From Westiellopsis prolifica IICB1 (lineage in GTDB: Bacteria > Cyanobacteriota > Cyanobacteriia > Cyanobacteriales > Nostocaceae), in NCBI RefSeq assembly GCF_004323185.1, contig NZ_NAPS01000003.1, positions 1 to 52,746 of the forward strand: DNA of 52,746 nt, read 5' to 3'. Shown piece by piece: positions 1-52,746 of this stretch (position 1 is the first letter of the stretch; every line of letters begins with the position of its first letter). A model generated the notes under the pieces. It saw only the letters and a list, made by a program, of their open reading frames with translations, made no database searches and was not told the origin of the DNA. The position numbers and the translations under genes are program-made.

Positions 1-95
1 CTAATACTGCATAAAATAGCCAAGTAGCCCACACCTGTAATTTGATACCATTAATAGAGCCAGTCCACAAATAAGACAGCCCCAATAAACGTTTA
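1..95 (-). pseudogene. IS4-type transposase, C-terminal piece (continues outside window)
   Basis: Read on the minus strand, this encodes KRLLGLSYLWTGS followed by NGIKLQVWATWLFYAVL, the segment that follows the third catalytic acid in cyanobacterial IS4-type transposases. It joins in frame to EEAFYSV, encoded at about 1693-1713, once the IS at 96-1690 and one copy of its 3-bp target duplication are removed. It is therefore the tail of the same gene whose 5' part lies at 4249-5198. The rest lies beyond base 1. Confidence 0.85.
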
Positions 96-127
96 GGGAC
101 TTCCAAGGAATAAAATCACCAAATACA

Positions 128-192
128 ATAATGATAATCATTCTGAGGGGGTGGAAGGAGAAGCAGCCGTAGGCTGCTTCTCCTTCCACCCC
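128..192. repeat. Fur-box-like motif plus 21-bp perfect hairpin (left IS end)
   Basis: ATAATGATAATCATT at 128-142 matches 15 consecutive positions of the 19-bp Fur-box consensus. It is followed by a perfect stem, 148-168 paired with 172-192, with the 3-nt loop GTA. The stem starts with a G run and ends with a C run. It lies inside the left end of the IS and ends 23 nt before the transposase ATG, so it could be a transposase-binding end structure, a translation-protecting hairpin, or both. Confidence 0.85.
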
Positions 193-215
193 TATTCGTA
201 GTAAATTCAATTTGG

Positions 216-1468
216 ATGGAAATTTTTGTGTGGAGAGGAGTGTTGCTCGAATTAACTGATTCAGTCAAAAAAGTATTCAAGCAAACAGCTAGCCAACTCA
301 AAGGAGCAGCACGACGGCGGTTTCAAGCACAAGTTGTGTTGGAGTTCGGTTATGGAGGACAATTACTGGCTCAAAAAGAATTGGGGTGGGATAGAAATAC
401 TATTCGTAAAGGAATTAAAGAATTAACTAACAGGATTACTTGTGTAGATAATTATTCGGCAAGAGGACGTTGGAAGGCAGAAGAACATTTACCAAATCTT
501 TTAGAAGATATCAAAAAATTAGTCGATTCTCAAAGTCAAACTGACCCAAGTTTTAAAAGTCAAAGGCTGTATACACGCCTGACTGCAAGTCAAGTAAGAA
601 AGCTATTAATTGAAAAGTTAGGTTACAGTAATGAACAGTTACCGACAGAAGAAACAATTCGCGTCAAATTGAATTATTTAGGTTATCGCCTCAAACGAGT
701 GGCAAAAGTTCTTCCCCAAAAAAAATTCCAGAAACAGATGCAATCTTTGAGCAATTAGCAATAGTTAATCAATCGGCTTTAGATGATAAGAGCGTTTTAC
801 GTCTAAGCCTTGATGCAAAAACTCGTGTAAATATAGGCTCATTTGACCGAGGAGGTAAAAACAGAGTTTCAACTGAAACTGAAGACCATGATTATCATCC
901 AAAAACAACCGTAACTCCTTACGGTATATTTCTTCCAGAGTTAGATGAACTATTTTTATACTTTACAGAATCCAAGGTGACGAGTGATTTTATTGTTGAT
1001 ACTTTAGCAGATTTTTGGAAATCAGAAAGCTGGCGATTCCCAGAAATAAAAACTTTGGTTATTAATCAAGATAATGGAGGAGAAAATAATTCTCGGCGAA
1101 CTCAGTTTCTGAAACGTATAGTTGAGTTTTCTCAGTCATATAAACTAAATATACGTTTAGCTTATTATCCTCCATATCATAGTAAATACAATCCAATTGA
1201 ACGAACCTGGGCAGTTTTGGAAAACTACTGGAATGGCAGCATTTTAGATGAGATAGAGACAGCTTTAAACTTTGCTCAAAATATGAAGTGGAAAGGTAAA
1301 CATCCAATTGTGAAGTTGGTAACTCAAACTTATGAAAATGGAATTAAGCTGACTAAAAAAGCTATGTCCAAAATCGAAAAACAAATTAAACGTCTGACCA
1401 ATTCTACAAATGAAGATTTCCCAAATTTAGGTAAATGGTTTATTGATATCTATTGTGAAGCAACATAG
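216..1468 (+). CDS. ISAzo13-family transposase, probable -1 frameshift
   Basis: DDE transposase that would mobilise the surrounding IS. The first frame (216-758) carries the N-terminal region (KGAARRRFQAQVV, ELGWDRNTIRKG, ARGRWKAEEHLP). The second frame, open from about 719 to 1468, carries the catalytic part (LSLDAKTRVNIG, NQDNGGENNS, YNPIERTWAVLENYW). The frames overlap at a run of eight A (718-725). A -1 slip there joins ...LPQK to KIPETDAIFEQLAI, the expected continuation, with no other stop in between. This may be programmed frameshifting or a single-base mutation; the homopolymer at the exact junction favours the former. The start is uncertain: ATG 216, or GTG 240/TTG 243 next to a GAGAGGAG stretch. 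Confidence 0.8.
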
Positions 1469-1574
1469 TCTTTAATTTTTTTAACAGCTTTTATAAAGCT
1501 ATAAATTAAATAAACTCGCAACTACCCCAAGGACAAACGAAAGAGAAAGGGGTGTAAATCCTTCACGAATATTT

Positions 1575-1636
1575 GAGGGGGAGAAAGTGCTTGCCGTCGG
1601 CAAGCACTTTCTCCCCCTCCTAATGATTATCATTAT
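1575..1636. repeat. 21-bp perfect hairpin plus Fur-box-like motif (right IS end)
   Basis: Perfect stem 1575-1595 with 1599-1619, 3-nt loop GTC, then the same 15-bp motif as the left end in inverted orientation (1622-1636). The stem has the same length and G/C-run base as the left hairpin but a different internal sequence, so pairing rather than sequence is what the two ends share. Confidence 0.85.
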
Positions 1637-1842
1637 TGATTAAGAACTGTCTCTTGAATTTTTTTGATTAATTTATTATTTGGAAGTCCCTTAACTGAAT
1701 AAAAAGCTTCTTCGATGAGCCAGCCACAATGCCACTATAAATGTCTGAATTGTAATTTTGACGTGGCATAAGTTGTAGTCCTGGAGATTTACTGTATTTA
1801 TAAAGTTGTGGCTGAATTGAGGTAGGTAGACATAGCGAGCAT

Positions 1843-3954
1843 CTAATCAAGCCATTTTTGGCGGGTAGCATAGCCAAGGGGTAGCAAACGACGTTGGCGT
1901 AGACGCTCCACTTCTGCGGCATCAGCCCAAATAATCCAGTGTCGGGGTGGTTGTTCTTGCTGTCTTGCTTTCACCCAACCACGTTTTACCCAATTGTAAA
2001 GCGTAATATTAGGCATCCCAATTGTGCGAGCCAAATCTGGTAGCCACCACTCTGCTTCCTTAAGAACATCTGGGTTGTCAGAACAAGAACGCTTTAGGCA
2101 CAAGCCCAAGTGTCGTTTTAGCTCCAAGACACCCTGACGATTAAAGGTGTCACGGCATTTTGCTGGATGATAGCCTTCTGAATTAAGACGTTGAGCGATT
2201 TCTTCAGAGGTTAATCCTTCAGTTATTAAACTCTTCAGACGTTCGCAAAGCTTGTCATATTGTGACAGTTGAGTAAGCTTGGCAACAGGACGAACGATAC
2301 TATGTTCTGTGCAAGTACCTCCTACCCATTCGATAATAATTTGAACTTGCTCGCTATCACCAATAACCTCAACAATTACTTTTGCAATCACCTGTCGGAT
2401 AATTTCTTTGCGTTGAGAATTTGTTGTAGTTGCTGCAACCCATAAAGCCGGAATGTCTTGGGCTAATTGGCAAATCGCTTCACGTTCAGTATTCGAGAGC
2501 AAGTGAGGCTGTTGATGGCAGAATCGTTGGTAATCTTCTCGTAATGACTGTTGTACAGCCAATTTTTCTTCCCATTCGGTGGCGAGTTGACGTGCTACAA
2601 GTCGGTTTTCAGGTTCAACCAATCGATAGTGCCGTCCAGCTCGCTCGGCTTCAAAAGTGGCTCTTTCCAATCGCTGTTGCCACAGTTGGTCAAGCTCAAG
2701 GCGCTCTTGTTCGATATATGTTGCTGCCTCCAAAGATAATTCTAAAGCCGCAGGTGTAAGCGCTAGTAAAACCTGTTGGCTAACAAATTTATCGAGTGCA
2801 GCTCCCGCAAGTTGCTGACACCTCTTTTCTCCATAATCCACAGCCTGTTGGCAACATACATAGCGATGATGATGCGCCTGACTGTACTGAACAGCCATGC
2901 GACAACCACACCTACCACAAACCAACAAGCCCGACAATATTGAAGGCCCGTGGCGTACTGCACCTAATTCCTCAGCTCTTGCCTGGTTAGACTTCAATCG
3001 TGCCAAATTCCACTGATATTGCTCCCAGGAAATATAAGCAGGATAACAATCTGGTAACAACACATGCCAATTATCTGGGGCAATCACAACTCTTCCAGTA
3101 CTTGGTTGTCCCGCTTGTTGCTTGCGGGGATCTATTTGACGACGACCATATGCATAAGCACCTGCATACAACGGATTTTTGAGTAAGTTTTGCAAAGTCA
3201 TACGATGAGGACGATGCCATTCCAAATCTCCTTTATTTAGTCCCGTTGGGACTCGAATCCCAATTTTGATATCATTTTTAACTAAGTATCGCAGCACGGC
3301 ATTTAGAGTACCCAGTTCCTCAAACTTCCGAAATATTAGCCGAATTACCTGCTGAACTTGTTCATCTGGGTCAAATGCGACTTCTCCAGAAGGACGACGG
3401 ACATAACCAGTAGGTAGTAAAAAATTTAGTTCTCCCCGTTGTGCTTTATTGAGCTTGCCCTGCACCATTCTTTGCTTAATAATGTGCAGTTCTGCTTCAC
3501 TCATTGTTCCCTTTAAACCAAGAAGTAAGCGGTCATTATAATTGCTAGGGTCGTAGACTCCATCCAAATCCGCAATTAGTGTTCTAAACAAAGCACAGAT
3601 TTCCAACAGTTGATGCCAATCTTTGGACGAACGTGCTAGTCTTGACATCTCTATACCTAGAATCAGCCCCACATGATTCATTCCTACTTCTGCTACTAAT
3701 CGTTGGAATCCTTCTCTACCTTGTGCGCTAATTCCAGATTTTCCTAGATCATCATCAATTACTAGCACTCGTTCTTGGCTCCACCCCAAAGCGATTGCGC
3801 GATTAACCAAGCCATACTGAAGTTTTGTTGACTCTTGATGATCTAGTACTTGTTGCAATGTTGACTGCCGAACGTAAACTACTGCCAATTTTTCTTGGTG
3901 ACAGGGAAGAATTTTTTCCGATCGCAATGAGTGTAATTCAAAATTCTGGCTCAT
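1843..3954 (-). CDS. Large serine recombinase
   Basis: 703 aa. The N-terminal resolvase-type catalytic domain starts with VVYVRQST (nucleophilic Ser near residue 32) and includes SRLARSS and KGTMSEAELH. A recombinase domain follows (about 200-330). Then comes a zinc ribbon (LLVCGRCGCRM...CC...C, about 350-400), a helical coiled segment, and a C-terminal HTH-like region (GMPNITLYNWVKRGW). It should catalyse integration and excision of its element through a covalent Ser-DNA link. The ATG lies 2 nt after the stop of the upstream small gene, with AGGAGAG as ribosome-binding site inside that gene's end, so the two are translationally coupled. It appears intact. Confidence 0.88.
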   Translation of the reverse strand: MSQNFELHSLRSEKILPCHQEKLAVVYVRQSTLQQVLDHQESTKLQYGLVNRAIALGWSQERVLVIDDDLGKSGISAQGREGFQRLVAEVGMNHVGLILGIEMSRLARSSKDWHQLLEICALFRTLIADLDGVYDPSNYNDRLLLGLKGTMSEAELHIIKQRMVQGKLNKAQRGELNFLLPTGYVRRPSGEVAFDPDEQVQQVIRLIFRKFEELGTLNAVLRYLVKNDIKIGIRVPTGLNKGDLEWHRPHRMTLQNLLKNPLYAGAYAYGRRQIDPRKQQAGQPSTGRVVIAPDNWHVLLPDCYPAYISWEQYQWNLARLKSNQARAEELGAVRHGPSILSGLLVCGRCGCRMAVQYSQAHHHRYVCCQQAVDYGEKRCQQLAGAALDKFVSQQVLLALTPAALELSLEAATYIEQERLELDQLWQQRLERATFEAERAGRHYRLVEPENRLVARQLATEWEEKLAVQQSLREDYQRFCHQQPHLLSNTEREAICQLAQDIPALWVAATTTNSQRKEIIRQVIAKVIVEVIGDSEQVQIIIEWVGGTCTEHSIVRPVAKLTQLSQYDKLCERLKSLITEGLTSEEIAQRLNSEGYHPAKCRDTFNRQGVLELKRHLGLCLKRSCSDNPDVLKEAEWWLPDLARTIGMPNITLYNWVKRGWVKARQQEQPPRHWIIWADAAEVERLRQRRLLPLGYATRQKWLD

Positions 3955-3956
3955 TG

Positions 3957-4247
3957 CTACTCTCCTTTGCTTGAATTGCTATCTTCATCTGCTTTTCCAG
4001 CATCCCAGACAGCAGACATAGCAACCGCTTGCGGTTGCGTAGTGGGAGCTTTATCCACACTGAGGATAGTTTCTCGCTTATGGGTGGGGGGGGATAAGTT
4101 GGTCTGGCATACAACACCTTGTGAATTTGTTGATACCTGGGATGCTTTCAGTTTTCTGGCTACTTCTACCAGTTTGAGCAACCCTTCAATTCCAATGATA
4201 GGATAGCTGGAGTCGTTTGTCTTTATAGATGTATTGTGGCTGGTTAA
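3957..4247 (-). CDS. Small unknown protein preceding the serine recombinase
   Basis: Open frame ending SNSSKGE, 2 nt before the recombinase ATG. The recognisable body (IGIEGLLKLVEVARKLKAS..., then a low-complexity Thr/Pro/Gln tail) is about 74-95 aa. No ATG lies inside the element in a sensible place; TTG at 4179-4181 is the most likely start. The frame continues upstream into IS4 DNA only by chance. I do not recognise the family. Coupling to the recombinase suggests an accessory or directionality role, which is inference. A run of eight C on the coding strand (4086-4093) is a possible slippage site. Confidence 0.5.
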   Translation of the reverse strand, partial: LTSHNTSIKTNDSSYPIIGIEGLLKLVEVARKLKASQVSTNSQGVVCQTNLSPPTHKRETILSVDKAPTTQPQAVAMSAVWDAGKADEDSNSSKGE

Positions 4248-4248
4248 T

Positions 4249-5198
4249 CTCAATTCTCCATCTTCTTCGGTATAAATCTGCCACGACATAAGGAGGTAAT
4301 ATAGCAGGATCGAGAACAGAAGTAATGTAAGAATAACTAGTTCTACCAACCTTTATTTCAATTAAACGTAAAGTTAAAATTGGTGCGCCACGGCGAACAG
4401 TCCCAAGTTGAATCAATCGGTCTTTAACCGAATGGTCATAGCTGAAAATCTTTAAGCATTTAATAGAAGCTTTAGCTTTTAAACGGGTAATAAAATGAAC
4501 TTCTTGGTTAATAAGTTGTTGTAAAAATTGGAAATGATAAAAACCTCTATCAAGTAAAATCAGAGTTTTAGCTCTTAGTAAATTCAGTAATGACGCTTCA
4601 AAGTTCGTCTCCGATGCTGCGGGATTAGTATGAAACCAAACTTCAACGGGTAAACGAGTCACCAAATCAATAACTGTACAAATTTTTCCGGCTAATTGTC
4701 CTGTTTTTAAGTCTTCCAGGCTTTTTAACTTCCGAAATAAAGCTTCTAATGTTGACCCATCAGCTATCAAAATTCGGTGAAAATTATGCAATGCAAACTT
4801 AACACTATCTGGTAGTGGTCGCCTCAGTCGTTGCTGCCAATTGAGTTGTAACTGAGGTAGTAAATCTTTAAATACACGCTCAAATAACTCAGCAGGGAAA
4901 ACTAAAAATCTTTCTGATAATGATTGTTGAGCAACTTTTGTGGGATGACACCATAATAAACCTTCTCTTGCTAGCAGGCGATTTAACTCTTGAACGCCAG
5001 GAACTTGCCGCCATAATAGTGTTAAAACTGCTGCCACCATTAACGATAAATTCAGAATCCTATCTCGTAATCCTAACTGCTTATAATATTTTTGTTGGTT
5101 AATAAAGCTTCTAAATGCGACGCGATCGCTTCATTATCTATCGTGGGAGTATTATGCCGTTGTGCGTGATCAGAATTTTGTTTTGGTCGCTTGGGCAT
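4249..5198 (-). pseudogene. IS4-type transposase, 5' part, frameshifted and interrupted
   Basis: ATG at 5198 starts MPKRPKQNSDHAQRHN, which runs to EALLT near 5100. There a one-base deletion moves the frame to QQKYYKQLGLRDRILNLSL and MVAAVLTLLWRQV. Catalytic regions follow: IADGSTLEALF (first Asp), ILLDRGFYHFQFL (second Asp) and DLYRRRWRIE (Y-x2-R-x3-E motif with the third acid). The gene is cut directly after that Glu by the serine-recombinase element; the remainder is at 1693-1713 and 1-95. Dead as it stands. Confidence 0.85.
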
Positions 5199-5318
5199 AG
5201 TGATAAACCAAACTTTTCATTACCTCGTTTGATAATTGAATTTACCTAACAATGCTGCTCACTTTTTACGTCGTTACAATACTTTTTCATCTTCTATTTC
5301 AGCTGTTAAAGACTTAAA

Positions 5319-5395
5319 GATAATGATAATCAAAAATAGGGGGATGAGGCGAGCATCGCTCGCCTCATCCCCCTTTGCTCCACACGATTATCATT
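5319..5395. repeat. Solitary hairpin flanked on both sides by Fur-box-like half motifs
   Basis: A perfect 16-bp stem, 5339-5354 with 5358-5373, loop ATC, again with a G5/C5 base. GATAATGATAATC lies to the left (5319-5331) and GATTATCATT to the right (5386-5395). The right flank (GATTATCATT then ATTAAGAA) also resembles the right flank of the hairpin at 1575-1636. It may be a non-autonomous (MITE-like) relative of the ISAzo13-type IS ends. No transposase lies between the flanks. Confidence 0.7.
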
Positions 5396-5442
5396 CTTAT
5401 TAAGAATATTTTGAGTATTTTAACTGATTGACAAAAGGCGCT

Positions 5443-5601
5443 TTATCCTAACCTATCACCGATGGACCGAATCAGCCGTTCCACCGCTTCGGGTATTGGT
5501 GGTTCTAACTTTAACTCCCGTAAACGTTGATACACTGCTGCTTCTAATGAGGAGGCTTGACGGTCGTATGCCAAAACAGACTCGCATAAGTCCTGTAAGC
5601 G
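5443..5601 (-). pseudogene. Tn3-family transposase (DUF4158 region) fragment
   Basis: The minus strand encodes RLQDLCESVLAYDRQASS followed by LEAAVYQRLRELKLEPPIPEAVERLIRSIGDRLG and a stop (TAA at 5443-5445). This matches the N-terminal DUF4158 region of Tn3-type TnpA. It is bounded immediately by a divergent resolvase scrap, so this is a decayed Tn3 unit. Confidence 0.6.
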
Positions 5602-5602
5602 A

Positions 5603-5770
5603 CAAGAACGGGACTTACTAGAGTATGCAGCCCTGGTTGGCTATCAAGTGATTGGTGTTTGGAAGGAAACAATTTCTGGGACTAAAAATAGCCGTACCGA
5701 GCGGTCTGTTGTGATGGCGTTAGCTCAAAGTCATAAAATTGATGATGCTAGTAACCACCTTTGTACTTGA
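5603..5770 (+). pseudogene. Resolvase (TnpR-type) N-terminal fragment
   Basis: The + strand encodes QERDLLEYAALVGYQVIGVW, then KETISGTKNSRTERSVVMALAQ and SHKID, typical of the N-terminal catalytic domain of small serine resolvases after the catalytic Ser. Both the region before it and everything after KIDDA are missing. The frame ends at TGA 5768-5770. Confidence 0.65.
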
Positions 5771-5825
5771 ACAATCGCTATATTAAAAATTGAGCTTAAA
5801 TCCTTTATATACTCCATTTTTAAAT

Positions 5826-8800
5826 ATGAGTTTACATAATTGGAGACGCAAGCGTGGTGTTGTACTTAGCCCTAAGGGGTTGGATAGACTTCAAGAGGCA
5901 AAGCGTAAGTCGGAAGCAGAGGAAAATTTTGGAAAAAGGTACACCCTCGAAGAAATCAGTGTACGCTCTGGGTTATATACTGGTACAATCTCCAAGGTGC
6001 TAAATTGTGAAGGAGGGGTTGACAAAAGAACAATTGAGGAGCTATTCAAAGCTTTTCATTTAAAACTAGGAAAAAGTGACTATTTAAGCTCTAATACGCG
6101 TATAGATTTTGGGGAAGCTATCTCTGCTCCGGTTTTTTATGGGCGCACAGAAGAACTTGCTACGTTAGAGCAATGGATTGTTGATGAGCGCTGCCAATTG
6201 GTGGCACTGTTGGGAATGGGAGGCATTGGTAAAACATCTTTGTCTGTAAAGCTTGCTCAACAGATTCAGGAGAACTTTGAGTACGTTATCTGGCGATCGC
6301 TACGAGAAGCTCCATCACCTCAAATTATCCTGGCTAATCTACTCCAATTTCTGTCCGACGAGCAGATTTCAGAAGCTGACTTACCAAAGACAGTAGGCGA
6401 AAGAGTATTGGAACTGATTGACTATTTGCGCTCATCACGCTGTCTTGTGATACTCGATAATGTGGAATCGATTCTACGCAATAGTAGTAGCTCTGGACAA
6501 TATCGAGAGGGATATGAGGGGTATGGTGAGTTCCTCAAACGAGTGGGAGAGGCAAATCACATTAGCTGTTTAGTGTTCACTAGCCGGGAAAAACTTAAAG
6601 AAGTAGCCTTATTAGAAGGCGAAGCACTACCCGTACGCTCACTACGACTGGGTGGTCTTAAAGCGGTACACGGGCAAGAAATCTTTAAGCTCAAGGACAT
6701 ATCTGGAACAGAGGACGAATGGACAGCAATAACTAAGCGTTATGGAGGCAATCCATTAGCCTTAAGGATAGTTGCTACAACCATTCAAGACGTGTTTGAT
6801 AATAAAGTATCTGAGTTTTTGAAACAAGATAAGGTTGTTTTAGGCGATATTAGGGATATTCTAGCTCAGCAGTTTGAGCGCTTGTCAGATTTAGAAAAGA
6901 GCATAATGTACTGGTTGGTGATTAATCGTGAGCCGATTGGAATCGCAGAATTGTTTGAAGATTTTGTCCCGCCAATACTACAAGCAAAATTAGTGGAGGC
7001 TGTGGAATCTCTGTTGCGGCGATCGCTGATTGAAAAAACTGTATCACTGTTCACACTACAACCTGTATTAATGGAGTATGTGACTGAGCAACTAGTGGCT
7101 CAGGTTTGTTCAGAGATTGTTCTAAAGAAAATTGTACTTCTCCGGTGCCATGCTCTAATGAAGGCGACTGCTCCCGACTACATCATCGACGCTCAAGTTC
7201 GCCTGCTCCTCCAGCCAGTTATAGATGGGTTGCTTAATCACTTTGGGAATACTAAAGGCATTGAAAATCAACTTACTCAAATTTTAGTTACACTACGAGA
7301 AACATCGCCCTTAGAACCCAGTTATACGGCTGGAAATATTTTTAATCTGCTTTGTCATCTGAGAACCGATCTAAGTGGCTATGATTTTTCTGATCTAACT
7401 GTTTGGCAAGCAGACCTAAAGAAGGTGAATTTGCACAATGCGAATTTCCAAAATGCTAATCTAGCTAAATCTGTTTTTGCTGAAACTCTCAGTTGCTGTT
7501 TTTCAGTAGCCTTTAGTCTCAATGGAAAAGTTTTCGCTACAGGTGGTAACTACGGTGAGATTCATTTGTACCAAGTTATAAATGGGAGGCAAATTCTCAC
7601 TTTGAAGGGTCACACTGCTTGGATCTGGTCAATCACCTTCAGTCCTGATGGTAATGTTGTTGCTAGTGGTAGTGATGACCAAACAGTAAAGCTATGGAAT
7701 ACTAGCACTGGTGAATGCCTCAAAACGTTGCAGGGTCATAGTAGCACGATCCGATCAGTTGCCTTCAGTTTTGATGGTAAGATGCTGGCAAGTGGCAGTG
7801 AGGATCAAACGGTGAAGTTATGGGATGTGGACACAGGTCACTGCCTCAACACTCTAAAGGAAAATGGTAGCAGGATATTTTCAGTTGCCTTTAGCCCAAA
7901 TAGCGACACACTGGCTAGTGGCAGTGACGACCAAATGGTAAGATTATGGGATATCAGCACTGGTCAATGCATTAAAATCTTGCAGGGGTACACAGGTTGG
8001 GTGTGGTCGGTTATCTTCAGCCCGGACGGTCAGATGTTAGCGAGCGGTTCTCATGACAAAACGGTGAGGCTGTGGGATGTCAGCACAGGTCAATGCATTA
8101 AAATCTTGCAGGGTCATACTAACTGGGTAAACTCAGTCAGCTTCAGTCCTGATGGTAAAATGCTGGCGAGTGGCAGTGAAGACCAAACGGTGAAACTGTG
8201 GGATGTCAGCACAGGTCAATGTCTCAAAACTTTAAAGGGAGATTGGAATAGGGTGTGGTCAGTCGCCTTTAGTCCTCAAGGTAATATGCTTGCTAGTGTA
8301 AATGATAACCAGACGCTATATCTCTGGAATACCAGTAATGGTCTTTGCTTCAAGACTTTGCAGGGTTATAGCAATAGGGTGTGGTCAGTTGCCTTTATTC
8401 CTCAAGGTACCATACTTGCTAGTGGCAGTGAAGACCAAATGGTGAAACTGTGGGATGTCAGCACAGGTCAATGTCTCAAAATTTTGCAGGGGCATGGTAA
8501 TCGGGTTACATCAGTCACCTTCAGCCCAGATGGTCAAATGCTTGCTAGTGGTAGTGAGGATCATACAATAAGACTGTGGGATATTACTACTGGTAGATGT
8601 CTCAAAACTTTGCAGGAGCATGGTAATAGGGTCTCATCAGTTACCTTCAGCCCAGATGGTCAGATAGTTGCTAGTAGCAGTGAGGACCAAACGATCAAGT
8701 TGTGGGATGTCAGTACTGGTCGTTGCCTTCAGACTTTGCAGGGGCATACGGGTCGGGTATGGTCAGTCGCCTTCAGTCCGAACGGTCGTACACTGGCTAG

Positions 8801-9362
8801 TGGTTGTCATGACCAAACAGTGAAACTCTGGGATATCAGCACAGGTCAATGCCTTCAGACCATGCACGGTCATACTGGTTGGGTATGGTCTTTATGTTTC
8901 AGTATGGATGGTCGCACCCTTGCTAGTGGCAGTAGTGACCAAACGATCAAGTTGTGGGATGTTAACACAGGTGAGCATCTTGGAACTTTACAGGGTCATA
9001 CCAATTCTGTACACTCAACCGCCTTCAGTATAGATGGTCGCACCCTTGCTAGTGGCAGCAGTGACCAAACAATCAAGTTGTGGGATGTTAACACAAGCAG
9101 CAGCGTAAGAACCTTGTCAGGACATTCCAAGCTCATCTGGTCGGTAGCCTTTAGTCCCAACGGTCAAACCCTGGCCAGTTGCAGTGAAGATGAAACGATT
9201 AAGCTTTGGGATGTTTCAATCGGTGAGTGCCTGAAAACTTTGAGAAACTCTAAACCTTACGAGGGTATGAATATTACTGGGGTGACTGGTTTAACTGAGA
9301 CTCAAAAAATTACTCTGAAAGATTTAGGGGCAGTTGAGTATGGGAGCATGGGGAAGATATAG
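5826..9362 (+). CDS. STAND protein: HTH, NB-ARC, pentapeptide-like, 14 WD40 repeats
   Basis: 1178 aa from ATG 5826; a TTG 36 nt upstream is in frame but less likely. Domains in order: a small HTH-like domain (about 38-75, [19 protein letters not shown]); an NB-ARC ATPase with Walker [10 protein letters not shown] (about 129-137) and Walker [10 protein letters not shown]; a helical and winged-helix region; a short pentapeptide-like stretch ([12 protein letters not shown], about 535-550); then fourteen 42-residue WD40 repeats to about 1140, enough for two seven-bladed propellers; and a conserved-looking tail ([16 protein letters not shown]). The WD40 part should sense a ligand and the NB-ARC part oligomerise with ATP. 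Roles of such cyanobacterial proteins are largely unknown, and defence-type signalling is possible. It stands alone, convergent with lysC. Confidence 0.88.
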
Positions 9363-9388
9363 CGGTGCGATGTAGAAGTTGAGTGTCA

Positions 9389-9480
9389 GAGGACTAAATA
9401 AATCCTCATAAAGTGAGTGGGGAGACGACTCTCCCGGTGAAGTCTGTCTCACCGTCCCCACGTAAAAGAGTCTCAGACTC
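9389..9480. terminator. Three consecutive hairpins after the STAND gene
   Basis: Hairpin 1: GAGGA/TCCTC (9389-9407). Hairpin 2: outer stem GTGGGGA (9417-9423) with TCCCCAC (9455-9461), enclosing inner stem CGGTGA (9435-9440) with TCACCG (9449-9454) and a one-sided bulge. Hairpin 3: GAGTCT-C-AGACTC (9468-9480). They lie between convergent genes and could terminate or stabilise transcripts. No long T run follows, so classical intrinsic termination is not clear. Confidence 0.5.
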
Positions 9481-9504
9481 CGGTCACGTTGGCAGTAAGT
9501 AATG

Positions 9505-9686
9505 AACCCACATTCCGCACTTCAGAATGTAATATATAATGCTTCAACAAATCTTACAAAAAACCGTTAATGGTATTAAGTATTAACACTGCTATTTTTT
9601 AGGCTTTTGGCGATCGCTATTTAACTACCATTAGCCCAAACTTCATAAGACAAGCATATTACAAAATGAAGTGCGGAATGTGGGTT
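9505..9686. mobile_element. MITE-like element with 20-bp perfect terminal repeats
   Basis: AACCCACATTCCGCACTTCA at 9505-9524 is exactly repeated in inverted orientation at 9667-9686. The 142-bp AT-rich interior has no gene and includes a HIP1-like GGCGATCGCT. The right terminus overlaps the lysC stop codon (TAA on the minus strand, 9685-9687), so the insertion sits precisely at the end of lysC and supplies its stop. Confidence 0.75.
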
Positions 9687-11526
9687 ACAGACATGCAGAA
9701 ACCTGAATTTTTTGGCTATCGGCAAGCTCGAAGGCAGCGTGAATGGCTTGCAAAGCAGTAATACCCTGTTCTCTAGCCACTACACAGCTGATTTTGATTT
9801 CTGATGTGGCGATCAAAAGAATGTTGATTTGGTGCTGAGCTAGCGCTTCAAACATTCGTGCCGCAACACTTGGTTGTTTAATCATGCCTGTACCGACAAT
9901 ACTGATTTTGGCGATCGCATTGTCAAGGACGGCTTCACTCCAACCGAATTCTGCCGCTGCTTCTTGCAAGATTTTCTGGGCAATTTCCGCATCGATTTGC
10001 GCTACGGTGAACGTAATATCTCGTTTGGGAATGTTATCAATCCAGTGGTAACGCTGAGACTGAATGATCGTGTCAACACTGATACTGCGTTGCGCCAATA
10101 GTTCAAACAGCTTAGCTGCTATTCCTAGACGATCTGGTACTTGGCGAATGATGAGACGTGCTTGGTTCATATCCAAAGCAACACCCCGAACAGGGAGACT
10201 AAAGGAAGCTGAGGAAGTTCCTGAAGCGAAGGTGTACTTATATGTGTGTTTAGAAGCTGGGAAATTGTTTACTTCAAAGGCTTTACAGAGAGCTGCAACC
10301 GCACGCTCGCAATCTGCTGCATCAATCACGCAACTAATTTTCACTTCACTGGTGGAAATCATCTGAATATCAATGCCAATCTCTGCCAGTGTGGCGAACA
10401 TCTTGGCAGCGATACCAGGACGCCCAATCATTCCCGCACCAACGATGCTGACTTTAGCAATATCTTGCTCTACCACGACCTCAGCTTCTGTTGGTTTGGA
10501 GTTAGATTTGCGGCGGAATGCAGTGGCAATCCCCTCTGCCTCTGTTTCTACCCGTTCTAAAAACGGTGTTTTCACAGTAAAAGCAATATCGCTTGTATTT
10601 CCTTCTAAAAGCGACTGGGTAATCAAATCAACATCTACATTTCTGTAAGCAATTTTACTAAACAGTTGTGCAACTATACCTGGTTTATCAGGTATATATC
10701 GCAACATCATTTTAACGAAATTGGTATCGTATTCTACACAATCTACCGTTCGAGAAATCTCCAAATTATTGAGTGGTCGTGGTTCTGGCTTTGGTGAAAT
10801 TATCCAAGTACCTGGTTCATCTGTCATACTTGATCGTACAACCAAAGGCACTCCATAGTTACGAGCAATTTCCACTGCGCGGGGATGCATTACTTTTGCC
10901 CCCAAGCTGGCAAATTCCAACATTTCATCGCAGGTAATTTGATCCATTAACTGGGCTTCTGGTATCAAACGAGGATCTGTAGTTAAAATTCCTGGTACAT
11001 CAGTATAAATTTCACAAAAACTTGCTTTTAATGCTGCTGCCAAAGCAACTGCTGAAGTGTCGGAACCACCACGTCCTAGTGTAGTGATTTCCAATTCATT
11101 TATACTGGTAATTCCTTGAAAGCCTGCCACTACAACTACTTTACCTTCCTTGAGATGCCGTTCAATGCACTCTGTTTGGATATGCAGAATCCGAGCACGG
11201 GTGTGTTTTGGTTCTGTAATAATTCTTGCTTGCGCCCCCGTCAAAGAAATTGCTGGCTGTCCCAATTCCTGCAATGCCATTGAGAGTAGTGCAATGGAGA
11301 CTTGTTCCCCCATAGAGAGAAGCATATCCCATTCCCGGCGGCTAGGATTTTTGGAAATTTTGTTGGCTAATTCGGCTAGTTGATCAGTGGTTTTACCCAT
11401 CGCGGAAACTACCACTACTAGGGAGTGACCCGCTTTAACAGTTTTGCAGACTCTAGCTGCAACGGAGAGGATGCGTTCAACTGAACCAACAGAAGTACCA
11501 CCGTATTTCTGAACTATTAGGGCCAT
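9685..11526 (-). CDS. lysC: Aspartate kinase, four-ACT-domain type
   Basis: 613 aa. Phosphorylates aspartate in the first step toward lysine, threonine, methionine and diaminopimelate. The kinase domain opens with ALIVQKYGGTSVG and contains TTLGRGGSDTSAVA. From about residue 270 there are four ACT-type repeats in two pairs (KPGIVAQLF..., AKVSIVGAGMIGRPG, DRLGIAAKLFELL, AKISIVGTGMIKQPS), the feedback-regulatory layout typical of cyanobacterial LysC. Last gene of the co-oriented dap group, although a flavoprotein gene separates it from dapF. The stop codon is shared with a MITE end, so the natural C-terminus may have been trimmed by a residue or a few. Confidence 0.95.
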   Translation of the reverse strand: MALIVQKYGGTSVGSVERILSVAARVCKTVKAGHSLVVVVSAMGKTTDQLAELANKISKNPSRREWDMLLSMGEQVSIALLSMALQELGQPAISLTGAQARIITEPKHTRARILHIQTECIERHLKEGKVVVVAGFQGITSINELEITTLGRGGSDTSAVALAAALKASFCEIYTDVPGILTTDPRLIPEAQLMDQITCDEMLEFASLGAKVMHPRAVEIARNYGVPLVVRSSMTDEPGTWIISPKPEPRPLNNLEISRTVDCVEYDTNFVKMMLRYIPDKPGIVAQLFSKIAYRNVDVDLITQSLLEGNTSDIAFTVKTPFLERVETEAEGIATAFRRKSNSKPTEAEVVVEQDIAKVSIVGAGMIGRPGIAAKMFATLAEIGIDIQMISTSEVKISCVIDAADCERAVAALCKAFEVNNFPASKHTYKYTFASGTSSASFSLPVRGVALDMNQARLIIRQVPDRLGIAAKLFELLAQRSISVDTIIQSQRYHWIDNIPKRDITFTVAQIDAEIAQKILQEAAAEFGWSEAVLDNAIAKISIVGTGMIKQPSVAARMFEALAQHQINILLIATSEIKISCVVAREQGITALQAIHAAFELADSQKIQVSACL

Positions 11527-11698
11527 AACTGGTGTTTAGACTAAATAGACAAAGAAAAGGTATTTGTAAGTCACACAAATCACTTGACAATAGAAGAGGG
11601 AGTGGGCTCTGTTTTTCTTCCACATCCCCTTTTTGCCTCTACATTTCCTTGACAGATATCTCCAATGGGAAGAAGCTTAATCAAAAGATTGTGCGGTA

Positions 11699-13180
11699 TC
11701 AAGCAACAGCCTCGTGAGATACTTCGTAAGCAGTTGATTGCTTGAAGTTTGTTCTTATTGTCCTATTTGCTTCTGTAGTGACTTGAAGCAGTAACTCCTG
11801 TGCCAAAGCTATTGCCTGTTGTCGAATTTCAGGCACAGCCGTTATTTCCCAAAGCTCGCCTTTACGTGTTGAACCTAATGTATATAAGAGTTCTGAGGGC
11901 ATACCAGTCGCGTCCAATAGCGCACCATTAGGGGCACACGCTAAACCTATTTGCAAGGGGTCAGAGCAAATAAGACCCTGAGAAAACAGGTTGTTTATCA
12001 AGGGATGTTTCAACTTCTCATAATTGGATGCTGGACCAGTACAGTTCACAACACGGCTTGCCCGCAAAACGATATCTTCTGTTGTATGCCGCTTGCGAAT
12101 AGTTACATCAACTCCACAACTATCCTCGCGGTAGCCTAGAATGTGACCGGCATATACGACTAGTTGACCTGAAGAAAGTAGCTTGTTAACTATCTGTGCA
12201 ATCTCCGGCGCAATTCGATGACGGTGGATATCCCAGTAGGGACGAACGTGACGTAAAAACCGCTGCTGTTCTTTTACAGAAAGAGTCTGCCAGAGGTTCT
12301 GAGTTATCGGACGTAGCGAGTTAATGACAGTCCGCCAGTCTTGACCAGAAGCGGTAGCAAACTGCACCTGTTGACGGACAAGGTGGATCAACGCTCGAAT
12401 TGTTTTGGGAGCTGCTTCAACGGAAATAAAGGGAGGAATAGGAGGAGTTATTTTGTGGGGAAGAGGCAATAACCCATGTCGCGATACTGCATAAATCTTG
12501 CCTCTATGACCTTGCACAAATAAAGTGAGAATCAAATCTACCATAGTTAACCCTGTTCCAATTAACAAAACTGGGTCATCAGGGTCAAGACCTGTCAAAG
12601 CTTCAGCAGAATAGGCATTGCCTTTGTAGCGGCTGCTTTTGTAGAAAGAGCGTTCTTGTACCCACGGGTCGGCTGGAGGAAAATTGCCCACAGCCAAAAC
12701 TATTCTGTCTGCTCGTATAACCCGACCGCTACTTAGGTACACAGTTGCATCGCGATCCCTCGGCTTAATGTCAAGTGCTTCGTCAGTTATCCGTTCTAGA
12801 TACACGTAGTTGGAGGCATTGATTTCTGATTCATCCAAGATAGCCTGAATGTAATCACCGTAAATCTTGCGTGGAACAAAAGTGTTTACCGTCACAACAG
12901 AGGCTACAAAATTGTCAATCGTGTAGTTTTGTTTTTGAATCCAATGTAGGAAGTGATTGGGGTGATCGGGAAAAGCGCTGATTTGACCGGCAAGAGCATT
13001 TAGTAGATGATAGGGAGAATAGGTATCGTAAGCGACTCCTCGTCCTAACAGTGAATTGCGTTCAATCAATTTGATATTAAGAGGATAAGTTGCTGTCTGT
13101 AGTAGATGAGTGGCAACCATAGAACCACTGAAGCCACCACCGATAATAGCGATGGTAGTAGAAGAATTGTCTTTATGCAT
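11699..13180 (-). CDS. FAD/NAD(P)-binding flavoprotein (NAD_binding_9 type)
   Basis: 493 aa. N-terminal dinucleotide-binding motif IAIIGGGFSGSMVA (about 9-22), ERNSLLGRGVAYDT, a NADP-type second motif VLLIGTGLTMVDL (about 205-217) and RVVNCTGPASNY near the end. These are hallmarks of the FAD-dependent oxidoreductase family with two Rossmann folds. The substrate cannot be read from sequence. Lying between lysC and dapF it may be an oxygenase or oxidase tailoring a lysine/DAP-derived compound, which is inference only. The ATG at 13180 has no strong ribosome-binding site that I can see. Confidence 0.75.
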   Translation of the reverse strand: MHKDNSSTTIAIIGGGFSGSMVATHLLQTATYPLNIKLIERNSLLGRGVAYDTYSPYHLLNALAGQISAFPDHPNHFLHWIQKQNYTIDNFVASVVTVNTFVPRKIYGDYIQAILDESEINASNYVYLERITDEALDIKPRDRDATVYLSSGRVIRADRIVLAVGNFPPADPWVQERSFYKSSRYKGNAYSAEALTGLDPDDPVLLIGTGLTMVDLILTLFVQGHRGKIYAVSRHGLLPLPHKITPPIPPFISVEAAPKTIRALIHLVRQQVQFATASGQDWRTVINSLRPITQNLWQTLSVKEQQRFLRHVRPYWDIHRHRIAPEIAQIVNKLLSSGQLVVYAGHILGYREDSCGVDVTIRKRHTTEDIVLRASRVVNCTGPASNYEKLKHPLINNLFSQGLICSDPLQIGLACAPNGALLDATGMPSELLYTLGSTRKGELWEITAVPEIRQQAIALAQELLLQVTTEANRTIRTNFKQSTAYEVSHEAVA

Positions 13181-13341
13181 AAAACCCTACTTTATTTCAT
13201 GTTATGGTTGAACAAAGTACAAAACTGAAAGTTATTTGAACTAAGTTACTTGATGGTGAAACGAATAAGAATAGATAAAACTCGTTTTATCTGAGGTTTT
13301 GATCATTTACACAAATTAGTTTACAAACTCCATAACTTGTC

Positions 13342-14199
13342 TTAATGGCTAAATCCCAAACTAATTTTGCCTGTGAAAACTCGCGTGGCTTGTCCTGTCA
13401 TGTAAACACGTTGATCTGTGGCTGACCACTCAACTTGCAAACAGCCACCAAGAAGTTCTACAGTTGCAGTGTAATTGCACCTTCCTGTCAACACACCAGC
13501 CACTAATGACGCACAAGCACCAGTACCACAGGCTAAGGTGTTACCTGCACCCCTTTCCCACACCCGCATCTTAACGTAGTCAGGACGCACCACCTGGATA
13601 AATTCGGTATTTGTCCGTTGTGGGAAAGCTGGATGATATTCAAAGTGTGGACCTATTGTTTCTAGAGGAATTGTTGCTACATCTTCTACAAAAGTAATAC
13701 AGTGGGGATTACCCATGCTCACACAGGTGACATTCCAGGTTTTCCCTGCAACTTCTAGCGGCTGATTAATGACTTTTTCCTCATCTGGGCAAAGCGTTGT
13801 GGAAATTTCGCTAGCCAGTAACCTAGGTACACCCATATCCACTTTGACTTGATCATTTGGCATAAGTTGGGGTGTAATGATACCAGCCAGGGTTTGAATG
13901 TGATATTGAACGCTTTTTCTGGAATTACCCTCTAAGTCAGCCAAAAAAGCGGCTAAACAGCGTATACCATTGCCACACATTTCCGGTTCTGAACCATCAG
14001 AGTTGAAAATCCGCATGGTGTAGTCAGTACCGTTTTCTCCAGGTAAGGCAAAAATAACACCATCTGCACCGACACCAAAGTGGCGCTCGCACAAATATAC
14101 CACTTGTTCTGAAGTCAGTACGGGTTGTGATGAGGAGCGATTGTCAATCAAGAGGAAGTCATTACCTAAACCATGATACTTAGTAAATTCGATTTCCAT
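13342..14199 (-). CDS. dapF: Diaminopimelate epimerase
   Basis: 285 aa. Converts LL- to meso-diaminopimelate by two-base (two-Cys) racemisation in the cytoplasm. KYHGLGNDF at the N-terminus, EMCGNGIRC with the first catalytic Cys (about residue 80) and LACGTGACAS with the second (about 225). Full length for the family. It follows dapL in the same orientation after about 165 nt, and the group dapA-dapB-dapL-dapF covers dihydrodipicolinate to meso-DAP. Confidence 0.96.
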   Translation of the reverse strand: MEIEFTKYHGLGNDFLLIDNRSSSQPVLTSEQVVYLCERHFGVGADGVIFALPGENGTDYTMRIFNSDGSEPEMCGNGIRCLAAFLADLEGNSRKSVQYHIQTLAGIITPQLMPNDQVKVDMGVPRLLASEISTTLCPDEEKVINQPLEVAGKTWNVTCVSMGNPHCITFVEDVATIPLETIGPHFEYHPAFPQRTNTEFIQVVRPDYVKMRVWERGAGNTLACGTGACASLVAGVLTGRCNYTATVELLGGCLQVEWSATDQRVYMTGQATRVFTGKISLGFSH

Positions 14200-14365
14200 T
14201 TCCCAAATTCATGAAGTTTACTTGTGTTTTCTCTTAATGTGATATCTTGATAGGAAAAGTGATCTGGCAAAATTTACAATATCTGTGTCTTGTCTGTGAA
14301 ACAACAGCAGACTATGGAAATATGCAAATATCTGTAGGAAAACCTGAACACTGAAGGTGATCATC

Positions 14366-15601
14366 CTACACTTTAAACTTCTCGATAATTCGCTGCATTG
14401 CCTCTTCCACATTCTCTCGGCTATTAAATGCTGAAATGCGGAAGTAGCCCTCCCCTGCTGCACCGAAGCCAGAACCAGGTGTACCTACTATATTGCAGAT
14501 ATGCAGCAAATAATTGAAGAAATCCCAACTTGACAAACCATTAGGTGTTTTTACCCAGATGTAAGGCGCATTCACACCACCATAAACCAATAACCCGGCG
14601 GCTGTCAGCTTCTCACGAATAATCTTAGCGTTTTCCAGATAAAAACTAATGAGTGCTTTGATTTGTGCCTGTCCTTCCTCAGAGTAGACTGCTTCGGCTC
14701 CGTGTTGTATAATGTAGGACACACCATTAAACTTGGTGGATTGGCGACGACTCCATAGCTTCCACAGTTCGACATCAGAACTATCTGCGGCTTTTGCCTT
14801 GAGTGTTTTCGGCACAACTGTGAATGCACAGCGGGTACCAATAAAGCCTGCATTTTTGGAAAAGGAGCGGAATTCGATCGCACACTCTCTTGCTCCTTCT
14901 ATCTCATAAATGGAGTGGGGAATTGACGGATCGGTGATAAAGGCTTCATAAGCTGCATCGAAAAAAATAATGGAGCCATTTGCAAGAGCGTAGTTCACCC
15001 ATGCTTTCAGGTGATCTTTGGTGGCGACAGCGCCAGTGGGGTTATTGGGAAAGCAGAGGTAAATTAAATCAACCTTCCGAGAGGGAATCGTTGCGGTAAA
15101 ATTGTTTTGCGCTGTAATCGGTAGATATACTAAACCCTCATATTCACCTTTATCCTTGACAGATCCGGTATGTCCTGACATGACGTTGGTATCCACATAG
15201 ACAGGATAGACAGGGTCTGTGACAGCAATAATGTTGTCATTGCCAAAAATATCAAGGATATTACCTGTGTCACACTTTGAGCCGTCGGAAATGAAGATTT
15301 CGGATGCATCAACTTCGCATCCCCGTGCCTGGAAATCGTGAACTGCAATTTTCTCCCTCAACCAGGCGTAGCCCTGCTCTGGTCCGTAGCCTTTGAAGGT
15401 GGCGTAATCACCCATGTCTTCCACTGCTTTAATCATCGCCGTGCGGCAAGCTTCTGGTAGTGGCTCTGTAACATCGCCAATCCCCAGCCGGATAATCTTA
15501 GCATTAGAATTAGCTTCCATAAAAGCACTGACCCGCCGCGCAATTTCAGGAAACAGGTAACCTGCTTTCAGCTTAAGGTAGTTATCATTAACAGTTGCCA
15601 T
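14366..15601 (-). CDS. dapL: LL-diaminopimelate aminotransferase
   Basis: 411 aa. PLP enzyme converting tetrahydrodipicolinate directly to LL-DAP, the route used by cyanobacteria and plants in place of DapD/C/E. N-terminus [23 protein letters not shown] lysine in [15 protein letters not shown] (about residue 250), [10 protein letters not shown] earlier. Length and motifs are standard. The gap to dapF has no obvious gene. Confidence 0.96.
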
Positions 15602-15730
15602 AATAGATTGTTACAAGCGTTATAAATGAACAGCTTACTGCTGATTCATAGGTGCGATATATTCGTTGCTCTCACCGATGCTACCCAACTCCAAAAATCT
15701 AAAATCTCAAATGGGTATTTGCTGAGTTTC

Positions 15731-16570
15731 TTAGAGTATTTTTTCTAATCCATATACCAATGACTTTAGCTGTAACACTTTGCGAATTGCCAGTAACACT
15801 CCAGGCATATAGCAAGAGCGATCACTTGTGTCGTAACGAAGGGTATAGATTTGACCGGGCGCGCCAAAAATTACTTTCTGATGGGCAATCAGCCCTGGTA
15901 ATCGGACGCTATGAATACGAATGCCTTTGTCTAGTAAACTACCCCTGGCTCCCAGTAACTTCTCCGTCTCCTCAACAGGTTGTTTATTAAACTCTTTACA
16001 GATTGTTGCCAGCATCTGAGCAGTGTGAATTGCCGTGCCACTAGGAGCATCTGCTTTTTGGTTGTGATGCAGTTCAATGATTTCAACGTGGTCAAAATAG
16101 TGAGATGCTGCCATTGTAGCTTGTTGCAGCAGAACTATACCAATCGAGAAGTTAGGGATAATCAGACACCCTACACTAGCTTTATCGGCAAAATCTGCCA
16201 AATCTTGAATTTGTTCTGGACTTAACCCTGTGGTGCCAACAACAGGATGGATACCGTATGCGATCGCGCTGCGAATACTATCATATGCTGAACTGGGATG
16301 GGTAAAATCTACCATTACCCCTGGCTGTATTTTCTGAGTTATAAAGGTTAGCGTCGGTTCCAATTGATTAGTAATTGGAATTCCTAGGGGCTTACCCAAA
16401 CCCGCTAGCTCCCCAGCATCTTTACCTTGATATTCTAGACTCGTGTCAATTGCACCCATTAAAGTCATATCCGGCGCTTGTGCTACAGCCTTCACGATCT
16501 CACGACCCATTTTGCCAGCAGCACCATTGATAATAACTGGAATCTTGAATTGATCAATCATTTTTATCAC
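15731..16570 (-). CDS. dapB: 4-hydroxy-tetrahydrodipicolinate reductase
   Basis: 279 aa. NAD(P)H-dependent reduction of the DapA product. Nucleotide-binding motif [13 protein letters not shown] (about 14-26), [22 protein letters not shown], and the catalytic signature [15 protein letters not shown] (about 160). Two ATG codons lie close together (16570, 16561); the first is taken. Separated from dapL by about 130 nt and from dapA by a 366-bp spacer holding a MITE-like repeat. Confidence 0.96.
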
Positions 16571-16936
16571 TAAAAGTTTGTGAACTTTATCACCTAGTTA
16601 AAGTACAAGGGATTTTGAGGTGAACGTTGACTATTGATATTTGACCGATGCTCTGGAATGTATTTTCAAACTCTCAAATGTCATTCTGAGGTAAAGAAGT
16701 GGAGCGAAGAATCTTGGTTTCTTGGCATAATTGGGAGATACTTCGCTTCACTTCGCTTTGCTCCGTTCAGCATGGCACTTTTTATACTTTTTAAAACTTA
16801 TCCTTCATTATTTACTTCGTGTTATTAGCCAACTTTTTAGACTGAATCTAAACGTAGTTATATCGTGTTTACAGGGTGACAATTTAGTGCAAAGTTTACT
16901 TTTGTTACTCTCATATTTCCTCCATTTACAAACGGA
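16571..16936. other. dapB-dapA spacer with MITE-like inverted repeat
   Basis: No gene. At 16679-16777 lies an imperfect palindrome beginning TGTCATTCTGAGG...GGAGCGAAGAATCTTGG and ending with the inverted counterpart (GAGATACTTCGCTTCACTTC ... CAGCATGGCA). This belongs to the widespread 'GTCATTCTGAGCGAAGCGAAGAATC' type of dispersed bacterial repeat. The rest is AT-rich with no signal I can name. Confidence 0.7.
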
Positions 16937-17935
16937 TTACAGTTTATGAATCTTTCTATCAGTTAGGGAAGTTGTAAATTTGTCAAAATCTGAATCAAAT
17001 AATGTTTTCAGGTATTTTGTTTTTCCAGTCTGATAGAAGAGGGTGAAACCAAGTTCCTTCAGAATCGCCTCTAACTTTTGACTCACTTCTACGGAGTCTT
17101 CGTCATGTAGCGGTAGACGAGTTAAATCAACCTTCCAATTTAGAAGTTTGAGTGCTATCTTGACTGGGATAGGATTTGTAGTTGCAAACAACGCTTTAAA
17201 CAACGGAAAGAGTTGTAGATGAATATCGCTTGCCACTTGAATTTGACCTGCACTAAAGGCTTGGATCATCTGCTGTAGTTGGTTTCCTACCAGATGAGAA
17301 GCCACACTCACCACACCCTTTGCCCCAATTGCTAATAAGGGTAAGGTTAAAGAATCATCACCAGAGTATATGTGGAATTCTTTTGGCGTTAGGCAGCGAG
17401 TTTGGCTTGCCTGATCTAAATTTCCACTAGCTTCTTTTATCCCGATAATGTTGCTAATCTCAGCTAAGCGGGCAACTGTTTCTGGTTGAAGATTTTGACC
17501 AGTACGACCGGGAACATTGTATAGTAATAACGGTAAATCGAGACAGGCTTGCGCTATTACCTGAAAGTGTTTGTAAAGCCCTGCTTGCGGCGGTTTATTG
17601 TAATAGGGAACAACTTGTAAAGAACCGTGAACTCCTATTTGAAAGGCTTTCTGAGTCATAGAGATTGCTTCCTTAGTAGAATTGGAACCACATCCTGCTA
17701 TGACTTTGGCTTTACCTGCCACTGCCTGTAACACTACAGCAAGCAACTGGTATTTCTCCTCCCAAGTCAGAGTAGGCGATTCTCCTGTTGTGCCACAAAC
17801 CACCAATGTATCTGTACCGTTGTTAACTAGATGTGCTGCCAATTCTGCTGCTACATCATAGTTGATACTGCCGTCTTCTTTAAACGGCGTAATCATAGCG
17901 GTTAGAACTCTTCCAAAATCTACCATTTTCTCCAC
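16937..17935 (-). CDS. dapA: 4-hydroxy-tetrahydrodipicolinate synthase
   Basis: 332 aa. Condenses pyruvate with aspartate semialdehyde. [18 protein letters not shown], the GTTGESPTL motif (about 47-55), catalytic Tyr in [10 protein letters not shown] (about 138) and Schiff-base Lys in [10 protein letters not shown] (about 165). The family is normally about 290-300 aa; the last ~35 residues ([14 protein letters not shown]...) form an unusual C-terminal extension. asd, often its neighbour in cyanobacteria, is absent, suggesting a cluster-dedicated extra copy. Confidence 0.95.
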
Positions 17936-18127
17936 CCCTAATTATTCTGGTTTTTGTGTTTTGCTATTTTTTACTGCAATAGCCTACCTACAAAAGCTGT
18001 TTAGGGGTGTTAACGCTAAAAGTTGCTGGTTGGGAGAAACATTTGCGTTTCTGTTGACTGTTTGAGGTAAATACTGACTACAAGAACGTTGAATCCTGAG
18101 ACTATCAATCAATATCATAAGCTAACT

Positions 18128-18355
18128 CTAAAAGCTGTTATTGTTCAAGTTACAGGCATGATTGTTCTTCCAATTCTCTGTAACTAGTTGCAGAGATTCA
18201 AGAAAACTTAAAAGCAATGGATCTTTACCATATTTATTAGCTGCTTGATACATCAAGTCTCTCAGCAGATTGTATGCAATTAACATTCCATAAAGTTCTT
18301 GTTCAACTAGCTGGGATTTTTTGCTCCGGAAAATAGTTGGCATTTGTCCCCTCAA
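18128..18355 (-). pseudogene. IS4-type transposase C-terminal fragment
   Basis: 75 codons with MPTIFRSKKSQLVEQELYGM and LIAYNLLRDLMYQAA, the conserved C-terminal region of a common IS4-group transposase. No catalytic part remains on either side. It lies between dapA and the aldo/keto reductase gene and suggests a past insertion or a join between two segments of the cluster. Confidence 0.7.
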
Positions 18356-18502
18356 TGTTGCACATTGATGAGTCTTGATTTCATCTGTACAGGATTTTTC
18401 AGTTCGTAAATTTGTTATTGGTTATCGATTTCATTCACGGGTATTGGTCTTAGAACCGTTGCAATGTCCAAAGTTTGTGTAAGGCTTGGGCAGTCATTCG
18501 TT

Positions 18503-19486
18503 TTATTGTGACCATTCTGTCGGCTCCCTGTCCCAACGGTACCGACGCAGTTCCGCCTTGAGTTCCGCAGGCAGCCTTGTGCCGTCGCTGACGGCGATGT
18601 TAGCACGTACATGTTCAAGACGGCGCATACCTGGGATAACCGTGCTTACAGTTGGGTTATCCAGAATGAAGCGCAGTGCAAGCTCCGGCAGGCTCCAGCC
18701 TTGTGGCACAATCTTCTTCAATTCTTCAGCGCGAGCAACACTTTCCTTCAGGTTTTCCGGTACGAAGTACGAATTGCGCCAATCTCCTTCTGGCCATTTA
18801 GTGTCCTTAGTTAAAGTGCCAGTAAGTGTCCCTTCGTCAAACGGCACGCGCGCGATTACACCGATATCCATTTCTTGGCATACCCGGAACAACTCGTCCT
18901 CTGGTGCTTGATCAAAAATATTATAGATGACCTGTATTACATCGATCAAGCCAGTACGGAGCGCTTCGATCACGTTCCACGGCTCCCAGCGGTTGATGCT
19001 GATGCCAAGTGATTTGATCAGCCTTTGCGATTTCAGCTCATTGATCGCTTTTTGCCAAGATGAATCATGAGTCCAAGCATCTTCCCAAACGTGGAAGTGC
19101 ATCAGATCGATAGAGGATATACCCAGGTTGTGTAGGCTCTTTTCCGTATACTCGCGAATATGATCGTTTGGAAATACGTCTTCTAGCCGTGATTCCCGTG
19201 TTGATGGCCATTTCCGATCCTTTGGTGGAATTTTTGTGCCAATGTAAAGCTTCTTGTCAGAATTGCGGCGAATCAGCTCGCTGAGCAGCTTTTCACTGTG
19301 GCCTCGACCATAAATCCAGGCTGTATCGAAGAAGTTGCAGCCGAGGTTAACTGCCTCCTGCAAACTCTCTATGCCAGATGTGTCGTTCGATCCGGTCCAA
19401 CCACCTTCACCACCGCCGATGCCCCACATACCATAACCAATCTCACTGACTTTCCAGCCTAATCTACCCATTCTCCTATACAGCAT
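18503..19486 (-). CDS. Aldo/keto reductase
   Basis: 327 aa from ATG 19486; the longer open frame to 19594 has no family similarity, and a G-rich ribosome-binding stretch precedes 19486. NAD(P)H-dependent carbonyl reductase of TIM-barrel fold. The tetrad is visible: Asp and Tyr in FFDTAWIYGRGHSE, Lys in LYIGTKIPP, His in LMHFHVWED. N-terminus MLYRRMGRLGWKVSEIG is typical. Immediately downstream of the A-T-reductase gene on the same strand, it may reduce the released aldehyde or a ketone intermediate (inference). Confidence 0.9.
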   Translation of the reverse strand: MLYRRMGRLGWKVSEIGYGMWGIGGGEGGWTGSNDTSGIESLQEAVNLGCNFFDTAWIYGRGHSEKLLSELIRRNSDKKLYIGTKIPPKDRKWPSTRESRLEDVFPNDHIREYTEKSLHNLGISSIDLMHFHVWEDAWTHDSSWQKAINELKSQRLIKSLGISINRWEPWNVIEALRTGLIDVIQVIYNIFDQAPEDELFRVCQEMDIGVIARVPFDEGTLTGTLTKDTKWPEGDWRNSYFVPENLKESVARAEELKKIVPQGWSLPELALRFILDNPTVSTVIPGMRRLEHVRANIAVSDGTRLPAELKAELRRYRWDREPTEWSQ

Positions 19487-19845
19487 TTTTACCCCCCAAA
19501 TGATTTTGATTGATAAATTAAATGAAACAGTTAAGCACAAATATATGGAAGATGACACGAAGCGGGAACGCGGCAAAGATCCTTGAAAACTCAAACACAG
19601 TTATCGTGGTAAGTACTAACGCAACTTGCTAGTTAGTGTCTCTAAATGGTATCAAATGGATAGAAAATATCCTACGATATCTAGTTTTAGGCACAAAACT
19701 TTAAGATTTTGTACTTAAAAATAGGTGCTTTTTTATAACTAGCAACTTGGGTTACTAAGATACCAGTAATCATGTCAAGGATTTCCACAAGTCTTATTTA
19801 AGTAACCTGGTTAATGACCGAATACCACTTCATGTCGCCTACCAT
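19487..19845. other. Spacer with 14-bp inverted repeat
   Basis: No gene. CAACTTGCTAGTTA (19622-19635) and TAACTAGCAACTTG (19736-19749) form an inverted repeat with 13 of 14 matches about 100 nt apart. Between them ACAAAAC...GATTTTGT makes a smaller hairpin. This could be a small MITE or the end structure of the NRPS transcript. Confidence 0.45.
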
Positions 19846-22800
19846 TTACAATTTTCTTCTTGATTCAATCATGATTTTAGCAAGTTTGGTGTGATGATAC
19901 TTTGCATAAGTGTCAAAAATACCTGCCTCAACTGAGTTCCAATGGTTCCCCCATTGGTGCAGCAAAGCCTGAGTTCTGGCACAAGAAAAGTAGAGTGTGT
20001 TGTCGGTGAATAGACTAGTTAATTTAGCACTACATTCTGGATCCTCTTCGGTTGCTTCCGGCAACAAAGTTAGTAACAGCATGAGGTCTTTATCTACCGA
20101 TTCTTGAGCACACATCTTACGTAGAGATGCCCAAAACTCACTATAGGAAACTTTTCGCAGCTTAAATTCTGATTGACAGAAGCTCTCTAGGAGATCGTCG
20201 AAGAGAATTCCTTGTGGGTGGAATACATGAAAGCAGCCATGGCTCACCTCACAATTGTTGACCAAAGCGACGATAAAGCGACTAACATAATCGACTGGTG
20301 TATAATCTAGCCGAATTGGACTGGGAAAGCGTAGACCAAGCTTGAGACAGCCTCGGATCAAAGTATCAGATAGTGCTTTAAAGTTGGGAATTCCAGTGCG
20401 CGAACTTGGCATCACCTCTCCTAGTCTATAGATAGTAAGGGGTACTCCACGTTTGTACACTTGCCAGACTATCTTTTCCGCCACCCACTTAGACTGGTTG
20501 TAGCCACCGTCTGGAATAGCTGTATCAAAAGGTTCTGTTTCCTCCTTTATCTTATCAAATGCAGATTTGTTAATTGGGAACACACTCAAGGTGGAGATGT
20601 AATGAACCTGTTTGCTCTTACCAGTGATAGCCAGCTTCAAAATCTCCACTGTACCAATTACATTGGTATTACGATGATGATAGTAATCATGCAAGAAGTT
20701 TACCATAGCACCATTGTGTATTATCGTGTCGATAGTATTGGCAAGTTGATCAAATTGCCCTGGTATCAGATCGAGCTCTGGCTTACTCAGATCACCAATA
20801 ACTGGAATGATGCGCGGCGCAAAACCATCTTGCCACAGATTGTAGTGCCTCAGGTTGTCACACAGGTGCTCGTAGGCAATTGCCTTGTCGCCATCCCGCA
20901 CTAAACAGAAAACTTTTACGTCACTCGTAATCAACAAGTCGTAAAGCAACTGTGCACCGATAAAACCCGTACCGCCTGTGAGAAACACGTTTTTTGGAGG
21001 ATGCTGTTTGTTTGGCGAGGTCGCAATGCACAAAGAATTTAGTATCGTTTCGGAATTGCATACCACCTCGGCAGCTAAGGTCGTAGCCTCCTGATTAACC
21101 CCAAGTTGGCTGGACTTACCATTGCTACCAAAGAGCAGCACTGCTTGATCACGTATGGTTGGATGTATGAACACGTCCTGCACTGATAGCTTGACACCAA
21201 GCTGTTTTTCCATAGCTAAACTAAGATTTAACGCTAGTAGGGAGTCACCACCACAGGTGAAGAAATCGTCATTAATACCAACGAAGTCAAGTTTGAGTAC
21301 CTGCAACCAAACTGAACGAATCATATACTCTTGAGGTGAAACGATTTCATCCTGGAGCGATGTGCGGTTGCTACCTATCTTGCTTACCATGTTGGCTAAC
21401 GCCTTGCGATCAATCTTACCGTTGTGGTTAAGTGGCATTGCTTGTAGTAAAAAGAATTTCTTTGGCACTGAGTACTTTGGCAATAGTTGCTCAACGTGCC
21501 GACGTAAGGTGGCTGTATCTAGGTTGCCCTCCGTTACCACGAAAGCCACCAGCATCTTGTGTTCAGTGTCACCATACACTACAACTTTACTCTCGCGCAC
21601 TTGTGGGTGATTACCTAGTACGGACTCGATTTCGGTCAATTCGATACGGATACCACCAATCTTTACTTGGAAATCTTTGCGACCAACAAACTGAAGCATA
21701 CCATCGGAGCGGTAGTAACCAAGGTCACCAGTACGATACAGTTTTTCTCCTGGAATTTCTTGAAAATGGTTGCTAACAAATGCTGCTGCAGTCTTCTCTG
21801 AGTCCTTTAGATAGCCTACCCCGAGGCAGTCACCACCAATGTAGATCTCACCAACAGCTCCTGGTGGTGTCAGGTTCATGTTCTCATCTAAAACTGCCAC
21901 ATAGGTATTGTCAATTGCTCGCCCAATTGGAATCGACTGGCTGTCAGCCTTAGTGACCTCGTGGAAGATCATGCCAATTGAGGCTTCAGTTGGTCCGAAG
22001 GTATTGGTAATGCCAATATGCGGTAGTATTTCCTTGAATCTCTGCACTGCTTTCGGGCTAATCTCCTCACCACCTATCAAGAGCTGCCGCAGTGATCGCA
22101 ACTTCTGTGCTAAAGCAGGCTCGCCTCTTAGTAAATTAACCATGGCGTTGAAAATCGATGGCACGAAATCCGTCATAGTAATTTTATTGGCAGCAATAAT
22201 CTCGATGGTCTGGGATAGGTCCAAGAGTTGCCTAGGAGGTGGAATAACTACTTGACTACCGTTGGTCAGTGGCCAAAGCATTTGCCAAATCGAGGAATCG
22301 AACACATGCTTACTGTTTTGTAGTACTACGTCGCGACCATTACTTTGATAACGACGGCTCATATACATAAAGCGATTGAGTAAGCCAAGATGAATATTTA
22401 AGGTACATTTCGGTATTCCAGTAGAGCCGGAAGTGAAAAAGCCATAGATCAAATCCTCCATGCCGATTTGCACACCGTGGTTATTGTCGTTGCGCTCAGG
22501 TAAGTCGGCTTGTGCAACAGCAAAAGTCGGCACGTTCAGCTGGTCAAACACTGGATCTGACTCCGAGTGAATCACCAATTTAGGGCCTATCCTGTCAATC
22601 AACAGGCAAATACGTTCCGCAGACCAACTCAGATCTATTGGTATAAAAACAGCCCCAAGTTTCATTAGTGCGATAACCACTATTGGCAATTCGAGACAGT
22701 TATTCATTACGAATGGGATCAAATCACCCTTGCTGATACCTGCTTCCCGTAATTGAATGGCTAACTCGTTTGCCTTACCGTTTAGTGAACGATAGCTCAG

Positions 22801-23562
22801 TGTTGTATTCTCGAAGGTAACTCCAATTCGATTCGGTGTAGCTGCTGCTTGATCCTCAAACAGTTGCAGAATGGTGCGATCTTTTGGATAGGCTAGACTA
22901 CGACCGTTCCAGTCGACTAGGAGGCGACGCCGTGCCTCTGGTGCGACAATATTGATTTCACCAACGGCATTAGAAGAGGATGCCGCCAGGTTAGCAAACA
23001 TCTGAGCCACGCAACCCACCAGATGCTCCATTGCTTCCTTAGCAAAAACTTCAGTATGGAAGTACAGTTTCAGAGTGACTTGGGAATTGGTCACAACAAA
23101 GCGGAACAGTATCTGTGGGATATTGCTGTTAGCCGATTCAATGACATCCGTTGTCACAAACTCAAACCCAGCATCTGTTGCTCCCGATTCGTTCTTAGTT
23201 TCAGGTATCCTAGTAGTATCTATGGTCAAGACCGAGCGTGCTTGACCAAGCACAGCAGCGAAATCTTGCTCTTTCGCAAAATAGAGTTTCACCGACCGGG
23301 TATCAGTTGCCTTATCGGTTCCTGTCGTAGCAAGTCTCAAATGTATTTCCGCACGTTCAGCATAGCGGGATAAAACGCAAGTGGTGACAGCCAAGCAAAT
23401 CGCCTCACCATCGCTATCCTCACTTACTCCAAAAACTTCTGCAAATGCACTAAGATCTTCACAAACAACAGCTTGCACACTACACCAGTTACAGGTATTT
23501 ACCTGAAAAGTTGAATAATCGGAAGTGGTGACAATTCCAGGAGCAAAACTTGTCAATCTCAT
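19846..23562 (-). CDS. NRPS-like enzyme: (partial C) - A - T - thioester reductase
   Basis: 1238 aa. Residues 1 to about 190 resemble the C-terminal lobe of a condensation domain without HHxxxDG. The adenylation domain follows (about 225-690; GFFTSGSTGIPK, TFGPTEASIGM, LYRTGDLGYYRSDG, NHNGKIDRK), then a carrier domain with phosphopantetheine Ser in CGGDSLLAL (about 772). A terminal SDR-type reductase ends the protein (from about 860; FLTGGTGFIGAQLL, STLSVF, GGYNQSKWVAEK with Tyr/Lys). It should activate one amino or carboxylic acid and release it reductively as aldehyde or alcohol. The pocket code by eye is D-S-W-D-L-G-T-I-G-K, which I cannot assign. Same strand as the second NRPS and PAPS genes. 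Confidence 0.9.
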   Translation of the reverse strand: MRLTSFAPGIVTTSDYSTFQVNTCNWCSVQAVVCEDLSAFAEVFGVSEDSDGEAICLAVTTCVLSRYAERAEIHLRLATTGTDKATDTRSVKLYFAKEQDFAAVLGQARSVLTIDTTRIPETKNESGATDAGFEFVTTDVIESANSNIPQILFRFVVTNSQVTLKLYFHTEVFAKEAMEHLVGCVAQMFANLAASSSNAVGEINIVAPEARRRLLVDWNGRSLAYPKDRTILQLFEDQAAATPNRIGVTFENTTLSYRSLNGKANELAIQLREAGISKGDLIPFVMNNCLELPIVVIALMKLGAVFIPIDLSWSAERICLLIDRIGPKLVIHSESDPVFDQLNVPTFAVAQADLPERNDNNHGVQIGMEDLIYGFFTSGSTGIPKCTLNIHLGLLNRFMYMSRRYQSNGRDVVLQNSKHVFDSSIWQMLWPLTNGSQVVIPPPRQLLDLSQTIEIIAANKITMTDFVPSIFNAMVNLLRGEPALAQKLRSLRQLLIGGEEISPKAVQRFKEILPHIGITNTFGPTEASIGMIFHEVTKADSQSIPIGRAIDNTYVAVLDENMNLTPPGAVGEIYIGGDCLGVGYLKDSEKTAAAFVSNHFQEIPGEKLYRTGDLGYYRSDGMLQFVGRKDFQVKIGGIRIELTEIESVLGNHPQVRESKVVVYGDTEHKMLVAFVVTEGNLDTATLRRHVEQLLPKYSVPKKFFLLQAMPLNHNGKIDRKALANMVSKIGSNRTSLQDEIVSPQEYMIRSVWLQVLKLDFVGINDDFFTCGGDSLLALNLSLAMEKQLGVKLSVQDVFIHPTIRDQAVLLFGSNGKSSQLGVNQEATTLAAEVVCNSETILNSLCIATSPNKQHPPKNVFLTGGTGFIGAQLLYDLLITSDVKVFCLVRDGDKAIAYEHLCDNLRHYNLWQDGFAPRIIPVIGDLSKPELDLIPGQFDQLANTIDTIIHNGAMVNFLHDYYHHRNTNVIGTVEILKLAITGKSKQVHYISTLSVFPINKSAFDKIKEETEPFDTAIPDGGYNQSKWVAEKIVWQVYKRGVPLTIYRLGEVMPSSRTGIPNFKALSDTLIRGCLKLGLRFPSPIRLDYTPVDYVSRFIVALVNNCEVSHGCFHVFHPQGILFDDLLESFCQSEFKLRKVSYSEFWASLRKMCAQESVDKDLMLLLTLLPEATEEDPECSAKLTSLFTDNTLYFSCARTQALLHQWGNHWNSVEAGIFDTYAKYHHTKLAKIMIESRRKL

Positions 23563-23824
23563 AATTAACTCCGAGTCTAGATCAATATTTCCAGTTATTC
23601 CAGACAGAATAATTAATCTTTAATTCGCGGCAATATTCTGCGAATCACCATTTTTCTTTCCATACCCTCAATACCACATCTTTAATACTTCAAAAGCTCA
23701 CACACTTTCTCTCTGGGCTTATCTTAGTACCATTCGTTTTTGTAGGCAAAAATTACGTTTCTTTCAAAAGGAATAGTCTTTTTTTCTTATCCCGAACTCA
23801 GTTTAATCTGAGTTTGAGTAAGTT

Positions 23825-24367
23825 TTACAACAAAATAGATAGCGGTGCTGAGGCATGTTCATGAACAATCAACCATACACCGTTGCGCCGTTCCCAAACA
23901 TCAGTCTGGCGACAATTTAATTTAATTGGTTGACCGTTTTTGAGTTGAGCATCCATACGAAAAGTAAAGGTTGTCCAAGCAAAGTTACCTTTGCGAACGG
24001 CTTTCAGATCGTCATTAGCTGAGAGATGAAAATTTGTCACTTTGTCCAAGATGTACTTTTGAGCATCATCTGCATACTCTTTCCATCCTATGTTTTTAAG
24101 AGGTGTTAAGTCATAGAAAATAAGTTCAGCATTCTGCGCATAAAATTTTGCTGTTGCATCAGCGTCAAGAGTATTCCACGCGACAAAGCTTTCGTCAATC
24201 AACCGCTTAAACTCAATATCATCAGGCGATCGCTTCTCTGCATTACTAACTTGAGCAGGCTGTGCAATAGCATTCTGGGTATGAATTAAACTGAATGGTG
24301 TTATCAGTATTATCAAAGATATTATTGCGATCGCGAATGTCAACTTGAATGTTCTAACGAGGTACAT
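23825..24367 (-). CDS. Secreted NTF2-like (SnoaL/DUF4440-type) protein
   Basis: 180 aa. Signal peptide at residues 1 to about 36 (hydrophobic FAIAIISLIILITPFSL, cleavage likely after AIAQ). The mature part is a single NTF2-like fold: FKRLIDESFVAWNTLDADAT, AKFYAQNAELIFYD, DVWERRNGVWLIVHEH. Such folds serve as small-molecule enzymes or binding proteins. Its place between sat and the NRPS-like gene suggests a periplasmic step or binding of the product, without proof. The 262-bp gap to the NRPS start holds no other gene. Confidence 0.75.
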   Translation of the reverse strand: MYLVRTFKLTFAIAIISLIILITPFSLIHTQNAIAQPAQVSNAEKRSPDDIEFKRLIDESFVAWNTLDADATAKFYAQNAELIFYDLTPLKNIGWKEYADDAQKYILDKVTNFHLSANDDLKAVRKGNFAWTTFTFRMDAQLKNGQPIKLNCRQTDVWERRNGVWLIVHEHASAPLSILL

Positions 24368-24580
24368 TGTGCTTTCTCCTTGGGAGTAAAAAAATTTCTG
24401 CGATCTGTTAAACTTGGTTAAGGTTGAGTATATTTACAAAGAAAGGCAAAGAGCAGAAAGCTGGAAGTATTAATAAAAACTTTAGTTGTGGGTATAAAGC
24501 CTACTAAAAAGATTTGTGTCGAGATTGCTTGCAACGAGGCACAAGGCGTCCTTGCTTCAATCGCACTGCGCGTGGGTTCC

Positions 24581-24600
24581 CTTCTGCCTTCTGCCTTCTG
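24581..24600 (+). repeat. Short tandem repeat, CTTCTGC units
   Basis: Nearly three copies of the heptamer CTTCTGC, an STRR-like heptanucleotide repeat of the type frequent between cyanobacterial genes, in the 280-bp spacer downstream of sat. The remainder of the spacer shows nothing I can name. Confidence 0.75.
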
Positions 24601-24647
24601 AATAGAGCATCGCCAGTTTTTTCAACAAAATTAACCTTGCAAAGCAA

Positions 24648-25820
24648 CTAGCCTTTGGCTAAACTCATGGATTGAATCAGAATTTCAGCAACTTCTGGAC
24701 GGGAAAATTCTGGAGGCGGAGTCAAACCATTCCTGAGCATCTCGCGTACCTTGGTGCCTGATAGGTGTATTCGTTCTTCAGGAGTGCTGGGGCTGGTTTT
24801 GGCAGTGGCCATTGATTGGGTGCGAGTGCAGTAGAAAGCGTGTTCAAACTTCAAGGGAGTAATTCTCAACTCTTCGGATGTAAATTCATCAAAAATATAC
24901 TGTGCATCGTAGGTGCCATAGTATGAGCCTACCCCTGCATGATCTCGTCCAACAATAAAGTGGGTGCAGCCGTAATTCTGACGAGCTATAGCATGCATGA
25001 TAGCTTCCCGTGGACCTGCGTAACGCATTGCTGCCGGAAAAACACCCAGAAGTACGCGGTGTTGGGGATAATACTTTTTAATCAGAACTTCGTAGCACTG
25101 CATACGTACGCTTGCCGGAATGTCATCAGACTTTGTCATGCCTACTAGTGGGTTAATGAACAAACCATCAACTAATTCCAAAGCGGTTTTAGTAATGTAT
25201 TCGTGGGCACGATGAATAGGGTTACGAGTCTGAAAAGCCGCAATGGTATTCCAATGGCGCTTTTGAAACTCAGAGCGGCTAGCCTTTGGAGTCAAACGGT
25301 AATCCAGGAAGTCATTTTGGGGAATGGGGTTGATGAGTTTAATTGAACCACCCAAGTAAACTTCCCCTTCCGCGCGTAGAGCTTTGACTCCAGGATGTGC
25401 ATCTTCAGTAGTAAGGTAAACTTTCTGTGCCTCGAAATCTTGGTCAGGTTTAAACTTGCTAGTAATGAGCATCACTGCCAGAATGTCACCATTGGGGTGA
25501 GCCAAGGCAATTTCAGAATCTAGCTTGTAGTCGTCAGAAACAAACTCAGGAATTTGTAGGGTAACAGGAACGCTCCAGGCAAGACCACTGCTTAACCGCA
25601 TATCCTTGACGATGGTGTAATAGTCCTGTTCTCCGACAAAGCCATCGAGGGGGCTATAGACTCCTGTGGCAATACACTCAAGGTCTGCAAGATTGCGCTT
25701 GGAAAGAATCAGACGGGGCAGAGCATGAGCATTTTCCAGGGTGATATCACCCTCTTTACTATGCAAGTAACAGTCAACAAGCTTGCCTCCGTGGGGCTGA
25801 ATCAAGGTTTTGTTTATCAT
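24648..25820 (-). CDS. sat: Sulfate adenylyltransferase (ATP sulfurylase)
   Basis: 390 aa, single-polypeptide type. Makes adenylyl sulfate from ATP and sulfate. QTRNPIHRAHEY (nucleotide-binding HxxH region, about residue 195) and GRDHAGVGSYYGTYDAQ (about 290), N-terminal PHGGKLVDCYL. No kinase domain is fused; APS kinase is the adjacent gene. Paired with cysC and a sulfotransferase it forms a complete local route to PAPS and its use, which points to product sulfation rather than only assimilation. Confidence 0.95.
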   Translation of the reverse strand: MINKTLIQPHGGKLVDCYLHSKEGDITLENAHALPRLILSKRNLADLECIATGVYSPLDGFVGEQDYYTIVKDMRLSSGLAWSVPVTLQIPEFVSDDYKLDSEIALAHPNGDILAVMLITSKFKPDQDFEAQKVYLTTEDAHPGVKALRAEGEVYLGGSIKLINPIPQNDFLDYRLTPKASRSEFQKRHWNTIAAFQTRNPIHRAHEYITKTALELVDGLFINPLVGMTKSDDIPASVRMQCYEVLIKKYYPQHRVLLGVFPAAMRYAGPREAIMHAIARQNYGCTHFIVGRDHAGVGSYYGTYDAQYIFDEFTSEELRITPLKFEHAFYCTRTQSMATAKTSPSTPEERIHLSGTKVREMLRNGLTPPPEFSRPEVAEILIQSMSLAKG

Positions 25821-26029
25821 CTCTTCTCATAACATAGGTTAAAAGTAAGGGTGATGTCGTACATCTGTTGGTATCTTTGCAAGCGTGAATATTTGCAATT
25901 TTGTCTTTTTGAAAGTGAGAAAAGACAACCCTATCTTCTGTTTAAGATGCTCACGATAGTGACGACTTTACGATCATAAAACCGTTCCGTTTTTGCTACC
26001 GCAGACAACTTTCCTCGGATAACCAGATA

Positions 26030-26581
26030 TTACCTATTGACTAATAACCCTTCTGAACAAATACCTAATTCCTCCAGTTTTCTCAGGATTTTTGCCACAC
26101 TCTCTGATAGGGTTTCCCTATCAGTTCTACATTCAACATCAGGGTTAAGCGGTGGTTCATAAGGATCGTCAATTCCAGTAAAACCCTTAATTTCTCCAGA
26201 ACGAGCCCGCTTGTAAAGTCCTTTCACATCTCGTGCTTCACAGACTGCTAGAGGAGCATTGACATAAACCTCAACAAAATTCCCAATTCTTTGTTGTATC
26301 TCTTCACGAATTTCACGGTATGGTGAGATGGCTGACACCAAAACAATTACTCCATTTCTAGTTAGTAGATGGGACACAAAACCAATACGGCGGATGTTCT
26401 CATCTCGATCTAACTTGCTAAAGCCCAAGTCTTTGGTTAGATTTTGACGCACCACATCTCCATCTAAAATTTCTAACTTATGTCCTTGAGATAGCAGAAT
26501 CTCAGCAACTGCTCGACTGATAGTGGTTTTACCTGCACCACTCAAGCCAGTAAACCATAATGTCACACCTTGCTGATTCAT
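26030..26581 (-). CDS. cysC: Adenylyl-sulfate kinase
   Basis: 183 aa from ATG 26581, preceded by GGAGAAG; the TTG four codons upstream lies inside that ribosome-binding site and is rejected. Phosphorylates APS to PAPS. P-loop GLSGAGKTT at about 11-19, [39 protein letters not shown] and [11 protein letters not shown] are all present. Transcribed ahead of sat and after the sulfotransferase. Confidence 0.95.
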
Positions 26582-26934
26582 TATCTTCTCCAAGTTAAAA
26601 AACTGAAATTGAACTTACTGAACCAAACTTTATTCAAGGAGTTGAATAAAGATGATTGCTGATATCACTTAATGCAGCTTTTCATGAATTTGTAGTGTAT
26701 TGGTTTGTAGTTGCGCTTTAATATTCTTCAAATGGGCATTCCTGAAATTTTAGGTCAATTTATCCGAGCCCGCAGTCAGAGTCAGGAATGCCTTCATTTA
26801 TGTAGCACTTGTACAAACAATGGTCAGGTAACTGGCGTAGATTATAAGCTCTCAGAGATCCTCTTACCCGGAGCATAAATCTTCTAAACCAAGATGCCAG
26901 TTTTTGCAACACAATCAAAAGAGCTATTCATAGT
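26582..26934. other. cysC-sulfotransferase spacer with inverted repeat
   Basis: No gene. GGCATTCCTGA (26735-26745) pairs with TCAGGAATGCC (26782-26792) to form an 11-bp stem with a 36-nt loop. It could be a processing or attenuation hairpin between the sulfotransferase and cysC transcripts. Nothing else is recognisable. Confidence 0.5.
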
Positions 26935-27690
26935 TTACAAAGTAAAGGAGCTAAGCTCTTCGTAAATCTGAATAGCTCGCTTCATCATTTCTGCACGTTC
27001 TGGACGAATTTCTACTTTTGTTTCAGTAGGTGGTGGTGGTAAGATTGTATTGCTACTCTCGAGAGTTTTGTGCCATTTTACCTGACTATGAGCTTCATAA
27101 GATTGCCACGCCATTATTTTACCATCTTCCCAACTTAGCATTTGAGGCAGAAACTCAATCCCAATCTTTTCACAGTAGTGTCGCAGTATTGTTTCTGGAT
27201 GACGTCGAAAATGAGTGCCTTCAACGACAATAGGTTGTTGTCCTAGATTCTCAGTTACTATTTTCCATATCTGATACAGCGCGTCAAAGCCAAATTGTTC
27301 CTCTGGAAAATCAGGCTCTACCTTTTCTAATGAAGCTAAGACTTCCATAGGGTGGCGAATGATGAAAGTATTAGTGACATTTTCCAGGAAGTCTTGGTTG
27401 ATGTAAGGTAATGCCTGAAAAGCAATTTCCTTGCAGAAAACTAAGGGTGCGGAATTCGAGTTGATTTTTTGGATAGCTTGATTGCCATCATAATCAAGTA
27501 GTTCTTCGCGATCTCCATAGTGAGAGGTTCTTCGCCATCTACTAAAGAAATAGCAATCAGTGAAAGGTTCATGTATCATTACTGTGTCAGGACGTTGTGA
27601 AAAAGTCTTTTCAAAAGCTGTTGATACACATCTTGGGGCACCCCAAAGAAGAATATATTTGGAATCATGAGTAAATAAGTTTTGAGACAT
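26935..27690 (-). CDS. PAPS-dependent sulfotransferase
   Basis: 251 aa. The 5'-phosphosulfate-binding loop is visible in LLWGAPRCVSTAFEKTF (about 14-30) and a 3'-phosphate-binding motif in TFIIRHPMEVLASL (about 110). C-terminal half HYCEKIGIEFLPQML... as in the family. Transfers sulfate from PAPS to a hydroxyl or amine of an acceptor. With sat and cysC directly downstream the acceptor is probably the cluster's own product (inference). Confidence 0.85.
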   Translation of the reverse strand: MSQNLFTHDSKYILLWGAPRCVSTAFEKTFSQRPDTVMIHEPFTDCYFFSRWRRTSHYGDREELLDYDGNQAIQKINSNSAPLVFCKEIAFQALPYINQDFLENVTNTFIIRHPMEVLASLEKVEPDFPEEQFGFDALYQIWKIVTENLGQQPIVVEGTHFRRHPETILRHYCEKIGIEFLPQMLSWEDGKIMAWQSYEAHSQVKWHKTLESSNTILPPPPTETKVEIRPERAEMMKRAIQIYEELSSFTL

Positions 27691-27757
27691 TATTGCTCCT
27701 TGTCAAGGTTATTTGATTTGTAGATCCTGATATTGAATTACATCTGTTTAATTTCTC

Positions 27758-29122
27758 TCAATTGAGAATCTCTGCTCCTACTCGCTGAATAGGTGGAAAC
27801 TCGTAAGTACCATCCAGTAGCTCAGATTTTGGATAAAAAGCACGTAGAACTAGGTAAAACTCTCCAAAAGGTACTGGAAGCCAATTAGATTCTTTGTTTT
27901 TTAGTTGCTCGTGTTGCAAGTAGACCTCAAGTGAGCCATCTTCTCCATACTTCAGACCTTTGGTTCGATCGCCAATTGCGTAGCGGCGAATTGGATTTTC
28001 TACTAGAAATCCATCTTGATCGTATACTGTGAGCGACCAGAACCCTTTCACAGGCGGAACTTTTTCCAACTTCAGCAGATAGCAACGCGAGCCATTTAGT
28101 GTTTCACCTTGTTCATCTGTACGTACCATCGGATATATAGCTTCTTCAGGAACGGTTACGAACGGAAAAGCCTTAAAAATAGCAGAGCGTAGTAAATAGT
28201 CAGTGCCGAAGCGACCTGTTTGCAAATTGTAAGACCATCCATTATTAGTAATACCAAGGTTCTTTTCCTTAGCCGCTACAATTTGCTTACCAACAGAAAT
28301 TGCCTGAGCCAGACCCATTTTCGTAGCAAAAGTAAGACTTTCATAATCGAACCCCACTTCTGCATTCAGACCAATCTGCGCGAATTGATCGATCAATGCC
28401 TTCTCTTGGGGAAGAATAGGAATGTTCTGCATAACAATACCCAGAGCTTCGTAGAATCTCAACTGTGGTGGTACACTACTGTTAGTCGGAACTTTTTTAC
28501 CTCTGTAGTGTGTCACTCGCTTCAAACGATCTGGTTCTGCTTTGCCATATTCGCTTAATGGCGTCAAAGTATATTGTTGCTGTAGAGTTCTGGCGTTGGT
28601 CAAATCTTCCTCGCCTTTGACTAAAGTGCGAACCATCACCCATACGACATTGGAAGTGGCTCTAACCTGCTCCATTCCATTAGGTAGTTCGCCCTCCCAA
28701 TTTGGAGCTACAAGTGCATAAACTCCTGCTCCACTTCCACGGGTACGAGTACCGATGTTATCAATCACCTCGGTTCTAATGTCTGCAATCTGAAAAAAGA
28801 AGTAGCGATCGCCATGATCTGGAAACTCAAGCACCATTGGTTCCTCAGTCAGGTCTAGCCATGCACTCGAGTAGAGTGTATCAACATTGATCGACGCAAT
28901 ATCACGCTGGGTAGGATCTCCGAGTTTGGTGGCAAAACCCCACTGATTCAGTGGTGCATACTCCTCAAAGGGCTTTTCTACACTTGTCGCTCTCTGAATT
29001 AATTTCTCCGTTTCTACGAGCGCGTATCCCCAAATATAAGCTTGAATACCCAGGATAAAGGCTTGATTCTCGCTCGCCAAATAGGTCTCAATAAACGCTT
29101 CATCAAGTTGAATGGATTTCAT
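27758..29122 (-). CDS. DUF1254/DUF1214 domain protein
   Basis: 454 aa, no signal peptide. The N-terminal half (YIWGYALVETEKL, WGFATKLGDPTQRDIASINVDTLYSSAW) corresponds to DUF1254. The C-terminal half (LLRSAIFKAFPFVTVPEEAIYP, VKGFWSLTVYDQDGFLVENP, RYAIGDR) corresponds to DUF1214. These occur together in many bacteria; biochemical function is not established to my knowledge. Tight placement, 38 nt after the alcohol dehydrogenase stop and 67 nt before the sulfotransferase start, indicates an operon role. Confidence 0.85.
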   Translation of the reverse strand: MKSIQLDEAFIETYLASENQAFILGIQAYIWGYALVETEKLIQRATSVEKPFEEYAPLNQWGFATKLGDPTQRDIASINVDTLYSSAWLDLTEEPMVLEFPDHGDRYFFFQIADIRTEVIDNIGTRTRGSGAGVYALVAPNWEGELPNGMEQVRATSNVVWVMVRTLVKGEEDLTNARTLQQQYTLTPLSEYGKAEPDRLKRVTHYRGKKVPTNSSVPPQLRFYEALGIVMQNIPILPQEKALIDQFAQIGLNAEVGFDYESLTFATKMGLAQAISVGKQIVAAKEKNLGITNNGWSYNLQTGRFGTDYLLRSAIFKAFPFVTVPEEAIYPMVRTDEQGETLNGSRCYLLKLEKVPPVKGFWSLTVYDQDGFLVENPIRRYAIGDRTKGLKYGEDGSLEVYLQHEQLKNKESNWLPVPFGEFYLVLRAFYPKSELLDGTYEFPPIQRVGAEILN

Positions 29123-29160
29123 AGTCTGTTCTTCTGATTTTGAGATGTAAGGTAATACAG

Positions 29161-30177
29161 TTAACTTATCTCCAGAACTGCTCGATATCGGACTTGATTC
29201 GAGCGCACTCGTTCAATTGCTTCATTAACTTCCTCAACAGGGAATACTTCGATCTTCGGATGTATCTGAAAGCGGGCGGCAACTAAAAGCATATCTGTTA
29301 TCATGCTTCGCCCTCCAATGGGAGATCCCATGACACGAAGACGCCTATCCACCAACGCGAAGAGAGGTAACTCAATAAGTGGATTAACTCCCTTTGGTAA
29401 ACCGACAAACACCAGCGTACCATCAGCTTCTAAATGATCGAGGTAAGCTCCCCAGCTCAAATTTTCTGGAACTGTGCTCAGAATAATATCCAGTTTTCTT
29501 TCAGGTTTTGGAGGATCTTCTCTTTGGGCAACGATGATTGTATGGTCAGCACCTAAATAATGAGCGAATTCAGCTTTGTTTTCTGAGGTGGTGAACACTG
29601 TAACTTTGTTGCCTAAACGCTTAGCAAACTGCACTGCTATGTGACCCAATCCACCAACACCAATAATACCGATTTCTTGACCAGAACCCATACCAGCAGA
29701 GCGTAATCCTGCGTAAACAGTGATTCCACCGCACAACAATGGACCTGCCATGCAAGATTCAAGTTCTTGTGGGATGGGGAAAGCAAAGCGTGAGTCAGTG
29801 AGAAGATAATCAGCAAAGCCACCAGGGCACGCCAAAACTGTAGCCTGTATCTGAGAACAAAGATTCTCATTGCTTCGCAGACAGTGGGAACATTGTAAGC
29901 AAGCAGAATGTTGCCAACCTACGCCTACGCGCTCACCTATCTGAAGATGTTGGACATGAGAACCAACAGCTTCGACAGTACCGATCACCTCGTGTCCGGG
30001 GACAAGGGGATAGTTGGAGACTCCCCAATTATTATCAATTAGGCTTACATCAGAGCGACAAACGCCACAGTATTGAACTTTGATCAAGCACTCGTACTCT
30101 TTTGGGTCGTGGAGTTCAAACTCATAAGGCTCTAATAAACTTCCTGGTTGTTTCGCAGCGTAGGCTTTAACATACAT
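29161..30177 (-). CDS. Zinc-dependent alcohol dehydrogenase (cinnamyl-type)
   Basis: 338 aa MDR-family enzyme. Catalytic zinc ligands in CGVCRSD (about 37) and PGHEVIG (about 60); structural zinc Cys cluster CLQCSHCLRSNENLC (about 93-107); nucleotide-binding GIIGVGGLGHIAV (about 170). Interconverts aldehydes and alcohols with NAD(P)H. Starts 30 nt after the NRPS stop, so probably co-translated with it, which fits reduction of the aldehyde released by the NRPS reductase domain. Confidence 0.92.
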   Translation of the reverse strand: MYVKAYAAKQPGSLLEPYEFELHDPKEYECLIKVQYCGVCRSDVSLIDNNWGVSNYPLVPGHEVIGTVEAVGSHVQHLQIGERVGVGWQHSACLQCSHCLRSNENLCSQIQATVLACPGGFADYLLTDSRFAFPIPQELESCMAGPLLCGGITVYAGLRSAGMGSGQEIGIIGVGGLGHIAVQFAKRLGNKVTVFTTSENKAEFAHYLGADHTIIVAQREDPPKPERKLDIILSTVPENLSWGAYLDHLEADGTLVFVGLPKGVNPLIELPLFALVDRRLRVMGSPIGGRSMITDMLLVAARFQIHPKIEVFPVEEVNEAIERVRSNQVRYRAVLEIS

Positions 30178-30206
30178 AATGAGGTTTCTTGATTTTCATT
30201 CCAATT

Positions 30207-33200
30207 TTATTTAGTAGGAGGAGATGGGAGAAAACCAGTCTTCTGGAAGTAGGAGAAGTATTTGTTGAGTAGCTTTTCATCTATAGGCGGACAAGCAATT
30301 GAAGTTGTGGCTAATTCCTCGAGAGTATGATGATAATCGTAATGCAACGAGTGCTCGTAGAAGTCATCTTCTGAACTCAGATCTGGTAAGAATTGATGCA
30401 AAGCATTTTCCAAAGTATCTTCATCTTCAGATTTGAGTTCCGTCAACCATTTTTCATAGGATATCTGCTCAAGAGGGTAACCTAAAGAACGAATAGCGTT
30501 AAACAGTTTATCCGATGGTAGGTAAGTGGGATTAATAACATGAAACAATTTCCCAAGAGACTTCTTCTGTCTTGATAAATGTACAATTGCCTGACTTACA
30601 TAATTTACAGGTGTTAAGTTAAATGCTATTTGAAGAGATGGAGCTTTTTTTAATTGAATACAGCCCTTCAATAAGTTAAGAAAGAAATCATCAGGTTTAT
30701 CCATCACTCCGGTACTACTAGATCCAATGACCGTTCCTAGTCGATAAATACAAGCAGGTAAACCTCGATTTTTGGCAATTTTTACTAACTGCTCTGCCAC
30801 CCATTTACTTTGGGCATAACCATTTTCCAAATTTTCTTCAAATTCTGGAGTTTCTATTTCTAATACCTGTTTGATTTGAGAATAATTTCTAGAAAAAACA
30901 GATAGAGTAGAAATAAAATGAACTGGTTTAATTTTTGTAAAACTAGCTAAACGAAGAATTTCCTGAGTTCCTAAAACATTAGCAGCCTTTAGAGTGGAGT
31001 AAGGATATACAAAATTTACCCATGCTCCGTTGTGATATATAACATCAATGTGCTTTGCTAATTCTTCAAATTTTTGCTTTGTTAGACCAAATAAAGGTTT
31101 AGCTAGATCGCCAAGTACAGGAATGATACGGAAGCTATAATCCGTGTTCCAAAGAAAAGATGACTTTAGGTATTTTTCAATCCGCTGTTTCCCATAATCA
31201 TTATGAGGACAGCGAACGAGACAATAGATATCTGAGTTGGTTTTTTGCAGAAGTTCAGCAAGCAAATAAGAACCAATAAAACCTGTTGCTCCAGTCAAAA
31301 ATATAGATTTTGGTTCTATGATTTCTTTATTAAGAGAACCTTGAAACTGAATTGTTGAATCTAAAACAGCTTCGGCTTTTAAATCTACAGCCTTGTCAAA
31401 ACAATACTCATCTTTGCTTTCTGCTTGTTGAGCACGAGCAACCACTTGGGCAATTTGAGCTATAGTGGGGTTTTCAATAAGATTAGGCACAGTTAATTCT
31501 ACAGACAGTTTGTTACTTATTCGATTAATTAACTTAATCGCAAGCAGTGAATGACCCCCTAACTCAAAGAAGTTGTCATGAATACCGACTTGCTCTAATT
31601 CAAAAACTTCTGACCAAATTGCTGCTATCACACTTTCTGTGGTAGAGAGACGTTGATCTGGGAGGATTGAAGCAGACAAAAGAGTAGAGACAGTTTCATG
31701 TTCAGATTTGACTTGAACGGGAGTAGGAAGTTTTTTACGATCTACTTTCCCACTTTGTGTTAACGGGAAGCTTTCCATTAACACGAAGCTAGAAGGAATC
31801 ATGTAGTCTGGCAACTTCTGACTTAAGTAGCTTCGTAGTTGTTGAGTTATTGTATGTTGCAAAGAGGGGGTTAAGATTGAGTAGGGTACGACGTAAGCTA
31901 CAAGATAATTACTGCCACTTTGGTCTTTTCTAGCAAGAACTACTGCCTCTCTCACGTCAGGGTAGGTAGTCAATGCTACCTCAATTTCTCCCAATTCAAT
32001 GCGAAATCCTCGAATTTTAACCTGATGGTCAATGCGACCAACAAATTCCAAATTGCCGTCAGTTCGATAACGAACCAAATCTCCAGTTTTATAGAGGCGT
32101 GCTCCTGGTTCAGAACTAAAGGGATTGGGAATGAACTTTTGTTCAGTTATGTCTGAACGATTTAGATAACCACGGGCAAGACATACACCGCCGATATGTA
32201 GTTCTCCAACAACGCCAATAGGAACAAGTTGTTGATAGGAATCCAGAACATAGGTTGTCACATTAGTAATAGCTCGTCCAATTGGCACTTCTGGCAGTTG
32301 GGTGAATTTATCTGTTTGGCTGTTATCACAAATCCATGCTTTAGGAGGTAATTTGTAGGTTGTTGTTGTAATAGTTGCTTCAGTTGGTCCATAGGTGTGG
32401 AACAAGAGAGGAAAATCACCTATATATTTTTGCCATTTTGCAATCAGTTGTGGGTTTGCTTTCTCCCCGCCAATAATGACTGTATGTATGCAGTCTGGGA
32501 AGGCTAATTTAGGGTTTGCTGCCAATTCAGTAACTAGGAGATGCCAGTATGCGGTTGGTATATTCAATATAGTTATGGAATAATCCTGACATTTTTGCAT
32601 AAATGTGGGTATTGAAGCTAACATTTCGTTGCTTTTCAACACTACAGTGCCTCCAGAAGTTAGACAGGGGTAAATCTCTTCTCCTGCTGCATCAAAGCTA
32701 ATAGAGGCAAATTGTAGAGCACGAGTGTTTTGATTGAACCCATACTGCACGATCGCATCTAATGTGAAATTGACTAGAGACCGATGTTCAATCATGACTC
32801 CTTTAGGATTTCCTGTAGAGCCTGAGGTGTAGATAACATAGGCTAAGTTATTATTTCCCGTATTACTTACAGGATTATTGTTACTAAACTCAGATATAGC
32901 TATCGAATCAGCATCCAAACATACTACGCGTATTTTATTGCTTGGTAATTTCTGAAGTAATTTATTTTGGGTTAACAATACTGGTATCTGCGAGTCTTCC
33001 AGCACATAAGCCAACCGCTCTTGTGGATACGCTGGATCTAATGGTAAGTAGGCTCCACCAGCCTTAAGAATACCTAGTAACCCTACTATCATCTCTAGAG
33101 AGCGTTCTACACATATCCCCACCAGCATCTCTGATTTCACACCCAGTGCTTGTAAGTAATGCGCTAATTGATTTGCTCGGCTGTTTAATTCCCGATATGT

Positions 33201-34193
33201 CAACTGCTCATTCTCAAACACCACTGCTGTTGCATTGGGTGTTTGCTTTACTTGCTCTTCAAATAATTGGTGAATACATTTGTTTGGTAGATAGTCTGAT
33301 TTGTTAGCATTCCACTTTACTAATAGTTGGTACTGCTCAGTTTTTGTCAACAAAGATAATTTAGAAATTTGTTGCTGCCGATTAGCAATAATATCCGACA
33401 GTAAAGTTTGAAATTGTTCTGCCATCCTGGCTATCGTTTTAGCTTCGAACAAATCAGTACTGTACTTCCAACAAAGCTGAATCTGTTGATCGACTTCTAT
33501 CATTGTCAGATAGAGATCGAATGCTCCTCCCTGCTGTTCTCCAAGTAAATACGGCTTCATTCGAAGCTCTTCTCTTCTGATTACAAGTGAATCGTTTGGC
33601 TGGTACCAACTTTGCTCTTCAGCACTAAAAGCAACTTTTAAAAAGGAGGATCCGTTATACTCTTGTTGAGTTCTTATCCACTCACTAACTAGAGAAAAGG
33701 GGTAATCCCTATACCTTTCAGCCTCTTCCAATACATGATGAACTTGAGCAAGAACTTCTTTGAAAGTTATGTTTCCTGTTAGATTTACACGACAGATAAC
33801 CGGATTAGCCATCATGCCGACAACTCCTTCAAACTTTTCGATCTCAGGCCAACTGCTTGTTAATGGCACTCCGATCAGTATTTCCTCTTGACCTGACAAG
33901 CGTAGTATTAACGTGCAGAAGGTAGCAAGCACAATAGTGAAAGTATTTGTTTCTTCTGCTTTTGCAAGTTTTTTAAGTTGAGAGATTAGAGAAGTATTTA
34001 GATTGTCAAGATGTACATCTCCACGAAAACTTGACAACGGAGAGTGTGGTCGATCAGTGGGCAGATTTATGGGTGTCAAAGGAGCAGCTAATTGTTTCTT
34101 CCAGTATGCCTCGAGTTGTTCACCTCGAGAGCTGGCTAACATTTTAGACTGCCAAAATACATAATCAATGTACTGCAGATTCTGATTATTCAC
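30207..34193 (-). CDS. NRPS module: C-domain C-lobe, A, T, thioester reductase
   Basis: 1328 aa from GTG 34193, preceded by GAGG. Residues 1 to about 290 are the second half of a condensation domain (starts at LQYIDYVFWQ; GGAFDLYLTM). A domain about 310-790 (YVIYTSGSTGNPKG at about 456, YGPTEATITT, LYKTGDLVRYRTDG). Carrier Ser in LGGHSLLAIKL (about 883). Reductase from about 960 (FLTGATGFIG; STLSVF; GYAQSKWVAEQ). Pocket code by eye is D-A-E-N-I-G-T-I-T-K, close to the lysine code of bacitracin synthetase (DAESIGSVCK), so lysine is the predicted substrate. The missing first half of the C domain is encoded by the preceding gene. Confidence 0.92.
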   Translation of the reverse strand: MNNQNLQYIDYVFWQSKMLASSRGEQLEAYWKKQLAAPLTPINLPTDRPHSPLSSFRGDVHLDNLNTSLISQLKKLAKAEETNTFTIVLATFCTLILRLSGQEEILIGVPLTSSWPEIEKFEGVVGMMANPVICRVNLTGNITFKEVLAQVHHVLEEAERYRDYPFSLVSEWIRTQQEYNGSSFLKVAFSAEEQSWYQPNDSLVIRREELRMKPYLLGEQQGGAFDLYLTMIEVDQQIQLCWKYSTDLFEAKTIARMAEQFQTLLSDIIANRQQQISKLSLLTKTEQYQLLVKWNANKSDYLPNKCIHQLFEEQVKQTPNATAVVFENEQLTYRELNSRANQLAHYLQALGVKSEMLVGICVERSLEMIVGLLGILKAGGAYLPLDPAYPQERLAYVLEDSQIPVLLTQNKLLQKLPSNKIRVVCLDADSIAISEFSNNNPVSNTGNNNLAYVIYTSGSTGNPKGVMIEHRSLVNFTLDAIVQYGFNQNTRALQFASISFDAAGEEIYPCLTSGGTVVLKSNEMLASIPTFMQKCQDYSITILNIPTAYWHLLVTELAANPKLAFPDCIHTVIIGGEKANPQLIAKWQKYIGDFPLLFHTYGPTEATITTTTYKLPPKAWICDNSQTDKFTQLPEVPIGRAITNVTTYVLDSYQQLVPIGVVGELHIGGVCLARGYLNRSDITEQKFIPNPFSSEPGARLYKTGDLVRYRTDGNLEFVGRIDHQVKIRGFRIELGEIEVALTTYPDVREAVVLARKDQSGSNYLVAYVVPYSILTPSLQHTITQQLRSYLSQKLPDYMIPSSFVLMESFPLTQSGKVDRKKLPTPVQVKSEHETVSTLLSASILPDQRLSTTESVIAAIWSEVFELEQVGIHDNFFELGGHSLLAIKLINRISNKLSVELTVPNLIENPTIAQIAQVVARAQQAESKDEYCFDKAVDLKAEAVLDSTIQFQGSLNKEIIEPKSIFLTGATGFIGSYLLAELLQKTNSDIYCLVRCPHNDYGKQRIEKYLKSSFLWNTDYSFRIIPVLGDLAKPLFGLTKQKFEELAKHIDVIYHNGAWVNFVYPYSTLKAANVLGTQEILRLASFTKIKPVHFISTLSVFSRNYSQIKQVLEIETPEFEENLENGYAQSKWVAEQLVKIAKNRGLPACIYRLGTVIGSSSTGVMDKPDDFFLNLLKGCIQLKKAPSLQIAFNLTPVNYVSQAIVHLSRQKKSLGKLFHVINPTYLPSDKLFNAIRSLGYPLEQISYEKWLTELKSEDEDTLENALHQFLPDLSSEDDFYEHSLHYDYHHTLEELATTSIACPPIDEKLLNKYFSYFQKTGFLPSPPTK

Positions 34194-34564
34194 GGTAAGT
34201 CCTCAACCAATGAAACTACGTTACTTTTTCCACAGATTTATTATCAATAGCTTAAAGCTAATGACAAGAGTGAACGAAAAAACTAGGGCTTGAGCAATAG
34301 CTTTGCCAAAAAAAGAGGTAGTCTAACTTTTGCCGAAACATCCCAAGACAAGCCTGTGCTTAATTATTAGGTAAAACCTAGAATCCTCACTCAGACGTAC
34401 AGGACAGTTAAAATTACTTCCACAAAAACCATACAGGATTTTATTGACTCAGTTTTTTATCATCAGGCAAAAAGAAGCCTGTATTATCTGGGTTTTTTCT
34501 ATATCAAACTTGGGAACTTGGCGAAGGTATTGACTTAGAAAGTTATTAGTTTTCATTCTCACTA
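34194..34564. other. Non-coding gap inside a split condensation domain
   Basis: 371 bp, AT-rich, without open frame, exactly between the two halves of one condensation domain. Only a small hairpin (CAGGC/GCCTG near 34460) is visible. The halves break at a surface loop, losing about ten linker residues. I see no intron-type boundary and no IS remnant, although neither can be excluded by eye. Confidence 0.6.
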
Positions 34565-35137
34565 TCATCCTCTAGAGCTTTTAGAATTTAGTATTCCTAC
34601 TTCAACAGCGTACAGTCGCTGAAGTTCGCTTAGTAATATGTTAATGGAGCGCATTTCACCCGCGATCTCGTGCATGGTTAGCAGTTGGATATAGTCCTGT
34701 ACCGATCTTTTGAATAGATATATCCGTAGTACTGGACCATTTTTTAGATCGAAGGGCTGCCTTACCTGTCTCAATATCTGTTCTTTAAGCTCTTTCTCAC
34801 TCCAAGTTGAAGTATCTGTTACCTCAAGCTTAACTTTGTGGTGTGGATGAATTACTTGAATGGGTCGATTATCGCGGTTAGTGTAAGTTGTCCGAAGAAT
34901 GGCGTGGCGATCGACGATCTTCTGCCAAGTCTGCTGCCATACTTCTACATCTAAGGCTGAGGTAATTTGTACTGTAGAGTAGATGTTGTAAGCCACGCTT
35001 TCCGGTGCCATCTGATAGATGAGCCACAAATCTCTTTGATTGTAAGAAAGGGGATAAAAAGCTAGAAAATCTTCTTTGCATCCACCTATTTTTTCTCCGG
35101 CTCGTAATACTTCAGTACCATTGTATTGTGTCTCCAT
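34565..35137 (-). CDS. NRPS condensation domain, N-terminal half
   Basis: 190 aa. FYPLSYNQRDLWLIYQMAPES (C1/C2 region), RHAILRTTY (C2), QPFDLKNGPVLRIYLF, then the active-site position reads MHEIAGEMRS where HHxxxDG is expected: first His kept, second His replaced by Glu, Asp by Glu, Gly by Met. The gene ends (NSKSSRG, stop) just after this helix, where a normal C domain continues with the segment encoded at 34193. Ribosome-binding GAGAG precedes the ATG. Either a two-chain domain with altered chemistry or a decayed one. Confidence 0.8.
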   Translation of the reverse strand: METQYNGTEVLRAGEKIGGCKEDFLAFYPLSYNQRDLWLIYQMAPESVAYNIYSTVQITSALDVEVWQQTWQKIVDRHAILRTTYTNRDNRPIQVIHPHHKVKLEVTDTSTWSEKELKEQILRQVRQPFDLKNGPVLRIYLFKRSVQDYIQLLTMHEIAGEMRSINILLSELQRLYAVEVGILNSKSSRG

Positions 35138-35522
35138 AAACTTACTCTCTAGCTAATATCAGTAGGTCGAAAACTTTTGTAAGTTGAGGAAATAATTAGG
35201 ATTCCAGCCGATGTTTTTGGGCTGATGATTGCGAACGCTTGTACTGCACTCTTAACCCATCGACAACGCCTGTTCCTTGAAAAATAAATTTCGAGACGAT
35301 TCCAGCAGATTGTGTTCCAAAAATCAAATGAATGCTTGGTAAGGGTTGTGGAAAACTTTTCGAACTGCTGAATGTGATTTATGTTTTCAATTTGCACAAA
35401 GTTTCTAAACAGCAATGAACTCAGCAATTATGCTACAGAATTGTGCGTTAAGATAGGCACAAAGTTTCGCTACCAAGAATCTACGTTAAGGTTTCAGTGA
35501 TGAAAGCTTTTTTCAGCTTAAT
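35138..35522. other. Upstream region of the NRPS genes
   Basis: 385 bp between the first NRPS gene and an IS remnant. A 92-codon minus-strand frame (35149-35427) has no resemblance to anything I know and starts at a rare codon context, so I do not call it. The promoter for the minus-strand run of genes is expected here, but no clear -10/-35 pair stands out. Confidence 0.4.
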
Positions 35523-36424
35523 CAGGACTTACGCAACTGGCACAGGCGATCGCTAATTTATAGTACCTTTGTATTATATAAGTGACGCAACTGGCACAGG
35601 GTGATCGCTAGTGTACATCAGTATTAATTAAATCTGATTCCGAAAGCTTTGTCTTGGCAATATAAGTCGGTGTATTGGAAGCAAAGAATGAAATATTCAT
35701 GAGAAAATAAGTAGAAGTTGTATGAGATAAATGTTGCTTACGGTAATGAGATTTACTAAGCTTAATTACTGCCAATACTTATTAAGTAGTCAAATTAATT
35801 ATACGATGACCAATTTGGCAGAGCATTTAAAGAGTATTAGCCATGATGCAATTAACTACTATTTGAAGAGAGAAAAGTTAACACCTCGGTTACTCTGGGA
35901 TAATGTGAAATAGGTAGTAGAAACTGATCTCAATGGTTACATCATCTTTGATGATAGCGTTTGAGACAAAAGGTATTCTGAAGAAATAGAAATAGTCAGG
36001 AGACAGTATAGTGGTAATGAGCATGGTGTAGTCAAAGGAATTGGTGTAGTCAGCTGTGTATATGTAAATCCTAAACTGCAAAAATTTTGGGTAGGAGGTT
36101 GTACAAAAGGTGTGTAAAATTCGTTGGAAAATCGAGGAGTTTCACAGAGAAATTAAACAATTAACTGGCATTGAATCTTGTCAATGCCGTAAAGCTAGGC
36201 TCCAAAGAAATCATATTGCTTGTGCAATGTTAGTTTGGGTTAGGTTAAAGAATTTAGCTTATACCACTGGTCAAACTATTTATCAAATCAAGCATAACTT
36301 GCTTTCTAATTATTTAATTCAGCAACTAAAACGTCCAAGTATTCTTATGTGCTTGGTTTGATTTGAATTGTCGCGGGGTAAGGCGCAGTCGTGCCCACTA
36401 TTTGTACCAGTTGCGTAAGTCCTG
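35523..36424 (+). mobile_element. IS701-like element, internally deleted
   Basis: 18-bp perfect terminal repeats: CAGGACTTACGCAACTGG at 35523-35540 and its complement at 36407-36424. The left end contains a second copy of the subterminal unit ACGCAACTGGCACAGG (35531-35546 and 35585-35600, period 54). Inside is a transposase with the middle third deleted, so it is non-autonomous. Confidence 0.8.
35731..36361 (+). pseudogene. IS701-like transposase remnant
   Basis: N-terminal part LNYCQYLLSSQINYTMTNL, AEHLKSISHDAINYYLKREK, then in-frame TAG (35910) and TGA stops flanking GYIIFDDSV and DKRYSEEIEIVRRQYSGNEHG. After QKFWV the sequence jumps to VCKIRWKIEEFHREIKQLTG, skipping the central catalytic segment. 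It ends at 36361. The family is recognised from the conserved segments RRQYSGNEHG and IRWKIEEFHREIKQ. Confidence 0.8.
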
Positions 36425-36431
36425 TTAATAA

Positions 36432-36526
36432 TGGATATTTTCAACTTACCTTACATAAATATCTAACAATATATAAAATTTAAACAAGCTTAGATCGGGG
36501 AGTTAATCAGGAAGTTAAGGAATTGT
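36432..36526. repeat. Direct repeat copy A (pair with 41707-41801)
   Basis: About 95 bp, roughly four-fifths identical by eye to 41707-41801, including the shared core ACAAGCTTAGATCGGG and GAAGTTAAGGAA. It lies between the IS701-like element and the IS630 and is non-coding. Confidence 0.7.
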
Positions 36527-36542
36527 AAGTTGCAAAGTCATA

Positions 36543-37678
36543 CTAATCCGCGTTCTAAAACGTAATTCTCAAATGTGGAAAATTCGTAAGTGAACGTAAT
36601 CTTTCTGGCATATCCATTAATTCTCTAAGCCCTTGGCACAGGGTATCAATAACGTCATGCATCGAATCAAACACTCTGTTGTAGAAATGCTTTTCGCGTA
36701 CCTCCTCCCAGATATGCTCGACTGGATTTAGCTCTGCACTACGAGGCGGCTGGGGAATTAACCGAATATTCTCGGGAATAATTAAATCACTCGATGTATG
36801 ATATGAAGCTTGGTCTACCTGTATGATGACAAAATACGCCGCAAAAACTTGTGCCACATGCTCTAGAAATAAACTCATCATATCCGTGTTCGCACAAGGT
36901 AAAACTAATGCTGCCATCTCTCCCAACGATGGTGCAACTGCCACATAAGCATAAGTATATTCTCTTACTATCTGTTGACCAACACAAGGACGTATTCCTT
37001 TAGGACTCCAAGCTCGCATTACTTGACCAATACGCCCAAATCTTCCTTGATCGGCTGCCAACAGGAGTACGGGACGATTATCGTCTGATTCTCGGCTGGA
37101 GATGGCTTGTTCGACCAGTGAGCCAAAGTTTTTTTAAAAGCTTCTTGTTGTTGTTGGTCGCCTTTGGGATGATAAGGACGAGGTGTTAATTTACGCCAAC
37201 CATGACGCTCTAATAATCGATAGATGGTACTGGAATCAACCTCAGTACCCACCAGTTGTTCAAATGCCCTCAGGATCTGAGTAATCGTTGTGATACTGCC
37301 TGTCTGTGCGGCATCGCCAAATTGTTCTAAAAATGCGGCTTCCTCTTCTAGACTCAGGTAGCTGTTGTGCCTACCTCCTTTTCCTGAAGTCTCAATTGCT
37401 GCTACTCCCATACGGTTATAGTCACAAATCACCTGGTGTACTGTTCTGACTGTTGTACCCGTATGTAGAGCGATCGCACTCGCTGATCTAGGTTCCACTA
37501 AAGCATTGTAGACAATCAGCCATTTCTGTTGTCTGCGAGGATTGTCGCTTGTCCCTATTTTTTGTTTGATTTCTTCTAACGCTAGATGCGCCTTTACTCT
37601 ACTTACTCTCACCATAACTATGTATTTATTTCAACTCCCACCTATTTCATCTATTTTACGCTTTTGAACGCGGATTAG
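36543..37678 (-). mobile_element. IS630-family element, copy 1
   Basis: Flanked by TA dinucleotides (36541-36542, 37679-37680), the target duplication expected for IS630. Terminal inverted repeats start CTAATCCGCGTTC (36543 on) and match the complement ending at 37678 (GAACGCGGATTAG). Contains one complete transposase in two frames. A second, broken copy lies at 50829-51683. Confidence 0.9.
36555..37615 (-). CDS. IS630-family transposase, -1 frameshift type
   Basis: The first frame (37615-37019) gives the HTH half: HTGTTVRTVHQVICDYNRMG, STIYRLLERHGWRKL, HPKGDQQQQEAF. At TTTTAAAAAAAC (about 37128-37139) a -1 slip links KK to NFGSLVEQAISS, LLAADQGRFGRIGQ and the DDE half (first Asp in AADQGRFG, second in IIQVDQASYH, Glu in LNPVEHIWEEVREKHF), ending at 36555. 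The A7 run at the join fits programmed frameshifting used by many IS630 elements. It seems functional. Confidence 0.85.
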
Positions 37679-38042
37679 TATCAGTAGATCACTGTGACGT
37701 TTAACGGGATGTGGAAAAGGGAGACTATTGCATAAAGATAAACGTAAAATTGTATACTGCGCTTTGTTTGGCAAGTTAAATCTCCGAGAGCGAAAAATTT
37801 CGGGGGAGATGGGGTAAATAATGCTGTAAGTAGTTAGGACTTACGCATTGACAAAGTTGCCAAGAAGTGCGTTAAGCGAAGACAATCAAATTTTTAGGCG
37901 ATCGCTAACTAACAGGAGGATTAAAAGACGGATAATACCTATGTTGTGATGATGATATAGGGTTAGGGCTATCAGAGAGACGACTAAGCCTGTCCCCTGC
38001 CAAATGTGACCTGGACACTTACACTTTATTCTTATTGGCAGG
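37679..38042. other. Spacer with an IS terminal-repeat copy
   Basis: No intact gene. AGGACTTACGCA at 37836-37847 repeats the outer part of the IS701-like termini at 35524 and 36423, so another element end lies here, probably belonging to the transposase fragment that follows. A stem ATCTCC...GGGAGAT sits near 37782-37810. Confidence 0.5.
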
Positions 38043-38327
38043 GTGGAATTTAAAGCATTACATTCAATACATTGGGGGATTGAATGTTACCACAGAAGAA
38101 TCAAGCAAGTATGTGGTATTGAACGTTTTATGGTCAGAACAACTGAAGCTATCCATACTCACTTTTTTACTCACTTTTTTAGCGCTATTCGTGCCTTTAC
38201 TAAATTAGAGTTAATGCGAGCAGAAGAGTTAATTGAAAACTGGTATGAACTCCAAAAAAAATTATCTCTTCAGGTCGCTCGTGACTTCATACTAGAGCAT
38301 CTGCAACAGCAAGTGATTTTGGTTTAG
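38043..38327 (+). pseudogene. Transposase C-terminal fragment
   Basis: 95 codons: EFKALHSIHWGIECYHRRIK, QVCGIERFMVRTTEAIHTHF, then LMRAEELIENWYELQKK. These are the conserved end of a cyanobacterial DDE transposase. A 12-bp internal duplication gives THFFTHFF. Its stop overlaps, tail to tail by 4 bp, the 3' end of the KAS III-like gene. Confidence 0.75.
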
Positions 38328-39499
38328 AACTCATCCCTATTTCCCACCCCACCGAATGTGTTTCTTGAAAGAGTTCTAGCTGAGGAACTTTTCGTTCGCT
38401 CCAAATCAGCTTCATTAAGGGGAGCAGGACCTAACGCTACTTTGCCCCAGCGCATCACACTTGCAGAGGCAGTACTGGCTGGACCGAAGCCGTAAATGAG
38501 AACCAAATCATTTTCGCGAATCTTACCTAAGTGTGCAGCATGGTACAGATTAACTACAGTCAGTGCTGGTCCTATGTTTGCATAGAGAGGGGAAACATTG
38601 ATCGTGCGCTCTGGGCTAATGCCCAGTACACGTGTACAGAAGCTTGCAAACCAAGCGGTGGGTGTATTGAAAATGAAAAAGTCGATTTGATCGAAGGTTA
38701 CATTGGCTTTCTCGACAGCGCCCTCGCAACACGTACGAAGAAGTCCTGTAGCCGTTTCGCCGATTACCTTGTTCGTGTCCTTTGCCACCTGCATACGGAT
38801 TTGCGGATTGCCCTGCTTATCCAGAGTAAGTTTAAAAAAGAATTGGTCACACAACACGCTGGTATTAACAGCCTTTGTGCCAAGGATACCCTGATTTGGC
38901 TCGACTGAACTAACTACGAAAGCTCCAGCACCGTCACTAAAAAACCAAGAGAGAGTATCGTCCTCATCGAAAAAACGAGAGTATGTACATGAGATTACTA
39001 CCAGCACATTGCGGTAAGCTCCTGCTTGTACCAAGGCACAGGCAGTTTGAAGTGCAACTGGAGTACTACCACACGTTGCATCTAAATTCCATGCACCACT
39101 TTGTATCTGCAGTTGACGAGCAAGGAAGGTGGCATTGCCAAGCCCGATGTGTTCAGGTAAGAACGAGGCAACGATCAGGAGATCGACATCGTTGCGGGAA
39201 AGCTTTGCCGCGTCGAGAGCATCCTTTGCTGCCCGATACTCCAGCGTCAGCGAAGACTCGCTCGGACCAAGGAAGCGCCGCTCAACGGTACCACGAAATG
39301 GGTCTCTGAGATATGGCATCATTGCCAATTCAAACTCATTTCTGGGAGTAGATTCAGCAGACGAAAACAGTCTTGCCAAACCTTTTTGTTCGGCCTGAGC
39401 AATCAACTCGGGGTATTTTTCTCTGTAGTAATCGTTTGTACGAATTATGCTTGGAAAACTTACGGCAAGGGAGCGAATACCTACCGGACAATGCACCAT
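38324..39499 (-). CDS. KAS III-like (FabH-fold) acyltransferase or ketosynthase
   Basis: 391 aa from ATG 39499, chosen because AAGGAGA lies 8 nt before it and inside the longer reading from 39517. Thiolase-fold: LDATCGSTPVALQTA holds the catalytic Cys (about 143). At the usual His position the sequence reads FFIFNTPTAWFASF, Asn instead of His, and YANIGPALTV supplies the Asn-loop. N-terminal VGIRSLAVSFPS is normal. In KAS III relatives used in secondary metabolism such changes accompany C-C or O-acyl transfer rather than fatty-acid initiation. Follows the ThDP enzyme by 19 nt. The C-terminus (about 30 aa after ALGPAPLNEADL) may have been altered by the neighbouring IS fragment. Confidence 0.85.
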   Translation of the reverse strand: MVHCPVGIRSLAVSFPSIIRTNDYYREKYPELIAQAEQKGLARLFSSAESTPRNEFELAMMPYLRDPFRGTVERRFLGPSESSLTLEYRAAKDALDAAKLSRNDVDLLIVASFLPEHIGLGNATFLARQLQIQSGAWNLDATCGSTPVALQTACALVQAGAYRNVLVVISCTYSRFFDEDDTLSWFFSDGAGAFVVSSVEPNQGILGTKAVNTSVLCDQFFFKLTLDKQGNPQIRMQVAKDTNKVIGETATGLLRTCCEGAVEKANVTFDQIDFFIFNTPTAWFASFCTRVLGISPERTINVSPLYANIGPALTVVNLYHAAHLGKIRENDLVLIYGFGPASTASASVMRWGKVALGPAPLNEADLERTKSSSARTLSRNTFGGVGNRDEF

Positions 39500-39518
39500 A
39501 ACAAATCTCCTTTGCATT

Positions 39519-41363
39519 TCACAGCTTTTGCGAAGTTAGATTCTCTATACGACTCCCAATTGGCGCAGGTCGAGTCGGGTCGATTACGACGTCAACAACG
39601 AACGGACCACTTGCTGCCATCGCTTTCTCTAGTGCCGCTTGGACATCAAACTCCCTTTCGACGCGGATGCCATCAGATCCCATCCCCTGTGCAATCTTGA
39701 CGAAATCTGTCTGCGAAATCTTCGCATTCACTCCCTTAAATCCCAGCAACCTCATCCCCTGGTCACACATGTTGTAACGTGAGTCGTTGAGTACAATCCA
39801 GACAGCAGGAATTTGGTGTTGCACGGCTGTGCTGATCTCGCTATTCATAAGCATGGCACCATCCCCGACAATGGCAACAGCTTTGCCATTGCGCGCCAGT
39901 GCGGCACCCACGACGCCCGTGACAGCATGACCCATTGCTCCAAACCCGGTACTGACTCGGTAACGCCCTGGTTTGTTAAATCGTAGAAGGTAATTTCCCC
40001 AAGCAAACGAGTTACCTGCCTCGGTCATCACCACAGCATCGCTTCCCTCGACGATTATCCGTTGAATCGCATTCATGAGTACCTCGGGTCGCACCAGACC
40101 ACCCACGCTTGGATTGATTACATCGCGCTCAGGTCTCGGCAGCGACACAATTGTTGATCGACTAGATCCCTCTGGAAAGTACTTCAGCAGCGCCTTTACG
40201 AATACCCCCACATTAGATTGGATGGCTAACGTGTCGATAGATGGATACGCTGTTCCTGGCACCTCTGGGTCGATATCAACATGTACAAAGCCTCGTTCTG
40301 GAATCATCACGGGATTCCAGAACGAGGTGAATTCACCTAGGCGTGTTCCCAGTACCAACGTGTGCCAAGGACGCTGCTCCTGCATATATTTCAGAACCGA
40401 CGCATGTCCAGCAAAGCCTGTGACGCCTATAAATTGAGGATGATCCTCTGGAAAGATACCTTTGCCGCGCGGCGAACACATCACTGCTGCTCCTGTTCTT
40501 TCGGCTAGCTGGCGGATTTCTTTTGCAACGCCCCGCGCACCGAAGCCCACCCAGATGGCAAATGAACCAGAGGACAACAGTCTTGCACATTCCGAAATTG
40601 TTTCCTCACTTACGGTTGCAAGAATTTGAGGGAGAGTCACTCGTGGTAACGATGTTTTGAGTAAACTAGTCTGGATGGCTGCGGGAATACTCAGATGAGC
40701 TACGAAACTTCCTGGCCTTGCTAGACCGACAGCGAGTCTTTTGGTGATCTGTGGGAGTTCATCACTGCATTCGAGGGTAGTCGCATAATCGAACAGTGTT
40801 CCCGAGGTAAAAACACCAGCGTTCGGCATTGTATACGTACTGGTTTCCTGAAAAGCCCAACGTCCACGTTGTGGTGCCGAGGTGGAAGGCGACAGAAAAA
40901 TTACCTTAGCGCCCTCCCAACGTGCAGCGAACAGTCCAGTCAGTGCATTAGTGATGCCCGGGCCCATTGTGGTAAACACTACAACCGGGCGACCACTAGC
41001 AAAGTACGACTCGACAGCTGCAAACGCAGCTCCTGCCTCGTGGCGAAAGTGAAACACCTGGATCGAGCTATGTTGCAGTTCTGCCCACAGCGATGCGATC
41101 GCGCCTCCCGATACACCAAATGCATATTCCACTCCCATATTTTCCAGCATCTTAACCACTACCTTGGCTACCGAGAGAGGAGCAAATTGCTTCTTGTTGA
41201 AAACAGGTATGATGTCCTGCACGGTGTTTTGCTGAACATTTGGGAGAGGCGATTGAAGCAAGGATGACAGGGATGATAGAGAAATGGAAGATTTAGAGGA
41301 TTGCTCGAGTGAATCTAAATGTTCAGCAGTATTTGCGTTTGTATTCTTAGATTTAGTGTTCAT
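39519..41363 (-). CDS. ThDP-dependent acetolactate-synthase-like enzyme
   Basis: 614 aa. The first ~55 residues are a Ser/Asn-rich extension. PYR domain: SVAKVVVKMLENMGVEYAFG, catalytic Glu in FHFRHEAGAAFAA (about 125). Central domain about 240-370. PP domain with the ThDP/Mg motif GDGAMLMNSEISTAVQ...VLND (about 510-540). The fold makes C-C bonds from 2-oxo acids and aldehydes (acyloins or acetolactate). Its pairing with a KAS III-like enzyme resembles the XclA and XclB/XclC pair of xenocyloin biosynthesis; ScyA of scytonemin is another secondary-metabolic relative. True ilvB is less likely since no ilvN-type subunit is present. Confidence 0.88.
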   Translation of the reverse strand: MNTKSKNTNANTAEHLDSLEQSSKSSISLSSLSSLLQSPLPNVQQNTVQDIIPVFNKKQFAPLSVAKVVVKMLENMGVEYAFGVSGGAIASLWAELQHSSIQVFHFRHEAGAAFAAVESYFASGRPVVVFTTMGPGITNALTGLFAARWEGAKVIFLSPSTSAPQRGRWAFQETSTYTMPNAGVFTSGTLFDYATTLECSDELPQITKRLAVGLARPGSFVAHLSIPAAIQTSLLKTSLPRVTLPQILATVSEETISECARLLSSGSFAIWVGFGARGVAKEIRQLAERTGAAVMCSPRGKGIFPEDHPQFIGVTGFAGHASVLKYMQEQRPWHTLVLGTRLGEFTSFWNPVMIPERGFVHVDIDPEVPGTAYPSIDTLAIQSNVGVFVKALLKYFPEGSSRSTIVSLPRPERDVINPSVGGLVRPEVLMNAIQRIIVEGSDAVVMTEAGNSFAWGNYLLRFNKPGRYRVSTGFGAMGHAVTGVVGAALARNGKAVAIVGDGAMLMNSEISTAVQHQIPAVWIVLNDSRYNMCDQGMRLLGFKGVNAKISQTDFVKIAQGMGSDGIRVEREFDVQAALEKAMAASGPFVVDVVIDPTRPAPIGSRIENLTSQKL

Positions 41364-41881
41364 AGCAAACGTGAATAAATAAACTTTTGGAGAATCGGGA
41401 TGTTCTCTCTCAATGTCTTTTCAATGTATGTTGCTTTTTCTTGCCTGAATAATATTTCTGCTGCTCTTGGTTGTCCAAAAGTCTTTCCCCTTGGCGTTCC
41501 ATGCTAAACTGCTATGCAGCTAAATTGAATAAACAGCATTACCTTTGTTTTTAATATTGCGCTCCCATTTAATAATGGGATCTCCTTCGTTGAGCAATTT
41601 ATTTAACTACTCTTCTAGCTGTGATATTGACTGAAATTTCTTCAAGAGTTCCAGCAGGTCTAATGCATATATTCTACCTAATATTGACGAACAGAAATTC
41701 CAATCGAGATATGTTTTTAAACTACTTTACATACATATTCAACAACAGATAAAACTTTAGACAAGCTTAGATCGGGAAGTTGATCGAGAAGTTAAGGAAA
41801 AGGTAAACTTAGAGGGTGTTTGAAAAGTTTTTAGGAGTAAAAAACTATGCTAATCGCCTCACCATAATACGGATCTAGAAC
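41364..41881. other. Upstream region of ThDP gene with repeat copy B and an IS end
   Basis: 518 bp with no gene. 41707-41801 is copy B of the direct repeat at 36432. AGAGGGTGTTTGAAAAGT (41811-41828) is the left terminus of an outer element whose right terminus is at 43548-43565. The promoter of the minus-strand ThDP/KAS III pair should lie at 41364-41700 but is not obvious. Confidence 0.6.
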
Positions 41882-43354
41882 TAGCCCTTTCAAGGTGTGT
41901 TATTTTGCAGCTTTTTCTGGTTTAGAATCTTAAAAGTTGAGACATGGGGCTTGCTCTTGAGGTAAGTTCGTTTTGGTCGAGCTTTCTTCGGATCTCGGGG
42001 ATGACGGCGAAAAGTTCTCAGTTTAACAAGGCCTGCCAGATGTTTGAGAGTTTGTGATAATTCTGTGAAGGTCATGTTCTGAAAAACACACCACTCATCA
42101 GGGGAAATCGCAATCATCATCCCTCTGTAAGTACCCTTGATTTCATCGGCTAAATAGTAGCTAGAAACTTCGGCTTCTATCTTCTCGCTTCCATAAACAC
42201 TTCTAAGAGCTGCCTGAACGGTAGACAGCACGTTATAGGCGACTAAAGCGATACAGAAGGTAAACAAAGCCGCTTTTGGATAACCTAGTGTATTAATCTC
42301 GCACTTCTAGATTTTCTGTCAGAACTTGGAATAAGGTTTCGAGTTTCCAACGTTTGCGGTACATTTGGGCTATCAAAATTGCATTTGCTACCTCAAACGG
42401 CAGATTTGTCAGAATAAAAATTTCTCTGTCCCCTTCACGATTAGGCTGCTTCAAGCAGACCTTAATTCGTCGTGCCTTTAACAGTTGACCATCATCGGCG
42501 CTCAAGATGATGTTTTGCTCAAATACAGTACCACTATCGCTTTGACCTACTAATCGGAAATCATCGGTTGCTTGCCAGGGAAGACTTTGATGTTGCCGGA
42601 TAATAAAGTAGCCTTGGCCTGCGGCAACACCAAATAAGAACTTGAGTGTACAAAAATTCCGGTCTGCGATCCAAACATCATCTTCTTCAGCCGTTAATAG
42701 TACCTCATCAAACAAAGAACGCTCTTGAGCATGACCGTCTTCACAAGGAAATACATCTATTGCCAGCATTAAACTTGGGTCAAGTACAACCAAAGATTGT
42801 CCTGGTAAAGGGGCGCTACTAATTTCACGTAATGCTTTTAAGCGATGTTCGGTTGCTGCGATCGCATTCCCATCAATAATTTTTACTCGATAACCTGGTA
42901 GCAAATCAGGTATTGTAGCATTGAGGTGGCGAATCGTCGCTTCCATTTGACCTGCAACCTCTCTAACTAGCTCCCCACTGGTAGTCGGTTCGATGCCATT
43001 GATTTTGTTATAGACCGAGGTAACTGAAACACCTATTTTTTCTACTGATGCTTGGTGTGCTGCGTGTACTGATGGATGGACTCCGCAGACGACAAGGCTC
43101 ATCAAATTAACTACCGTGGAGAATAATAGCTCACGAGTGTATTGGGTTTTGGCACTACGTTCAAATAGTTCATCAAGAATTTGGGCAGATAATGCTTTCT
43201 CTAATAGCCCACGAACCATCACCGATACTGGACTCTCTTTTACAAATCGCTCAAACACCTGCCCTAACAACATTGTTTTCTCCACTCAACAAATTTGCAC
43301 CTCTTTTTACCAAACTACAAATTAGTCCATCACACAACACCTTGAAAGGGCTAG
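41882..43354 (-). mobile_element. IS4-family element, nested
   Basis: 18-bp perfect termini: CTAGCCCTTTCAAGGTGT (41882-41899) and the complement at 43337-43354. Encloses one transposase gene broken by a frameshift. Confidence 0.85.
41890..43285 (-). pseudogene. IS4-family transposase, frameshifted
   Basis: The first frame (43285-42293) encodes VKESPVSVMVRGLLEKAL, IIDGNAIAATEHRL (first Asp), DVWIADRNFCTLKFL (second Asp), YFIIRQHQSL and the Y-x2-R-x3-E motif in MYRKRWKLETLFQVL. It then hits a stop after ENLEVRD. One base less at that point would read ENLE-CEINTLGYPKAALFTF, which continues to 41890 with the usual C-terminal part (VAYNVLSTVQAALRS, LRTFRRHPRDPKK). A single inserted G near 42302 explains it. 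There is no slippery run, so mutation rather than programmed shift. Confidence 0.82.
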
Positions 43355-43734
43355 TCCTATAGCATTGATAATTTGCGTCCTTTGAGAAGGAAAAAAATAA
43401 ACTTTAAATAAAGCTGAAACTATTGTCTGGCAAGGAGTTGAGAAGTTAGCCTAATTCCTTAGCGTACAATTTTCCCGTTTTGGAACAGTCCTGCCTTTAT
43501 TATCCATTCACAGCTTATACTGAGAGAGCTTTTTTACATCCTGTCTGACTTTTCAAACATCCTCTTATTGCAAGTTAAATGTCCAACAGTTTAGCAGCGA
43601 GCATGGCTTTTGCAAAAACACCCATGATATCCGATGCCACCGATGCTAATTTAAGGGATACTTTACATTTTATCTGGAAAGATGTATGATGCATACATGT
43701 AATTAAATTAAAAACTTCAAACCCATGTTAATCT
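43355..43734. other. Upstream region of the MarR gene
   Basis: Contains the right end of the outer IS (to 43565) and, directly after it, TTATTGCAAGTTAAATGT (43565-43582), which recurs near 44495 and 46287. The rest is the MarR promoter region; no extra gene. Confidence 0.6.
43682..43698. promoter_or_regulatory. Candidate MarR operator
   Basis: ATGTATG-ATG-CATACAT, a 7-bp inverted repeat with a 3-bp centre, 36 nt before the MarR ATG. Size and position suit autorepression by a MarR dimer. Inferred from symmetry only. Confidence 0.5.
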
Positions 43735-44256
43735 ATGAACGACGAGCGTACATTGAATCTCTTGGGTGCTCTTGCTTTAGGGCTGGTAGATATCTTGAAC
43801 ACAGCCGTTGAAGCACATGCCGGGCACGGTGGGGGAACTCCTGCTGCCTTAGTAACTCTGGGTGCAGAACCAGGAATTTCCATTAATACCTTGCGACAAA
43901 TTCTCAACCTGTCTCATCCAGGAACCGTGCGATTGATTGATCGACTAGAAGCAGACGGTCTTGTTGAACGTGGATCGGGAAGCGATGGTAGAACCCTAGC
44001 TTTGTTTCTTACTGAAGCTGGCTATGAACGCCGGAAAGTCATCTTGGCTGAACGACTACACCAACTGCATCTTGTTTATGACTGTCTAACCCTTACAGAA
44101 CGAAAACAACTCACAAAGCTGCTAGAGAAGATGCTCACCACTCTAACGACATATGAACAGCGTGCTTATGCTATTTGTCGGCTTTGTGAGCGAGAGATAT
44201 GTCCCGATAATTGTTGCCCTGTGGAACAACGGTATCGTCAACTAGTAAATGAATGA
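43735..44256 (+). CDS. MarR-family regulator with C-terminal Cys cluster
   Basis: 173 aa. Winged-helix core: GISINTLRQILNLSHPGTVRLIDRLEADGLVERGSGSDGRTLALFLT with the recognition helix and wing. After the dimerisation helix the C-terminus carries six Cys in CRLCEREICPDNCCPVEQ, unusual for MarR and suggestive of metal or redox sensing. An N-terminal HAGHGGG stretch could add ligands. First gene of a co-oriented efflux locus (YrhK-like, MATE, RND adaptor, RND pump), which it probably represses. Confidence 0.88.
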   Translation: MNDERTLNLLGALALGLVDILNTAVEAHAGHGGGTPAALVTLGAEPGISINTLRQILNLSHPGTVRLIDRLEADGLVERGSGSDGRTLALFLTEAGYERRKVILAERLHQLHLVYDCLTLTERKQLTKLLEKMLTTLTTYEQRAYAICRLCEREICPDNCCPVEQRYRQLVNE

Positions 44257-44540
44257 GAAGCACATTGATTGTCCTCAGCAATAGACCTATCCGAAAATTC
44301 AATTCGCGGGAAGATAGATTTATCCTTGATTGAAGACATATAAGCAACCTTTAAAATGCTTATACAGCTTGGTTTATAAATTTATGAACAAGTCTAATGC
44401 ATTCTGAACACAGTTCAAGATTACTTATCAAGTAAGCTAATCGTCATTCATTTTTCCAAAATGATTAGCTTGTAGTAAGGGCTTTAGCCCTGGCTTTATG
44501 CAACTTAAATGCTCATTAGCTTATCATAAGGTGTCAAATA
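44257..44540. other. Spacer with a second copy of the upstream motif
   Basis: 284 bp without gene. TTTATGCAACTTAAATGC (44495-44512) resembles the 18-mers at 43565 and 46287. GATTAGCTTGTAGTAAG and CATTAGCTTATCATAAG form an additional degenerate direct repeat around it. Confidence 0.5.
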
Positions 44541-44732
44541 ATGAATCTTCAGTTGATCGGAAATTGTTTCTTTTTAATTGGATCGGTTATGTTTACGTTC
44601 GATACTGGCGTTGAGGTAATGGAGGATCTCTCGCTGCGATCGCTACAGCACTTGCTAACCGGTTTGTTGTTTACCATTGGTACATTGTTCTTTCTGACTC
44701 CAGACAAGAACTCAAAAACGGGAAGTAGCTGA
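44541..44732 (+). CDS. YrhK-like small membrane protein
   Basis: 63 aa with two hydrophobic segments (LIGNCFFLIGSVMFTF and LLTGLLFTIGTLFFL), resembling the YrhK domain. Function unknown. Located between the MarR regulator and MATE pump on the same strand. Confidence 0.7.
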   Translation: MNLQLIGNCFFLIGSVMFTFDTGVEVMEDLSLRSLQHLLTGLLFTIGTLFFLTPDKNSKTGSS

Positions 44733-44865
44733 ACGTTTGAACCAAAGACCTTGCTATTGTTTCATTTCACTGTTTAGGCAAGAACTCAGATATTTTGCAA
44801 TTGTAATTGAGATTAGCAGCTTTTGTGCAAAAATTTTACCCTGCCATTTTTTGGAGTATTATGTC

Positions 44866-46257
44866 ATGACCTCAAGCTCGATTTCAACTATTCGAACAGA
44901 AGTCAAAGAATTTTTAAACCTTGCCGTTCCTCTAGCCAGTGCCCAAGCCGCCCAATCCGTTGTCGGGTTTGTAGATACTGTAATGATGGGGCATTTAGGA
45001 CGGGAAACTTTAGCAGCGGGCGGATTGGCATCTATCACATTTCTAACCCTGATACATACTGCAAGTGGCATTGTGATGGGAGTCAGCCCCCTCGTCGCAA
45101 AGGCTTACGGAGCAGGTAACAAACTGCAGATTAAGAGGGTAGTACGTCAGGGATTGTGGCTATCACTAGTGTTAGCAGTTCCTATGATGCTGCTCATTGG
45201 ATATCTGGATAGGCTCATGCTTCAGCTTGGACAAGCTCCTGCGCTCATTAGATTGGCAGATACTTATTTGGATATTATGCTTTGGGCAATGTTTCCAGTC
45301 TTAGGCTTTGCTGTACTCAGGGGGTTTGTATCTGGTGTGTCGCAAGCCCGTCCGATTATGGCGATCATGATTGGGGGAACCCTCTTCAATATAGCAGGGA
45401 ATTACATCTTGGGTTTTGGTAAGCTGGGATTTCCCAAACTGGGACTGACAGGTTTGGCTTTAGCGAGCATCCTCACCTTCTGGGGCATGTTCCTGGCATT
45501 AGTTCTCTATATTCTTATTCATCATCAATTGAAACTTTATCGCATCTTTCAAGGATTAGATTGGCTTAAACCGCACATTATTCGAGAGTTACTGTGGATT
45601 GGTGGGCCAGTCGGAATTTCTACTGCCCTAGAGTTTGGGCAGGTGAATGTGGTGACTTACATGATGGGCACATTGGGAACTGATGTGCTAGCAGCCCACC
45701 AAATCGTTTTACAAACAGCGATCATTACCTACATGCTGCCTTTGGGAATGTCCTATGCTGTAACAGTTCGAGTGGGACAGTGGCTCGGGCAGCAAAGCCT
45801 GAAAGATTTACAACAAGCAGGATACATTAGTATGATTTTCGGAGGTGGGGTTATGATACTAACGGCGATTACACTAACTACCTTTTCCCGGCAAGTGATT
45901 GGGCTGTATTTAGATATTAATGACCTGGCGAATACTAGCGTTGTGGTGATTGCCATTCCCATGCTCACAGTTATGGCAGTACAACAAATCTTGGATGGAG
46001 TACAACGAACCGCCTATGGAGCGCTACAAGGATTGCAGGATACTCGTGTGCCGATGCTGCTAGGCTTCTTGGCATTTTGGGGATGTGGTTTGACTAGTAG
46101 CTATATATTGGGATTCCCCCTTGGTTTAGGTGGCGTAGGTTTGTGGATTGGGCAGGGGATCGGTGTAGCAACTGCGGCAGGATTTTTTGTCTGGCGGTTT
46201 CGCAAATTCATCTCAAGTAAGAAGCTATGTTATGGCAATTCTCTAAATGTTGAGTAA
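44866..46257 (+). CDS. MATE-family multidrug efflux transporter
   Basis: 463 aa from ATG 44866, preceded by TTGGAGT; the open frame reaches back to 44737 but that part has no family likeness. Twelve hydrophobic segments; first half VPLASAQAAQSVVGFVDTVM and GHLGRETLAAGGLASITF, second half starting at RELLWIGGPVGISTALEFGQ. Exports organic cations or drugs using a Na+ or H+ gradient across the inner membrane. Follows the YrhK-like gene by 133 nt. Confidence 0.92.
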   Translation: MTSSSISTIRTEVKEFLNLAVPLASAQAAQSVVGFVDTVMMGHLGRETLAAGGLASITFLTLIHTASGIVMGVSPLVAKAYGAGNKLQIKRVVRQGLWLSLVLAVPMMLLIGYLDRLMLQLGQAPALIRLADTYLDIMLWAMFPVLGFAVLRGFVSGVSQARPIMAIMIGGTLFNIAGNYILGFGKLGFPKLGLTGLALASILTFWGMFLALVLYILIHHQLKLYRIFQGLDWLKPHIIRELLWIGGPVGISTALEFGQVNVVTYMMGTLGTDVLAAHQIVLQTAIITYMLPLGMSYAVTVRVGQWLGQQSLKDLQQAGYISMIFGGGVMILTAITLTTFSRQVIGLYLDINDLANTSVVVIAIPMLTVMAVQQILDGVQRTAYGALQGLQDTRVPMLLGFLAFWGCGLTSSYILGFPLGLGGVGLWIGQGIGVATAAGFFVWRFRKFISSKKLCYGNSLNVE

Positions 46258-46286
46258 CTGAAAGATTAAGAGTTGAAGTAACGCTG

Positions 46287-46304
46287 TTATTGCGAGTTAA
46301 ATGT
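46287..46304 (+). promoter_or_regulatory. Repeated upstream element before the RND genes
   Basis: TTATTGCGAGTTAAATGT, 17 of 18 identical to 43565-43582 before marR, and placed 10 nt before the adaptor ATG. It could be a regulator site or simply a conserved leader; its closeness to the start codon favours post-transcriptional or repressor action. Confidence 0.4.
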
Positions 46305-46314
46305 GGAATAGCTT

Positions 46315-47661
46315 ATGTATAAGCATTTAAAATCACTCAGCATATTGTGGTTCTACATCATTGGCTCTGCACTCTTAGGAGCTTGCCGTCAAGCCAACGA
46401 GAGTGCCAGTGCAAGTCAAACTGAGACAGTTGCGGTTAAGCTTGCAACAGTTGAAAGCCGCACGATACGTGACAGTTCTGAGTTTGTCGCCAATCTGGAG
46501 TCGCGCAAGTCCGTCGTTCTGCAACCACGAGTGCAGGGGCAAATCTCCCGCATCTTTGTCCGAGCTGGAGATACTGTCAAGACGGGGACTCCCATCATGC
46601 AAATTGACAAAAAAGAGCAGCTTGCCTTGGTGCAGAGTCGGATTTATGAGGTAGATTCTGCCCGCGCCAACGCCCAACGAGTCCGCGCTCTTCAGCAACA
46701 GGCAAAGGCAAAAGTGTTGCAATCAAAAGCCAGTCTCAAGAACGCCTCAGCCAACCTCAAAACATTGGAAGCAGATCGCAACAAAGCCCTCGCCGATCTG
46801 AAGTTCAACCAAGATCAGTATAAGCGTTATCAGCAAATCCACGCCTCAGGAGCCATCAGCCGCCAGGCGCTTAACCAATTTGGCAATAGTTTGGATGCAG
46901 CAAAAGCAGCGCTTTTAGCGGTAGAGGCGCGGATTCAAGCCCAGCATGCTGAAATCGAGTCGCAGAGATCTAACATTGCTGCCCAGCAAGCTGAAGTGGA
47001 GGCACAGCAAGCAGAGATTCTTCAGGCACAGCGACAGATTCGACAGGTACAAGCAAACACTCAGGAACAGCAAGCCCGATTGCAGTACCATACCATCACT
47101 GCGCCGTTTTCGAGTACAGTTGGCAACATCCCGATCAAACAGGGGGATTTTGTCAGCACAGAAACCAAGTTGGCGACGCTGACGCAAAATGATGCCTTAG
47201 AAGTTAATATTTCCATTCCGATCAAGCGGGCACGAGATATCCGCATTGGTACGACCATTGAATTGATCAATGCTCAAGGCCAAAATGTTGGCACCAGTCG
47301 AGTCTTTTTCATTTCTCCTAACGTTGCAAACAACACACAATCAATTTTGGTTAAAGCACGCTTAGACAACTCCAATCGAAGATTACGGGCGGATGAGTTT
47401 GTCAAAGCCAAGATCATCTGGAAACAACGACCGGGTTTGATGATTCCAACAAATGCCATTTCTCGAATTGCTGGGCAGAATTTTGTCTTTGTTGCCGAGC
47501 GAAGCCAGACAGGATTGGTTGCCCGACAGCGACCTGTGCAACTGGGAAATATTGAAGGAAACAACTATCAGGTGTTGGAAGGACTAAAGCCAGGTGAACG
47601 AATTGCCGTAACAGGATTGCTGCAATTATCCAATGGTGCGGCAATTGTTCCTGAATCGTGA
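46315..47661 (+). CDS. RND efflux periplasmic adaptor (HlyD/MFP) lipoprotein
   Basis: 448 aa. Signal peptide with lipobox LLGAC (Cys at about 24). Barrel-sandwich half motif VVLQPRVQGQISRIFVRAGDTVKTG (in two parts), a long Ala/Gln-rich coiled coil (about 100-255), second lipoyl half ITAPFSSTVGNIPIKQGDFV, then beta-barrel and membrane-proximal domains. Bridges the inner-membrane RND pump to an outer-membrane channel. No TolC-type gene is next to it. Confidence 0.93.
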   Translation: MYKHLKSLSILWFYIIGSALLGACRQANESASASQTETVAVKLATVESRTIRDSSEFVANLESRKSVVLQPRVQGQISRIFVRAGDTVKTGTPIMQIDKKEQLALVQSRIYEVDSARANAQRVRALQQQAKAKVLQSKASLKNASANLKTLEADRNKALADLKFNQDQYKRYQQIHASGAISRQALNQFGNSLDAAKAALLAVEARIQAQHAEIESQRSNIAAQQAEVEAQQAEILQAQRQIRQVQANTQEQQARLQYHTITAPFSSTVGNIPIKQGDFVSTETKLATLTQNDALEVNISIPIKRARDIRIGTTIELINAQGQNVGTSRVFFISPNVANNTQSILVKARLDNSNRRLRADEFVKAKIIWKQRPGLMIPTNAISRIAGQNFVFVAERSQTGLVARQRPVQLGNIEGNNYQVLEGLKPGERIAVTGLLQLSNGAAIVPES

Positions 47662-47725
47662 GTTTCAGGACAACCCAGATGAAGCAATTCGCCCTGTTCA
47701 CCTCCAGCCATTCCCACGAGGACGT

Positions 47726-50700
47726 ATGTTTTCTAAGATATTCATTAAACGCCCCGTTCTCTCCATTGTTGCCGCTATAGTCATTTTGCTAGTGGGACTT
47801 ATTAGCATCCCAACTCTGCCCATCGAGCAATATCCGAGCATCAGTCCACCTCAAGTGGTTGTGAGAGCGAACTATACCGGAGCCAGCGCTCAAGTGGTGG
47901 AGGAAACCGTCACTAGTGTGCTGGAGAGGCAAATTAATGGGATTCCCGGGATGCGATACATGACCTCCACCAGCAGTAATGATGGGAGTAGCGTCATTAC
48001 TGTTACGTTCCAGCAGGGATATAACCAGGATATTGCAGCCGTGGACGTGCAAAACCGCATTGCTCTGGCGGAGCCGCAACTGCCAGAAGTCGTGCGGCAA
48101 ACCGGAGTGAGTGTCACGAAGCAAATCAGTGCGATCGCCGCGAGTTTCGGACTCTATAGCGATCGCTATGACAACCTATTCTTGAGCAACTACTCTGATT
48201 TGCACATCTTAGATCCAATCAGACGGATTCCTGGTGTGGGAGCAATTTTGCCCTATGGAGAGCGTCGCTACGCCATGCGGATCTGGCTTGATCCCAAACA
48301 ACTCGCCAGCCGTAAACTTGCAGCGGAAGATGTGGTTGAAGCTCTTCAAGAGCAGAACTTTCAGGTTGGAATTGGACGCATTGGCAAACCACCGGCTGTT
48401 GATGGACAGCAATATCAAATTGATCTGCAAGCCGTAGGCAGACTGCGGGAGGTACCGGAATTTGAGAACTTGATTCTCAAGACAGAGACGGATGGCACGA
48501 TTGTCCGATTAAAGGATGTGGGACGTGTTGAGCTAGGCGCTGAAAGCTACCTCTCATTTGCGCGGTGGAACGGTATGGAATCGATTGCATATGATGTGCT
48601 CCAGCTTCCTGGCAGCAATACGCTGGAAATTGCCAGAGCCGTGAGAGATGAGATCACACGGCTGACAAAGGATTTACCACCGGATGTGAAATGCGAAATT
48701 GCCTACGACCCCAGCTTGTTCGTCATTGAGTCCCGCAATGAAGTGATCAAGACATTAATTGAGTCAGTTCTGTTGGTTGTCCTGATCGTTTTCATTTTCC
48801 TGCAAGATTGGCGGACGGCACTGATTCCAATCATTACCATTCCGATTACGTTTGTTGGCACGTTTGCATTTGTCAAAGCGTTTAATTTTTCGCTCAATAG
48901 TCTGACCCTGTTTGGTTTAATCCTGGCAACTGGTCTGGTAGTGGATGATGCGATTGTAGTGGTTGAAGATATTGCCCGCCACATCAAAGACGAGCAACTA
49001 CCACCCGCACAAGCGGCGATCGCATCCATGCGCGAACTGACTGGAGCAGTGATCGCGTCCTCGCTGGTGTTGATTGCAGTGTTCGTTCCAGTGGCGTTCT
49101 TCCCTGGTGTGACTGGACAACTATACAAACAGTTCGCGCTCACGATTGCCTTTGCCACGATCATCTCTACCTTTCTCGGGCTGACTCTCACGCCTGCGCT
49201 CTCTGCTATGCTCCTGCGCCAAAGACAGGAACTAACAGGTTGGGTAGGGCAGGTGTTTGAGCGGATTAATCAATGCCTGGATTGGATGCAGCGTGGTTAT
49301 GGGCGATTGCTGAACCTGGTTACCCGTTTCAAAATGGTTGTGGTTGGATTGTTCATCGTTTCACTTGGCGTAACAGGCTGGCTATACCAGTCAGTTCCGA
49401 CGGCGTTTATTCCTGATGAAGACCAAGGCTACATTATCTCGATTATCCAAGCACCAGAGGGGCGATCGCAGGACTCAATGGAAGGAATCATTGATCGCAT
49501 TGATCAGGAAATGCTAAAGATTCCTGAAGTCACGTTGGCTTATTCTTTAGGAGGCGCTGGGTTTTCTGGCAACATCGCCAACAGTGGGATCTCTTATATC
49601 GTGTTTAAGCCCTGGGGTGAACGTACAAAGCCTGAACAGGCTGCTCAAACTCTGCTCACTCGCACCCAAGAATCCTTGTCCAAAATCACAGAAGTCAGCG
49701 TATTCTCGCTGAATCCACCTGCAATCCCAGGCTTAGGGACTGTCGGCGGCTTTGTGTTTCAACTCCAAGATCGGGGAAACAATGACCTCAGCACCTTGTT
49801 GCAAGTGAAAGATGAGCTGGTGAAGCGTGCCAGTCAAACGCCAGAATTGCGGGATGTGTTCAGTACCTTTACAGCGAATGCGCCGCAGATGACCATTGAG
49901 GTTGATCGCGATCGCGCCAAAGCTCTCCAAGTTGACGTAGATGACATTCTCAGCACGCTCCAGATTTTCATTGGTTCGCGCTATGTCAATGACTTTAATG
50001 CCTTCGGTCGCACCTATCGTGTTTATGTTCAGGCAGACAAGCAGTTCCGCTCAAACCCCAAAGACATTGAAGAACTTTACGTCCGCTCTGCCCAAGGAGA
50101 AATGGTTCCCATCGGGAATTTGGTCAAAATTACCTCCACCACTGGACCACAAACAATTAATCACTACAACCTATTCCGCTCTATTGAAATCAACGGCATG
50201 GCGGCATCGGGATATAGCTCCGGACAGGCGATTGGGGCAATGGAACGCTTAGCAGCAGAAATTCTACCCAGAACAATGGGATTTGAGTGGTCGGGGATTT
50301 CTCTAGAAGAGATTTCCTCTGGTGGGCAGGCTCCCCTGATCTTTGGCTTGGGTTTGGTCTTTGTCTTTCTGGTACTGGCGGCTCAGTATAATAACTTTGT
50401 CGATCCGTTCATTATCATCCTATCCGTGCCGTTAGCCATCTTGGGTGCATTGCTGGCACAGTCCCTGCGTGGTCTTGTCAACGATATATACTGCCAGGTC
50501 GGATTGGTGATGCTCATTGGTTTGGCCAGTAAAAACGCCATTTTGATTGTGGAATTTGCCAATCAATTGCGTTCTGAAGGATTGCCGATTACCAAGGCGG
50601 CAATTGAAGCCTCAGAAGCTCGGTTTCGCCCTATTCTCATGACTGCTCTGTCTACTATGTTAGGGGGTTTTCCCATGATGCTAGCAACCGGAGCCGGTTC

Positions 50701-50851
50701 TATCAGTCGTCAGTCTCTTGGTACTGCCGTTTTTGGTGGTATGTTAGTGGCGACGTTTTTAAGCTTATTTGTTGTGCCTGTTCTCTACATCGTCATCACT
50801 AAGATTCGCGTTTATCCCTCTTCTGATACTAATCCGCGTTCAAAAGCGTAA
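47726..50851 (+). CDS. RND multidrug efflux pump (HAE1 type), C-terminus rewritten by IS
   Basis: 1041 aa from ATG 47726 (MFSKIFIKRPVLSIVAAIVI). Twelve TM segments, two periplasmic loops; TM4 charge relay LATGLVVDDAIVVVEDI with the paired Asp. SQSLRGL and GLVMLIGLASKNAILIVEF belong to the second half. Proton-driven export in a trimer with the adaptor encoded just upstream. After KIRVYPSSD the IS630 copy starting at 50829 supplies TNPRSKA and the stop, so the natural cytoplasmic tail is lost. The catalytic core is complete and the pump may still work. Confidence 0.93.
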   Translation: MFSKIFIKRPVLSIVAAIVILLVGLISIPTLPIEQYPSISPPQVVVRANYTGASAQVVEETVTSVLERQINGIPGMRYMTSTSSNDGSSVITVTFQQGYNQDIAAVDVQNRIALAEPQLPEVVRQTGVSVTKQISAIAASFGLYSDRYDNLFLSNYSDLHILDPIRRIPGVGAILPYGERRYAMRIWLDPKQLASRKLAAEDVVEALQEQNFQVGIGRIGKPPAVDGQQYQIDLQAVGRLREVPEFENLILKTETDGTIVRLKDVGRVELGAESYLSFARWNGMESIAYDVLQLPGSNTLEIARAVRDEITRLTKDLPPDVKCEIAYDPSLFVIESRNEVIKTLIESVLLVVLIVFIFLQDWRTALIPIITIPITFVGTFAFVKAFNFSLNSLTLFGLILATGLVVDDAIVVVEDIARHIKDEQLPPAQAAIASMRELTGAVIASSLVLIAVFVPVAFFPGVTGQLYKQFALTIAFATIISTFLGLTLTPALSAMLLRQRQELTGWVGQVFERINQCLDWMQRGYGRLLNLVTRFKMVVVGLFIVSLGVTGWLYQSVPTAFIPDEDQGYIISIIQAPEGRSQDSMEGIIDRIDQEMLKIPEVTLAYSLGGAGFSGNIANSGISYIVFKPWGERTKPEQAAQTLLTRTQESLSKITEVSVFSLNPPAIPGLGTVGGFVFQLQDRGNNDLSTLLQVKDELVKRASQTPELRDVFSTFTANAPQMTIEVDRDRAKALQVDVDDILSTLQIFIGSRYVNDFNAFGRTYRVYVQADKQFRSNPKDIEELYVRSAQGEMVPIGNLVKITSTTGPQTINHYNLFRSIEINGMAASGYSSGQAIGAMERLAAEILPRTMGFEWSGISLEEISSGGQAPLIFGLGLVFVFLVLAAQYNNFVDPFIIILSVPLAILGALLAQSLRGLVNDIYCQVGLVMLIGLASKNAILIVEFANQLRSEGLPITKAAIEASEARFRPILMTALSTMLGGFPMMLATGAGSISRQSLGTAVFGGMLVATFLSLFVVPVLYIVITKIRVYPSSDTNPRSKA

Positions 50852-50891
50852 AATAGATAAAATAGGTGGGAGTTGAAATAAATACATAGTT

Positions 50892-51683
50892 ATGGTCAGA
50901 GTCAGTAAAGTAGAGGCGCATCTAGCGTTAGAAGAAATCAAACAAAAAATAGCTACAAGCGACAATCCTCGCAGACAACAGAAATGGCTGATTGTCTACA
51001 ATGCTTTAGTGGAGCCTAGATCAGCGGTAGCTCTCGTTCTACATACGGGTACAACAGTCAGAACAGTACACTCTTGTATTTGTGACTATAACCGTATGGG
51101 AGTAGCAGCAATTGAGACTTCAGGAAAAGGAGGTAGGCACAACAGCTACCTGAATCTAGAAGAGGAAGCCGCATTTTTAGAACAATTTGGCGATGCCGCA
51201 CAAACAGGGAGTATCACAACGATTACCCAGATTCATCAAGCATTTGAACAATTGGTGGGGACGCATAAAACCACACAAAAGAGCAAACCTTCTCACTCAC
51301 GTTCGGGATCCGCAGCGACTATTCTCAGTATTGTTGCGAAAACCCGAACGTGAGTGAGAACCCACCGCGAAAAGTTGATTCGCAAAGCCGAGGAACCACG
51401 CATGTTTGCTCGTTTTGTGCAGATTTTTTCCACGGGTCAAGAGGTTGATACCAGTACCATCTATCGATTATTAGAGCGTCATGGTTGGCGTAAATTAACA
51501 CCTCGTCCTTATCCATCCCAAAGGCGACCAACAACAACAAGAAGCTTTTAAAAAAACTTTGGCTCACTGGTCGAACAAGCCATCTCCAACCGAGAATCAG
51601 ACGATAATCGTCCCGTACTCTTGTTGGCAGCCGATCAAGGAAGATTTGGGCGTATTGGTCAAGTAATGCGAGCTTGGAGTCCT
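50892..51683 (+). pseudogene. IS630 transposase, broken by insertion and truncation
   Basis: N-terminal half as in copy 1 (KWLIVYNALVEPRS, HTGTTVRTVH) up to FEQLVGT. A ~175-bp insert then interrupts it before the continuation VDTSTIYRLLERHGWRKL. The A7 frameshift run is retained, but coding ends at RAWSP. Non-functional. Confidence 0.85.
51261..51435. mobile_element. MITE-like insert inside the IS630 copy
   Basis: Absent from IS630 copy 1. Contains an 18-bp perfect inverted repeat, TTCTCACTCACGTTCGGG (51290-51307) with its complement (51343-51360), and outer imperfect repeats CACACAAAAGAGCAAAC (51272-51288) and GTTTGCTCGTTTTGTG (51404-51419). No gene. Exact edges were estimated by comparing the two IS630 copies. 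Confidence 0.7.
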
Positions 51684-51750
51684 GGCAACTTCGTATAATA
51701 AAATCGTATTGCTCCCGGGTTAAGTCCAGTTTGAACTTCTCGATTTTCAT
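51684..51750 (-). pseudogene. N-terminal fragment of an unidentified gene
   Basis: ATG at 51750 gives MKIEKFKLDLTREQYDFIIR and then runs into IS630 DNA. The style is that of a transposase N-terminus but I cannot name the family. It marks the join where IS630 copy 2 was truncated. Confidence 0.4.
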
Positions 51751-52071
51751 TGGTAAAGACGGTTTTGAACTGGCAAACTAAACTTAAAAGTTGTTGCTTC
51801 TATAGATTGGTCTCAAATGTCACGAAATTAGAAAAACTTTATACTGAAGAACTCCAATGATGACTTCTCTTACCCCTACTCCCTAAAACCGGGGTTTTTC
51901 ACCACAATTCCAGGAGAGCTGATGTTGCTGAAAATGTAATGATTTAGGCAGCCACAAAGATACTGCTGTCGTTCAAATCGTGCAGCAGATGAAGTTCTGT
52001 TTGCCATTATGAATTTTGCCGATGCGTGACAAAAAAGTAATGAGAAGTTGGTTTTTCCTAACTCTGACCCT
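51751..52071. other. Spacer between transposase fragments
   Basis: About 320 bp with no gene. AAAACCGGGGTTTTT near 51885-51899 is a weak hairpin with a short T run. Nothing else recognised. Confidence 0.4.
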
Positions 52072-52398
52072 ATGAGGCGAAAACCTTATCCAACTGATCT
52101 AACGGATCAAGAGTGGGAGCAGCTTCAACCCCTAATTCCATCCGCTAAAACAGGAGGACGCCCTCGGACGGTAGATATGCGTGAGATTGTCAACGCTATC
52201 CTTTATATCCAGCACAGTGGTTGTTCTTGGAGGATGCTTCCTCATGACTTTCCTCCATGGCCTACAGTTTATAATTACTTTCAAACTTGGCGTCGCTTGG
52301 GAGTATGGAAAAAGATGAATCAAGTCCTGCGATCGCGACTGCCAGGTAAGACAGAACAGGAAGAAAATCCACCTGCTGATACTTTAGACAGCTCTTAG
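52072..52398 (+). pseudogene. IS5-family transposase, N-terminal part only
   Basis: MRRKPYPTDLTDQEWEQLQP, then LIPSAKTGGRPRTVDMREIV, NAILYIQHSGCSWRMLPHDF, PPWPTVYNYFQTWRRLGVW: the DUF4096-type N-terminal domain of IS5-family transposases. It ends at DTLDSS where the first catalytic Asp region (LDSQSVK) should begin, so the catalytic domain is missing. Confidence 0.85.
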
Positions 52399-52455
52399 GT
52401 CGGGTAAGAGAGGATACATCACTGTACCTCCCTCCCCTAAGAACCCAGGGCTGTT

Positions 52456-52746
52456 TCATTCTAAAAAGGAAAATAGTAATAGGATATTATGGGCACAATG
52501 TCGTATTGCTCTGGTTAGGGAATCAAAACCATTGTGACGAAACAAGTTAATTACAAAACTGCGAAGAATGGAGAAATTTGCAGATGCATAACCATCAACC
52601 ATTTGTGCCTTGTCTTCATCAAACACAACATCTTTGACCCAATGTCATCGATTTTCTACACCCCAATGACCACGAATGCCTTGGGCAAAATCTGAAGCTT
52701 CAAGGGTCATTGAACTTATGTAATATACGGTTTCCTCATAAGGCTT
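52456..52746 (-). pseudogene. ISAs1-family transposase, C-terminal fragment with nonsense codon
   Basis: The minus strand reads YYISSMTLEASDFAQGIRGH, WGVENR, then a TGA (52645-52647) where a Leu-type codon is usual, then HWVKDVVFDEDKAQMVDGYA and SFVINLFRHNGFDSLTRAIR, ending at 52456. HWG.EN.LHW.KDV is the ISAs1 hallmark. Continues past the window edge. Confidence 0.85.

Follow-up and report, generated by a model that had tools for sequence, protein, structure and literature searches.

Our analysis of a 52,746-nucleotide stretch of Westiellopsis prolifica IICB1 DNA (the window) indicates that its interval 9685-41363 is a mosaic, made up of four or more blocks, in which a duplicate aspartate-to-DAP cassette, reductive A-T-R enzymes and a sulfotransferase may take part in a reduction and sulfation scheme. 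We hold this combined reading tentatively, at slightly less than an even chance. ORF calling gave 18 ORFs for the named genes in this interval, all on the minus strand, corresponding to 17 genes when the split C-A-T-R enzyme is counted as one, and the domain content of every named gene was backed by profile searches (Pfam and NCBIfam). These analyses bore out the original prediction as to the gene set and its co-orientation, the reductive enzymes (A-T-R, C-A-T-R, AKR, and ADH), and the PAPS/sulfation genes (Sulfotransfer_5, cysC, and sat). Its claim of one cluster making one product was not borne out: the ThDP/KASIII pair stands alone in relatives, the other blocks were seen separately, and among the genomes examined the whole set occurred elsewhere only as subsets, the full set being present in no other locus examined, which is the outcome that the original prediction named as its refutation. 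The 32 kb were rejected as one conserved cluster, being seen elsewhere only as blocks.

Spacing varies along the interval. The ThDP and KASIII genes are 1 bp apart, the CATR-ADH-DUF1254-sulfotransferase gaps measure 29, 38, and 67 bp, the KASIII gene and the C-domain fragment lie 3186 bp apart, and the remaining intergenic gaps run from 129 to 567 bp, the last of these between AKR and dapA. Mobile elements flank the island on both sides. At its upper end we identified the following features:

39519..41363, minus strand: ThDP (TPP) enzyme, a predicted ScyA-related/CybE-like acyloin synthase (Pfam TPP_enzyme N/M/C; NF035927)
38324..39517, minus strand: KASIII-like partner of the ThDP enzyme, in a CybF-like position (ACP_syn_III, ACP_syn_III_C)
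35138..38323, no strand: IS debris between this pair and the remaining genes (DDE_3/HTH_33 ORFs, inverted repeats I1 and I2)

The ThDP enzyme passes the NF035927 TPP_ScyA_rel model (1046.8 bits, cut-off 1000), in agreement with the acyloin-type enzyme first proposed, and misses the cut-off of ScyA proper (NF035923; 962.5 bits, cut-off 1020). Its best PDB sequence matches are to BbmA (8x3x, 8xod), and the fourth is CsmA, named as a CybE homologue in PMC12395478; the literature listings for BbmA and CsmA themselves seemed unrelated. Judged by family and PDB relatives, the pair is probably akin to CybE/CybF of cyanobacterin, where a ThDP enzyme adjoins a 3-oxoacyl-ACP-synthase homologue, but differs from the furanolide (cyb/mac) systems in that no CybB ammonia lyase or CybC CoA ligase was found among the 30 window ORFs scanned. 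A KASIII match (E<=1e-30) was present in 104 of the 217 family genomes, the ThDP and KASIII genes were adjacent in 13 of the 14 KASIII loci fetched, and neither the sulfotransferase nor the DAP set of the window was present in any of these 14. An ordinary dapL lies about 9 kb off in one of the 14 loci, and one has a 23% adenylation-type match. This is a common stand-alone pair, probably of the furanolide type, and a separate module.

The 3.2-kb debris contains a transposase in two ORFs (DDE_3 and HTH_33), with 26-nt inverted repeats bounding 36540-37681, an element that we take to be IS630-type, and a second inverted-repeat pair of 22 nt. A single cluster running from ThDP to lysC and yielding one sulfated, possibly acyloin-containing lysine compound would fit the eighteen co-oriented ORFs and their complementary chemistry, but we consider it improbable, given that this widespread stand-alone pair is cut off by the debris, that the other blocks occur apart elsewhere with the complete set in no other locus seen, and that the sole C domain is split and degenerate, as seen in the genes that follow:

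34565..35137, minus strand: N-terminal half of the condensation domain, degenerate (Condensation profile 4-158; sequence)
34194..34564, no strand: non-coding gap of 371 bp that interrupts the C domain (ORF gaps)
30207..34193, minus strand: CATR, the C-terminal half of the C domain followed by A (code DAENIGTITK), T, and R (Pfam, code, motifs)
29161..30177, minus strand: zinc alcohol dehydrogenase, ADH (Pfam; nearest NCBIfam model Ahr aldehyde reductase, 355.7 bits, below the cut-off of 470)
27758..29122, minus strand: DUF1254/DUF1214 protein (Pfam; 91% ortholog beside the sulfotransferase ortholog in genome G243)
26935..27690, minus strand: PAPS-type sulfotransferase (Pfam Sulfotransfer_5; orthologs in G243, 94%, and in genome G034, 55%)
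26030..26593, minus strand: cysC, APS kinase (Pfam/NCBIfam)
24648..25820, minus strand: sat, ATP sulfurylase (Pfam/NCBIfam)
23825..24367, minus strand: SnoaL/NTF2-like protein (Pfam)

Condensation domains carry the motif HHxxxDG, and the corresponding position in the window reads MHEIAGE. The gap stretch (374 bp with the stop codon) was rejected as a repeated element, as no repeat family was found in the genome; its one match elsewhere is of 35 bp at 86%. CATR itself has the motifs GGHSL, GATGFIG, and YAQSKW. A decaying locus, whose C domain broke, which IS elements invaded and whose remnant makes nothing, would account for the split, degenerate domain and the IS debris; it is hardly probable, however, as the other ORFs span most of their profiles, the A, T, and R motifs are present in both A-T-R enzymes (CATR and the stand-alone ATR), and a CATR homologue in a relative is encoded without any C domain. 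The genes for DUF1254, the sulfotransferase, and cysC recur (91-94%) beside another A-T-R enzyme in G243, a genome of the genus Rhizonema, where DAP genes and ATR-AKR were absent from the 40 kb fetched. A second Rhizonema genome (G049) gave no match to the window sulfotransferase.

Further along lies a pair of genes with relatives in several phyla:

19846..23562, minus strand: ATR, opening with about 230 aa that match no Pfam model, followed by A (code DSWDLGTIGK), T, and R (Pfam, code, A-domain clade)
18503..19594, minus strand: AKR, the partner of ATR (Pfam; AKR and ATR share loci elsewhere)

The alignment places the likely start of AKR near ORF residue 37. AKR and ATR are neighbors in a shared locus of Tistrella, Rhizonema, Streptomyces, Trinickia, Pseudomonas GM48, Mariprofundaceae, and Pseudonocardiales; Embleya is an exception among the relatives, its AKR match within 20 kb being only 25-28%. 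The code DSWD(L/I)G(T/A)IGK is present in all 13 family ATRs, including that of the window, from Cyanobacteria, Actinobacteria, and Proteobacteria (11 have exactly DSWDLGTIGK, one has DSWDIGAIGK, and one has DSWDIGTIGK), and is found neither in any of 18 generic A-T-R enzymes nor in CATR, whose code is unrelated to that of ATR. Among six of the 18 generic A-T-R loci, five have one common code. An A-domain tree of 26 rows, which took in 12 of the 18 generic enzymes of the code table, set the 13 family rows apart from the 12 generic rows and CATR with support of 100/100. Over their full length, the ATRs of Pseudomonas GM48 (35%) and Mariprofundaceae (33%) match that of the window no better than generic A-T-R enzymes do, and are tied to the family by code, A domain, and tree only. 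On this sequence evidence we assign the window ATR and AKR to a trans-phylum family, defined in this analysis. Plasmid searches with ArgG-like, ATR, and AKR relatives covered the best 15, 15, and 25 matches, respectively; for the ATR query, only Tistrella and Embleya were near 43-44% among the matches listed.

The AKR family is itself broad, with 58-69% identity in 78 non-Rhizonema loci, most of them without ATR. From the AKR scan 80 loci were kept, 12 in which an ATR-like match spans 600 residues or more and 68 without such a match. A sulfotransferase was present in 9 of the 12 loci with ATR versus 1 of the 68 without, an ArgG-like gene in 8 versus 1, cysC in 2 versus 0, and lysA or lysC in 2 versus 0. 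The ArgG-like neighbor has no match within the window. The lysine-pathway genes are a lysA in the Pseudomonas GM48 locus (405.4 bits, cut-off 297.9) and an aspartokinase-type gene in a Pseudonocardiales locus (L078). LysE-family neighbors were discarded as weak evidence for lysine, because LeuE and RhtB-type (homoserine/threonine) exporter models fit better than that of the lysine exporter. Together, the neighbors in three lineages and the conserved code suggest lysine as the putative substrate of ATR. Our literature searches found no specificity assignment for the family code and no relevant paper on lysinol with a reductase domain or gene cluster. Since one code is shared from Cyanobacteria to Pseudomonas, often with a sulfotransferase nearby, a single in vitro assay could suggest the substrate for the whole family, and could also uncover a way of making strained amines with sulfate as the leaving group.

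The sulfotransferases of these loci form a group in our tree that leaves those of the window and G034 outside (100/98). The tree rules out the window sulfotransferase as their ortholog, which points to separate recruitment or to divergence. In Tistrella, where ATR-AKR is present, the window sulfotransferase has no match in 20 kb on each side; in Rhizonema and genome G133, ATR-AKR lies beside another NRPS, and DAP genes and the sulfotransferase are absent from those contigs.

The lower end of the interval holds the genes of the aspartate-to-DAP pathway:

16937..17935, minus strand: dapA, second copy (Pfam/NCBIfam; other copy C8:597356, 77%)
15731..16570, minus strand: dapB, second copy (Pfam/NCBIfam; other copy C1:1975614, 79%)
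14366..15601, minus strand: dapL, LL-DAP aminotransferase, second copy (Pfam/NCBIfam; other copy C8:1266466, 88%)
13342..14199, minus strand: dapF, second copy (Pfam/NCBIfam; other copy C1:175491, 81%)
11699..13180, minus strand: FAD/NAD(P) flavoprotein (Pfam NAD_binding_9)
9685..11526, minus strand: lysC, aspartokinase, second copy (Pfam/NCBIfam; other copy C1:3381881, 72%)

Because each of the five genes lysC, dapA, dapB, dapL, and dapF has another copy in the same genome, the set constitutes a duplicate cassette and more than a chance grouping, in line with the dedicated DAP/lysine supply originally predicted. Five duplicated primary-pathway genes beside NRPS-like reductases would strongly hint at both a precursor and a product. 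The cassette ends at meso-DAP and lacks lysA. The flavoprotein was dismissed as part of DAP metabolism, as three homologues (68-71%) lie without DAP genes in the ~17-20 kb fetched. A recent origin of the window dapL from the genome's other copy was unsupported: it did not group with four same-genus copies and had no supported placement in a tree of 31 dapL proteins. A literature search on DAP duplication found no paper.

The cassette could instead be a spare primary-metabolism operon that landed in a mobile-element-rich island and is unrelated to the NRPS-like genes, an explanation we regard as unlikely. It would agree with the 567-bp AKR-dapA gap, the mobile elements on both sides, and the presence of just one high-identity dapL in Rhizonema G049. 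Moreover, the second lysC of the Westiellopsis genome is spread over two ORFs that differ in frame, and the copy in the window may therefore be needed. On the other side, the copies of dapA, dapB, dapL, and dapF elsewhere in the genome are uninterrupted, so that no spare of those four is needed, and lysine-pathway genes occur in two distant ATR loci versus none of the 68 control loci.

For the reduction and sulfation scheme that we favor, we infer substrate, step order, and product as follows. The duplicate cassette would raise DAP or lysine supply, and the stand-alone ATR would load lysine or DAP onto its carrier domain. Its R domain would release the loaded amino acid as an aldehyde, which AKR would reduce to an amino alcohol; CATR and ADH would perform a similar reduction, whose target is probably a different basic amino acid or the second carboxylate of DAP. 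The sulfotransferase, supplied by sat and cysC, would add a sulfate ester to the alcohol, and the sulfate could stay as a charged group or leave as a neighboring amine closes an aziridine or larger ring. ThDP/KASIII would act as a separate furanolide-type module. The most likely output would be a small sulfated, reduced lysine/DAP derivative, that is, an amino alcohol O-sulfate, possibly cyclized by sulfate loss; a peptide is not expected, because the one condensation domain present is both degenerate and broken in two. Points against this pathway are the separate placement of the window sulfotransferase, the Rhizonema and G133 contigs with ATR-AKR and neither DAP genes nor sulfotransferase, the lack of lysA in the cassette, the distance between AKR and dapA, the Tistrella locus with ATR-AKR and no match to the window sulfotransferase, the breadth of the AKR family, the low overall identity of the Pseudomonas GM48 and Mariprofundaceae ATRs, the restriction of the neighbor evidence for lysine to three lineages, and the reliance of cyclization on chemical analogy.

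DAP rather than lysine could be the scaffold, with both carboxylates reduced by the two A-T-R enzymes, AKR, and ADH to 2,6-diaminoheptane-1,7-diol or a ring that is then sulfated. The cassette's end at meso-DAP and the presence of a pair each of A-T-R enzymes and aldehyde/alcohol reductases, which would match the two carboxylates, speak for this rather unlikely variant, whereas the same-code ATR near lysA in Pseudomonas GM48 and the unrelated codes of the window's two A-T-R enzymes speak against it.

The recurrence of AKR and A-T-R enzymes with sulfotransferases in unrelated bacteria is a hint that small molecules carrying a sulfate or a closed ring are made by a pathway not yet described. Ring closure in which an amine displaces sulfate has a chemical counterpart in the Wenker reaction. 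A trans-phylum enzymatic route of this kind, in which lysine or DAP would be reduced by A-T-R and AKR, sulfated, and closed to an aziridine or azepane, with its own aspartate-to-DAP copy feeding the cyanobacterial version, is a speculative extension to which we assign a low probability. According to the review PMC9570651, sulfation followed by attack of a neighboring amine yields the aziridine of azinomycin. As described there, the azinomycin/vazabitide azabicycle shares with our proposal the activation of an amine-adjacent alcohol as a sulfate ester, but its substrate comes from glutamate by a carrier-protein and transketolase route, here replaced by the proposed A-T-R reduction of lysine/DAP, and it does close the ring, whereas cyclization after sulfation is proposed here only by analogy.

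Among other known systems, ATR and CATR share A-T-R architecture and reductive release with the myxochelin synthetase MxcG, their top NCBIfam match (NF038078), although their scores of 521.4 and 817.2 bits fall below its cut-off (2300). MxcG is a C-A-T-R enzyme acting on lysine; the window differs in having no intact C domain and no aryl-acid genes among the ORFs scanned. Both enzymes also miss the L-aminoadipate reductase (Lys2 type) model TIGR03443 (436.2 and 610.7 bits, cut-off 1030.1). Finally, a sulfotransferase matching that of the window, followed by cysC, lies on a Dolichospermum plasmid in a CyrJ/CyrN cluster, presumably that of cylindrospermopsin; the identity to CyrJ is only 26%, and a MATE transporter is the one other listed plasmid gene shared with the window.

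The original prediction assigned lysine supply, reductive NRPS-like enzymes, sulfation and a ThDP/KASIII pair to a single minus-strand run at 9685-41363. ORF analysis with Pfam and NCBIfam models recovered every gene it had named, each at the coordinates proposed and on the minus strand, including the following:

38324..41363, minus strand, ThDP enzyme and KASIII-like protein (ThDP/KASIII pair)
30207..34193 plus fragment 34565..35137, minus strand, split C-A-T-R enzyme (CATR)
26935..27690, minus strand, sulfotransferase (ST)
19846..23562, minus strand, A-T-R enzyme (ATR)
18503..19594, minus strand, AKR, partner of the ATR

The genome comprises 7.3 Mb in 29 contigs, one of which, C12, begins with the window. 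Spacing is tight in two groups, namely ThDP-KASIII (1 bp) and CATR-ADH-DUF1254-ST (29, 38, and 67 bp), and looser among the remaining genes (129-567 bp). IS debris of 3186 bp parts KASIII from the C-domain fragment; at 36540-37681, 26-nt inverted repeats enclose a transposase encoded by two overlapping ORFs (DDE_3 and HTH_33). The run is flanked on the left by a serine recombinase, a transposase, and a WD40 protein, and on the right by a transposase, a MATE gene, and RND-efflux genes. The MATE, HlyD, and AcrB-type efflux genes (44737-50851, plus strand) lie just past the island and could possibly serve export or self-protection.

Our analysis identified the ATR and its AKR as members of a trans-phylum family. 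Rhizonema PD37 and PD38 encode 92% ATR orthologs adjoining a 93% AKR, and in relative G133 a 94% ATR ortholog follows an NRPS and an ORF that reads by eye as MFS-like; no DAP genes accompany these orthologs in the contigs seen. AKR matches at E<=1e-60 occur in 5 of 217 family genomes: the window's own, the two Rhizonema, G133 (a fragment), and a fifth with the same genus label (46% match only). More distant ATRs (33-44%) were found in Tistrella, Embleya, five Streptomyces, Trinickia, Pseudomonas GM48, Mariprofundaceae, and a Pseudonocardiales MAG. The ten-residue A-domain specificity code DSWDLGTIGK is present in 11 of the 13 family ATRs, with DSWDIGAIGK and DSWDIGTIGK in the other two, and is absent from generic cyanobacterial A-T-R enzymes (0/18). 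A 100/100 branch sets the family apart in an A-domain tree of 26 rows (13 family members, 12 generic enzymes, and CATR), and A-domain identity to the window ATR is 38-94% within the family versus 31-35% for generic enzymes. Over their whole length, the GM48 and Mariprofundaceae ATRs are not closer to the window ATR than generic ones. A literature search lacking most subscription journals returned no paper on the ATR code, which is not proof that the family is undescribed, nor any on lysinol with a relevant gene cluster or on DAP duplication.

As a neighborhood control, the AKR was used for a pattern scan across the GTDB genome collection; from the 215 relatives retrieved, we retained the best 80 and scored all of them. 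Twelve of these loci, several AKR loci being cut by contig ends, contain an ATR-like match spanning 600 residues or more, accompanied by a sulfotransferase (9/12), an ArgG-like protein (8/12), a LysE-family exporter (7/12), cysC (2/12), and lysA (Pseudomonas GM48) or lysC (Pseudonocardiales) (2/12). These counts include five Streptomyces loci that are near copies from one lineage, two Rhizonema MAGs (L027/L028), and the self-matching loci L048 and L078, from which the lysA, LysE, ArgG, and one sulfotransferase query were taken. Among the 68 loci without an ATR-like match, a sulfotransferase with an ArgG-like protein appeared in one (Actinomadura kijaniata), and the LysE-family exporter, cysC, and lysA/lysC in none. 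Outside the scan, Embleya carries a lysA-like gene next to its ATR, scoring 140.6 bits against a model cut-off of 297.9. Divergent argininosuccinate-synthase-like proteins, below argG cut-offs, were seen in AKR/sulfotransferase loci of Actinobacteria and Proteobacteria (L029, L041, L048, L055, and L078). The Mariprofundaceae locus (L055) additionally carries a P-type ATPase and, at 7840-8886, a second sulfotransferase, from a different family (Sulfotransfer_3).

The second reductive enzyme, CATR, has a C domain interrupted by 371 bp, and its N-terminal ORF reads MHEIAGE at the position of HHxxxDG, the motif expected in a condensation domain. Apart from one 35-bp match, the gap sequence was not found as a genome repeat. 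Since the run lacks an intact condensation domain, a peptide product is unlikely. The CATR code, DAENIGTITK, has Glu at the third position, as do those of the generic enzymes with which its A domain groups (L009, L017, L019, and L022); such codes are typical of basic amino acids.

In the proposed mechanism, the DAP cassette (lysC, dapA, dapB, dapL, and dapF) would supply lysine or DAP, which ATR/AKR would reduce to an amino alcohol; CATR/ADH may reduce a second carboxyl group, and the sulfotransferase, with sat/cysC, would attach sulfate. Sulfate could conceivably then act as a leaving group in ring closure, for which azinomycin is a precedent (PMC9570651). We claim no product for the run.

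Each cassette gene is duplicated in the same genome: the further copies (72-89% identity) are scattered over five distinct sites on contigs C1 and C8. Neither asd nor lysA is among the cassette ORFs. When 31 dapL proteins were placed in a tree, the window copy took no well-resolved position and did not fall with the four same-genus copies. The other lysC (G000:C1:3381836-3383793) is broken into two ORFs, each in its own frame (L189 1337-2833 and 2860-3294), which may leave the window lysC as the genome's sole full-length copy; an assembly error is a possible cause of this split. Homologs of the flavoprotein encoded between dapF and lysC occur in 28 other genomes among 118 relatives; three such loci, covered over 17-20 kb, show no DAP genes beside them. 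For the closest homologs (L132 and L134, from G059 and G007), the ORF immediately downstream looks by eye metallo-beta-lactamase-fold-like, a possible hint of sulfur metabolism.

The ThDP enzyme passes a ScyA-related model (1046.8 vs cut-off 1000), and its PDB matches place BbmA first and CsmA fourth. CsmA and "BpmA" are named as CybE homologs in PMC12395478; PMC8777810 presents CybE as TPP-binding and CybF as a 3-oxoacyl-ACP-synthase, co-localized in Plesiocystis too, and their reactions are described in PMC13288894. Of 217 family genomes, 104 contain a KASIII match at E<=1e-30. In 13 of 14 fetched loci KASIII (66-79%) and ThDP (56-79%) stand side by side, G014 having KASIII only; the window's own genome has a second pair (C8:1434824). 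None of the 14 contains the window ST or DAP set; in one, an ordinary dapL (86%) lies about 9 kb off, and another has a 23% adenylation-type match.

Finally, G243, which shares its genus label with Rhizonema, encodes orthologs of the window ST (94%), DUF1254 (91%), and cysC (91%), adjoining a carbamoyltransferase and an A-T-R enzyme without a C domain, 53% identical to CATR. The only DAP-gene match in the 40 kb fetched was a 27% match to an aminotransferase. ST matches at E<=0.001 occur in 9 genomes (119 relatives), the next relative (55%, G034) adjoining an NRPS and, by sequence reading only, methyltransferase-like and SDR-like ORFs. The window ST falls outside the group formed by sulfotransferases of AKR/A-T-R loci, so either sulfotransferases were paired with reductive A-T-R enzymes on more than one occasion or the window ST has diverged strongly. 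The G243 locus itself (L236, G243:C132, 929-19167) encodes DUF1254, sulfotransferase, cysC, carbamoyltransferase, A-T-R enzyme, SDR, cupin, a chorismate-binding/GATase fusion (ADC-synthase-like), a class IV aminotransferase-GNAT fusion, and a histone-deacetylase-like protein, with the A-domain start present twice, and perhaps represents an undescribed sulfated or carbamoylated pathway.
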